DNA from: Hevea brasiliensis
Taxonomy: Eukaryota; Streptophyta; Magnoliopsida; Malpighiales; Euphorbiaceae
Direction: 5' to 3'
NCBI RefSeq assembly: GCF_030052815.1
Contig: NC_079496.1
Coordinates: 79,163,652-79,227,651 of the forward strand
Length of the DNA stretch: 64,000 bases
The notes beneath the pieces were generated by a model. That model was not told where the DNA came from. It made no database searches and saw nothing but the letters and a program-made list of their open reading frames with translations. Within the stretch, counting starts at the first letter, position 1. Each line of letters starts with the position of its first letter. Positions 1 to 64,000 of this stretch are shown piece by piece. A program made the translations under genes and the position numbers.

Positions 1-561
1 TTTGCAAGATTTAAATTAGATATGACTTTAATTTCAATGCAGAAAATCACTATTAATGCTCAAAAATCATTTATGAAATTTTATCAAAATTTCAGAATGT
101 CAAAATCAATTATAATAATTATACTTATATTTAGATGTAATTTCTAATAAATCTATTTAGATTTTATATTTTGTATTTTCTTTCATTTTTATATTCAATC
201 ATTATGAATATATTAAATTAATTAAATTATAATTATTTATAATTATGTTTTATTCATAATTAACTCATAATAAAAAATATGTTAATTATTATATCATAAT
301 AACATACATAATATTATTTTATGTAAGATAAATATTATAAATCTTAAATAAATATTAAATTTTATAGTTAAATAATTTATCAAAAGTAATTAAGTGAACA
401 AAATTTATTTTTTATAAAAATAAAATTACAAATCGATCATATATTAGATACATTTTATTATAATTTAATAAAAATAGTTACAAGTTTGATATATATTATA
501 AATAATTAATAATTACTAAAATAAATTTGATAAATAGAAAATAATTTCAATATATTTTATG

Positions 562-565
<4 letters not shown>

Positions 566-627
<62 letters not shown>
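566..627. repeat. (TA)n microsatellite
   Basis: Uninterrupted alternating TA of about 60 nt, seen directly. It is the first of three such tracts in the left flank. Confidence 0.95.
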
Positions 628-630
<3 letters not shown>

Positions 631-2000
631 GAAAGAAAAATATATAAAATTTAAGTGTAGTTTAAATAATAATTAATTTTAAAACTCACCACGATGATCT
701 AAATTTTAGGTTGTATTTGAACGGCTTACATTTTAATGATAATTTCGAGGTATTATTTAGTTGTTGAATTTATAATGAGGTAATGTATGTGTATATGAAA
801 GTTGAACCTCACAATAGGACGTCACCTCATTCAATAAGCTTGTTTATAATTGGTCATGTGAATAATATTTTTTATTTTTATTTTTATATTTTTTATATAA
901 ACAATATTTTATCATATTAAATATTAATTTTTATCTAATATCCTATTTATTTCATAAAAAATAATTTATTTATAGAAAATATTTTTTAGTAAATTATTTT
1001 GTAATAAAATGTTTTTCATGCAATTATTTTTTATTATTTAATTGTAACATTAAATTAATGATATGTATTTATATTATATTATATTTTATTAATATTATCA
1101 AAATCAAGAAATAATAACTTTCACTTTTGAAAGGAAGATGTTATTTTTTTTAGTAATGATTTAGTTTTCATTTTGTCTAAAAAAATATTTTTTGTTTATC
1201 TATTTTTTTTTAAGTGTCTCAAATAATAAAAAATATAAAAAATATATTTTTTAAAAATATATTTTTTACAAAACAAACAGAGACTAAATGTTCTCAAATT
1301 TTAACTATTAAATCTTATTTTATAAAAAAAATAAGAATAATTGACTAAAATTATTTTTACTGCATCTATTAAAAATTTTATAATTCTTAACTTTATAATT
1401 TTAGGCATTATAAAATAAAGCCAATTGTTTTTTTAATTAAGTTTTGATTGATTAAAAAATTGGTGAATTATTTTAAAATCTCTAACTTTTGCCACTATTC
1501 GTAATGAATTTAAACAAATCTGTATTTTTTTTAAAAATATATTAACATATATTTAAATAATTTTTACTAAAAAATTATTTATAAAATTCAAATATTTGTT
1601 ATATTTAATATCTAAAAATTTTAATGACACTTCAAAAATCGCCACATAACATATTTTTTTTTATTTTATTTATACTTTATTAGTATAATATAAAAAATAA
1701 TAAAATATAATTTATTAACTAACTTATTTCAAAATATACAACTAAATGATATATATGTTTATATCATTTATCATTAATAAAATTTTATAATATAATTTTA
1801 AAAATATAAAATATTAAAATAAATATTAAATTATGTTATTAAAATAATTTAATAAATTATTTACAAAATATGCGAATAAAACCGCTAATTAAATTTTATT
1901 TTGGTGGTTCAAAGTTACACAAATCGCAATATTAGCCTAATCTGAAGAAATAGGTATTAATTTTAAAATATATCTTAATGATCTAAGTTTAACTCAATGA

Positions 2001-2004
<4 letters not shown>

Positions 2005-2056
<52 letters not shown>
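2005..2056. repeat. (TA)n microsatellite
   Basis: Uninterrupted alternating AT of about 50 nt, seen directly. Confidence 0.95.
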
Positions 2057-2062
<6 letters not shown>

Positions 2063-2881
2063 TTAAAATTTAAATTAAAATTGAATGAAGTTGTTAAAAA
2101 TTTAAATCACAATTAAAATAGAGTACTAAAAATTAGTGAAGAGAAAAGAAAAAAAAAGTATATTATTTAAATTAAAAGTTTTAATTTCATTATAAATTTA
2201 ATAAAATTCAATAATTTGGAGTACAAATATAAAATAATATATGAAAATTAAAATTACGAATATATTTTTTTATGTTACTTAGATAGCAAATGTTACTCGA
2301 TGAGAATAAAATAATAAAAAGAGACTTTAAAATTTTTTTATTCATTTTTTTTATAAAATAACAAATAATATAATAAAAGGTAGATTTATTTTTATTTTTA
2401 TTTAACTTTTTATTTTCATTATTTATTTTTGGTAAATTAATTTAAAAAATTGTATAATTTTTTTTGTTCATAAGAAATTGTATATTTTATTATTTATATT
2501 AACTAGATGAATGCTTAGCCTAACTTAATTTAATCATTGAAAATATATTTCTTATTTGTTTTCGCTCTTCTAATATCCTAACAAAAAGAAAGTTACAGTT
2601 TTATAAAAAGATAATACTTATAGTAATGAGATTGTATGCGCTACAAGACTTGATTTCATTGATGCATATGCATGGAGATATGACTTAAGGCTTCAAAGAA
2701 ATATTTTGTACCAATTTCCAATATTAATGGGTTTGATCTTTTGTATTATAATGCAAATATTCAAGCGTTATATTACACTTGATTTATTGGAATAACGTTA
2801 TGGAAATAAACTAGTCTTATACTTGTATTTGAAAATATTAAAGTTGCCTAATGAGTTATCTCTGACTTGTAGCATTAATTG

Positions 2882-2885
<4 letters not shown>

Positions 2886-2937
<52 letters not shown>
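2886..2937. repeat. (TA)n microsatellite at the viral insertion edge
   Basis: Uninterrupted TA tract of about 50 nt that runs to within two bases of the first viral base (2939). TA repeats are known preferred neighbours of endogenous florendovirus insertions, so this is the likely break site where the viral DNA was captured. Confidence 0.95.
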
Positions 2938-2938
<1 letters not shown>

Positions 2939-2939
<1 letters not shown>

Positions 2940-4007
2940 CAAGGAGACCCAAAGATCGAAAGGGGGATGAGCTAACAGGGAAGAAGCAATAATCTAGATC
3001 TTGAATAATATATAAACAATTAAAGAAATAAACAAAATGCACAAGAAAGGAAATCTTCAGAAATGAAAATTAAACTTGTAAATTAAAGAAATATATATAT
3101 TCTATAGGCGGCAGAGCCAGTCCGTTAAGAATATATATAAAATTAAATTTGTAAATTTAAATATGAATATACATGTATATATTCAATAGGCGGCAGAGCC
3201 AGTCCGTTATGAACATATATACGTATATTTATGCAGATCAGGCGGTTGAACCGACCATATGCATGCTAAAGCAATAAATTTGAAACTTTGTAAAAGAAAT
3301 TGAAGAAAACTTACTTCAAAATCTTATAAATTTTTGTAAGATTTGTACAAAGGGCTTGGAGATGTAATTCCGGGTAGGACTTACAAAGGTTGCTCAACAC
3401 ATGAGCTTCCTAAGATCTACTACAAGGAAGTACAAGGGTTTGTAAGTTTGTAGGTGAGGTAGAGGTAGGGCTAGATGGGAAGTGAATCGACCTTCTTGCT
3501 CCTTCTGAACCTCGGCGAGAAACCTTCTAGGACTTGAGAAGCTTGGGGATGGAGAAGCTTGGAGAGGCTTTGGCTCCTTTGTAAAAGCTCTGAAGTTCCA
3601 AAGAAAGCTCTTCGTTTGCCTTGGATGAATGCCTCCTTAAATAGAAGGGTCCAGGGGCAGTTTTGTAATTTTGGAAAGTTTGAACAGTGTCTGCCACTTG
3701 ATGCCTTCACGTGTGAACAGTGATTCTTGTCTCCTTCACATGCGAACAGTAAAAAGTGAACAGTACAAGATATGACAGGTGAACAGTGTCCTGTCTGGTT
3801 TTGAAATAAAGTAAAGAAAACAAAGTAAAAATGATTATAAAAAGAAAATAAAGAGAAAGGTAAAAATTAAAAGTAGAAAAGAGAATAAAGAGCAAGATAG
3901 ATAATTTTGCCGCCATAAATTTCTTTTGCCGGTCTTAAATCTTTTCTTTTTCTTTTTCTTTTTTTTTTTTTTTTTTTTTAATTGGAGTGGAGCTTGGACC
4001 ACTCGTG
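2939..4007 (-). promoter_or_regulatory. Viral intergenic region, copy 1: purine tract, promoter, leader
   Basis: In virus sense, a purine-rich tract (about 3979-3939) follows the last stop and could prime plus-strand DNA. Five TGAACAGT/CGAACAGT-type octamers (plus-strand 3681-3787) and a CACGTG G-box (3708-3713) lie upstream of a TATA-like TATTTAAGG (3643-3635). The transcribed leader then runs to the primer-binding site and carries three hairpin-forming GC islands (3110-3265). By homology with Caulimoviridae this region drives the pregenomic RNA; the exact start site is not known. Confidence 0.7.
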
Positions 4008-5299
4008 CTAGCCTTCCAACATATTTTGTAGGTTGTGCCATGTTTCCTCATCATTACTTGTTTCGTCATCGGACGAGACAGAAGATAAGTCGTAGTAGCT
4101 TTCATATTGAACCATGTAATTTTCATACTGGGTTTCAATGTGAAAGGGTTTTGGATTCGGCAAATGTTCGTAATGAACGAATATCCGAGAATATGTACCT
4201 GTATGGACTAGTATATACTCTGGATATCTATATTTTCGCCAGTTGTCAACGACTGTCTTTGCTCGCCATTTGTTGAGTTGGACGAAATAATCTTCATGAT
4301 TGCATGGCCAATCTGGAAGATGATAGAGAGGAGGAAGTTTTGTATCCAGGTAGAAGTAATGGATTGCTTGTTGGAGCTCTCCATTTGCTAATACTTCTGG
4401 AGGTGTTGAAATTATTTGTAAGTTGACAGGTTTCTGGAGTAATAATAGTCTTCTGACTTCTTGAAGGACTCTATTTCCCAAAAACCTTATCATTTCACAA
4501 TCAAATTTTGTAACTCGAACTCCAGCTAACATACCCCATTTGAATAGTTCTCGCGCCTAGATACCGGTACTGCACATCCGAGTGGTTTTGAAGCGGAATC
4601 TTTGTCAAATCTAAGCCGTGTTCACAATTTGGATAGCACAGAGGTCGCGAGTTGTGACGGTCTGAGTGCGATGAAAACGGGTTTTGAGTAGTACTCCCAT
4701 TCCCATGACCATCTATTTTGACCTTGCTGATTGCTTTTTGTAAAGTTGAGACCTTTTTGGAAAACATCCAGCTGTTCTTTGATTCTGGACTGGATGATAT
4801 TTTGTAGGATCTGCTCGCGGATCTCTTGAGGAAGACCGTTGAGAACTTGTTGCCTGAATTTCTTCGAAAGACAACGGGTTTGGAAATGTGCTAAGGACCT
4901 ATTGGCACCAAGTGAAGCAAAGAGGACTTCACTGTGGTGATAATTTTTCACATTGACCAGTGGGGCCAATGGTAATTTTACACTAGAATCCAGTGGGGAT
5001 TCTAGGCCTTCAGTCCTTCGTCTTTGAATTTTTACACTAGAATCCAGTGGGGATCCTAGGCCTTCAAATTCCTGTTTTTGTAATTCAAGGTGATGATTTT
5101 GGTTAGAAGTGGATGGATCTGATGGACTAATTCTGGATGTAATGGATTTGTATAAAATTTGGTTTTGTAAAAACTCAATGAATGATTGAGCTACCATGAT
5201 ATGATCCTCATGATATTTAATTCTGCTAAGGAGGTCAGCCACATAATTATTAGCTTCTTCAAACTCAACACAAAGTGCATTGAGAGCTGAAACTCCCAA
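4008..5299 (-). pseudogene. Unknown C-terminal module of component B, copy 1
   Basis: Occupies the place where reverse transcriptase normally follows protease, but no RT or RNase H motif is present. The first half is open to 4622 and includes a duplicated EGL(G/E)SPLDSSVK motif and a Gln-rich helical stretch. The second half (4532-4008) is a 174-codon frame with an aromatic-rich block and a strongly acidic end before a TAG at 4008-4010. The two halves are separated by small indels near 4550-4640. Function unknown. Confidence 0.7.
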
Positions 5300-6616
5300 T
5301 CGTTTGTTTTGTATTAGAGTCCAAAGATTATCTAATAAACATTGGTGCCTCTCTGAGGGAACATATGCAGTTCTGGCTACATTAATTCTGAATTTCTGAG
5401 CAGGAGTTTTGGAGAGGATTATTGGTCCAAAATGGACTAAATCTCCATTGTTGGGTGATTCTGTCATCTGCAAAAACTCATGAGGGTTAGTTTGTAATAA
5501 GCAGTAATCAAATTGATTTTTGAAAACAAGCTTGTTTAAAAAGAATCGTGTTTTTTGTAAATGCGGTCTTGTTTCCTGTTCCAAAACATTTATTTGATTA
5601 TCAAAAATGGAATAAGCCTTTATGATATTCAGATTTTCTGTTTTGGGTTTTTCAACAAAAGGAAAAACAAGATTTTGATTTTTTGTTTTAAAAGAAATAC
5701 TATCATAGTTGACTTTGTAGGGAGTAATCAAATTAATGAAAGGAGTCCCTAAAATGACACTATGACTGATATCTTTTATTAAAACAAATGAAGTTTGTAG
5801 AAGAAGATTTGAACTGGCTATTGAAGCCTCTGTTTTGTAATTAATTTTGATTTTGGAATTGTTTGCAGCTGAAAGATTTTCAGTAGTTTTTTCTTGGAAT
5901 TTTTCTGGAACAATGCCGTCTTTAATACAATTTATATCTGCACCTGTATCAAATAAGGCAATTGTATCGATCCTGAAATCTTTTGAAAAAACTATCGAAA
6001 TTCTAATCAAATATTTTCTGAAAGAAATCTCATTAAGAATGAAGAGAAAATCCTTTGTAGGTTTTTCAAGACTTTGAATTTCTAAAGTATTTTCTTCATC
6101 TTCTTTTTCGACTTCTTCATTGATTTGTTTTGAAAGTAATATTTGAAGTGTTTCTGAGTCCTGTGCCTGTTTTTCCTTAAGCTCGTTAAGTTCAATCTTA
6201 TGATTGTTATTTCTTCTGGAGGCTTTGGATCAAAGCTTGGTTGGTTGTTTTGAAGTCTTATTTCTACCCAATATGGCCGTAAGGTCATATGTGTTTTTTG
6301 AAACAGAAGGCAGAATAGAAGGTTTTTGTATTGGTTGTTCTTCAAAGGTTTTTAAAAGTTTTCCTAAAAATTCCTGTTGTAGTTGAGAATCTTCAACCTG
6401 TGTAAGGATTTCTAAGAGTAACTTCTGGTCTTTTGAAAGAACATTGATTTTCAATTTTGATTTTGTAAACAGTTCATTTTCTGTTTCAGAATCTGAACTT
6501 GTGATTAATTCATCAATTTGTAATCCTTCTTCTGTGGGTTCAGAATTACTGGACTCACCTTCAGTTTCAATCAAAAGAGCAGTTATCTTATTAATAACTT
6601 CTTCTTCTAATTGCAA
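5300..6616 (-). pseudogene. Aspartic protease region, copy 1
   Basis: Retropepsin-like protease that would process the polyprotein. The active-site DTGAD lies at 5936-5950 and the downstream VILGTPFI (flap-distal ILG) near 5737-5760. A Glu/Lys-rich helical linker (6616-6230) precedes it, and a frameshift near 6220-6240 separates the two. From about 6010 the frame is open through the protease and onward to 4622, the longest uninterrupted protease-to-C-terminal stretch in the cluster. Confidence 0.85.
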
Positions 6617-8229
6617 CTCATGAAGTTTTTTGTTTAATTTGCAAAAATTTGCAGTGTGGCCTTTGTTACCACATTTGTAACAAGTCCAATTTTTGAACTT
6701 TGTTTTGGATTGAGGACTAGGTTTGCTAGTCTTTTTTGAAGGTTTTTTGTAATAGGAATCTTTTTCTAGTTTTGAAGAGTTTTGTATTTTTGGGATGATT
6801 TTTTGTAAGGTTTTCTGCTACAACTTCCTCCACAGTCTGGAGTAGGGTTTTTGGTTCCTATTTCAAATTGTTTGCAGAAAGATCCTAACTCTTGACGAGT
6901 TTTTCTCATTTCCCATTTCAAATGTTTTTGTAATTTCAAATCCTGACAGATTTTTAAACCTTCTTTTTGAGTGAGACTGACTAGTTCACCATAGGTTAAT
7001 TTTTCATACGTGATTTGATTTCCAAATGCTTCCTTAATTTTATTCCTAACCTTTTCTCCTAAAAGGATCGGAAGTCCAGCAAGGAATTTTTCTTTCCAAA
7101 AGGGCTGACTAGAATCTTCTCTAAGCATTACCCTAGTAAGGAAAGTGGTTTTGTAATACTGAAAATTACTTAGTTTTTTGCATCTAAGGTTTGAAAGGAG
7201 TTCGGCATTTTTATCCTTAAGATGAGATGGGTCACCTACGAAGTGTAAGGAGATTGTCACTATCAAGGTGGCTACTGCATCTGGGATTGGTTGGCCGAAC
7301 TCATCAAGAATTGGCACGCCATCTTCTTGAGTTTGTATGGATTCTAGAATCTCAGATTTTTGTAGGTTCGTGAGATGATAATCCCACCATCCTTTGAGCT
7401 GCCCTGAGAATCCTGCAATGAGGAGTTCAGCAATAGCTCTGTCTGGGGTTCCAGTTTGGGTTTTGTAAGCATTTGCTGCCATGGTCATTTGCTGGAGCAA
7501 ATTCAAGATGTTGTATTCAGAATTACCATCTATGTTCCATTCATAGACAATAGAGGCATTGAATTTAGACTGGGTTAGGATTTCAGATCTATTTTCTATG
7601 CCTAAGTCTGGAGCTGTTATTGGAACGGGTGTTGCTACCCGCGGCCAATAAAGTTTATTGATTTGTAAGGGTTTTGAAGACTGAATTTCTTCAGTTTGGA
7701 TGGGCTGGTTTTCTTGGCTTTGGATATCTGAATCTGAATCTTCCTCAATTATATTGACACTCCTTTGGGAAGTTTGAGGTGTTTCAGGTGCTACTGGAGT
7801 AGAAGTCGAAGCTTCTAGCCTAGTCTTTATGTCTCTCAAAGCCTGAATGAACTCAGAATTGTTATTATTTTGTAAATCTTTTTGACTGTTTTTGGAAACT
7901 TGGAATGGTTTGAAAATTGGGTTTTTCAATTTTGTATCCGGCTTTGTTTCAACTTGGGAAACTGTAGCCTGTTGGTTTTGTTCCATTTTTTGTAATTGCT
8001 TACCAATGGTATGCAAATGGGCATTTGTAAAGTTATTCTGTAAAACAACGTTTTTTATGTTCACAGAATCACTTTCATTTGGAATTTTGTAAGGGGCTGC
8101 TTCTACTGTTTGTTCCAAGTGGGGAATTTTTACTATCCTAAGAGGAGGATGTTCAGACTGTATTTTTCTACCATCTGAAATTTCCCATTCAGGAACTTTG
8201 TTTCTATAAGAATGTGATTTCTGAGACAA
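6617..8229 (-). pseudogene. Coat-protein region with zinc knuckle, copy 1 (broken)
   Basis: Open from 8229 to 6766 (487 codons), the longest coat-protein stretch in the window. It has an acidic, Gln-rich N-terminal part, then the capsid core with LIAGFSGQLKGWWDYHLT near 7380-7440, as in caulimovirid capsid proteins. A basic Lys/Ser tail leads to a CCHC knuckle (CYKCGNKGHTANFC, 6641-6682), which binds RNA during packaging. The frame ends at a TAG at 6766; beside it copy 1 lacks one base present in copies 2 and 5, and has CTAG where they have CCAG. Confidence 0.85.
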
Positions 8230-8407
8230 TTAGGATTGATTTTGAAAGGGTTTCTTTTGTAATTCAAAGGTTTTTGAGGTTTTGTTCCTTTAAAACCTTT
8301 TGTTTTGAATTCTTAACGATATGAGGTTGTGATGCTTTTTCTTACGTTTGTTTAGCGAGATAGTTTTCTTACGCTTTCCTTAGAAGATCTTTTAGAGCCG
8401 CAATGAA

Positions 8408-9922
8408 CTACGATCGATTATCTTCTGGCTCCTGTTGTTTTGGTTTTGTAATTGGAGAAGGTTTTGAAACTGGAACTGATTTTTTGAAAGTTTTTGGAGT
8501 TTTTGAAAACGGATATGAAATGTTATGCTCTTTAGCATACATCTCAAACCAATCAAAGAAAAGAATATGAACCTTGTGTTGGTGTACAAAGTCATAATAT
8601 TTCTTTTGAATTTCTTCCCTTCGACCAGTGAAATTTTTGAAAAACCATATTTGCCTTTTATGATTTTTAGGAGAATAAAAATCATCATGCAAATATTGTC
8701 TGTCTACTTCAAATTCTTTTTCAAGCACATTAAGTTCATGGTTTACATTTTCTGTAATGGCTGAAAAGGTAGGAGAAGTAGGTTCTGACTCTGTTTGGGT
8801 TTCATCCTGAACAGGCTCGTTTTGTAAATTTGTATAAACTGGATGTGGAACATTTGTAGAGTAATTTACGTATTGTAAAGTGGATCTAGGTATTTCTGAA
8901 GTAGAAAACCTAGAAGAGCTAGGTAAATCTGAGGTAGAATACCTAGGCTGAATATTTTGTATTTCAATTGGTTTTGTGATAGGCAAACTAATGACAGAAG
9001 GTATACGAGACACTCTTCCTATGTCAACAGTACTGGATGTTGAGGAATCATCTGAAAACCTAAGGCTTCTGTTAAAGCTAAGGCTGACTCTTCCATCGTC
9101 ATACTGGGTTACTTGCCTAAGTTGAACATTTGGCTCAACTAATTTTGAAGATTCTGGTTCCACTGCACCTTCTAAAATCCATTCTTCTGGTAGGGTTATG
9201 TCCTTCCATTGGATAGATGTAGGGATTACAGTATTGGATTTTGTAAGATCAGTTTGTAAAAGCAAAGTTTCTCCTCTTTTGCTTTGAAACTTATGTTTTG
9301 TTGCAAAAGCAGAAATCATAGCTTTGTAATGAATTTTGTAAATCAGTGCAAGAGGAATAGATCCTTCAAGCATTTTGTAATTGTGAGTTTTGATTTGTAA
9401 AACAAGAGATTTTGTAATATTACTGTCGTTTAAAGAAACCGTAAAATTTGGATAGCAATCAAAAGATATTGGTCCATTGCACAGACGAGACTCGACTGAA
9501 CTAAGCAAGGAGTCCTGAAAGTTTATGAACCTAGTATCTCTAAGAACTGCTAGGATTGAGGTGTTCAACCCTTCTTTTGTAAGCGGTTTAATTCCAACTT
9601 GGACTAAACCTATGTGGATGTATTTGTATTGTTTTTCACGGTGTTTTTGTAAGGATTTTTGAGACAGAAGAGAAATCGTCTCAAAGGGTTTTGTAATCTG
9701 AAGATCTCTCTCTTCAGTTTTGATTGTGAAATCAGTTTTGAAAAAATTGAGTTATGTAGTCTGATAGATTTGATCCTTTTGTACTTTTGGAATTTCCCAA
9801 TTATCTATACAATTTTCAAAATTTTCGATTACTATTTCTTCACTATTAACTATCTTTCTCGACTCGGAGGATGAGGTAGAAGAGTTTGAAGAAGAAACTG
9901 TCCTACAGAAAATTGGATTCAT
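8408..9922 (-). pseudogene. Movement-protein region, copy 1 (broken)
   Basis: N-terminal part of the viral polyprotein, with ATG at 9922. It matches the caulimovirid movement protein of the 30K superfamily, which binds nucleic acid and modifies plasmodesmata for cell-to-cell spread. Visible signatures are CNGPISFDCYPNF near 9440-9480 and a GSIPLALIYKIHYKAM block near 9320-9370. An in-frame TAA lies at 9752-9754, where other copies have lysine. The frame then runs open from 9751 to a TAG at 8408-8410, which falls on a TCTG-to-TACG difference of the type that recurs across the window. A Ser/Thr-rich linker and a charged helical tail follow the core. Confidence 0.85.
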
Positions 9923-10136
9923 ACTTAAAGAATTTTACCAGGTTGATCTTTTGAGTTAAGTGAGGTAACCGCACCAGGAATCACTGCCCTAAAACGCCCT
10001 CTCGGCTAAACACGGGACTTACAACCCAGGCCTATTTACACCTCTAAAGAAGCTGTCTTATCACCTTAAGATCATCTTACTAACCTCTCAAAATGTTTAA
10101 ATGTGAATCCGAACCTTAAATAGAACCTTTTCCCCC

Positions 10137-10152
10137 CCAGGCTCTGATACCA
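10137..10152 (-). promoter_or_regulatory. tRNA-iMet primer-binding site, copies 1/2 junction
   Basis: In virus sense it reads TGGTATCAGAGCCTGG, the canonical caulimovirid primer-binding site. It marks nucleotide 1 of copy 1 and abuts the 3' end of copy 2. Confidence 0.9.
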
Positions 10153-11159
10153 AGGAGACCCAAAGATCGAAAGGGGGATGAGCTAACAGGGAAGAAGCAA
10201 TAATCTAGATCTTGAATAATATATAAACAATTAAAGAAATAAACAAAATGCACAAGAAAGGAAATCTTCAGAAATGAAAATTAAACTTGTAAATTAAAGA
10301 AATATATATATTCTATAGGCGGCAGAGCCAGTCCGTTAAGAATATATATAAAATTAAATTTGTAAATTTAAATATGAATATACATGTATATATTCAATAG
10401 GCGTGAGCGATCCGTTATGAACATATATACGTATATTTATGCAGATCAGGCGGTTGAACCGACCATATGCATGCTAAAGCAATAAATTTGAAACTTTGTA
10501 AAAGAAATTGAAGAAAACTTACTTCAAAATCTTATAAATTTTTGTAAGATTTGTACAAAGGGCTTGGAGATGTAATTCCGGGTAGGACTTACAAAGGTTG
10601 CTCAACACATGAGCTTCCTAAGATCTACTACAAGGAAGTACAAGGGTTTGTAAGTTTGTAGGTGAGGTAGAGGTAGGGCTAGATGGGAAGTGAATCGACC
10701 TTCTTGCTCCTTCTGAACCTCGGCGAGAAACCTTCTAGGACTTGAGAAGCTTGGGGATGGAGAAGCTTGGAGAGGCTTTGGCTCCTTTGTAAAAGCTCTG
10801 AAGTTCCAAAGAAAGCTCTTCTTTTGCCTTGGATGAATGCCTCCTTAAATAGAAGGGTCCAGGGGCAGTTTTGTAATTTTGGAAAGTTTGAGCGATTATG
10901 CGCCACTTGATGCCTTCACGTGTGAGCAGTGATTCTTGTCTCCTTCACATGCGAGCAGTAAAAAGTGAGCGATTACAAGATATGACAGTGAGCGATGTCT
11001 GTCTGGTTTTGAAATAAAGTAAAAGAAAACAAAGTAAAAATTATTATAAAAATAAAATAAAGAGAAAGGTAAAAATTAAAAGTAGAAAAGAGAATAAAGA
11101 GCAAGATAGATAATTTTGCCGCCATAAATTTCTTTTGCCGGTCTTAAATCTTTTCTTTT

Positions 11160-11194
<35 letters not shown>

Positions 11195-11218
11195 GGGGTG
11201 GTGCTTGGACCACTCGTG
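10150..11218 (-). promoter_or_regulatory. Viral intergenic region, copy 2
   Basis: TATTTAAGG box at 10851-10843, long T tract on the plus strand (11166-11193), and the leader with hairpin islands. Several TGAACAGT octamers here read GAGCGAT or GAGCAGT, and one of the two GGCGGCAGAGCC islands (near 10400) is altered, all at CAG positions. Confidence 0.7.
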
Positions 11219-12514
11219 CTAGCCTTCCAACATATTTTGTAGGTTGTGCCATGTTTCCTCATCATCACTTGTTTCGTCATCGGACGAGACAGAAGATAAG
11301 TCGTAGTAGCTTTCATATTGAACCATGTAATTTTCATACTGGGTTTCAATGTGAAAGGGTTTTGGATTCGGCAAATGTTCGTAATGAACGAATATCCGAG
11401 AATATGTACCTGTATGGACTAGTATATACTCTGGATATCTATATTTTCGCCAGTTGTCAACGACTATCTTTGCTCGCCATTTGTTGAGTTGGACAAAATA
11501 ATCTTCATGATTGCATGGCCAATCTGGAAGATGATAGAGAGGAGGAAGTTTTGTATCCAGGTAGAAGTAATGGATTGCTTGTTGGAGCTCTCCATTTGCT
11601 AATACTTCTGGAGGTGTTGAAATTATTTATAAGTTGACAGGTTTCTGGAGTAATAATAGTCTTCTGACTTCTTGAAGGACTCTATTTCCCAAAAACCTTA
11701 TCATTTCACAATCAAATTTTGTAACTCGAACTCCAGCTAACATACCCCATTTGAATAGTTCTCGGGCGTCTAGATACCGGTGCACGGACATCCGAGTGGT
11801 TTTGAAGCGGGAATCTTTGAAATCTAAGCTGTGTTCACAATTTGGATAGCACAGAGGTCGCAGGTTGTGACGGTCCTGAGTGCAGTGAAAACGGGGTTTT
11901 GAGTAGTACTCCCATTCCCATGACCATCCATTTTGACCTTGCTGATTGCTTTTTGTAAAGTTGAGACCTTTTTGGAAAACATCCAGCTGTTCTTTGATTC
12001 TGGACTAGATGATATTTTGTAGGATCTGCTCGCGGATCTCTTGAGGAAGACCGTTGAGAACTTGTTGCCTGAATTTCTTCGAAAGACAACGGGTTTGGAA
12101 ATGTGCTAAGGACCTATTGGCACCAAGTGAAGCAAAGAGGACTTCACTGTGGTGATAATTTTTCACATTGACCAGTGGGGCCAATGGTAATTTTACACCA
12201 GAATCCAGTGGGGATTCTAGGCCTTCAGTCCTTCATCTTTGAATTTTTACACTAGAATCCAGTGGGGATCCTAGGCCTTCAAATTCCTGTTTTTGTAATT
12301 CAAGGTGATGATTTTGGTTAGAAGTGGATGGATCTGATGGACTAATTCTGGATGTAATGGATTTGTATAAAATTTGGTTTTGTAAAAACTCAATGAATGA
12401 TTGAGCTACCATGATATGATCCTCATGATATTTAATTCTGCTAAGGAGGTCAGCCACATAATTATTAGCTTCTTCAAACTCAACACAAAGTGCATTGAGA
12501 GCTGAAACTCCCAA
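11219..12514 (-). pseudogene. Unknown C-terminal module of component B, copy 2 (broken)
   Basis: Same module as in copy 1, without RT motifs. The open stretch 12514-12233 ends at a stop just after the duplicated SPLDSSVK block. The distal aromatic/acidic part remains recognisable up to the TAG at 11219-11221. Confidence 0.65.
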
Positions 12515-13815
12515 TCGTTTGTTTTGTATTAGAGTCCAAAGATTATCTAATAAACAATGTTGCCTCTACGAGGAACATATGCGATTCTGCTACATTAATT
12601 ACGAATTTACGGCGGGGAGTTTTGGAGAGGATTATTGGTCCAAAATGGACTAAATCTCCATTGTTTGGTGATTACGTCATCTGCAAAAACTCATGAGGTT
12701 AGTTTGTAATAGCGATAATCAAATTGATTTTTGAAAACAAGCTTGTTTAAAAAGAATCGTGTTTTTTGTAAATGCGGTCTTGTTTCCTGTTCCAAAACAT
12801 TTATTTGATTATCAAAAATGGAATAAGCCTTTATGATATTCAGATTTTCTATTTTGGGTTTTTCAACAAAAGGAAAAACAAGATTTTGATTTTTTGTTTT
12901 AAAAGAAATACTATCATAGTTGACTTTGTAGGGAGTAATCAAATTAATGAAAGGAGTCCCTAAAATGACACTATGACTGATATCTTTTATTAAAACAAAT
13001 GAAGTTTGTAGAAGAAGATTTGAACTGGCTATTGAAGCCTCTGTTTTGTAATTAATTTTGATTTTGGAATTGTTTGCAGCTGAAAGATTTTCAGTAGTTT
13101 TTTCTTGGAATTTTTCTGGAACAATGCCGTCTTTAATACAATTTATATCTGCACCTGTATCAAATAAGGCAATTGTATCGATCCTGAAATCTTTTGAAAA
13201 AACTATCGAAATTCTAATCAAATATTTTCTAAAAGAAATCTCATTAAGAATGAAGAGAAAATCCTTTGTAGGGTTTTCAAGACTTTGAATTTCTAAAGTA
13301 TTTTCTTCATCTTCTTTTTCGACTTCTTCATTGATTTGTTTTGAAAGTAATATTTGAAGTGTTTCTGAGTCCTGTGCCTATTTTTCCTTAAGCTCGTTAA
13401 GTTCAATCTTAGCAATGTTATTTCTTCTGGAGGCTTTGGGTAAAGCAGTTGGTTGTTTTGAAGTCTTCTTTCTACCCAATATGGCCGTAAGGTCATATGT
13501 GTTTTTTGAAAGCGAGAATAGAAGGTTTTGTATTGGTTGATCTTCAAATGATTTTAAAGGTTTTCCGAAAAATTCCTGTTGTAGTTGAGAATCTTCAACC
13601 TGTGTAAGGATTTCTAAGAGTAACTTCTGGTCTTTTGAAAGAACATTGATTTTCAATTTTGATTTTGTAAACAGTTCATTTTCTGTTTCAGAATCTGAAC
13701 TTGTGATTAATTCATCAATTTGTAATCCTTCTTACGTGGGTTGATTCATGGACTCACCTTGATTTCAATCAAAGAAGCGATTATCTTATTAATAACTTCT
13801 TCTTCTAATTGCAAC
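12515..13815 (-). pseudogene. Aspartic protease region, copy 2 (broken)
   Basis: DTGAD active site at 13147-13161 in an open stretch from 13221 to 12691. The end of the open stretch coincides with small base losses (12560-12720) relative to copy 1. A linker fragment precedes it at 13656-13378. Confidence 0.8.
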
Positions 13816-15400
13816 TCATGAAGTTTTTTGTTTAATTTGCAAAAATTTGCAGTGTGGCCTTTGTTACCACATTTGTAACAAGTCCAATTTTTGAACTTTG
13901 TTTTGGATTGAGGACTAGGTTTGCTAGTCTTTTTTGAAGGTTTTTTGTAATAGGAATCTTTTTCTGGTTTTGAAGAGTTCTTGTATTTTTGGGATGATTT
14001 TTTGTAAGGTTTTCTGCTACAACTTCCTCCACGATGGAGTAGGGTTTTGGTTCCTATTTCAAATTGTTTGCAGAAAGATCCTAACTCTTGTGAGTTTTTC
14101 TCATTTCCCATTTCAAATGTTTTTGTAATTTCAAATCAATGATTTTTAAACCTTCTTTTTGAGTGAGACTGACTAGTTCACCATAGGTTAATTTATCATA
14201 CGGGATTTGATTTCCAAAGGCTTCCTTAATTTTATTCCTAACATTTTCTCCTAAGAGGATCGGAAGTCCAGCAAGGAATTTTTCTTTCCAAAAGGGTTGA
14301 CTAGAATCTTCTCTAAGCATTACCCTAGTAAGGAAAGTGGTTTTGTAATACTGAAAATCACTCAGTTTTTTGCATCTAAGGTTTGAAAGGAGTTCGGCAT
14401 TTTTATCCTTAAGATGAGATGGGTGACCTACAAAGTGTAAGGAGATTGTCACTATCAAGGTGGCTACTGCATCTGGGATTGGTTGGCCTAACTCATCAAG
14501 AATTGGCACGCCATCTTCTTGAGTTTGTATGGATTCTAGAATCTTAGATTTTTGTAGGTTCGTGAGATGATAATCCCACCATCCTTTGAGCTGCCCTGAG
14601 AATCCTGCAATGAGGAGTTCAGCAATAGCTCTGTCTGGGGTTCCAGTTTGGGTTTTGTAAGCATTTCTTTGCCATGGTCATTTCTTTGGAGCAAATTCAA
14701 GATGTTGTATTCAGACATACCATCTATGTTCCATTCATAGACAGTAGAGGCATTGAATTTAGACTGGGTTAGGATTTCAGATCTATTTTCTATGCCTAAG
14801 TCTGGAGCTGTTATTGGAAGGGGTGTTGCTACCTGCGGCCAATAAAGTCTATTGATTTGTAAGGGTTTTGAAGACTGAATTTCTTCAGTTTGGATGGGCT
14901 GGTTTTCTTGGCTTTGGATATCTGAATCTGAATCTTCCTCAATTATATTGACACTCCTTTGGGAAGTTTGAGGTGTTTCAGGTGCTACTGGAGTAGAAGT
15001 CGAAGCTTCTAGCCTAGTTTTCATATCTCTCAAAGCCTGAATGAACTCAGAATTGTTGTTGTTTTGTAAATCTTTTTGACTATTTTTGGAAACTTGGAAT
15101 GGTTTGAAAATTGGGTTTTTCAATTTTGTATCAAACCGTTTCAACTTGGGAAACTGTAGCCTGTTGGTTTTGTTCCATTTTTTGTAATTGCTTACCAATG
15201 GTATGCAAATGGGCATTTGTAAAGTTATTCTGTAAAACAATGTTTTTTATATTCACAGAATCACTTTCATTTGGAATTTTGTAAGAAATTTGCTTCTCTT
15301 TGTTTGTTCCAAGTGGAATTTTACTATCCTAAGAGGAGGATGTTCAGTGTATTTTCTACCATGAAACTTCCCATTCAGAACTTTGTTTCTAACGATATGA
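13816..15400 (-). pseudogene. Coat-protein region with zinc knuckle, copy 2 (broken)
   Basis: Fragments at 15240-14536 and 14509-14081 carry the coat-protein core, split near 14650-14700 where short extra bases sit beside a former CTG. The CCHC knuckle (13839-13880) is intact and in frame with a basic Lys/Ser region (14111-13746). Confidence 0.8.
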
Positions 15401-15469
15401 GATTATGACAGTTTTCTTTCTGTTTGCTTAGCAGACAATTTTTCTTCTGCTTTCTTTAGAAGATCTTTT

Positions 15470-16996
15470 AGAGCTGCAATGAACTCTGATCGATTATCTT
15501 CTGGCTCCTGTTGTTTAGGTTTTGTAATTGGAGAAGGTTTTGAAAGCTGGGCTGATTTTTGAATGTTTTGGAATTTTTGAAAGCGGATATGAAATGTTGT
15601 GCTCTTTAGCATACATCTCAAAACAATCAAAGAATAGAATATGAACTATGTGTTGGTGTACTAAGTCATTATATTTCTTTTGAATTTCTTCCCTTCGACC
15701 AGTGAAATTTTTGAAAAACCATATTTGCTTTTTATGATTTTTAAGAGAATAAAAATCATCGTGCAAATATTGTCTGTCTACTTCAAATTCTTTTTCAAGC
15801 ACATTAAGTTCATGATTTACATTTTCTGTAATGGTGAAAAGGTAGGAGAAATGAGTTACGACTCTGTTTGGGTTTCATCTGAACAGACTCGTTTTGTAAA
15901 TTTGTATAAACTGGGTGTGGAACATTTGTAGAGTAATTCACGTTTTGTAAAGTGGATCTAGGTATTTCTGGAGTAGAGAACCTAGAAGAGCTAGGTAAAT
16001 CTGAGGTAGAATACCTAAATTTGTATATTTTGTATTTCAATTGGTTTTGTAATAGGCAAACTAATGTGAGGAAGGTATCTGAGACACTCTTCCTATGTCA
16101 ACGATCTTTGGATGTTGAGGAATCATCGAAAACCTAAGGCTTACATTAAAGCTAAAGGTGACTCTTCCATCGTCATCTTGGGTTACTTGCCTAAGTTGAG
16201 CGTTTGGCTCAACTAATTTTGAAGATTCTGGTTCCACTGCACCTTCTAAAATCCATTCTTCTGGTAGGGTTATGTCCTTCCATTAGATAGATCTAGGGAT
16301 TCTGATATTGGATTTTGTAAGATCAGTTTGTAAAAGCAAAGTTTCTCCTCTTTTGCTTTGAAACTTATGTTTTGTTGCAAAAGCAGAAATCATAGCTTTG
16401 TAATGAATTTTGCAAATCAGTGCAAGAGGAATAGATCCTTCAAGCATTTTGTAATTGTGAGTTTTGATTTGTAAAACAAGAGATTTTGTAATGTTACTGT
16501 CACTTAAGGAAACAGTAAAATTTGGATAGCAATCAAAAGATATTGGTCCATTGCACAAACTAGACTCGACCGAACTAAGCAAGGAGTCCTGGAAGTTTAT
16601 GAACCTAGTATCTCTAAGAACTGCTAGGATTGAGGTGTTCAACCCTTCTTTTGTAAGCGGTTTAATTCCAACTTGGACTAAACCTATGTGGATGTATTTG
16701 TATTGTTTTTCACGGTGTTTTTGTAAGGATTTTTGAGACAGAAGAGAAATCGTCTCAAAAGGTTTTGTAATCTGAAGATCTCTCTCTTCAGTTTTGATTG
16801 TGAAATCAGTTTTGAAAAAATTGAGTTTTGTAGTCTGATAGATTTGATCTTTTTGTACTTTTGGAATTTCCCAATTATCTATACATTTTTCAAAATTTTC
16901 GATTACTATTTCTTCACTATTAACTATCTTTCTCGACTCGGAGGACGAGGTAGAAGAGTTTGAAGAAGAAACTGTCCTACAGAAAATTGGATTCAT
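15470..16996 (-). pseudogene. Movement-protein region, copy 2 (broken)
   Basis: ATG at 16996 followed by 237 open codons holding most of the 30K core. An in-frame TAA (16283-16285) stands where the other B copies read CAA. Downstream the frame is split at about 16040, 15805 and 15600 by short differences, mostly at CAG/CTG. Confidence 0.8.
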
Positions 16997-17213
16997 ACTT
17001 AAAGAATTTTACCAGGTTGATCTTTTGAGTTAAGTGAGGTAACCGCACCAGGAATCACTGCCCTAAACACGCCATCTCGGCTACAAAGACGGGACTTACA
17101 ACCCAGGCCTATTTACACCTCTAAAGAAGCTGTCTTATCACCTTAAGATCATCTTACCAACCTCTCAAAATGTTTAAATGTGAATCCGAACCTTAAATAG
17201 AACCTTTTCCCCC

Positions 17214-17229
17214 CCAGGCTCTGATACCA
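17214..17229 (-). promoter_or_regulatory. tRNA-iMet primer-binding site, copies 2/3 junction
   Basis: Virus-sense TGGTATCAGAGCCTGG, unaltered, at the boundary of copies 2 and 3. Confidence 0.9.
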
Positions 17230-18325
17230 AGGAGACCCAAAGATCGAAAGGGGGATGAGCTAACAGGGAAAAAGCAATAATCTAGATCTTGAATAATATA
17301 TAAACAATTAAAGAAATAAACAAAATGCACAAGAAAGGAAATCTTCAGAAATGAAAATTAAACTTGTAAATTAAAGAAATATATATATTCTATAGGCGGC
17401 AGAGCCAGTCCGTTAAGAATATATATAAAATTAAATTTGTAAATTTAAATATGAATATACATGTATATATTCAATAGGCGGCAGAGCCAGTCCGTTATGA
17501 ACATATATACGTATATTTATGCAGATCAGGCTGTTGAACCGACCATATGCATGCTAAAGCAATAAATTTGAAACTTTGTAAAAGAAATTGAAGGAAACTT
17601 ACTTCAAAATCTTATAAATTTTTGTAAGATTTGTACAAAGGGCTTGGAGATGTAATTCCGGGTAGGACTTACAAAGGTTGCTCAACACATGAGCTTCCTA
17701 AGATCTATTACAAGGAAGTACAAGGGTTTGTAAGTTTGTAGGTGAGGTAGAGGTAGGGCTAGATGGGAAGTGAATCGACCTTCTTGCTCCTTCTGAACCT
17801 CGGCGAGAAACCTTCTAGGACTTGAGAAGCTTGGGGATGGAGAAGCTTGGAGAGGCTTTGGCTCCTTTGTAAAAGCTCTGAAGTTCCAAAGAAAGCTCTT
17901 GGTTTGCCTTGGATGAATGCCTCCTTAAATAAAAGGGTCCAGGGGCAGCTTTGTAATTTTGGAAAGTTTGAACAGTGTCTGCCACTTGATGCCTTCACGT
18001 GTGAACAGTGATACTTGTCTCCTTCACATGCGAACAGTAAAAAGTGAACAGTACAAGATATGACAGGTGAATAGTGTCCTGTCTGGTTTTTGAAATAAAG
18101 TAAAAGAAAACAAAGTAAAAATGATTACAAAAAGAAAATAAAGAGAAAGGTAAAAATTAAAAGTAGAAAAGAGAATAAAAAGCAAGATAGATAATTTTGC
18201 CGCCATAAATTTCTTTTGCCGGTCTTAAATTTTTCTTTTCTTTTTCTTTTTCTTTTCTTTTCTTTTCTTTTCTTTTCTTTTTTTCTTTTTTTTTTTTTTA
18301 TGGAGTGGAGCTTGGACCATTCGTG
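17227..18325 (-). promoter_or_regulatory. Viral intergenic region, copy 3
   Basis: TATTTAAGG at 17931-17923, octamer cluster at about 17969-18075 and G-box at 17996-18001. The purine tract is the longest in the array, a (CTTTT)n-like microsatellite on the plus strand (18229-18299). Confidence 0.7.
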
Positions 18326-19617
18326 TTAGCCTTCCAACATATTTTGTAGGTTGTGCCATGTTTCCTCATCATCACTTGTTTCGCCATCGGACGAGACAGA
18401 AGATAAGTCGTAGTAGCTTTCATATTGAACCATGTAATTTTCATACTGGGTTTCAATGTGAAAGGGTTTTGGATTCGGCAAATGTTCGTAATGAACGAAT
18501 ATCCGAGAATATGTACCTGTATGGACTAGTATATACTCTGGATATCTATATTTTCTTGATTGTCAACGCATTGTCTTTGCTCGCCATTTGTTGAGTTGGA
18601 CGAAATAATCTTCATGATTGCATGGCCAATCTGGAAGATGATAGAGAGGAGGAAGTTTTGTATCCAGGTAGAAGTAATGGATTGCTTGTTGGAGCTCTCC
18701 ATTTGCTAATACTTCTGGAGGTGTTGAAATTATTTGTAAGTTGACTAGTTTCTGGAGTAATAATAGTCTTCTGACTTCTTGAAGGACTCTATTTCCCAAA
18801 AACCTTGTCATTTCACAATCAGATTTTGTAACTCGAACTCCAGCTAACATACCCCATTTGAATAGTTCTCGGGCGTCTAGATACCGGGTACCAGACATCT
18901 GAGTGGTTTTGAAGCGAGAATCTTTGAAATCTAAGTTGTGTTCACAATTTGGATAGCCGCAGGTCGCGAGTTGTGGCGTTCTGAGTGCAGTGAAAACGGG
19001 GTTTTGAGTAGTACTCCCATTCCCATGACCATCCATTTTGACCTTGCTGATTGCTTTTTGTAAAGTTGAGACCTTTTCGGAGAACATCCAGCTGTTCTTT
19101 GATTTTGGACTGGATAATATTTTGTAGGATCTGCTCGCGGATCTCTTGAGGAAGACCGTTGAGAACTTGTTGCCTGAATTTCTTCGAAAGACAACGGGTT
19201 TGGAAATGTGCTAAGGACCTATTGGCACCAAGTGAAGCAAAAAGGACTTCACTGTGGTGATAATTTTCACATTGACGATGGGGCCAATGGTAATTTTACA
19301 CTAGAATCCAGTGGGGATCCTAGGCCTTCAGTCCTTCGTCTTTGAATTTTTACACTAGAATCCAGTGGAGATCCTAGGCCTTCAAATTCCTGTTTTTGTA
19401 ATTCAAGGTGATGATTTTGGTTAGAAGTGGATGGATCTGATGGACTAATTCTGGATGTAATGGATTTGTATAAAATCTGGTTTTGTAAAAACTCAATGAA
19501 TGATTGAGCTACCATGATATGATCCTCATGATATTTAATTCTGCTAAGAAGGTCAGCCACATATTCATTAGCTTCTTCAAACTCAACACAAAGTGCATTG
19601 AGAGCTGTTACTCCCAA
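18326..19617 (-). pseudogene. Unknown C-terminal module of component B, copy 3
   Basis: Open pieces 19617-19267 (helical part and SPLDSSVK duplication) and 19087-18563. The second piece reads continuously through the Cys/His-containing segment near 18950 into the distal aromatic block, showing that both halves belong to one frame. It ends with TAA at 18326-18328. Confidence 0.7.
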
Positions 19618-20929
19618 TCGTTTGTTTTGTATTAGAGTCCAAAGATTATCTAATAAACATTGGTGCCTTTACGAGGAACATATGCGATTAAGCTACATTA
19701 ATTCTGAATTTTTGAGCAGGAGTTTGGGAGAGGACTATTGGTCCAAAGTGGACTAAATCTCCATTGTTGGATGATTCTGTCATCTGCAAAAACTCCTAAG
19801 GGTTAGTTTGTAATAAGCAGTAATCAAAAAATTGATTTTTGAAAACAAGCTTGTTTAAAAAGAATTTTGTTTTTTGTAAATACTTTCCTGTTTCCTGTTC
19901 CAAAACATTTATTTGATTATCAAAAATGGAATAAGCCTTTATGATATTCAAATTCTCTGTTTTGGGTTTTTCAACAAAAGGAAAAACAAGATTTTGATTT
20001 TTTGTTTTAAAAGAAATACTATCATAGTTGACTTTGTAGGGAGTAATCAAATTGATGAAAGGAGTCCCTAAAATGACACTATGACTAATATCTTTTATTA
20101 AAACAAATGAAGTTTGTAAAAGAAGATTTGAACTGGCTATTGAAGCCTCTGTTTTGTAATTAATTTTGATTTTGGAATTGTTTGCAGCTGAAAGATTTTG
20201 ATAGTTTTTCTTGGAATTTTTACGGAACAATGCGTCTTTAATACAATTTATATACACTTTGTATCAAATAAGGCAATTGTATCGATCCTGAAATCTTTTG
20301 AAAAAACTATCGAAATTCTTATCAAATATTTTCTGAAAGAAATCTCATTAAGGATGAAGAGAAAATCCTTTGTAGGTTTTTCAAGACTTTAAATTTCTAA
20401 AGTATTTTCTTCATCTTCTTTTTCGACTTCTTCATTGATTTGTTTTGAAAGTAATATTTGAAGTGTTTGAGTCTGTGCGATTTTCCTTAAGCTCGTTAAG
20501 TTCAATCTTAACTTGTTATTTCTTCTGGAGGCTTTGGTAAAGCAGTTGGTTGTTTTGAAGTCTTCTTTCTACCTAATATGGCCGTAAGGTCATATGTGTT
20601 TTTTGAAACAGAAGGCAGAATAGAAGGTTTTTGTATTGGTTGTTCTTCAAAGGTTTTTAAAAGTTTTCCTAAAAATTCCTTTTGTAGTTGAGAATCTTCA
20701 ACCTGTGTAAGGATTTCTAAGAGTAACTTCTGGTCTTTTGAAAGAACATTGATTTTCAATTTTGGTTTTGTAAACAGTTCATTTTCAGAATCTGAACTGG
20801 ATGATGAACTTGTGATTAATTCATCAAGTTGTAATTCTTCTTACGTGGGTTGAAATTCTGGACTCACCTTGATTTCAATCAAAGAGCAGTTATCTTATTA
20901 ATAACTTCTTCTTCTAATTGCAACTCATG
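19618..20929 (-). pseudogene. Aspartic protease region, copy 3 (active-site motif lost)
   Basis: The protease fold region is recognisable (20257-19796, including ILGTPFI), but the bases that encode DTGAD in the other copies are replaced by a shorter, altered stretch at about 20250-20265, so the catalytic aspartate frame is lost. Confidence 0.8.
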
Positions 20930-22470
20930 AAGTTTTTTGTTTAATTTGCAAAAATTTGCAGTGTGGCCTTTGTTACCACATTTGTAACAAGTCCAATTTT
21001 TGAACTTTGTTTTGGATTGAGGACTAGGTTTGCTAGTCTTTTTGAAGGTTTTTGTAATAGGAATCTTTTACGGTTTTGAAGAGTTTTTGTATTTTTGGGA
21101 TGATTTTTGTAAGGTTTTACTGCTACAACTTCCTCCTGATGCAGGTAGGGTTTTGGTTCCTATTTCAAATTGTTTGCAGAAAGATCCTAACTCTTGTGAG
21201 TTTTCTCATTTCCCATTTCAAATGTTTTGTAATTTCAAATCGACAGATTTTTAAACCTTCTTTTTGAGTGAGACGACTAGTTCACCATAGGTTAATTTTC
21301 ATACGGATTTGATTTCCAAATGCTTCCTTAATTTTATTAATAACCTTTTCTCCTAAAAGGATCGGAAGTCCAGCAAGTAATTTTTCTTTCCAAAAGTGCT
21401 TACTATAATCTTCTCTAAGCATTATCCTAGTAAGGAAAGTGGTTTTGTAATCTGAAAATCACTCGTTTTTGCATCTAAGGTTTGAAAGGAGTTCGGCATT
21501 TTTATCCTTAAGATGAGATGGGTCACCTACGAAGTGTAAGGAGATTGTCACTATCAAGGTGGCTCTTGCATGCAGGATTGGTTGGCGAACTCATCAAGAA
21601 TTGTACGCCATCTTCTTGAGTTTGTATGGATTCTAGAATCTCAGTTTTTGTAGGTTCGTGAGATGATAATCCCACCATCCTTTGGTAGCCACGAGAATCC
21701 TGCAATGAGGAGTTCGACAATAGCTCTGTCAGGAGTTCAGTTTGGGTTTTGTAAGCATTTCTTGCCATGGTCATTCTTTGGAGCAAATTCAAGATGTTGT
21801 ATTCGGACATACCATCTATGTTCCATTCATAGACAATAGAGGCATTGAATTTAGGTAGGTTAGGATTTGGATCTATTTTCTATGCCTAAGTCTGAGTCAT
21901 TATTGGAAGGGTGTTGCTACCCGCGGCCAATAAAGTCTATTGATTTGTAAGGGTTTTGAAGACTGAATTTCTTCAGTTTGGATGGGCTGGTTTTCCTGGC
22001 TTTGGACATCTGAATCTGAATCTTCCTCAATTATATTGACACTTTTTTGGGAAGTTTGAGGTGTTTGGTGCTCTTTGGAGTAGAAGTCGAAGCTTCTAGC
22101 CTAGTCTTCATGTCTCTCAAAGCTGAATGAACTCGGAATTGTTGTTATTTTGTAAATCTTTTGACTATTTTTTGAAACTTGGAATGGTTTGAAAATTGGG
22201 TTTTCAATTTTGTATCCGGCTTTGTTTCAACTTGGGAAACTGTAGCCTGTTGGTTTTGTTCCATTTTTTGTAATTGCTTACCAATGGTATGCAAATGGGC
22301 ATTTGTAATGTTATTCTGTAAAACAACGTTTTTTATGTTCACAGAATCACTTTCATTTGGAATTTTGTAAGAAATTTGCTTCTCTTTGTTTGTTCCAAGT
22401 GGGAATTTTACTATCCTAAGAGGAGGATGTTGGTGTATTTTCTACCATCAAAATTTCCCATTCGGGAACT
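20930..22470 (-). pseudogene. Coat-protein region with zinc knuckle, copy 3 (heavily broken)
   Basis: Only short open pieces remain (22342-22145, 21810-21523), with single-base losses throughout 21030-21900. The CCHC knuckle at 20948-20989 is intact. Confidence 0.75.
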
Positions 22471-22669
22471 TTGTTTCTAACGATATGAGATTCTGAGACA
22501 ATGCAGGATTGATTTTGAAAGGGGTTTCTTTTGTAATTCAAAGGTTTTTTTGAGGGTTTTGTTCCTTTAAAACCTTTTGTTTTGAATTCTTAATGATATG
22601 AGGTTGTGACAGTTTTCTTACATTTGTTTAGCGAATAGTTTTCTTCTGCTTTCCTTAGAAGATCTTTTA

Positions 22670-24196
22670 GAGCTGCAATGAACTCTGATCGATTATCTTC
22701 TGGCTCCTGTTGTTTTGGTTTTGTAATTGGAGAAGGTTTTGAAACTGGAACTGATTTTTTGAAAGTTTTTGGAGTTTTTGAAAACGGATATGAAATGTTA
22801 TGCTCTTTAGCATACATCTCAAACCAATCAAAGAAAAGAATATGAACCTTGTGTTGGTGTACAAAGTCATAATATTTCTTTTGAATTTCTTCCCTTCGAC
22901 CAGTGAAATTTTTGAAAAACCATATTTGCTTTTTATGATTTTTAGGAGAATAAAAATCATCATGCAAATATTGTCTGTCTACTTCAAATTCTTTTTCAAG
23001 CACATTAAGTTCATGGTTTACATTTTCTGTAATGGCTGAAAAGGTAGGAGAATGAGTTACGACTCTGTTTGGGTTTCATCCTGAACAGACTCGTTTTGTA
23101 AATTTGTATAAACTGGATGTGGAACATTTGTAGAGTAATTTACGTTTTGTAAAGTGGATCTAGGTATTTCTGAAGTAGAAAACCTAGAAGAGCTAGGTAA
23201 ATCTGAGGTAGAATACCTAGGCTGAATATTTTGTATTTCAATTGGTTTTGTGATAGGCAAACTAATGACAGAAGGTATACGAGACACTCTTCCTATGTCA
23301 ATAGTACTGGATGTTGAGGAATCATCTGAAAACCTAAGGCTTCTGTTAAAGCTAAGGCTGACTCTTCCATCGTCATACTGGGTTACTTGCCTAAGTTGAA
23401 CATTTGGCTCAACTAATTTTGAAGATTCTGGTTCCACTGCACCTTCTAAAATCCATTCTTCTGGTAGGGTTATGTCCTTCCATTGGATAGATCTAGGGAT
23501 TACAGTATTGGATTTTGTAAGATCAGTTTGTAAAAGCAAAGTTTCTCCTCTTTTGCTTTGAAACTTATGTTTTGTTGCAAAAGCAGAAATCATAGCTTTG
23601 TAATGAATTTTGTAAATCAGTGCAAGAGGAATAGATCCTTCAAGCATTTTGTAATTGTGAGTTTTGATTTGTAAAACAAGAGATTTTGTAATATTACTGT
23701 CGTTTAAAGAAACCGTAAAATTTGGATAGCAATCAAAAGATATTGGTCCATTGCACAGACGAGACTCGACTGGACTAAGCAAGGAGTCCTGAAAGTTTAT
23801 GAACCTAGTATCTCTAAGAACTGCTAGGATTGAGGTGTTCAACCCTTCTTTTGTAAGCGTTTTAATTCCAACTTGGACTAAACCTATGTGGATGTATTTG
23901 TATTGTTTTTCACGGTGTTTTTGTAAGGATTTTTGAGACAGAAGAGAAATCGTCTCAAAGGGTTTTGTAATCTGAAGATCTCTCTCTTCAGTTTTGATTG
24001 TGAAATCAGTTTTGAAAAAATTGAGTTTTGTAGTCTGATAGATTTGATCCTTTTGTACTTTTGGAATTTCCCAATTATCTATACATTTTTCAAAATTTTC
24101 GATTACTATTTCTTCACTATTAACTATCTTTCTCGACTCGGAGGACGAGGTAGAAGAGTTTGAAGAAGAAACTGTCCTACAGAAAATTGGATTCAT
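22670..24196 (-). pseudogene. Movement-protein region, copy 3
   Basis: ATG at 24196 with 379 open codons to 23057, covering the full 30K core and most of the Ser-rich linker. The frame is lost near 23050, where the sequence around a CTG differs from copies 1 and 5, and the tail continues in another frame at 23003-22590. Confidence 0.85.
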
Positions 24197-24410
24197 ACTT
24201 AAAGAATTTTACCAGGTTGATCTTTTGAGTTAAGTGAGGTAACCGCACCAGGAATCACTGCCCTAAAACGCCCTCTCGGCTAAACACGGGACTTACAACC
24301 CAGGCCTATTTACACCTCTAAAGAAGCTGTCTTATCACCTTAAGATCATCTTACCAACCTCTCAAAATGTTTAAATGTGAATCCGAACCTTAAATAGAAC
24401 CTTTTCCCCC

Positions 24411-24426
24411 CCAGCCTCTGATACCA
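24411..24426 (-). promoter_or_regulatory. Primer-binding site, copies 3/4 junction, one change
   Basis: Virus-sense TGGTATCAGAGGCTGG, one base different from the canonical site in copies 1 and 2. Confidence 0.85.
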
Positions 24427-25446
24427 AGGAGACCCAAAGATCGAAAGGGGGATGAGCTAACAGGGAAGAAGCAATAATCTAGATCTTGAATAATATATAA
24501 ACAATTAAAGAAATAAACAAAATGCACAAGAAAGGAAATCTTCAGAAATGAAAATTAAACTTGTAAATTAAAGAAATATATATATTCTATAGGCGGCAGA
24601 GCCAGTCCGTTAAGAATATATATAAAATTAAATTTGTAAATTTAAATATGAATATACATGTATATATTCAATAGGCGTGAAACGATCCGTTATGAACATA
24701 TATACGTATATTTATGCAGATCAGGCGGTTGAACCGACCATATGCATGCTAAAGCAATAAATTTGAAACTTTGTAAAAGAAATTGAAGAAAACTTACTTC
24801 AAAATCTTATAAATTTTTGTAAGATTTGTACAAAGGGCTTGGAGATGTAATTCCGGGTAGGACTTACAAAGGTTGCTCAACACATGAGCTTCCTAAGATC
24901 TACTACAAGGAAGTACAAGGGTTTGTAAGTTTGTAGGTGAGGTAGAGGTAGGGCTAGATGGGAAGTGAATCGACCTTCTTGCTCCTTCTGAACCTCGGCG
25001 AGAAACCTTCTAGGACTTGAGAAGCTTGGGGATGGAGAAGCTTGGAGAGGCTTTGGCTCCTTTGTAAAAGCTCTGAAGTTCCAAAGAAAGCTCTTTGTTT
25101 GCCTTGGATGAATGCCTCCTTAAATAGAAGGGTCCTGGGGCAGTTTTGTAATTTTGGAAAGTTTGAGCGATTATGCGCCACTTGATGCCTTCACGTGTGA
25201 ACAGTGATTCTTGTCTCCTTCACATGCGAACAGTAAAAAGTGAACAGTACAAGATATGACAGGTGAACAGTGTCCTGTCTGGTTTTGAAATAAAGTAAAG
25301 AAAACAAAGTAAAAATGATTATAAAAAGAAAATAAAGAGAAAGGTAAAAATTAAAAGTAGAAAAGAGAATAAAGAGCAAGATAGATAATTTTGCCGCCAT
25401 AAATTTCTTTTGCCGGTCTTAAATCTTTTCTTTTTCTTTTTCTTTT

Positions 25447-25482
<36 letters not shown>

Positions 25483-25507
25483 CGGAGTGGAGCTTGGACC
25501 ACTCGTG
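24424..25507 (-). promoter_or_regulatory. Viral intergenic region, copy 4
   Basis: TATTTAAGG at 25126-25118, octamer cluster near 25163-25270, T tract at about 25426-25481, and leader hairpin islands of which the second (near 24675) is altered at CAG. Confidence 0.7.
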
Positions 25508-26795
25508 CTAGCCTTCCAACATATTTTGTAGGTTGTGCCATGTTTCCTCATCATCACTTGTTTCGTCATCGGACGAGAGACGGAAGATAAATCGTAGTAG
25601 CTTTCATATTGAACCATGTAATTTTCATCTTGGGTTTCAATGTGAAAGGGTTTTAGATTCGGCAAATGTTCGTAATGAGCGAATATCCAGAATATGTACT
25701 GTATGGACTAGTATATACTACGGATATCTATATTTTACTTGATTGTCAACATTGTCTTTGCTCGCCATTTGTTGAGTTGGGCGAAATAATCTTCATGATT
25801 GCATGGCCAATCCGGAAGATGATAGAGAGGAGGAAGTTTTGTATCGGTAGAAGTAATGGATTGCTTGTTGGAGCTCTCCATTTGCTAATATACGGAGGTT
25901 TTGAAATTATTTGTAAGTTGTGAGTTTACGGAGTAATAATAGTCTTCTGACTTCTTGAAGGACTCTATTTCCCAAAAACCTTATCATTTCACAATCAAAT
26001 TTTGTAACTCGAACTCCAGCTAACATACCCCATTTGAATAGTTCTCAGGCGTCTAGATACCGGGTACCAGACATCTGAGTGGTTTTGAAGTGGGGAATCT
26101 TTGAAATCTAATTGTGTTCACAATTTGGATAGCACAGAGTCGCGAGTTGTGACGGTCTGAGTCTGATGAAAACGGGGTTTTGAGTAGTACTCCCATTCCC
26201 ATGACCATCCATTTTGACCTTGCTGATTGCTTTTTGTAAAGTTGAGACCTTTTTGGAAAACATCCAGCTGTTCTTTGATTATGGACTGGATGATATTTTG
26301 TAGGATCTGCTCGCGGATCTCTTGAGGAAGACCGTTGAGAACTTGTTGCCTGAATTTCTTCGAAAGACAACGGGTTTGGAAATGTGCTAAGGACCTATTG
26401 GCACCAAGTGAAGCAAAGAGGACTTCACTGTGGTGATAATTTTTCACATTGACCAGTGGGGCCAATGGTAATTTTACACTAGAATCCAGTGGAGATTCTA
26501 GGCCTTCAGTCCTTCGTCTTTGAATTTTTACACTAAAATCCAGTGGGGATCCTAGGCCTTCAAATTCCTGTTTTTGTAATTCAAGGTGATGATTTTGGTT
26601 AGAAGTGCATGGATCTGATGGACTAATTCTGGATGTAATGGATTTGTATAAAATTTGGTTTTGTAAAAACTCAATGAATGATTGAGCTACCATGATATGA
26701 TCCTCATGATATTTAATTCTGCTAAGGAGGTCAGCCACATAATTATTAGCTTCTTCAAACTCAACACAAAGTGCATTGAGAGCTGAAACTCCCAA
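25508..26795 (-). pseudogene. Unknown C-terminal module of component B, copy 4
   Basis: 225 open codons (26795-26118) hold the helical part and the duplicated SPLDS-type motif. The distal part (26000-25508) is fragmented, with several TCTG-to-TACG type differences such as near 25720, 25890 and 25926. Ends with TAG at 25508-25510. Confidence 0.65.
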
Positions 26796-28099
26796 TCGTT
26801 AGTTTTGTATTAGAGTCCAAAGATTATCTAATAAACATTGGTGCCTCTCTGAGGGAACATATGCAGTTCTGGCTACATTAATTCTGAATTTCTGAGCAGG
26901 AGTTTTGGAGAGGATTATTGGTCCAAAATGGACTAAATCTCCATTGTTGGGTGATTCTGTCATCTGCAAAAACTCATGAGGGTTAGTTTGTAATAAGCAG
27001 TAATCAAATTGATTTTTGAAAACAAGCTTGTTTAAAAAGAATCGTGTTTTTTGTAAATGCGGTCTTATTTCCTGTTCCAAAACATTTATTTGATTATCAA
27101 AAATGGAATAAGCCTTTATGATATTCAAATTCTCTGTTTTGGGTTTTTCAACAAAAGGAAAAACAAGATTTTGATTTTTTGTTTTAAAAGAAATACTATC
27201 ATAGTTGACTTTGTAGGGAGTAATCAAATTAATGAAAGGAGTCCCTAAAATGACACTATGGCTGATATCTTTTATTAAAACAAATGAAGTTTGTAGAAGA
27301 AGATTTGAACTAGCTATTGAAGCCTCTGTTTTGTATTTGATTTTGATTTTGGAATTGTTTACAGCTGCAAGATTTTCAGTAGTTTTTTCTTGGAATTTTT
27401 CTGGAACAATGCCGTCTTTAATACAATTTATATCTGCACCTGTATCAAATAAGGCAATTGTATCGATCCTGAAATCTTTTGAAAAAACTATCGAAATTCT
27501 TATCAAATATTTTCTGAAAGAAATCTCATTAAGAATGAAGAGAAAATCCTTTGTAGGTTTTTCAAGACTTTGAATTTCTAAAGTATTTTCTTCATCTTCT
27601 TTTTCGACTTCTTCATTGATTTGTTTTGAAAGTAATATTTGAAGTGTTTCTGAGTCCTGTGCCTGTTTTTCCTTAAGCTCGTTAAGTTCAATCTTATGAC
27701 TATTATTTCTTCTGGAGGCTTTGGTGAAGCAGGTTGGTTGTTTTGAAGTCTTCTTTCTACCCAATATGGCGTAAGGTCATATGTGTTTTGAAATGAAGCG
27801 AGAATAGAAGGTTTGTGTATGGGTTGTTCTTCAAAGGTTTTTAAAAGTTTTCCTAAAAATTCCTTTTGTAGTTGAGAATCTTCAACCTGTGTAAGGATTT
27901 CTAAGAGTAACTTCTGGTCTATTGAAAGAACATTGATTTTCAATTTTGGTATTGTAAGCAGTTCATTTTACATTTGAGAATCTGAACTTGTGATTAATTC
28001 ATCAATTTGTAATCCTTCTTACGTGGGTTGAAATTCATGGACTCACCTTGATTTCAATCAAAGAAGCGATTATCTTATTAATAACTTCTTCTTCTAATT
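26796..28099 (-). pseudogene. Aspartic protease region, copy 4
   Basis: 321 open codons from 27764 to 26799 include the linker, DTGAD (27432-27446) and ILGTPFI. A single TAA at 26799-26801 separates it from the open C-terminal module (26795-26118). Confidence 0.85.
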
Positions 28100-29700
28100 G
28101 CAACTCATGAAGTTTTTTGTTTAATTTGCAAAAATTTGCAGTGTGGCCTTTGTTACCACATTTGTAACAAGTCCAATTTTTGAACTTTGTTTTGGATTGA
28201 GGACTAGGTTTGCTAGTCTTTTTTGAAGGTTTTTTTGTAATAGGAATCTTTTACGGTTTTGAAGAGTTCTTGTATTTTTGGGATGATTTTTGTAAGGTTT
28301 TTGCTACAACTTCCTCCACGATGCAGGTAGGGTTTTGGTTCCTATTTCAAATTGTTTGCAGAAAGATCCTAACTCTTGACGTGTTTTTCTCATTTCCCAT
28401 TTCAAATGTTTTTATAATTTCAAATCCTGACAGATTTTCAAACCTTCTTTTTGAGTGAGACTGACTAGTTCACCATAGGTTAATTTATCATACGGGATTT
28501 GATTTCCAAAGGCTTCCTTAATTTTATTCCTAACCTTTTCTCCTAAAAGGATCGGAAGTCCAGCAAGGAATTTTTCTTTCCAAAAGGGTTGACTAGAATC
28601 TTCTCTAAGCATTACCCTAGTAAGGAAAGTGGTTTTATAATACTGAAAATCACTCAGTTTTTTGCATCTAAGGTTTGAAAGGAGTTCGACATTTTTATCC
28701 TTAAGATGAGATGGGTCACCTACAAAGTGTAAGGAGATTGTCACAATCAAGGTGGCTACTGCATCTGGGATTGGTTGGCCTAACTCATCAAGAATTGGCA
28801 CGCTATCTTCTTGAGTTTGTATGGATTCTAGAATCTCAGATTTTTGTAGGTTCGTGAGATGATAATCCCACCATCCTTTGAGTGCACGAGAATCCTGCAA
28901 TGAGGAGTTCAGCAATAGCTACATGCAGGGTTCAGTTTGGGTTTTGTAAGCATTTCTTGCCATGGTCATTCTTTGGAGCAAATTCAAGATGTTGTATTCA
29001 GACATACCATCTATGTTCCATTCATAGACAGTAGAGGCATTGAATTTAGACTGGGTTAGGATTTCAGATCTATTTTCTATGCCTAAGTCTGGAGCTGTTA
29101 TTGGAAGGGGTGTTGCTACCTGCGGCCAATAAAGTCTATTGATTTGTAAGGGTTTTGAAGACTGAATTTCTTCAGTTTGGATGGGCTGGTTTTCTTGGCT
29201 TTGGATATCTGAATCTGAATCTTCCTCAATTATATTGACACTCCTTTGGGAAGTTTGAGGTGTTTCAGGTGCTACTGGAGTAGAAGTCGAAGCTTCTAGC
29301 CTAGTTTTCATATCTCTCAAAGCCTGAATGAACTCAGAATTGTTGTTGTTTTGTAAATCTTTTTGACTGTTTTTGGAAACTTGGAATGGTTTGAAAATTG
29401 GGTTTTTCAATTTTGTATCCGGCTTCGTTTCAACTTGGGAAACTGTAGCCTGTTGGTTTTGTTCCATTTTTTGTAATTGCTTACCAATGGTATGCAAATG
29501 GGCATTTGTAAAGTTATTCTGTAAAACAATGTTTTTTATATTCACAGAATCACTTTCATTTGGAATTTTGTAAGAAATTTGCTTCTCTTTGTTTGTTCCA
29601 AGTGGGGAATTTTTACTATCCTAAGAGGAGGATGTTCAGACTGTATTTTTCTACCATCTGAAATTTCCCATTCAGGAACTTTGTTTCTAACAGTAACAGG
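28100..29700 (-). pseudogene. Coat-protein region with zinc knuckle, copy 4 (broken)
   Basis: Pieces 29545-28919 and 28915-28412 carry the acidic N-terminal part and the capsid core, separated by a short altered stretch at 28880-28970. The CCHC knuckle lies at 28138-28179. Confidence 0.8.
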
Positions 29701-29759
29701 ATTAACAGACAGTTTTCTTTCTGTTTGCTTAGCAGACAATTTTTCTTCTGCTTTCTTTA

Positions 29760-31297
29760 GAAGATCTTTTAGAGCTGCAATGAACTCTGATCGATTATCT
29801 TCTGGCTCCTGTTGTTTAGGTTTTGTAATTGGAGAAGGTTTTGAAACTGGAACTGATTTTTTGAAAGTTTTTGGAATTTTTGAAAACGGATATGAAATGT
29901 TGTGCTCTTTAGCATACATCTCAAACCAATCAAAGAAAAGAATATGAACTCTGTGTTGGTGTACAAAGTCATAATATTTCTTTTGAATTTCTTCCCTTCG
30001 ACCAGTGAAATTTTTGAAAAACCATATTTGCTTTTTATGATTTTTAGGAGAATAAAAATCATCATGCAAATACTGTCTGTCTACTTCAAATTCTTTTTCA
30101 AGCACATTAAGTTCATGGTTTACATTTTCTGTAATGGCTGAAAAGGTAGGAGAAGTGAGTTCGACTCTGTTTGGGTTTCATCCTGAACAGACTCGTTTTG
30201 TAAATTTGTATAAACTGGGTGTGGAACATTTGTAGAGTAATTCACGTTTTGTAAAGTGGATCTAGGTATTTCTGGAGTAGAGAACCTAGAAGAGCTAGGT
30301 AAATCTGAGGTAGAATACCTAGGCTGTATATTTTGTATTTCAATTGGTTTTGTAATAGGCAAACTAATGACAGAAGGTATACGAGACACTCTTCCTATGT
30401 CATGATCTTTGGATGTTGAGGAATCATCCCGAAAACCTAAGGCTTACGTTAAAGCTAAAGTGACTCTTCCATCGTCATACTGGGTTACTTGCCTAAGTTG
30501 AACGTTTGGCTCAACTAATTTTGAAGATTCTGGTTCCACTGCACCTTCTAAAATCCATTCTTCTGGTAGGGTTATGTCCTTCCATTGGATAGATCTAGGG
30601 ATTACAGTATTGGATTTTGTAAGATCAGTTTGTAAAAGCAAAGTTTCTCCTCTTTTGCTTTGAAACTTATGTTTTGTTGCAAAAGCAGAAATCATAGCTT
30701 TGTAATGAATTTTGTAAATCAGTGCAAGAGGAATAGATCCTTCAAGCATTTTGTAATTGTGAGTTTTGATTTGTAAAACAAGGGATTTTGTAATATTACT
30801 GTCACTTAAGGAAACAGTAAAATTTGGATAGCAATCAAAAGATATTGGTCCATTGCACAGGCTAGACTCGTAGAACTAAGCAAGGAGTCACGGAAGTTTA
30901 TGAACCTAGTATCTCTAAGGCTGCTAGGATTGAGGTGTTCAACCCTTCTTTTGTAAGCGGTTTAATTCCAACTTGGACTAAACCTATGTGGATGTATTTG
31001 TATTGTTTTTCACGGTGTTTTTGTAAGGATTTTTGAGACAGAAGAGAAATCGTCTCAAAAGGTTTTGTAATCTGAAGATCTCTCTCTTCAGTTTTGATTG
31101 TGAAATCAGTTTTGAAAAAATTGAGTTTTGTAGTCTGATAGATTTGATCCTTTTGTACTTTTGGAATTTCCCAATTATCTATACATTTTTCAAAATTTTC
31201 GATTACTATTTCTTCACTATTAACTATCTTTCTCGACTCGGAGGGCGAGGTAGAAGAGTTTGAAGAAGAAAGCATCCTCTGAGAAAATTGGATTCAT
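29760..31297 (-). pseudogene. Movement-protein region, copy 4 (broken)
   Basis: ATG at 31297 is followed almost at once by a one-base length difference near 31275-31290. Open pieces are 31275-30898, 30749-30444, 30389-30120 and 30105-29542. The last runs without a break from the movement-protein tail into the coat-protein N-terminus, which shows the two are parts of one polyprotein. Confidence 0.8.
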
Positions 31298-31730
31298 ACT
31301 TAAAGAATTTTACGAGTTGATCTTTTGAGTTAAGTGAGGTAACTTTTGAGGAATCAACGCCCTAAAGCGCCCTATCGGCTAAACACGGGACTTACAACCA
31401 AGGCCTATTTACACCTCTAAAGAATCTGTCTTATCACCTTTAGATCATCTTACCATCCTCTCAAAATGTTTAAATGTGAATCCGAACCTTAAATAGAACC
31501 TTTTCCCAGGGCTACGATACCAAGGAGCACGGGGAAAAGGTTCTATTTAAGGTTGATTCACATTTAAACATTTGAGAGGTTGGTAAGATGATCTTAAGTG
31601 ATAAGACAGCTTCTTTAGAGGTGTAAATAGGCTGGTTGTAAGTCCCGTCTTTGTAGCCAAGATGGCGTGTTTAGGCGATGATTCTGGTTACCTCACTTAA
31701 CTCAAAAGATCAACCTTAAATTCTTTAAGT

Positions 31731-33240
31731 ATGAATCCAATTTTCAGAGGATTTCTTCTTCAAACTCTTCTACCTCGTCCTCGAGAAAGATAGTTAATAG
31801 CGAAGAAATAGTAATCGAAAATTTTGAAAAATGTATATAATTGGAAATTCAAAAGTACAAAAGATCAAATCTATCGACTACAAAACTCAATTTTTTCAAG
31901 CTGTTTTCAATCAAGCGAAAGAGAAGATCTTCGATTACAAAACCTTTGAGACGATTTCTCTACGTCTCAAAAATCCTTACAAAACACCGTGAAAAACATA
32001 CAAATACATCCACATAGGTTTAGTCCAAGTTGGAATTAAACCGCTTACAAAAGAAGGGTTGAACACCTCAATCCTAGGTTCTAGAGATACTAGGTTCATA
32101 AACTCGAGACTCCTTGCTTAGTCCAATGAGTGCAGTGCAATGGACCAATATCTTTGATTGCTATCCAAATTTTACGGTTTCTTTAAGCGACGATGAATAT
32201 TACAAAATCTCTTGTTTTACAAATCAAAACTCACAATTACAAAATGCTTGAAGGATCTATTCTCTTGCCTCGATTTACAAAATTCATTACAAAGCTATGA
32301 TTTCTGCTTTTGCAACAAAACATAAGTTTCAAAGCAAAAGAGGAGAAACTTTGCTTTTACAAATTGATCTTACAAAATCCAATACTGTAATCCCTAGATC
32401 TATCCAATGGAAGGACATAACCCTACCAGAAGAATGGATTTTAAAAGGTGCGATGGAACGAATCTTCAAAATTAGTTGAGCCAAATGTTCAACTTAGGCA
32501 AGTAACCCAGTATGATGATGGAAGAGTCAGCCTTAGCTTTAACAGAAGCCTTAGGTTTTCAGATGATTCCTTAACATCCAGTACTGTTGACATAGGAAGA
32601 GTGTCTCGTATACCTTCCACATTAGTTTGCCTATTACAAAACCAATTGAAATACAAAATATACGACCTAGGTATTCTACCTCGATTACTTAGCTCTTCTA
32701 GGTTTTCTACTTGAAATACCTAGATCCACTTTACAAAACGTGAAATTACTCTACAAATGTTCCACATCCATTTATACAAATTTACAAAACGAGCTGCTTG
32801 AGATGAAACCCAAACAGTAACGAACTTCTCCTACCTTTCGACCATTACGAAAATGTAAACCATGAACTTAATGTGCTTGAAAAAGAATTTGAAGTGAGCA
32901 TTAATATTTACATGATGATTTTTATTCTCCTAAAATCATAAAAGCAAATATGGTTTTTCAAAAATTTCACGGTAGAAGGAAGAAATTCAAAAGAAATATT
33001 ATGACTTTGTACACCAACACAGAGTTCATATCCTTTCTTTGATTGGTTTGAGATGTATGCTAAGAGTATAACATTTCATATCCGTTTTCAAAAACTCAAA
33101 AACTTTCAAAAAACTCCAATTTCAAAACCTTCTCCAATTACAAAACCTAAACAACGAGAACGAAGATAATCGATCGAGTTCATCGCGACTCTAAAAGATC
33201 TTCTAAAGCGAGAAAAAATATCTGCTAAACAAGCAGAGAA
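31731..33240 (+). pseudogene. Movement-protein region, component A (broken)
   Basis: ATG at 31731 in the same leader context as the B copies. The 30K core is recognisable, with open pieces 32297-32479 and 32448-32714, but it is interrupted by many small indels, again often at CAG/CTG. Near 32160-32210 the bases follow the B1 rather than the B2 variant. The shared sequence with component B fades just after about 33240. Confidence 0.8.
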
Positions 33241-34578
33241 AAAATGTCTGTTAATCCTGTTAATGTTAAGGATTCAAAACAACAGGTTTTTAAGGAACAA
33301 AACCCTCAAGAAACCTCTGAATTACAAAACAAACCCCTTCCAAAATTAATCCCAGAATTACAAATGAAAAGTGAATTCAAAAAATCTGAATCCACTGATA
33401 AATCATTACAAAAGAAGAATTAGTTATTCAAGATTTGAGTACTAATCCTTCAACTTCCCCTTCAAACTCCAACCAGGAGTCTGAAGAAAACGCACCTTTA
33501 CAAAAAGACGGATTAGTTAATAATTCATCCAATTCAGATTTTAAAATTGAATCTGAAGAAAATGCAAAAAATGTTCACATGCTTTTAAAAAATCAAGAAT
33601 TAGTCTTAGATGTTTTAAAGCATGAAGAAAATCCTGAAAATCAGAAAAAACTACAAAACCCTCCAGTCCAATGCCTCCAAAGAGAAATAAAAATCACTAA
33701 GAATGAGCTTAAGCGACTTAAGGAGAAAAGGCACAGGACTCAAAAGCAATCCAGCTTTTGTTTTCAAAACCCCAGGAAGAATCTGAGAAAAATAAAGAAA
33801 ATAGTTTGGAAACTCAAAAACCTCCAGAAGATTTTCTTTTCATCCTCAATCAGATCACCTCCAGAAAATATTTGATACAAATTACCATTGTTTTTTCAAA
33901 AGTTTTCAAAATCAATACAATTGCCTTATTTGATACAGGAGCAGATTTGAACTGTATTAAAGAAGGAATTGTTCCAAAGAAATTTCATGAAAAAACCACA
34001 GAAAAACTTTCAGTTGCAAATAATTCAAAAATGGCTATTAGCTATAAGACAGAAGCCTCCATAGCTAATGGTGATTTTCTTTTCAAAACCTCATTCGTAA
34101 TTGTTCAAGATATTCATCATAGTGTAATCTTAGGGACTCCTTTCATTAGCTTGTTAACTCCCTACAAGGTTAACGATGATAGTATCTCTTTCAAAACTAC
34201 AAAACAAACTCTTGTTTTCCCTTTCGTTACAAAACCAAAAACAAGAAATCTCAATATTATAAAAGCTTGTTCCATTTATAATACTTGAGATTAATGTTTT
34301 AATAGAGGAAAAAAGCAACACTTGTTGTATTTCTGACAAGATGTTTCTTTAACAAGAATTGAAAAACAATTACAAAATGATTTGGTGAAAAGAAAATTTG
34401 GTTCAAAACCCAAATTGAAAGAGAAATTTGTTCTGATTTACCAAACGCCTTTTGGAATCGAAAACAACATATGGTAGATTTACCATATGAAAATGATTTC
34501 AATGAAAAACAGATACCTACAAAGCGGACCAATCCAAATGAATCTGAACTAGAACAACAACATCGTTGCTCGTAAATT
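33241..34578 (+). pseudogene. Linker and aspartic protease, component A
   Basis: Where component B has about 2 kb of coat protein, component A has only about 0.5 kb of charged, Gln/Asn/Ser-rich linker (33435-33875). The linker retains the Lys/Glu-rich helix that in B lies just before the protease. The protease is open at 33758-34288 with DTGAD at 33932-33946 and VILGTPFI near 34119-34142. Over about 115 aligned residues around the active site it differs from the B protease at roughly one position in four by my count. The frame breaks after 34288, and 34289-34578 shows no clear domain. Confidence 0.85.
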
Positions 34579-35910
34579 TTGGATTTAAAGAAAAAAGGAT
34601 TAATTACAGAATCTAGATTTCCTTGGAGTTGTGCAGCTTTTTATGTGAACAAAAATTCAGAAATAGAAAGAGGCACTCCTAGATTAGTAATTAATTACAA
34701 ACCTTTGAATAAAGCTTTGAAATGGATCAGGTATCCAATTCCAAACAAAAAAGATCTTTTACAAAAACTTCATTCTACATTTGTGTTTTCCAAATTTGAT
34801 ATGAAATCAGGATTTTGGCAAATACAAATTGATCCAAGAGATAGATACAAAACCGCATTCACAGTTCCCTTTGGACAATATGAGTGGAAAGTCATGCCTT
34901 TTGGCCTGAAAAATACCCCATCAGAATTCCAGAGAATTATGAATGAAATCTTCAATCCATATTCAAAATTTTGCATAGTCTACATAGATGATGTTCTTGT
35001 GTTCTCGGAGTCAATTGAACAACACTTCAAACACTTAAGAACATTATTCTCTGTTACAAAACGAAATGGCCTTGCCGTTTCAAAATCAAAGATTTCTCTT
35101 TTCCAAACCAGAGTTAGGTTTCTAGGTCATTACATATCCCAAGGAACCATTACTCCAATAGAGAGAAGTCTAGAATTTTCAAACAAATTTCCAGACAAAA
35201 TCTTAGATAAAATCCAGCTGCAAAGATTCTTAGGTAGCTTAAATTATGTCTTAGATTTTTGTCCGAATATTAACCGTCTAGCAAAACCCTTGCATGATAG
35301 GTTAAAGAAAAACCCTGTTCCATGGACAGATCATCACACTGAAGTGATCCGTCATATCAAAAGCAGTCCAAACCATTCCTTATGCGCATTTGGCAGATCC
35401 ATTAGCCCCTAAGGTAGTCGATACAGATGCCTCAGATTTAGGTTTTTTTTGAATTTAAAAACAACTTCAATCCGGAAAAGAAAAAATAGTTCAGTTCCAT
35501 TATGCACATTGGAATGATTGTCAATAGAAATACTCTACCATCAAAAAAGAGATTCTTGCAATTGTCATGTGCATACAAAAATTTCAAAGTGATTTATTAA
35601 ATCAAAAATTTTTACTTAGAATTGATTGCAAATCAGCCAAAGAAGTTTTGCAAAAAGATGTTCAAAATCTTGCATCAAAACAAATTTTTGCACGATGGCA
35701 AGCAATTTTAAGTATTTTTGATTTTGAAATTGAATTTATAAAAGGAGATACAAATTCCATCCTGGACTTTCTAACGGAGAATTTCTTCAAGACAGGCCAA
35801 TGCCCAGAAAGAAAAATACCAAGGCTGAAGCCTCAGCCTCTACAAAACCAAACCCTACAAAACCTATCATCTCTTCTGCAAAACCTATTCAAACTTGGCG
35901 GACATGGTGA
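34579..35910 (+). pseudogene. Reverse transcriptase and RNase H, component A (broken)
   Basis: RT palm motifs are clear: FSKFDMKSGFWQIQ (motif A, near 34786-34830), MPFGLKNTPSEFQRIM, and the catalytic YIDDVLVFS at 34981-35007, then FLGHYIS and the connection domain. The first 277 codons are open to 35412, where a frameshift enters RNase H. Its catalytic positions are still visible (DTDAS near 35419, KEILA near 35547, IDCKSA near 35620, and a distal GDTNSILDF near 35745). The copy has a stop near 35453 and changes of frame. The final frame ends at TGA 35908-35910, overlapping the start of ORF2. The enzyme would copy pregenomic RNA into DNA; this copy is not intact. Confidence 0.9.
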
Positions 35911-37250
35911 GCGAAGAAGAAGATCAAACAAAATTTATTGTATCTCGGGCTCCAAAGCAGACGGTGATTCAAAAATGGATAGAATCACTGTCCAAATCTC
36001 CTGAAGTTCTTCAGGCTCTACAAAACATAACTCAGGCCTATCAGGCCCAGAAAGGTAAATCTACAAAACCTATTTCCAAAACCCAGGGGAAAGGAGAGTC
36101 TTCCTCTCAAAAAACCCTTTCTCAAAATTTTCAAAACATTTCTCAAGCCCATGAGATTTTACAAATAGATTTTCAAACCGATGTTTCCCAACCAAATTCT
36201 TCTCAAATAGTTTTGTCTCAAACAAAATTAAAAAAGAAGTCTTCGGAATGGATTACAAAAACCCATTTTCAAAATATTTTGATCATAGAGGATGAGTTCT
36301 TACACCAAGATGCCTCTATGGCAATTTCAAAAGCCTTTACAAAAGGATGGTATTACAAACCTTGGGATCTTTCCAAAACCCAAGCCTACTACTAGGCAAT
36401 ACTTGAATTTACTGGCTCAGCAAAATTCAAACATTTTTATCTAAAAGAAAATAATGTTGATCCGGCTTATTCAACCTGCCATATTCAAAACGTCCTTAAT
36501 CCTTCTGATTGGGGACAAGACCTTACAAAACCAAAAATCTTCCCATTATCATTCCAAAACAAGATTGACCATTGCCAACATTTCAATTACTGGGATTACC
36601 AACAGGCATGGTACAATACCTTTCTCATACAAAATCACAAGAATAGTCATTCATGGCTGTTCTATTTCCAAAAAACATTTGATCCTTCCAAAACCCCTTC
36701 ATGGTTTGCTCAGTGGTGGAAGTATTTTGGTGCACTACCTGAAATTCTTACACCAGAAATATCAGAGAGTTTAAACCTTTTCAAAACCCATTACAAACCC
36801 TCACCCAAAGAGAAAAGGTTTCCTCCTCTTCTCTTGTTCTCTTCAAAATTCTTTTTACCTTGGGTTCTTATCTGGTTCTTTGAATTTCGACCGCAAGATG
36901 GACTGAATACAATCATCAGAAGGTTCAAGGTAAAATGGTGGGATTCATTTAATATCCCAGAAACAATTACAAACAAAGGAGTAAAAACCTGGCTTAAGGG
37001 AAAAAGCCTTTTGCCACCAACTCCTATACAAAACTTTTCAAATCAATTATTTTTGGCCCAAAGATCACATGCTATGGCAAGATTAGCAGGAGCTAAAAAT
37101 GATGAAGAATATTTTGCAATAATGGAACAATTATTGCAAAACAGAACCAATTCATCTGCAGCCAATTCTGACTCAGAACCCATCATAGACTTGGGAGATG
37201 ATGATGAAGAAGGTTGTGGTACCTTTTCACAAATACAAAATCTGTTGTAA
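35904..37250 (+). pseudogene. ORF2 of component A, unknown function, one stop
   Basis: I choose ATG at 35904 because it overlaps the upstream polyprotein stop as ATGGTGA, a compact start-stop arrangement. The frame has 448 sense codons and is interrupted only by a TAG at 36393-36395. The N-terminal third is Gln/Ser/Lys-rich and probably disordered. The middle is rich in aromatic residues, with repeated Trp (WLFYFQKTF, WFAQWWKYF, WWDSF). The end is acidic (DLGDDDEEG) and closes with IQNLL. I recognise no catalytic motif. Florendoviruses carry a second ORF of unknown function in this position, which is the best comparison. Confidence 0.75.
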
Positions 37251-38281
37251 AAAGAGTGGTCCCAGCTCCACTCCATAAAAAAAAAAAAAAAAAAAAGAAA
37301 AGAAAAATTTAAGACCGGCAAAAGAAATTTATGGCGGCAAAATTATCTATCTTGCTTTTTACTTTTTAAAATTTTGCACTTTTACTTTTCTTTGTTTTCT
37401 TTTACTTTATTTCAAAACCAGACAGGACACTGTTCACCTGTCATATCTTGTACTGTTCACTTTTTACTATTCGCATGTGAAGGAGACAAAAATCACTGTT
37501 CACACGTGAAGACATCAAGTGGCAGACACTGTTCAAACTTTCCAAAATTACAAAGCTGCCCCTGGACCCTTCTATTTAAGGAGGCATTCATCCAAGGCAA
37601 GAAAAGAGCTTTCTTTGGAACTTCAGAGCTTTTACAAAGGAGCCAAAGCCTCTCCAAGCTTCTCCATCCCCAAGCTTCTCAAGTCCTAGAAGGTTTCTCG
37701 CCGAGGTTCAGAAGGAGCAAGAAGGTCGATTCACTTCCCATCTAGCCCTACCTCTACCTCACCTACAAACTTACAAACCCTTGTACTTCCTTGTAGTAGA
37801 TCTTAGGAAGCTCATGTGTTGAGCAACCTTTGTAAGTCCTACCCGGAATTACATCTCCAAGCCCTTTGTACAAATCTTACAAAAATTTATAAGATTTTGA
37901 AGTAAGTTTTCTTCAATTTCTTTTACAAAGTTTCAAATTTATTGCTTTAGCATGCATATGGTCGGTTCAACGCTTTGACCGCATAAATATACGTATATAT
38001 GTTCATAACGGACTGGCTCTGCCGCCTATTGAATATATACATGTATATTCATATTTAAATTTACAAATTTAATTTTATATATATTCTTAACGGACTGGCT
38101 CTGCCGCCTATAGAATATATATATTTCTTTAATTTACAAGTTTAATTTTCATTTCTGAAGATTTCCTTTCTTGTGCATTTTGTTTATTTCTTTAATTGTT
38201 TATATATTATTCAAGATCTAGATTATTGCTTTGTCCCTGTTAGCTCATCCCCCTTTCGATCTTTGGGTGTCCTTGGTATCA
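37251..38281 (+). promoter_or_regulatory. Viral intergenic region, component A
   Basis: A purine tract (37276-37310) follows the stop, then the octamer cluster in TGTTCAC orientation (about 37420-37545), TATTTAAGG at 37573-37581 and the leader. It matches the B region almost base for base from about 37255, a few nucleotides after the ORF2 stop. Its promoter would read rightward through the tail-to-tail joint into copy 5 in antisense. Confidence 0.75.
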
Positions 38282-39328
38282 GGGGGATGAGCTAACAGGG
38301 AAGAAGCAATAATCTAGATCTTGAATAATATATAAACAATTAAAGAAATAAACAAAATGCACAAGAAAGGAAATCTTCAGAAATGAAAATTAAACTTGTA
38401 AATTAAAGAAATACATATATTCTATAGGCGGCAGAGCCAGTCCGTTAAGAATATATATAAAATTAAATTTGTAAATTTAAATATGAATATACATGTATAT
38501 ATTCAATAGGCGGCAGAGCCAGTCCGTTATGAACATATATACGTATATTTATGCAGATTAGGCGGTTGAACCGACCATATGCATGCTAAAGCAATAAATT
38601 TGAAACTTTGTAAAAGAAATTGAAGAAAACTTACTTCAAAATCTTATAAATTTTTGTAAGATTTGTACAAAGGGCTTGGAGATGTAATTTCGGGTAGGAC
38701 TTACAAAGGTTGCTCAACACATAAGCTTCCTAAGATCTACTATAAGGAAGTACAAGGGTTTGTAAGTTTGTAGGTGAGGTAGAGGTAGGGCTAGATGGGA
38801 AGTGAATCGACCTTCTTGCTCCTTCTGAACCTCATGAGAAACCTTCTAGGACTTGAGAAGCTTGGGGATGGAGAAGCTTGGAGAGGCTTTGGCTCCTTTG
38901 TAAAAGCTCTGAAGTTCCAAAGAAAGCTCTTCGTTTGCCTTGGATGAATGCCTCCTTAAATAGAAGGGTCCAGGGGCAGTTTTGTAATTTTGGAAAGTTT
39001 GAACAGTGTCTGCCACTTGATGCCTTCACGTGTGAACAGTGATTCTTGTCTCCTTCACATGCGAACAAAGAAAAAGTGAGCGACAAGATATGACAGTGAA
39101 CAAAGGTCCTGTCTGGTTTTGAAATAAAGTAAAAGAAAACAAACTAAAAATGATTAAAAAAGTAAAATAAATAGAAACGAAAAAAATAAAATTATAAAAG
39201 AGAATAAATAGCAAGATAGATAAATTTGACGCCATAAATTTCTTTTTGGCCTTAAATCTTTCTTTTTCTTTTTTTTTTCTTTTTTTTTTTCTTTTTTTTT
39301 TATCGGAGTGGAGCTTGGACCACTCGTG
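38282..39328 (-). promoter_or_regulatory. Viral intergenic region, copy 5
   Basis: TATTTAAGG at 38962-38954, octamers partly altered (GAACAAAG near 39064 and 39098), mixed T/C tract at 39264-39301, and both GGCGGCAGAGCC islands intact (near 38430 and 38510). Its promoter points leftward into component A, converging on the promoter of that copy. Confidence 0.7.
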
Positions 39329-40645
39329 CTAGCCTTCCAACATATTTTGTAGGTTGTGCCATGTTTCCTCATCATCACTTGTTTCGTCATCGGACGAGAC
39401 AGAAGATAAGTCGTAGTAGCTTTCATATTGAACCATGTAATTTTCATACTGGGTTTCAATGTGAAAGGGTTTTGGATTCGGCAAATGTTCGTAATGAACG
39501 AATATCCGAGAATATGTACCTGTATGGACTAGTATATACTCTGGATATCTATATTTTCGCCAGTTGTCAACGACTGTCTTTGCTCGCCATTTGTTGAGTT
39601 GGACGAAATAATCTTCATGATTGCATGGCCAATCTGGAAGATGATAGAGAGGAGGAAGTTTTGTATCCAGGTAGAAGTAATGGATTGCTTGTTGGAGCTC
39701 TCCATTTGCTAATACTTCTGGAGGTGTTGAAATTATTTGTAAGTTGACAGGTTTCTGGAGTAATAATAGTCTTCTGACTTCTTGAAGGACTCTATTTCCC
39801 AAAAACCTTATCATTTCACAATCAAATTTTGTAACTCGAACTCCAGCTAACATACCCCATTTGAATAGTTCTCGGGTGTCTAGATACCGGGTACTGCATA
39901 TCCGAGTGGTTTTGAAGCGGGAATCTCAAATCTAAGCTGTGTTCACAATTTGGATAGCACAGAGGTCGCAGGTTGTGACGGTCCTGAGTGCAGTGAAAAC
40001 GGGGTTTTGAGTAGTACTCCCATTCCCATGACCATCCATTTTGACCTTGCTGATTGCTTTTTGTAAAGTTGAGACCTTTTTGGAAAACATCCAGCTGTTC
40101 TTTGATTCTGGACTGGATGATATTTTGTAGGATCTGCTCGCGGATCTCTTGAGGAAGACCGTTGAGAACTTGTGTCCTGAATTTCTTCGAAAGACAACGG
40201 GTTTGGAAATGTGCTAAGGACCTATTGGCACCAAGTGAAGCAAAGAGGACTTCACTGTGGTGATAATTTTTCACATTGACCAGTGGGGCCAATGGTAATT
40301 TTACACTAGAATCCAGTGGGGATTCTAGGCCTTCAGTCCTTCGTCTTTGAATTTTTACACTAGAATCCAGTGGGGATCCTAGGCCTTCAAATTCCTGTTT
40401 TTGTAATTCAAGGTGATGATTTTGGTTAGAAGTGGATGGATCTGATGGACTAATTCTGGATGTAATGGATTTGTATAAAATTTGGTTTTGTAAAAACTCA
40501 ATGAATGATTGAGCTACCATGATATGATCCTCATGATATTTAATTCTGCTAAGGAGGTCAGCCACATAATTATTAGCTTCTTCAAACTCAACACAAAGTG
40601 CATTGAGAGCTGAAACTCCCAATCGTTTGTTTTGTATTAGAGTCT
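39329..40645 (-). pseudogene. Unknown C-terminal module of component B, copy 5
   Basis: 266 open codons (40622-39822) then 174 codons (39853-39329), with a frame change near 39885-39930. Features in order are an Asp/Glu/Leu-rich helix with ADLLSRIKYHED, the duplicated EGL(G/E)SPLDSSVK motif, a Gln/Arg helix, a YPNCEH segment, an aromatic stretch with CNHEDYF, and an acidic tail SSDDETSDDEETW ending LQNMLEG. There is no YIDD or RNase H motif. I do not recognise a fold. It could assist replication or act as a regulatory protein, but neither is shown. Confidence 0.7.
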
Positions 40646-41939
40646 AAAGATTATCTAATAAACATTGGTGCCTCTCTGAGGGAACATATGCAGTTCTGGC
40701 TACATTAATTCTGAATTTCTGAGCAGGAGTTTTGGAGAGGATTATTGGTCCAAAATGGACTAAATCTCCATTGTTGGGTGATTCTGTCATCTGCAAAAAC
40801 TCATGAGGGTTAGTTTGTAATAAGCAGTAATCAAATTGATTTTTGAAAACAAGCTTGTTTAAAAAGAATCATGTTTTTTGCAAATGCGGTCTTGTTTCCT
40901 GTTCCAAAACATTTATTTGATTATCAAAAATGGAATAAGCCTTTATGATATTCAGATTTTCTGTTTTGGGTTTTTCAACAAAAGGAAAAACAAGATTTTG
41001 ATTTTTTGTTTTAAAAGAAATACTATCATAGTTGACTTTGTAGGGAGTAATCAAATTAATGAAAGGAGTCCCTAAAATGACACTATGACTGATATCTTTT
41101 ATTAAAACAAATGAAGTTTGTAGAAGAAGATTTGAACTGGCTATTGAAGCCTCTGTTTTGTAATTAATTTTGATTTTGGAATTGTTTGCAGCTGAAAGAT
41201 TTTCAGTAGTTTTTTCTTGGAATTTTTCTGGAACAATGCCGTCTTTAATACAATTTATATCTGCACCTGTATCAAATAAGGCAATTGTATCGATCCTGAA
41301 ATCTTTTGAAAAAACTATCGAAATTCTAATCAAATATTTTCTGAAAGAAATCTCATTAAGAATGAAGAGAAAATCCTTTGTAGGTTTTTCAAGACTTTGA
41401 ATTTCTAAAGTATTTTCTTCATCTTCTTTTTCGACTTCTTCATTGATTTGTTTTGAAAGTAATATTTGAAGTGTTTCTGAGTCCTGTGCCTGTTTTTCCT
41501 TAAGCTCGTTAAGTTCAATCTTAACAGCTGTTATTTCTTCCTGGAGGCTTTGGATCAAACAGCTTGGTTGTTTTGAAGACTTCTTTCTACCAAATATCGC
41601 CGTAAGGTAATATGTGTTTTTTGAAAAATAATGAAGAATAGAAGGTTTTTGTATTGGTTGTTCTTCAAAGGTTTTTAAAAGTTTTCCTAAAAATTCCTGT
41701 TGTAGTTGAGAATCTTCAACCTGTGTAAGGATTTCTAAGAGTAACTTCTGGTCTTTTGAAAGAACATTGATTTTCAATTTTGATTTTGTAAACAGTTCAT
41801 TTTCTGTTTCAGAATCTGAACTTGTGATTAATTCATCAATTTGTAATCCTTCTTCTGTGGGTTCAGAATTACTGGACTCACCTTCAGTTTCAATCAAAAG
41901 AGCAGTTATCTTATTAATAACTTCTTCTTCTAATTGCAA
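40646..41939 (-). pseudogene. Aspartic protease region, copy 5
   Basis: 356 open codons (41939-40869) run from just after the knuckle through an acidic/helical linker into the protease, with DTGAD at 41259-41273 and VILGTPFI near 41060-41083. The frame ends in a TGA (40866-40868) where other copies read CGA, a C-to-T change in a CpG. A second stop (TAG at about 40644-40646) stands where others have TGG. Confidence 0.87.
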
Positions 41940-43530
41940 CTCATGAAGTTTTTTGTTTAATTTGCAAAAATTTGCAGTGTGGCCTTTGTTACCACATTTG
42001 TAACAAGTCCAATTTTTGAACTTTGTTTTGGATTGAGGACTAGGTTTGCTAGTCTTTTTTGAAGGTTTTTTGTAATAGGAATCTTTTTCTGGTTTTGAAG
42101 AGTTCTTGTATTTTTGGGATGATTTTTTGTAAGGTTTTCTGCTACAACTTCCTCCTGATGCAGAGTAGGGTTTTGGTTCCTATTTCAAATTGTTTGCAGA
42201 AAGATCCTAACTCTTGTGAGATTTTCTCATTTCCCATTTCAAATGTTTTTGTAATTTCAAATCCTGACAGATTTTTAAACCTTCTTTTTGAGTGAGACTG
42301 ACTAGTTCACCATAGGTTAATTTATCATACGGGATTTGATTTCCAAAGGCTTCCTTAATTTTATTCCTAACCTTTTCTCCTAAAAGGATCGGAAGTCCAG
42401 CAAGGAATTTTTCTTTCCAAAAGGGTTGACTAGAATCTTCTCTAAGCATTACCCTAGTAAGGAAAGTGGTTTTGTAATACTGAAAATCACTCAGTTTTTT
42501 GCATCTAAGGTTTGAAAGGAGTTCGACATTTTTATCCTTAAGATGAGATGGGTCACCTACAAAGTGTAAGGAGATTGTCACAATCAAGGTGGCTACTGCA
42601 TCTGGGATTGGTTGGCCTAACTCATCAAGAATTGGCACGCCATCTTCTTGAGTTTGTATGGATTCTAGAATCTCAGATTTTTGTAGGTTCGTGAGATGAT
42701 AATCCCACCATCCTTTGAGCTGCCCTGAGAATCCTGCAATGAGGAGTTCAGCAATAGCTCTGTCTGGGGTTCCAGTTTGGGTTTTGTAAGCATTTGCTGC
42801 CATGGTCATTTGCTGGAGCAAATTCAAGATGTTGTATTCAGACATACCATCTATGTTCCATTCATAGACAGTAGAGGCATTGAATTTAGACTGGGTTAGG
42901 ATTTCAGATCTATTTTCTATGCCTAAGTCTGGAGCTGTTATTGGAAGGGGTGTTGCTACCTGCGGCCAATAAAGTCTATTGATTTGTAAGGGTTTTGAAG
43001 ACTGAATTTCTTCAGTTTGGATGGGCTGGTTTTCTTGGCTTTGGATATCTGAATCTGAATCTTCCTCAATTATATTGACACTCCTTTGGGAAGTTTGAGG
43101 TGTTTCAGGTGCTACTGGAGTAGAAGTCAAAGCTTCTAGCCTAGTTTTCATATCTCTCAAAGCCTGAATGAACTCAGAATTGTTGTTGTTTTGTAAATCT
43201 TTTTTACTGTTTTTGGAAACTTGGAATGGTTTGAAAATTGGGTTTTTCAATTTTGTATCCGGCTTCGTTTCAACTTGGGAAACTGTAGCCTGTTGGTTTT
43301 GTTCCATTTTTTGTAATTGCTTACCAATGGTATGCAAATGGGCATTTGTAAAGTTATTCTGTAAAACAATGTTTTTTATATTCACAGAATCACTTTCATT
43401 TGGAATTTTGTAAGGGGCTGCTTCTACTGTTTGTTCCAAGTGGGGAATTTTTACTATCCTAAGAGGAGGATGTTCAGACTGTATTTTTCTACCATCTGAA
43501 ATTTCCCATTCAGGAACTTTGTTTCTAACG
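41940..43530 (-). pseudogene. Coat-protein region with zinc knuckle, copy 5
   Basis: 410 open codons (43439-42207) cover the Gln-rich N-terminal part, an acidic EEDSDSD stretch and the capsid core with GQLKGWWDYHL. The frame is lost at 42207, just before the basic tail. The CCHC knuckle lies at 41963-42004. Just upstream, 43519-43590 is a cluster of differences from copy 4 in which every change sits on CAG or CTG. Confidence 0.87.
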
Positions 43531-43622
43531 ATAAGGATTATGAGCAGTTTTCTTTACATTTGCTTAGCGAGACAATTTTCTTACGCTTTCTTTAGAAGAT
43601 CTTTTAGAGCAGCAATGAACTC

Positions 43623-45131
43623 TCATCGATTATCTTCTGGCTCCTGTTGTCTAGGTTTTGTAATTGGAGAAGTTTTTGAAGCTGAACGATTTTTGAAAGT
43701 TTTTGGAATTTTTGAAAACGGATATGAAATGTTGTGCTCTTTAGCATACATCTCAAACCAATCAAAGAAAAGAATATGAACTCTGTGTTGGTGTACAAAG
43801 TCATAATATTTCTTTTGAATTTCTTCCTTTCGACCAGTGAAATTTTTGAAAAACCATATTTGCTTTTTATGATTTTTAGGAGAATAAAAATCATCATGCA
43901 AATACTGTCTGTCTACTTCAAATTCTTTTTCAAGCACATTAAGTTCATGGTTTACATTTTCTGTAATGGCTGAAAAGGTAGGAGAAGTAGGTTCTGACTC
44001 TGTTTGGGTTTCATCCTGAACAGACTCGTTTTGTAAATTTGTATAAACTGGGTGTGGAACATTTGTAGAGTAATTCACGTTTTGTAAAGTGGATCTAGGT
44101 ATTTCTGGAGTAGAGAACCTAGAAGAGCTAGGTAAATCTGATGTAGAATACCTAGGCTGTATATTTTGTATTTCAATTGGTTTTGTAATAGGCAAACTAA
44201 TGACAGAAGGTATACGAGACACTCTTCCTATGTCAACAGTACTGGATGTTGAGGAATCATCTGAAAACCTAAGGCTTCTGTTAAAGCTAAGGCTGACTCT
44301 TCCATCGTCATACTGGGTTACTTGCCTAAGTTGAACGTTTGGCTCAACTAATTTTGAAGATTCTGGTTCCACTGCACCTTCTAAAATCCATTCTTCTGGT
44401 AGGGTTATGTCCTTCCATTGGATAGATCTAGGGATTACAGTATTGGATTTTGTAAGATCAGTTTGTAAAAGCAAAGTTTCTCCTCTTTTGCTTTGAAACT
44501 TATGTTTTGTTGCAAAAGCAGAAATCATAGCTTTGTAATGAATTTTGTAAATCAGTGCAAGAGGAATAGATCCTTCAAGCATTTTGTAATTGTGAGTTTT
44601 GATTTGTAAAACAAGAGATTTTGTAATGTTACTGTCACTTAAGGAAACAGTAAAATTTGGATAGCAATCAAAAGATATTGGTCCATTGCACAAACTAGAC
44701 TCGACCGAACTAAGCAAGGAGTCCTGGAAGTTTATGAACCTAGTATCTCTAAGAACTGCTAGGATTGAGGTGTTCAACCCTTCTTTTGTAAGCGGTTTAA
44801 TTCCAACTTGGACTAAACCTATGTGGATGTATTTGTATTGTTTTTCACGGTGTTTTTGTAAGGATTTTTGAGACAGAAGAGAAATCGTCTCAAAAGGTTT
44901 TGTAATCTGAAGATCTCTCTCTTCAGTTTTGATTGTGAAATCAGTTTTGAAAAAATTGAGTTTTGTAGTCTGATAGATTTGATCTTTTTGTACTTTTGGA
45001 ATTTCCCAATTATCTATACATTTTTCAAAATTTTCGATTACTATTTCTTCACTATTAACTATCTTTCTCGACTCGGAGGACGAGGTAGAAGAGTTTGAAG
45101 AAGAAACTGTCCTACAGAAAATTGGATTCAT
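43623..45131 (-). pseudogene. Movement-protein region, copy 5 (longest)
   Basis: 502 open codons from ATG 45131. Residues about 1-70 are Ser-rich then charged. The 30K core spans about residues 75-260, with GLVQVGIKPLT, CNGPISFDCYPNF and GSIPLALIYKIHYKAM visible. A Ser/Pro-rich linker follows, then a charged, aromatic helical tail that would link to the coat protein. The frame ends in a TGA at 43620-43622 made by a C-to-G difference within a CAG present in copies 2, 3 and 4. Caulimovirid movement proteins form tubules or gate plasmodesmata; assignment is by motif. Confidence 0.9.
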
Positions 45132-45544
45132 ACTTAAAGAATTTTACCAGGTTGATCTTTTGAGTTAAGTGAGGTAACACTTTGCAGAATCACCGCCTAA
45201 ACACGCCATCTCGGCTACAAAGACGGGACTTACAACCCAGGCCTATTTACACCTCTAAAGAAGCTGTCTTATCACCTTAAGATCATCTTACCAACCTCTC
45301 AAAATGTTTAAATGTGAATCCGAACCTTAAATAGAACCTTTTCCCCCCAGGCTTCTATATATGTTTTTTTTTAAACAATTTTTTTTATATTTTAATTATC
45401 AGTAATTAAATTTTTGTTGGAAAAAATTGTGATTGAATTTTAAAATCATAATAAAAAAGATAAAATTAAAAAATTTTGAATAAAATTATAAAAACAAAGA
45501 TTTAAATGGAATGAAATTGCAAAATTTTAATTGTTTAGGCTATC

Positions 45545-45856
45545 ATGCCTTGATAAAATTGCCATAATTTTACTAAGGGGTGTGTCCTGTCCTTAAACTA
45601 CGTGTGTACATGTGTCTACTTTTGAAAAAAAAAACACTTAAAGTCAAGAGGGGTGAGCCGATGTATGTGAGTGTGGCCCAACTCACATGAGTCTCCTGAT
45701 GAGGATGAGCCCTCGGGCTCTCACATCAGTTGTAGATAGTGCATGCGTGTGATTTATATGAGCTTGCATGTCTTGGTAAAATTACCATGGTTTTACCAAG
45801 GGATGTGTTCTGTCCCTAAACCATGTGTGTGTTTACCTTTGAGAAAAAAAAAAAGC
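45545..45856. repeat. Direct repeat pair with internal hairpins
   Basis: Two diverged copies of a unit of about 90 bp (45545-45640 and 45766-45856), each starting CATGYCTTGRTAAAAT and ending in an A-run. The second contains CTTGGTAAAA and TTTTACCAAG as a 10-bp inverted repeat. Between the copies lie two more hairpins (GTGAGT/ACTCAC at 45666-45686 and GAGCCC/GGGCTC within 45696-45729). It may be the remains of a small non-autonomous element; I cannot name a family. Confidence 0.6.
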
Positions 45857-46044
45857 ATGTGTTATAAATTTTCTTGATGTTTAATTGTAATAACTTCTCT
45901 ATTATTTTCAACTAGAAAATTTTATTAAATTGTAATATTTAATAAAATTGATAAAGCTATAGAAAAAGAAAACATAATTTCTAATTCACAATACTAAATT
46001 GTTTTTTATGTTATTAATTTAATTATTTTTATATAATAAATTAT

Positions 46045-46048
46045 TTTA

Positions 46049-46122
<74 letters not shown>
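46045..46122. repeat. (TTA)n microsatellite
   Basis: Uninterrupted TTA/ATT repeat of more than 20 units, seen directly. Confidence 0.95.
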
Positions 46123-46126
<4 letters not shown>

Positions 46127-46686
46127 CAAGAAATTACAAAAAAAAAATATTTGTAGGAAAGTTTAATCATAAATATGAATAAACAATGTACTGTACACAT
46201 TGCAAGAAAATCAATTAAAATATATAATTGAGGAATGTCAAAAATAATATAATAATTTACTATTATGATAATAAAAGATTAATTTATTTTATTTTAATTG
46301 GTCAATAAAAATTAAATTAATCAATACATTAATTATTAAAATCTTAATAAATAATAGGAATCCTAATAGAATTTTAAACAAATTTTCATAGAACTAAATT
46401 TATAAGTTTTAAAATCACAAATACATGTAATTTAACTATAACATAAAAAAGTACCAAAAAAATAATAAAAAGTAATAAAATAGTACATAATTAAGTTTAA
46501 TAAAACCATTAATTCAATAAAAATAAAATGAATTTTGAATATAGGAAAATTTTAAAATAAAAAACTTATATAAAATAATAAATATTATATAAATAGAATT
46601 CCATTTAGAGATAAATTAAAAGTATTAGTTAAAATATTTTGAGTGTAATTACAAATACATAAAATGATAAATTAATTAAACATATA

Positions 46687-49617
46687 TGTGATACCCCTAT
46701 GTTTATTAGTTCTATACATTCCACTGTTTCCGTGACCAGTGTCTGCCTAGACAGTTGGGATGTGTAAAATCATATTTAAATCACCTAAAAAGCCACAAAT
46801 AAAAATTAATAATAATTACATAAAGGTAAAATAGAAATCAAGAAGACAAAGCATAATAGGTTAAATGAGCCGAGGCTACAGCGATAGATGACTGAACCGG
46901 GAAGTGACTGCAAGGTTAGTCGCTGTCCTATTTTCGAATGGGACCCTACGGCACTCCAAGCTTAGGGATAATTGAGAAGTTAGTGGAAATGTAAAAACCA
47001 TAGAAAAGAATTGAGAACAAGTTCAAATAATTAGATCAAAGTTCAGGAAGCAATCTAGCGTTATTGGTAAAACGGATCAGACCGGTAAGGGGCAATTCGG
47101 TCAATTCACCCTTAGAGGTGACTCTTGGCCTAAATGTTCAATAAAATATAGGAAATTAATATTTTGAAAAATAGATTTAAATTAAAGAGATTAATGAAAG
47201 AAAAGAAAATAAAAGGAAAGAAATTTCAAAATTGAAAAGCATTATGACATTATCATTGTGTAAGTATGACACAATAAAGAAATTAAATTAAATTAAATCA
47301 AATTTTGGGATAAGTATAACTTAGATTAGAATGAAAATTAAAAAAAGAAAAACATTTTAGTCTTATTCTTCAAGTGGTCGAGCCACTTTCTCTCTCTCAT
47401 CCTCTCCATTTTTCCTCCATTTTCACTCCAAATTCAAGGTCAAAACCTCACTTTCCCTCCATAAAACTTTCCCAAATTAGTAGAAAATCTTAAGTTGAGC
47501 CTTGAATCAAAGATTTGAAGAAAGAAAAATAAGAAAGAAAGAGGGAATTTCATGCTTTGAAGAGCTCCATTAAAGGCGAGTCTCTCTCTTAACTTCAATT
47601 GGTATATAAGTATAGAATTGAGGTTGAATAAATGACAATTGTTTAGAAAAGTGAAAAATTATGCATGCTATGATAGTGGTGGAATTCGGCCAGCTTTGTT
47701 AGGGTAAGGAAATTGATGAATTTGGTCAAATTATGCATGTTGAGTGATGTTGGATTGTGAAGTAAATTTATACGAATTATGCTAATTGGTGAGTTAGGGT
47801 TATGGTAGTTAAGGTTTGGTGTAAAATTAGGGATTTTTAAGAATTCATAACCAATTGATATTTTTTATGCTCAATCTGGTCAATTAGTGTACTTATGGAT
47901 GTAACTTGATAAATGAAAAAGAGTGAAGTTATGGTTAGGAACTTGATGTATTTTGGACAGATTGACCCCTGTCCACTTAGGATGTTATAAGTTGAATTAT
48001 GTTACTCCAATTGGTATGAGACTAATTGGAGATGAAAATAGGGTCATAAGGCAACATTTTTTATGCAGAAATCTTTCCCTAAAACTGACACCAAGTGGAT
48101 CTAAAATCTACTTGAATCCGGATTTGGTACCCTGTTACTGGGTGGAATTGACCAAATAAACAGTATATGTTCAAATGGTCATAACTTTGTGTAGAAAAGT
48201 CCAAATGATCTGATTTTTAATCATTGGAAAGATAGGACATAGTAGAACAACTTTCATGAAGAACACAAGCCCAAAATCTAGCCATAACCTAGTCAATTTG
48301 TCAACCAAAATTGGCTCACCAAAACTGCCAGAACCCTACATTGCCCAGAATTCTGGAATCTGACTAATCCGGCCAGTTATGGTTAAAAGACCATAACTTG
48401 AGCTACAAAACTTCAAATGGAGTGATTTAAAAAGGGAATTAAATCTAAGACATTAAGGAACAACTTTGATGGAGAAAAGTGGCCAAATTTCCACTGTAGA
48501 TATGTCCAATGGAATAGTAAATCCAAGTGACCAAAACTAAAATTTTGGAATTTCTCTTAAGGAGTTTTGAATTTCAATTGGCAATCAATGCTAACACAAT
48601 TGTAATCCAAAATGTGGTATATGGGTGTAATTAGAACTAGTATACCCCTTAAGTATGAAAAAATCAACATTTTAAAATGAATAGTGAAGTGAATAGTAAC
48701 CACAAATGCACCAAATGCAAAGGACTCAAATTTTATAAATCTATTGGGGTAGATTAAGTCTACAAAATTTAATTGTTGAATTATTTATTAGAAATGAGTT
48801 GAATGAGTATTGAAATACTTTAAATTGTGTATTTCAGTAGAAAAAGACACTGGGAAGAATAAGGAAAAAGTAAGTCAAGGCAGAGAGGCGATTCATTAGA
48901 TGTTTGTGCACAACAACTACCCCTTTTTGATTTTCAAATTGAATTTTGAATGAAATGAGTTGTGAAATTAATTTATGGCCTTATTTATACTGAATACTTT
49001 GATTGATAAAATTTTGTGTTGCTAGCCCTAAATTTTTGAGAAATTATTTTAAATAAAATACGAAAGTGAATTAAATGATATTTTGATGCTTGGAAAATTG
49101 CTGAAATGATTTGAAACCACAGTGTCATGACTATATGTTTGAATTCCTCACTATCTTGCCTAGAGGGATGAATTAGATTTGTATTCTCTCTCTGATTGAA
49201 GTGTTGAGGTGTGTACCAGTTAAGAACGAATTGAATGAGTACTCATATATTGTGCTAACTAGCCTTGGTATTCCTCATTAGCCTTTGGCTATTGGGTTCA
49301 ATTGGATATTGGTGTCATGATTAAGCTGTGTGACCTTTCAAAAGAATTTGTGTTGTGATTTATGGAATGAAATCTGGCTTTAGAAATACAGCATAATTTG
49401 TATGTATTTAATCTTTCAATTGATTTAGTAAAATTTTGACTTAATTGTTGTGTCAATTATTATTACTTATCTTTAAGTTGTGCACCACTGAGTTTTTGGC
49501 TCAGTGATAGCTTTTTATTGCTGTCGCAGGTAAGGAGACAGATAAAGCAGCAGAGTAGGCTACTAGTGACGTGCAGTGATCATTATTTTGGAGACATTAC
49601 CGGGTATATAGAAAATA
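46687..49617 (+). mobile_element. Truncated gypsy LTR A, plus strand
   Basis: Begins TGTGATACCCCTATG and shares the start, the GAGCCGAGGCTACAGCGATR-type block (near 46870) and the GCTGTCGCAGG block (near 49520) with the complete LTR at 53342-57043 read on the opposite strand. It is cut by LTR B at 49618 before its own end. It contains a CCAATTGG-type hairpin (48007-48029) and two similar units of about 200 bp starting near 48180 and 48390. No coding sequence is seen. Confidence 0.75.
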
Positions 49618-51011
49618 TGTAATGCCCTCACTTTAGGTAATCCGTACATTCTACTGTTCCGATAACTAACGTCTGTTCAGATAGCCAGGATGTCTGGAAC
49701 TACACTTAGACTATAGTAAGAAAACATAAATTGACTGAATAAAGACTAAATAAAATTAAAGAAAAGTAAAAGAAGCGAAGTACAGCTCGGTTAAACAAGC
49801 CGGAGTCACGGCGATGGATGACCATACTGAGAAGCGACTGTGAAATTAATTGCCAACCCTAGACCTGCGAGGAACTCTAGGAGATAATTTTGGGACTTAA
49901 TTAACGGTCTAATGAGGCATAAATGACATTAAAAATTTCAAAGAAAATTCAGGAGAATTTATTTATCGGTACAGATAAAAAATAACCCGATGAGCCTAAT
50001 GAAGGGCATTTTGATCATTTCAACCCCAGAGATGAATTTTGACCTAAATGCCAATTAAAATAAGAGAGATTAAAACACATAAAATAAATTAAATCATGAA
50101 TTATGGTATGAAAATTGGGAAAAGAAAAGAAAAGAAAAAGAAATAAAAACTTATTACATGGGCATGATGTCATAATGATATCATTTAAATTATTTAACCA
50201 ATGGGAAATTGACAAAAGGTTATTAAGAGATAAGAAGAGTTAAAAGAAGACAAATAATTAAATTGAAATCCTCTTCTTCTTACTCTTGCTTCCATGGCCG
50301 AGCCACACTCTCCATAGCTTTCTCTCCATTTTCTTCTTTCAAGCTCAATTTTCCTAAGCATTCCCACCTCAAAACCCTAGTTTACCTTCACTAAAATCCA
50401 TCTCCACATCACAAAGAAGCTCTAAGCAGCCACAAGGAGTAGAAATTTCAAAGTTTTAACAAGCCCAAGAAAGTGATCAAAGAGGTTAGTGCAAGATTAC
50501 TCTTCCTCTCTTCTTTAAGTATGTTAATCATGCCTAAGAAAGTGGAATTTGAATGAAATTGAAAAGAATTATTAACTAAATGCATGACCCAAATTTCGGC
50601 TAGCCTAGGGAAGTGAGGGATGTTGAATTTAATTGGATTAAAAATTTCAATCTTAGCTTAGATAACATGGAAGATGTGTTATATATGTTTAATTGCATGT
50701 GGTATGCATAAATTGAGGAAATTGAGTTAGGGTTTGACCTAACTATTAGGGTTTTGTGAAAATGCTTGAAATTGACGAAGTTGAGATTGTTTGTTGCTAT
50801 TTGGAAGTGCCATGTATGCTAATTGAAGTAAGGGAGTTGGAGAAAATTGAAAATTGGTAGTGCTTTTCTTGTGCAGGTTGTGGGACTTAATGAGAACAGT
50901 TTGGTTTTTGACTTATAATTGAAATTGTGTGGCTCCAATTGGTATGAGGCCAATTGGAGGTGAAACCAGACCCAAAATACTCTATTTTCCATGAAGAAAC
51001 TATGCCTAAAT
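49618..51011 (+). mobile_element. Truncated gypsy LTR B, plus strand
   Basis: Begins TGTAATGCCCTCAC with the same promoter-proximal block as LTR A (GCCGGAGTCACGGCGATGG near 49800). It is interrupted at about 51012 by LTR C, just after its CCAATTGG hairpin (50935-50957). No coding sequence is seen. Confidence 0.75.
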
Positions 51012-53341
51012 TGTAACACCCCTATTTGTATAGCCTGGTATATTTAACTGTTCCGGTGACCGGTGTCAGTCCGGACAATTAAGGGAATTAGAACCATACT
51101 TAAGACAACTAGATAAGATATAAACACAAATAATTAGTAATTGGCAATTAGTTAAGTATAAATAAGAAAAACAGAACATAAGAAGTTAAACGAGCTGAGA
51201 GTCATAGCGATGGGTGACCTTCTCGGGAAGGACTGCGAAGTCATTTCAAACTCAAATTTCGAACCGTAAAATGTGACACCGTGGTCCTTAGGACCCTTAT
51301 AAACACAGTGGAAAAGAGAAAATCATGAAAAAGAACTATTAAGCCAGTCAAATAATTAGGTCAGGGAGCTGAAAGAAATATAGAATTATTTGCAAACCGG
51401 GTTGAACCGGCGAGGGGCAATTTGGTCAATTGACCCTGAGAGCTGATTCCTGACCTAACTGTCAAATAAAATCGGAGAAAAGAAAATTTCAGGATCAAGA
51501 ATTAAATTAAATAACTATTGAAGAATTAAAAAAAGAAAAAGAATAAAAATGAGACTTATTACATCATGATGATGACATCGTATAAGATGTCAAAATTAAT
51601 TTTAATTGTTCAACCTTTTTGACCAAGTCAAATAGCTAAATAATTACAAAAAAAAAAGAAAAGAAAATAGGATTATGACATTACCCAAATGACATCATGC
51701 ATGACATTAAAAATAAATTCTATTTAATTTAATCTTTGACCAAGTCAATTATGTGGCATAAAAACAAAAATTCAAAAAGATTTTTTCACATCTTCTTTTT
51801 CTTATTCCCGTAGCTTTCTCCTCTCCCTCTCTTCTTACTTTGTTCCACCATTAAAGCTTAGATTTAAGCTTCTTAAACTTTAGATTTCACCCCCTAATCC
51901 TTGAGAATAATTATAGAAACCATTAAATTGACCCTCAAGAAGAAGATTTGGAGTAAGAAATTAAAAGAATTTGAAGATTTGAGGGAGATTGAAAAAGCTT
52001 CAATTAAGGTAAGTTTCCTCTTTTAATTTGAATTTGAATTGAATTTTTAGTATGAAATTGTGGTTAAACAAGATTTTAATTGCATAAAAACATGAAAAAT
52101 TTTCATGTAGAGGGACTAAGTTGAAATTCGGCTAGCATGAAGGGGAGGGTGATTTACATGATTTGAATGGTTTGAATGGGTTTAGAAACTTTAGTTAGTT
52201 GAATGGTTAGGATTAAAAACTTTGAAGGTAGTTAAATGCATGAGGTTGGTGAATTAGGGTTTTGAACATTAGGGTTTAGGGACCAAAAATGTGAAGAAGT
52301 CCTAAATGATGTCTTTGACATAGTTTAAGGAGAGAAATGGTCATATGTGACCTAATTAAGTGTGTTAGAGGTGTTTGAATCAAAGCCAAATTCGGATTGG
52401 GTATGCACCATGACCAAAAGTCAACTTTGAGGGACCAAAAATGGAATTTTACAAGTCCAATTGGTATGAGACCAATTGAGAATGAAAATAGGCACTAAAT
52501 GACACAATTTTCATTTAGGAAGCATGCCCAAAAAGTGACTAAAACCTAGTGAACAAATTGACCAAAGTTGAGAAATCACAGTCTGCCTCTGCACAAAATG
52601 ACTAAATGAATAGTGTTTGTTCATTTGGTCATAACTCGAACTAGGCAGGTCAAAATGACCTGAAATTTTACCAGTGATTAGATGGAATATAGACCTAAAA
52701 CTTTCATGAAGAACACTAACCACAAATTATGCTATTAACCCAATCAAATTACTGAGTAAAGTTGGTGACCTGAACCTACAGAACTGCAGATTTGCTATAT
52801 GAACAGTAAAGTTTCAATGACTATAACTCTCTCTAGAAAACTTCGATTTAGGTGATTCTTGAACCGATAGAAACCTAAGACATAGTAGAACATTTCATAT
52901 GAAGAAAATTAGACCAAATTATAGACTTAACTTGATCAAATTGCTGAACGAAGTTAGATCAATAAATCTGCAGAACCAAATTCTGCAGCATGAACAGTAA
53001 CCATAATTTAAGTATAACTTGAGCTACAAAACTCCAATTGGAGTGATTCAAAAAGGAGAATAAACTTAATACAATAGGGAACATTTTCTATGAAGAAAGT
53101 TTTACCAAATTCCAACAGAAAAGTGACCAATGGAATAGTGCAACCTTAGACACCAAAAACTGAAAATTGATAATTTTGCCTAAAATACTTAAGTGTTGAG
53201 AAAAGGACCAAAACCAACAAGTTTGGTGACCAAAATGTGGTATGTGGGTGAAGTTGGAGTTCCCATACCTATTAAGCCTTAGAAAGTCAATAATTTGACT
53301 TAAATAGTGTAGTGAATAGTAACCTGAAACACAAAATTTTA
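51012..53341 (+). mobile_element. Truncated gypsy LTR C, plus strand
   Basis: Begins TGTAACACCCCTATTTG. It has the CCAATTGG hairpin at 52457-52479 and three imperfect tandem units of about 190 bp (starting near 52631, 52822 and 53013), each built on a CATAACT...TATGAAGAA-type sequence. It is interrupted by the opposite-strand LTR at 53342. No coding sequence is seen. Confidence 0.75.
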
Positions 53342-56300
53342 TATCACACCCTACCCCTCTGTAAGGCATAATATGATCCCGTAGTATACCTAATGAATTA
53401 TCAACTCCGTCTACTGATAACCCATTAAATACACTATAAGGGATTTTAAAAACTTTTCTTACTTCTTTTTACAGTGGTGAGTACTATTTACAGGTGTTAA
53501 AAACTTTTTTTTGAACTGAAGTGAATCGGCTAACACATTTAGACTATTAGTAATTTCTGTAAAAATTTTGGCAGAGTGCCCTCTGTAATTTGGATAAAAC
53601 AGTTCTTCAAAAACCTGTAGAAAGCACTTCAATATTTTCCTCAGTCTCAAACTCCAACAAAATTCAACACAATCCACAATAATTTTTCAAAGACTGAGAT
53701 TAAAGAGATACAGTACAAATTTTAAAAGTCAAAATAACTCATAATTTATTTTACAACTTCAAGGTACAATTTTATTTTACAACTACTCAAAACCAAGAAC
53801 ATTATGTACATACAGTGGTCATACATTACAGTACAAAATGCAAAATGTAGTATACTCGTTATACCCGATAATCTCTCACTGGATGTACTAGCAGCCTAAT
53901 CTGCTGCCCTGTCTGTCTGTCTACCTGCGACAGCAATGAAAAACTATCGTGGAGACAATGTCTCAGTGGTTAACAATATTAACCAAATACAACTTTAAAT
54001 CACAAATCCCAAGTTATATAAATAGTGGATACTTAAAACCATAGTTAAATTCAAGACAGTAAATGTCAACAAGAATTTAAACTCCATTTCTCAATATCAC
54101 AATAATTTCAATAAATCAAATCATAATTAAATTCAAAAGACAGTGAATGTCAATAAGAATTTAACTCCATTTCACAATCTCATAATACATATCAATAAAC
54201 CACACACAGCTTAATCATGTTCCAAAGTTCAATTCGTCCCAAAAGCTGATAGCTAATGAGGTATTCAATTCGTCCCAAAAGTCAATGACTAATGAGGAAT
54301 AACATAGCTAGCTAGCAAAAATATGATTACTCATCCAATTCGTCCTCAACAGGCACATACCTCAACACTTCAGCCAGAGAGGGAATTCAATTCATCCCAC
54401 TAGACAAGCTAGCGAGGAATACAATCAATATACATGATAGCTGTGGTTTCAAACCATTTCCAATGCTTTTCAATCAATAAGTATCCATCAATATCATTCA
54501 AATAATTGTTCACAGTTTCAAATCATTTACAATGCTTTTCAAGCAATAAATATCCATCAAATATCATTCAAATAATTTTTCACAGTTTCACAATTCAAAA
54601 CAACAATATACAAATAGTCATAATTTATTTCAATTGAAAATAATTCAAAAGAAATAGCTATTGTGCACAAACCTCTGATAACTGTCTCCTGGTCTTGACT
54701 CAGTGTTTCCTTCCCTTTCCCTGAGTCTTTGCTAACTGAGAAACACAATTTGAAGTGTTTCAGTACTTAATTAAACTGTCTCTAACGATAATGTTTGATA
54801 AATAATTCACTGAATGCTATTATTTGCTTAATCAACCTAATATGTCGACCCTCGGTGCATTCTAGGTAATTTAGGTTTTAATGTTACTAACATGTCACTT
54901 TCGATAGTCTTTTAGGGTTGGTACATGTTACCAAGTTCATTTCCGTGTATACTGCATTTTCTTGCAATTTGCTGGATTCTAGGATACTAGTTTTACCTAG
55001 CCGGACGACCTAGTTCCCTCAGTTTTCGGTCAAAACTACAAACTTGTAGATCTATGTCTTATGGAACGCGGGGCAAAATTTAAGGTCATTCTGAGTTATG
55101 TAGACAAAGTTATGGTCATTTTACTATTACTGGTCAAATTGCACTAAAATTGGTCATTTTAGGTCAATTTTGGTTCGGCCAGTTTTTGGACCCGAACTTG
55201 TGCAAGCTTTTTGACTTGCTTATGGTACTTTCTGGGCTTTGGTGTATTCATAAGACTTGTAGATATAGGTCTTAACTATTCATGGTCAAAATTTCAGGTC
55301 AATTGGACCTGTTTTGAGTGAGTTATGGCCTAAACACTAACTGCTGCCCAAATGGTCAATTTTCAGGCCTTATTTGCACTTAATCCGGATTTGGTCATTT
55401 TTCAAGCTACCTTGCAAGCAGAATTTTGGTATGCTTTCTTCATGAAAGTTGTCACATTTTGTGTCTAGTCTCACCTCCAATTGGTCTCATACCAATTGGA
55501 GCCACACACTTAAAGTTCTAGGCCTAAAACTCAATCTGCTTTATTGCATTTCTTTCATACACATCAAGGATCACTCCTAACACTTACCAAACTCAATATT
55601 CAAGTCAATTTTGGTTGTATCATGACCTAAACATAATTTACAACACATTATAGGCCATTTTGGCAGCTTACAATTACATTCAACATACACAATAAAGTGC
55701 AGAATTTTTTCAACTCAATTTACAACAATTCAATCACCTAACCATAACACTTTTTTCATGTCCAACTACACACAATCATATATACACTCAAACTGCCCTA
55801 ACATCCAACATAATTCAACATTAATATACCATAAACCAAGCATGAATTCCAGAATTCTTCAAGAGTCAACAAACTGCCGCAATGGTACCTTTACATTCCA
55901 TTAATTTCCAAGCTTCAAATTTCAAATCACATTTACATATACTAAGTATACATCACCCAAACAATTTCCTACACAATATACATTTAATCAATCATTTAAT
56001 TCACCATTTACAAGCAAAAATAAATTGCCTTCAAAGTGTTTCCATGGCTGCCAAAAGTACACTCCCCATTCAACATCAAACCTCAAAAATCTCTCCATAA
56101 ATCAAACACCCATAACATCCTTACAAACTTTAATTAAACAATAATAAAAAACACAAACTTACCACTTTGGAAATTCTTCAAAACTCCACAAAAACTTTCC
56201 TTTCTTGCTGCCTATCTACTGCCCATGGTGTGGTGGTTACTTTTAGTGAAGAAACCCTAACCACTTGAAGCTTGGATCATGGATGCATGAAGCTCACAAA

Positions 56301-57043
56301 TGGGACAACAATGGTGGTTTGGGAGAAAAGTTGGATTCGGCAACTTTGAAGAATTTGTGGAAGAAGAAGATAAAATGGTTAGTGGTCCACTAATCTGTTC
56401 CATAATAATTTTTTAAGGTGTCCATAATGCTCCACTAATCTTTTTTTAACCTTATTATAGTTTAAAGTTTACATAATTGCACTTAATCCCCACATTTCCC
56501 TAAATTTCATTACCCATTTAATTTCCTTTTTCATGGGGTCCCCAAATTTAAATACTATTTATTTTTAATGGACATTTAGGTCAAAAGGCAACTCGGGGTG
56601 TCAAATGACTATAATGCCCTTGTTCGGGTTGCATTCCCGATTTTTCGGTAACACCGGGTTTTGTCCGTTTTTCGATTTCTCACTTTTCTTTGTACTAATT
56701 AATTAATTTTCATTTAATATTTCTAATGGTATTTGTATTTCAATAGGTGTCTATTTAAGTCCTAAAAATATTTTTCAGGGTTCCCCGCAGTCCAGGGCTA
56801 GTCAACGGTCCACGCCGTGACTTCCCGGTGCGGTCACCCATCGCTAGGGTTCTCGGCTCGCTTAACTTGGTTACACTTCTTTGCTATTATTTTCCCTTTA
56901 TTTTTCTTGTATTTTCTTTTCTGGTATTTTATTATTTTATGTCTCCTCACTCATATCGAAGTGTAGTTCTAGGCATTCTAGCTGTCTGGACTACACTTGT
57001 CATTGGAACAGTAGAATGCACTATCGAACATAGGGGTGTTACA
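53342..57043 (-). repeat. 3' LTR of the gypsy element
   Basis: About 3.7 kb; in element sense it starts TGTAACACCCC (57043) and ends at 53342, where TATCACACC replaces the TGTCACACC of the other LTR. It matches 61922-64000 closely over the part of the other LTR in view. It holds several internal tandem duplications, including repeated CAATTCGTCCC-type units at 54229-54400 and a unit of about 80 bp repeated at 54446-54600, and the CCAATTGG hairpin at 55477-55499. Confidence 0.85.
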
Positions 57044-57062
57044 ATTCTCCCCCCCCCCCCTT
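57044..57062 (-). promoter_or_regulatory. Polypurine tract of the gypsy element
   Basis: In element sense, AAGGGGGGGGGGGGAGAAT lies immediately before the 3' LTR, the expected primer for plus-strand synthesis. Twelve consecutive guanines make its exact length uncertain. Confidence 0.85.
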
Positions 57063-57094
57063 AAATAAATTTCGTCTCAAAATTTTACCTGGCG

Positions 57095-58639
57095 TTAGTC
57101 TGTGAACAGCTGTGGGTGCTGTCTCCTCATATCCTCTTCACGTTCCCAAGTAGCTTCCTGGCCTGAATGATGGTTCCACAGCACTTTAACCAGGTGTATC
57201 TGTTTATTCCTCAGCTGCTTCACCTCATAAGCCAGAATTTCTATGGGTTCTTCCTCATATGAGAGGTCTGGATTTACCTCAATCTCTTCAACTGATAGTA
57301 CATGAGATGGGTCAGATCTGTACCTCCTTAACATGGACACATGGAAGACATTGTGTATCCTTACTAACTCCGGAGGTAATGCCAACCGATATGCCAAAGG
57401 ACCCGCTCTTTCCAGAACTTCATATGGTCCGATGAAACGAGGACTCAGTTTCCCCTTTCTGCCAAATCTCATAATCCTCTTCTAAGGAGAAACTTTGAGG
57501 AATACTTTATCACCCACTGCATATTCAATATCTCTTCTCTTCAGATCAACATAGGACTTCTCACGGTCTGATGCAGCCTTGAGTCTATCTCTGATCAATC
57601 TGATCTTTTCCTCTGTCTGCTGAACAATTTCTAGCCCAATCATCTTCCTTTCACCTACTTCATCCCAACATAAGGGAGTTCTGCACTTTCTGCCATACAA
57701 AGCTTCATATGGAGGCATCCCAATGCTTGATTGGTAGTTGTTGTTATAAGCAAACTCAATCAAAGGCAAGTGTGTATCCCAACTACCTTCAAATTCAATC
57801 ACACAAGCCCGTAGCATATCCTCCAATATCTGAATAACCCTCTCGGTGGTCATGCATGCGTGGGTGGAATCTTTGTCTTTGAAGTTCAATCTAATTCCTA
57901 GGGCTCTTTGAAGACTATCCCAGAATCTAGAAGTGAACGTAGGATCTCTATCAGACACAATTGATACTGGCACTCCATGCAATTTTACAATCTCATATAT
58001 GTACAATCTGGCCAATCTTTCCAGGCTATAGTCCATCCGCACTGGCAAAAAGTGAGCAGACTTGGTCGATCATCAACTATAACCCATCTTGCATCATGAC
58101 TATTACGTGTCCTTGGGAGTCCTGTAACAAAATCCATAGTTATTTGTTCCCATTTCCACTGCATCGACAAAGGATGTAACAAACCAGCTGGAACTTGATG
58201 TTCTGCCTTTACTTGCTGACAAGTTAGGCATTTGGAAACAAACTCAGCTATATCTCTCTTCATACCCATCCACCAGTAATGCTCTTTCAGCCCTCTGTAC
58301 ATTTTAGTTCCACCAGGGTGCATAGCAAAAGGAGACTCATGTGCTTCCTTCATAATAACTTGTCTCAATTCTACATCACTAGGAACGCACAGTCTGCCCT
58401 GATGTAGTAATAAACCATCATTTCTCATAGAGAATTCAGGTTTCTTGCCCTGCTGGACTTCTTTCAGTAGCTTCTGATATTTATCATCACTCTGAGTAGC
58501 CATTCTGATCTGATCAATCAACACTGGCTGTAAATGCCATGCAACTACTGTCTGTCCCTCATCATCAATCTCTAAACTGGCATGCTGTGCTTTCATTTCA
58601 TATACCATAGACAAAGGAGAAACTCTGAGACTTACCATA
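57095..58639 (-). pseudogene. Integrase with C-terminal chromodomain, gypsy element
   Basis: The integrase zinc-binding HHCC region is visible near 58220-58350 (MHPGGTKMY, then [11 protein letters not shown]). Catalytic core positions follow: DFVTGLP (58120-58150), VSDRDPTF (near 57950) and the glutamate in TERVIQILEDML (near 57840). The frame changes near 58055, beside a short GATGATCGACC stretch, and a TAG lies at 57482-57484 before the C-terminal part. The last 125 codons carry the GPYEVLER-like beta-domain and a chromodomain (about residues 70-122, ending near WEREEDMRRQHPQLF). The segment just before the catalytic glutamate is shorter than usual for the family. It would insert element DNA; the chromodomain directs targeting to chromatin. 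Confidence 0.85.
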
Positions 58640-60132
58640 GTATTGCGACTTAAGGCGTCAGCCACAACATTTGCTTTCCCTAGCTGATAGTCTATTAAAC
58701 AATCATAGTCTTTAATCAGTTCTAACCATCTCCTCTGCCTCAAATTTAATTCCTTCTGGGTGCCCAAATACTTCAAGCTCTTGTGATATGTGTAAATGTA
58801 GCATTTCTCCCCATACAAATAGTGTCTCCAGATCTTCAGAGCAAAAACAATAGCTGCTAGCTCCAGATCATGTGTTGGGTAGTTCCTCTCATGCGGTTTC
58901 AGCTGACGTGATGCATAAGCAATGACATTCCGATCTTGCATCAGTACACAGCCTAACCCATTGTGAGAAGCATCACTATAAACTGTGTATTCTTAACCCG
59001 GAGTAGCTAAAGTGAGGACTGGAGCTTCAGTTAAACACCTCTTCAACTCATCAAAACTCTGCTGACATTTATCTGTCCACTGAAATTTTACATCTTTCCG
59101 AAGCAGTTTGGTCAGTGGAGAAGATAACATAGAAAACCCTTTCACAAACCGACGGTAATATCCAGCTAAACCCAGAAAGCTGCGAATTTCTGTGATGTTC
59201 CTGGGTGGCTTCCAATTAAGCATAGCTTCTACCTTGCTGGAATCTACCTTGATCCCTTCAGCTGACACAACATGTCCCAACAAGGAGATTTCTTTCAGCC
59301 AAAATTCACATTTCGATAATTTGGCGTATAGCTGTTTCTCCCTTAAAGTCTGCAGTACAATCCACAGATGTCTATCATGCTCCTCTGCATTCCTCGAGTA
59401 TATCAAAATGTCATCAATAAACACCACCACAAATTGGTCGAGATATGGTCTGAAGATAGTGTTCATCAGATCCATAAAAGCAGCTGGAGCATTTGTTAAC
59501 CTGAATGGCATTACTAGAAACTCATAGTGGCCATACCGAGTTCTGAAAGCAGTTTTTGGAATACTCTGCTCTTGTACCTTCAATTGATAATAACCAGATC
59601 GCAAATCAATTTTGGAGAATACAGCTGCACCCTTCAACTGATCAAACAGATCATCAATGCGAGGCAATTGATATCTATTCTTTATTGTCACCTTATTCAA
59701 CTGCCGATAATCTATACATAAGCGGAGAGTACCATCCTTCTTCTTAACAAACAACACTGGTGCTCCCCAAGGTGACACACTAGGGCGGATGAAGCCCTTT
59801 TCAAGTAATTCTTGCAATTGTATCTTCAACTCCTTCAACTTTGCTGGTGCCATTCTGTATGGTGTTATGGAGATTGGATCCACACCAGGCATAACATTAA
59901 TTTCAAACTGCACTTCTCTTTCTGGAGGTAATCCTGGCAATTCATCAGAAAACACATCTAGAAAGTCATATACTGTAGGGATGTCCTTCAATGCTGGACT
60001 CCCCACTTGGGTGTCTACCACATGTGCCAAGTATGCTTCACACCCCTTTCTGATCATTTTTCTGGCTAGTGCAGCCAAAATGATATTTGATGGCAATAAC
60101 TACCTCTCTCCATGTATTACCACATCACTATA
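58640..60132 (-). pseudogene. Reverse transcriptase and RNase H, gypsy element
   Basis: Open from 60096 to a TAA at 58993-58995 (367 codons). The RT motifs are [13 protein letters not shown], then [16 protein letters not shown], and the catalytic FIDDILIYS near 59400-59424, followed by the LLGHVVS and [14 protein letters not shown] connection. RNase H continues in the same frame after the stop (YSDAS, then ELAAIV, and ADALSR near 58650). The usual TDH aspartate is replaced: the copy reads YTYHKSLKY near 58775. A TAG at 60100-60102 precedes the open stretch. Confidence 0.9.
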
Positions 60133-61731
60133 CTAAGGGAGACCAAAAGTGACTATCTTCAGCCTACAGTCAATCATAGCATGATACCTAGCTAACCAAT
60201 CCATGCCCAAGATGATATCATAATCTTTGAAGAGCATTTCAATCAAATCAGATAGAAAAGTGTGTCCTTGGATCACCAAAGTACAATCTCTATACATTCT
60301 ATTAACCCTGACCTCCTGTCCTAACGGACTTGTTACTAGCACCTCAAAGTCCATTTTTATACATGGAACAACAATGCAATCAATGATGCTAGCACTCACA
60401 TAAGAATGGGTAGAACCCGGATCAAATAATATAAACACATCTTGATTAAAAGTTGAGAAGGTACCAGCCACAACATCAGATGTCTTGGCCTCTTCTCTGT
60501 GTCTCATTGTATAGATTCTGACTGGAGCACTATCTTGCTCTGAATGTCTTACTGTGCCTTGGCTGCCTGCTGGGCTACCTCTACCCCTGCCTCTACCTCT
60601 ACTAGGTGGTTGTGAACTTCTGGTGATAGGGCTCTGAACTGACCTTTCTGTAGTAGTAGGAGGTGGTCCAACTCTGCAACTACTGGTGCAGTCCTTGGCA
60701 AAGTGTCCTGTGCCTCCACAGTTATAACAGGCTCCAATAGCCTTGTAACATATCCCACCATGATTTCTTCCACAGGTTTCACATTGGCGGGGAGAGTAGG
60801 AACCTCTGGTACTCTGCTGACCAGATAGAGGAGGCTTTTGTCCTGAATATCTTCCCCTACCAGACTTCTTGCCACCTCTGCTGTGTCCCCCATGATTCTT
60901 CCTCTTTCCAGTAGGACCACTGGAACTCTGTTCTACTGATTTTCCCTCTTTCTTTGTCTTCTCTGATTTCTTTTTCTCAGGAGCTGCTTCAGACTCAATT
61001 CTTTCTAACTCTAGGGCTTGAGAAATAAGTTCAGAGAAGTTAGTGTGTTTGAATTTGACTACTTGTAATCTGATACTAGGCTTCAAGCCAGTTTCAAACC
61101 TCTTGTTTCTCTCCCTGCTGGTAGCAAGTAAACTTACTGCATAATGGCTCAGGCGGGAAAATTCTCTTTCATACTCAGCCACTGATCTGCTCCTCTGTTT
61201 CAGACTTAAGAATTCTTATAGCTTCTGGTCTACATAAGCATCAGGGACATACTTTTGTCTGAATTCCCTGAGAAAGTCATTCCATGTTAGAACTGCAGGT
61301 TCTACCAGACTGTGGGGAATGGTTTTCCACCAGTCATAAGCATCCCCCTGTAGCAAAGATACTGAGTATTCAAATCTGATTTCCTCCGTGCAATGCAGTT
61401 TCTTGAATACCCTATCCATCCTTTCTAACCACTGTTCAGCCTCTAGAGCATCTACTGTCCCCTTGAACTCTGTAGCCCCATATTTCATCAATTTATCATA
61501 CTGCCTAGCAGGAGACTGTGGTTGTACCACTGGTGTCTGTATTGGGACTTGAGTAGGCACATTACCAGCCATTTGTTGGAACATTGCAGCCATCTGCTGA
61601 GCGAACTGAGCAGGAAACTACGGTACTGCGGGGGCTGGTGCTACTGAAGCACTGACATTATGTAGGGCTGGGGCATCCCCTTGCACCTCAGCCTCTATAG
61701 ATTGATCGACTGAACGATCACCCTCTTTCAT
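60133..61731 (-). pseudogene. Gag and aspartic protease, gypsy element
   Basis: ATG at 61731. The capsid-like gag core contains YDKLMKYGATEFKG and WLERMDRVFKKL, followed by a Lys/Gly-rich basic region and a CCHC knuckle (CYNCGGTGHFAKDC, 60688-60729) that binds genomic RNA. The protease follows in frame: the active site reads FDPGSTHS, with proline where serine or threonine is usual, and ILGMDWLARY lies near 60180-60210. Stops are TAG at 61618-61620, TAA at 61216-61218 and TAG at 60133-60135. Confidence 0.87.
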
Positions 61732-61901
61732 GGTCAATGCGAGGATCTTAGATTTCCTGAACAAATAACACAAGGAGATTTCCTCCCGTTAGTGCATATT
61801 TATAATGTAATGTACTGTATGTATCAAACAATGATATTTAGCAGTTGTACTATGAAGAAAGAATATTCAAGTAACAGGTGAAAACATAATTTAAAAACTT
61901 T

Positions 61902-61913
61902 GCTCTGATACTA
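61902..61913 (-). promoter_or_regulatory. Primer-binding site of the gypsy element
   Basis: In element sense it reads TAGTATCAGAGC, nine bases inside the 5' LTR end (61922). It is one base different from the initiator-methionine tRNA complement TGGTATCAGAGC; the change is G to A. Confidence 0.8.
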
Positions 61914-61921
61914 CTAAAACA

Positions 61922-64000
61922 TGTCACACCCTACCCCTCTGTAAGGCATAACATGATCCCGTAGTATACCTAATGAATTATCAACTCCATCTACTGATAA
62001 CCCATTAAATACACTACAAGGGATTTTAAAAACTTTTCTTACTTCTTTTTACAGTGGTGAGCACTATTTACAGGTGTTAAAAACTTTTTTTGAACTGAAG
62101 TGAATCGGCTAACACATTTAGACTATTAGTAATTTCTGTAAAAATTTTTGTAGAGTGCCCTCTGTAATTTGGATAAAACAGTTCTTCAAAAACCTGTTGA
62201 AAGCACTTCAATATTTTCCTCAATCTCAAACTCCAACAAAATTCAACACAATCCACAATAATTTTTCAAAGACTGAGATTAAAGAGATACAGTACAAATT
62301 TTAAAAGTCAAAATAACTCATAATTTATTTTACAACTTCAAGGTACAATTTTATTTTACAACTGCTCAAAACCAAGAACAATATGTACATACAGTGGTCA
62401 TACATTACAGTACAAAATGCAAAATGTAGTATACTCGTTATACAGATAATCTCTCATTTGGATGTACTAGCGACCTAATCTGCATACTGTCTGCCTACTG
62501 CGGCAAAGAATGAAAAGCTATCGTGGAGACAATGTCTCAGTGGTACACAACATTAACCAAATACAACTTTAAATCACAAATCCCAAGTTATATAAATAGT
62601 GAATACTTAAAACCATAGTTAAATTCAAGACAGTAAATGTCAACAAGAATTTAAACTCCATTTCTCAATATCACAATAATTTCAATAAATCAAATCATAA
62701 TTAAATTCAAAAGACAGTGAATGTCAATAAGAATTTAACTCCATTTCACAATCTCATAATACATATCAATAAACCACACACAGCTTAATCATGTTCCAAA
62801 GTTTAATTCGTCCCAAAAGCCAATGGCTAATGAGGTATTCAATTCGTCCCAAAAGTCAATGACTAATGAGGAATAACATAGCTAGCTAGCAAAAATATGA
62901 GTACTCATCCAATTCATCCTCAACAGGCACACACCTCAACACTTCAGCCAGAGAGGGAATTCAATTCGTCTCACTAGATAAGCTAGCGAGGAATACAATC
63001 AATATACATGATAGCTGTGGTTTCAAACCATTTCCAATGCTTTTCAATCAATAAGTATCCATCAATATCATTCAAATAATTTTTCACAGTTTCAAACCAT
63101 TTACAATGCTTTTCAAGCAATAAATATCCATCAAATATCATTCAAACAATTTTTCACAGTTTCACAATTCAAAACAACAATATACAAATAGTCATAATTT
63201 ATTTCAATTGAAAATAATTCAAAAGAAATAGCTATTGTGCACAAACCTCTGATAACTGTCTCCTGGTCTTGACCCAGTGTTTCCTTCCCTTTCCCTGAGT
63301 CTTTGCTAACTGAGAAACACAATTTGAAGTGTTTCAGTACTTAATTAAACTGTCTCTAACGACAATGTTTGATAAATAATTCACTGAATGCTATTATTTG
63401 CTTAATCAACCTAATATGTCGACCCTCGGTGCATTCTAGGTAATTTAGGTTTTAATGTTACTAACATGTCACATTCGATAGTCTTTTAGGGTTGGTACAT
63501 GTTACCAAGTTCATTTCCGTGTATACTGCATTTTCTTGCAATTTGCTGGATTCCGGGATACTAGTTTGACCTAGCCAGACGACCTAGTTTCCTCAGTTTT
63601 TGGGTTTTGGTCAAAACTACAAACTTGTAGATCTATTTCTTATGGAACGCGGGGCAAAATTTAAGGTCATTCTGAGTTATGTAGACCAAGTTATGGTCAT
63701 TTTACTATTACTGGTCAAATTGCACTAAAATTGGTCATTTTAGGTCATTTTAGGTCAATTTTGGTTCGGCCAGTTTTTGGATCCGAACTTGTGCAAGCTG
63801 TTTGACTTGCTTATGGTCATTTCTGAGCTTTGGTATCTTCATAAGACTTGTATATATAGGTCTTAACTATTCATGGTCAAAATTTCAGGTCAATTGGACC
63901 TGTTTTGAGTGAGTTATGGCCTAAACACTAACTACTGCCCAAATAGTCAATTTTCAGGCCTTATTTGCACTTAATCCGGATTTGGTCATTTTTCAAGCTA
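61922..64000 (-). repeat. 5' LTR of the gypsy element (partial)
   Basis: In view from its inner end (TGTCACACC on the plus strand) to the window end, about 2.1 kb. It matches 53342-55420 closely. Differences include a cluster at 62445-62520 where the changes again sit on CAG/CTG (for example CACTGG to CATTTGG and AGCAGCC to AGCGACC). Confidence 0.87.

What the first reader, a model, noticed from the sequence alone, without database searches (positions are those of the whole stretch)
2939..45353. Two complementary pararetroviral components in one locus: a candidate bipartite genome
All five minus-strand copies encode movement protein, coat protein, knuckle and protease but have no reverse transcriptase or RNase H. 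The one plus-strand copy has protease, RT and RNase H but no coat protein: only about 0.5 kb of linker separates its movement-protein and protease regions. Neither could replicate and package alone; together they make a full set. Bipartite genomes have been reported for some florendoviruses, otherwise unknown among reverse-transcribing plant viruses. Loss by simple deletion is less likely because the modules differ reciprocally, protease is diverged, and the boundaries are the same in all five B copies.
Basis: partly seen in the sequence, partly recalled or inferred. Interest (0 to 1): 0.9.

Follow-up and report, generated by a model that had tools for sequence, protein, structure and literature searches.

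The report
Endogenous array of split plant pararetrovirus
A plant chromosome carries a fossil array in which two kinds of virus unit complement each other, one with the coat protein and one with the reverse transcriptase, matching the split-genome florendoviruses already described from grape, rice and sorghum.

Summary
[quoted passage not shown] One plus-strand A unit (6.75 kb) has MP, AP, RT, RNase H and an ORF2, but no CP core or knuckle. No unit in the window has both CP and RT.

A and B share leader, MP and intergenic region; in trees A falls among the B variants there. Their APs differ at about 22% of bases, mostly silently (dN 0.17, dS 0.86; 66 of 124 differences at third positions). MP differences are spread evenly over codon positions. 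So the two APs had probably diverged long under selection, while the common region was still nearly one sequence when the array formed.

Geering et al. 2014 described this arrangement as components A and B of bipartite florendoviruses, including shared loci and TA-repeat insertion. I therefore call it a new member of a known kind, with the genus assigned by architecture. Two points remain open: the B extension shows no detectable similarity to A's ORF2, and the host genome could not be searched for a full-length (CP plus RT) relative.

The parts
2939..10147 (-). B unit 1 (component B)
   Evidence: left end abuts (TA)n 2887-2937
10153..17224 (-). B unit 2
17230..24421 (-). B unit 3 (CP region dense in small deletions)
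24427..31520 (-). B unit 4, head-to-head with A
31531..38280 (+). A unit (component A): MP, AP, RT, RNase H, ORF2; no CP core, no knuckle
38281..45353 (-). B unit 5, tail-to-tail with A
43626..45131 (-). B5 movement protein (PF01107, DUF7588)
42210..43553 (-). B5 coat protein piece (DUF7746, Caulimovir_coat_dom), same frame as MP
40872..42179 (-). B5 zinc knuckle (at 42005) and aspartic protease, same frame
39332..40868 (-). B5 C-terminal extension, no significant match to Pfam, PDB sequences or A ORF2; in B1 its first part is open and continuous with AP (4625-6229)
31731..33173 (+). A movement-protein region, 90.9-93.5% identical to B but with 36 private small indels
33174..33721 (+). A linker: CP N-terminal edge and the spacer that follows the knuckle in B; CP core and knuckle missing
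33722..34285 (+). A aspartic protease, about 22% different from B AP, dN/dS about 0.20
34576..35409 (+). A reverse transcriptase
35528..35824 (+). A RNase H piece
35829..37250 (+). A ORF2 (one in-frame stop), in another frame than RNase H, no family match above cut-off
37254..38254 (+). A intergenic region, 94.2-97.0% identical to B intergenic regions and placed among them
10140..10152 (-). Primer-site motif TGGTATCAGAGCC at a unit border (also 17229 exact, 24426 with 1 mismatch, 31522 with 2; first 9 bases at 38274 +); that it fits tRNA-Met is recalled
2887..2937 (.). (TA)n simple repeat at the left insertion edge; TATATAT lies at 45356-45362 beyond the right edge

Best explanation
The locus is an endogenous array from a florendovirus-type member of Caulimoviridae whose genome was split into two separately circularised DNAs. 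Component B supplied MP, CP, the nucleic-acid-binding knuckle and a protease; component A supplied RT, RNase H, ORF2 and its own protease. Both carried the same intergenic region, primer binding site and leader, so A's RT could copy both RNAs and B's CP could package both (inferred, not shown). Template switching between the two RNAs would keep the common region uniform while the private parts diverged (inferred from the mosaic). Linear or concatemeric DNA ending at the primer binding site was then captured in a TA repeat by end joining, with A joined head-to-head and tail-to-tail to B units (junctions shown; mechanism inferred).
For: Reciprocal gene sets in 6 of 6 units. Intergenic region 94.2-97.0% and MP 90.9-93.5% identical between A and the five B units, above the >90% and >87% that Geering et al. 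gave for paired components. A groups with B3 in the intergenic tree (support 0.96), with B1 and B3 in the MP tree (0.98) and with B5 in the leader (0.94), but sits on a long branch (0.33) in AP. AP against B5: dN 0.17, dS 0.86, 66 of 124 differences at third positions, p 7e-6; against B1: dN 0.17, dS 0.83. MP differences away from gaps fall evenly on codon positions (16/16/16 against B1). Primer-site motif at unit borders and (TA)n at the insertion edge. ORF2 after RNase H in another frame, which Geering et al. use to tell florendoviruses from PVCV. Best PDB match of the RT is 8r0s 'Enzymatic polyprotein' (3e-71; a caulimovirus enzyme by recall), ahead of Ty3 7q5b (3e-48).
Against: No named florendovirus RT was available, so the genus is assigned by architecture only. 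The B extension shows no significant similarity to A ORF2, whereas Geering et al. describe it as homologous. B units (7.07-7.21 kb) exceed the 5.5-6.9 kb reported for components. There is only one A copy, and its MP is broken (32 frame-breaking private indels); this may be assembly error or decay. By identity A's MP lies below the B-B range (94.9-99.1%), with 68 private substitutions against 1-29 in the B units. The host genome was not searched, so a full-length relative cannot be excluded.
Confidence: 0.8

Rival explanations
1. B is a satellite or defective genome carried by a monopartite helper florendovirus that has both CP and RT; A is a CP-deleted recombinant of that helper that acquired B-like ends.
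For: A's linker keeps edges of the CP region, so A comes from a CP-bearing ancestor. The change from about 4-7% (MP away from gaps) to about 22% (AP) divergence fits a recombinant. Geering et al. said a helper cannot be discounted.
Against: A and B together are complete, so no helper is needed. No CP+RT unit lies in the window. Geering et al. report that the same pair of layouts arose on three independent occasions.
Confidence: 0.13
2. Both unit types arose inside the plant chromosome by deletion and duplication from one integrated full-length virus, with no bipartite virus.
For: Tandem arrays can expand and convert in place (general knowledge); A's CP loss is deletion-like.
Against: The APs differ by dS 0.83-0.86 with protein-level constraint, while the flanks differ by a few percent. 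Chromosomal decay would not confine divergence to AP nor protect its protein. The B extension has no detectable counterpart in A.
Confidence: 0.04
3. The A/B juxtaposition is partly an assembly artefact of a collapsed or misjoined repeat region.
For: Small private indels are patchy: 36 in A's MP and 23 in B3's CP, against 0-9 in the other copies of the coding blocks. 34 of the 36 in A's MP are deletions, and substitutions cluster beside gaps (14.7-17.1% against 4.0-6.8% elsewhere). This could be unpolished long reads.
Against: A's private 3 kb, its shared common region and its primer-site junctions are coherent. Base errors do not create missing modules.
Confidence: 0.03

Closest known systems
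Bipartite florendoviruses VvinBV, VvinDV, OsatBV and Sorghum bicolor virus, components A and B (Geering et al. 2014, PMC4241990; abstract, passages, sections 5-6)
   Same: A: RT, RNase H, ORF2 with CP partly or wholly deleted. B: MP, CP, AP in one polyprotein with a C-terminal extension and no RT. Near-identical intergenic region and MP, compound A+B loci, frequent TA-repeat insertion, tRNA-Met start.
   Different: B extension not detectably related to A ORF2; B units slightly longer; the RT falls with RTs from legumes; the array is 42 kb with five B and one inverted A.
Prunus persica virus array, about 42 kb with 5.36 genome copies (Geering et al. 2014, passage)
   Same: Several florendovirus units in one locus.
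   Different: Not listed by the passages seen among the bipartite viruses; here two complementary unit types.
Petunia vein clearing virus (Petuvirus; ORF2 contrast from Geering et al.; the rest recalled)
   Same: Polyprotein order MP, CP, AP, RT, RNase H.
   Different: No ORF2; not split.

Membership tests
Caulimoviridae | MP, caulimovirus coat domain, AP, RT and RNase H of caulimovirid type | tested here: met
   split over two unit types
Florendovirus | ORF1 order MP-CP(zinc)-AP-RT-RH in one polyprotein | tested here: inconclusive
   the order is kept over A and B, and B5 MP, CP, Zn-AP and first extension pieces share one frame (coordinates), but no single unit carries the whole ORF1 and A's frames are broken
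Florendovirus | ORF2 in another frame after RNase H, 45-58 kDa, no known homologue | tested here: met
   35829-37250, 472 residues with one internal stop, frame differs from RNase H; both pieces without Pfam match above cut-off; second piece only also without PHROGs or PDB match
Florendovirus | AP-RT-RH1 falls in the florendovirus clade | not testable with these tools
   no named florendovirus or petuvirus RT was at hand; unlabelled or loosely named plant relatives only; viral contigs gave none
Florendovirus | tRNA-Met primer binding site at genome start | tested here: met
   motif at unit borders; motif itself recalled
Bipartite florendovirus | component A lacks CP wholly or partly, keeps RT, RH, ORF2 | tested here: met
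Bipartite florendovirus | component B has MP, CP, AP, no RT | tested here: met
Bipartite florendovirus | intergenic region >90% and MP >87% identical between components | tested here: met
   94.2-97.0% and 90.9-93.5%
Bipartite florendovirus | component B C-terminal extension homologous to ORF2 of A | tested here: inconclusive
   no significant pairwise or profile match (best ORF2 E 0.02 in a four-sequence comparison); reported as more divergent in rice and sorghum; relatives could not be fetched
Bipartite florendovirus | many independent A and B loci across the host genome | not testable with these tools
   own-genome search unanswered
Ty3/gypsy LTR retrotransposon | flanking LTRs and integrase | not tested
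   no LTR or integrase search was aimed at the A and B units; they bear MP and caulimovirus coat domains

The most novel reading that the evidence does not exclude
This is a further, independently split pararetrovirus, from a legume-type lineage, in which component B replaced RT, RNase H and ORF2 with an unrelated extension of about 500 residues of unknown function; the two proteases have specialised for different polyproteins while template switching kept the common region uniform.
Probability: 0.25. Interest if true: 0.6.

Novelty: new member of a known kind. Interest (0 to 1): 0.4.

Why it matters
Split genomes are described as unique to these florendoviruses among viral retroelements (Geering et al. 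2014; review PMC10377300; passages seen). This locus holds both components in one array. It adds a test that I did not see in the passages and sections I read: the private proteases diverged under protein-level selection while the shared region was nearly uniform at integration. That argues for long co-replication over a recent defective pair, and it can be repeated in grape and rice.

Tried and rejected
Integrated deletion derivatives: rejected on AP dN/dS and the mosaic of divergence.

Decay of A's MP as proof that B supplied MP: not used. The indels are patchy (also in B3's CP), deletion-biased and flanked by clustered substitutions, which fits assembly error as well as relaxed selection.

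Selection among B copies: third-position excess is weak in MP, CP and Zn-AP (p 0.07, 0.12, 0.08) and absent in the two parts of the extension (p 0.46 and 0.76). The extension's coding status therefore rests on its open frame, not on substitution pattern.

B extension equals A ORF2: no support. One search's output was cut; in the rows shown its only match below 0.01 was a 16-residue stretch (E 3e-4) at the lysine-rich edge of the shared tail. One search repeated the test on the extension alone: best ORF2 match E 0.02, best RNase H match E 0.012, both only a few bits by phmmer, so neither is counted. AlphaFold models of single sequences were useless (pLDDT 34-35) and no fold search was made on them.

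Relatives in viral contigs by RT, RT alignment, CP and AP-extension: none confirmed. Genome contigs gave 6 distant RT loci in prokaryote MAGs at 31-37% identity; three of the 6 served as outgroup with the window's Ty3/gypsy RT.

Full report
What is there. The window holds a 42.4-kb array of six pararetroviral units. Five (B) lie on the minus strand and one (A) on the plus strand, between B4 and B5. In B5, MP, CP, zinc knuckle with AP, and the first extension pieces share one reading frame, separated by stops (coordinates). In B1, AP runs into the extension for 535 codons without a stop. In A, AP, RT, RNase H and ORF2 follow one another with a few breaks.

Presence and absence. CP was found in 5 of 5 B units and not in A. 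RT was found only in A and in the unrelated Ty3/gypsy element, and MP in all six units. RNase H was found only in A, AP in all six, and the knuckle in 5 of 5 B units and not in A. By DNA, A between 34315 and 37234 matches nothing else in the window.

Borders. Unit borders coincide with a primer-site motif that fits tRNA-Met (the motif is recalled): exact at 10152 and 17229, one mismatch at 24426, two at 31522. A's far end keeps its first nine bases at 38274. The array's left end abuts (TA)n of 25.5 copies, and TATATAT lies just beyond its right end. A meets B4 head-to-head and B5 tail-to-tail, at or within about 20 bases of the primer site.

How the two types are related. Leader, MP and intergenic region are shared. 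A is 94.2-97.0% identical to the five B intergenic regions, where B units are 94.1-98.6% identical to one another. For MP it is 90.9-93.5% against 94.9-99.1% among B units, so by identity alone A's MP lies outside the B range. In trees A falls among the B variants: with B3 in the intergenic region (0.96), with B1 and B3 in MP (0.98, on a long branch), with B5 in the leader (0.94). These are unrooted trees of six sequences with few informative sites. AP is different: 75.6-78.6% identical, with A on a branch of 0.33.

Selection. Between A and B5, AP has dN 0.17 and dS 0.86 over 182 codons, with 35, 23 and 66 differences at codon positions 1, 2 and 3 (p 7e-6). In MP, away from gaps, A differs from B1 at 48 of 1102 sites, 16 at each codon position; against the other four B units 4.0-6.8%. 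The simplest account is that MP and the intergenic region were nearly the same sequence in both components when they entered the chromosome and have since drifted, assembly error adding to the difference. The two APs had by then been evolving as working proteins for a long time. Among the B units themselves the third-position excess is weak or absent.

Origin of A and B. A's linker aligns with the start of the CP frame (E 1.5e-6), weakly with residues 101-147 of the B5 CP piece (E 8e-4), and with the spacer after the B knuckle (E 6e-6). So A most likely lost the CP core and the knuckle from a CP-bearing ancestor. B has no RT, RNase H or recognisable ORF2. Its 1.5-kb extension has no significant match to A ORF2, to Pfam or to PDB sequences (best E 0.25). 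Its first part was also scanned against PHROGs (best E 0.12).

Comparison with print. Geering et al. 2014 (PMC4241990; abstract, passages and sections 5-6 seen) describe components A and B with these gene sets in grape, rice and sorghum, with intergenic identity above 90% and MP above 87%, compound A+B loci, and frequent TA-repeat insertion. A review (PMC10377300, passages) adds sugar beet. Passages of PMC5766536 and PMC9719215 say nothing against this. Two paper searches answered and four failed, so I make no claim that this host's virus is unreported. In a tree with 29 of the 120 listed relatives (1451 found), A's RT sits with a Cajanus protein and three unlabelled ones (0.94), near Mucuna and Trifolium proteins, though a second Cajanus protein falls elsewhere. 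A legume-type host is likely but not shown.

Caveats. Private indels are unevenly spread: 36 in A's MP, 23 in B3's CP, 0-9 in the other copies of the coding blocks. Assembly error may explain these, so I draw nothing from broken frames. The B copies disagree on who is closest to whom: B1 is closest to B3 in MP (99.1%), to B5 in the extension (98.9%) and to B4 in the intergenic region (98.6%). That suggests recombination among B genomes or conversion in the array.

Verdict. This is a bipartite florendovirus-type pair in one endogenous array: a new member of a known kind. The genus is assigned by architecture. The host-wide count that would exclude a helper virus could not be made.

Noticed in passing
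53341-64000: Ty3/gypsy-type LTR retrotransposon on the minus strand: RT related to A's RT at 34%, other domains read by eye from the frames, terminal repeats 95-98% alike at a spacing of about 8.58 kb, primer-site motif with 2 mismatches at 61913.
   Followed up: partly
31531-33173 and 21187-22685: Patches dense in small deletions with neighbouring substitutions (A leader and MP, B3 CP), possibly unpolished assembly.
   Followed up: partly
6885-8409 and 21187-22685 against 14081-15486, 28369-29787, 42207-43622: B1 and B3 carry a stretch of roughly 100 bases near the start of the CP frame that B2, B4 and B5 lack; A's DNA match reaches furthest with B1 and B3.
   Followed up: partly
2939-45353: Closest pairs among B units change from block to block, a sign of recombination or conversion.
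   Followed up: no
47989-48706 and 52439-53329: Segments about 65-75% alike repeated in the right flank, nature unknown.
   Followed up: no
L001-L006; P0083: Prokaryote MAG contigs with distant retroelement-type RT, and a protein labelled Flavobacterium that is 67% identical to this plant-virus RT; probably eukaryotic contamination of MAGs.
   Followed up: no
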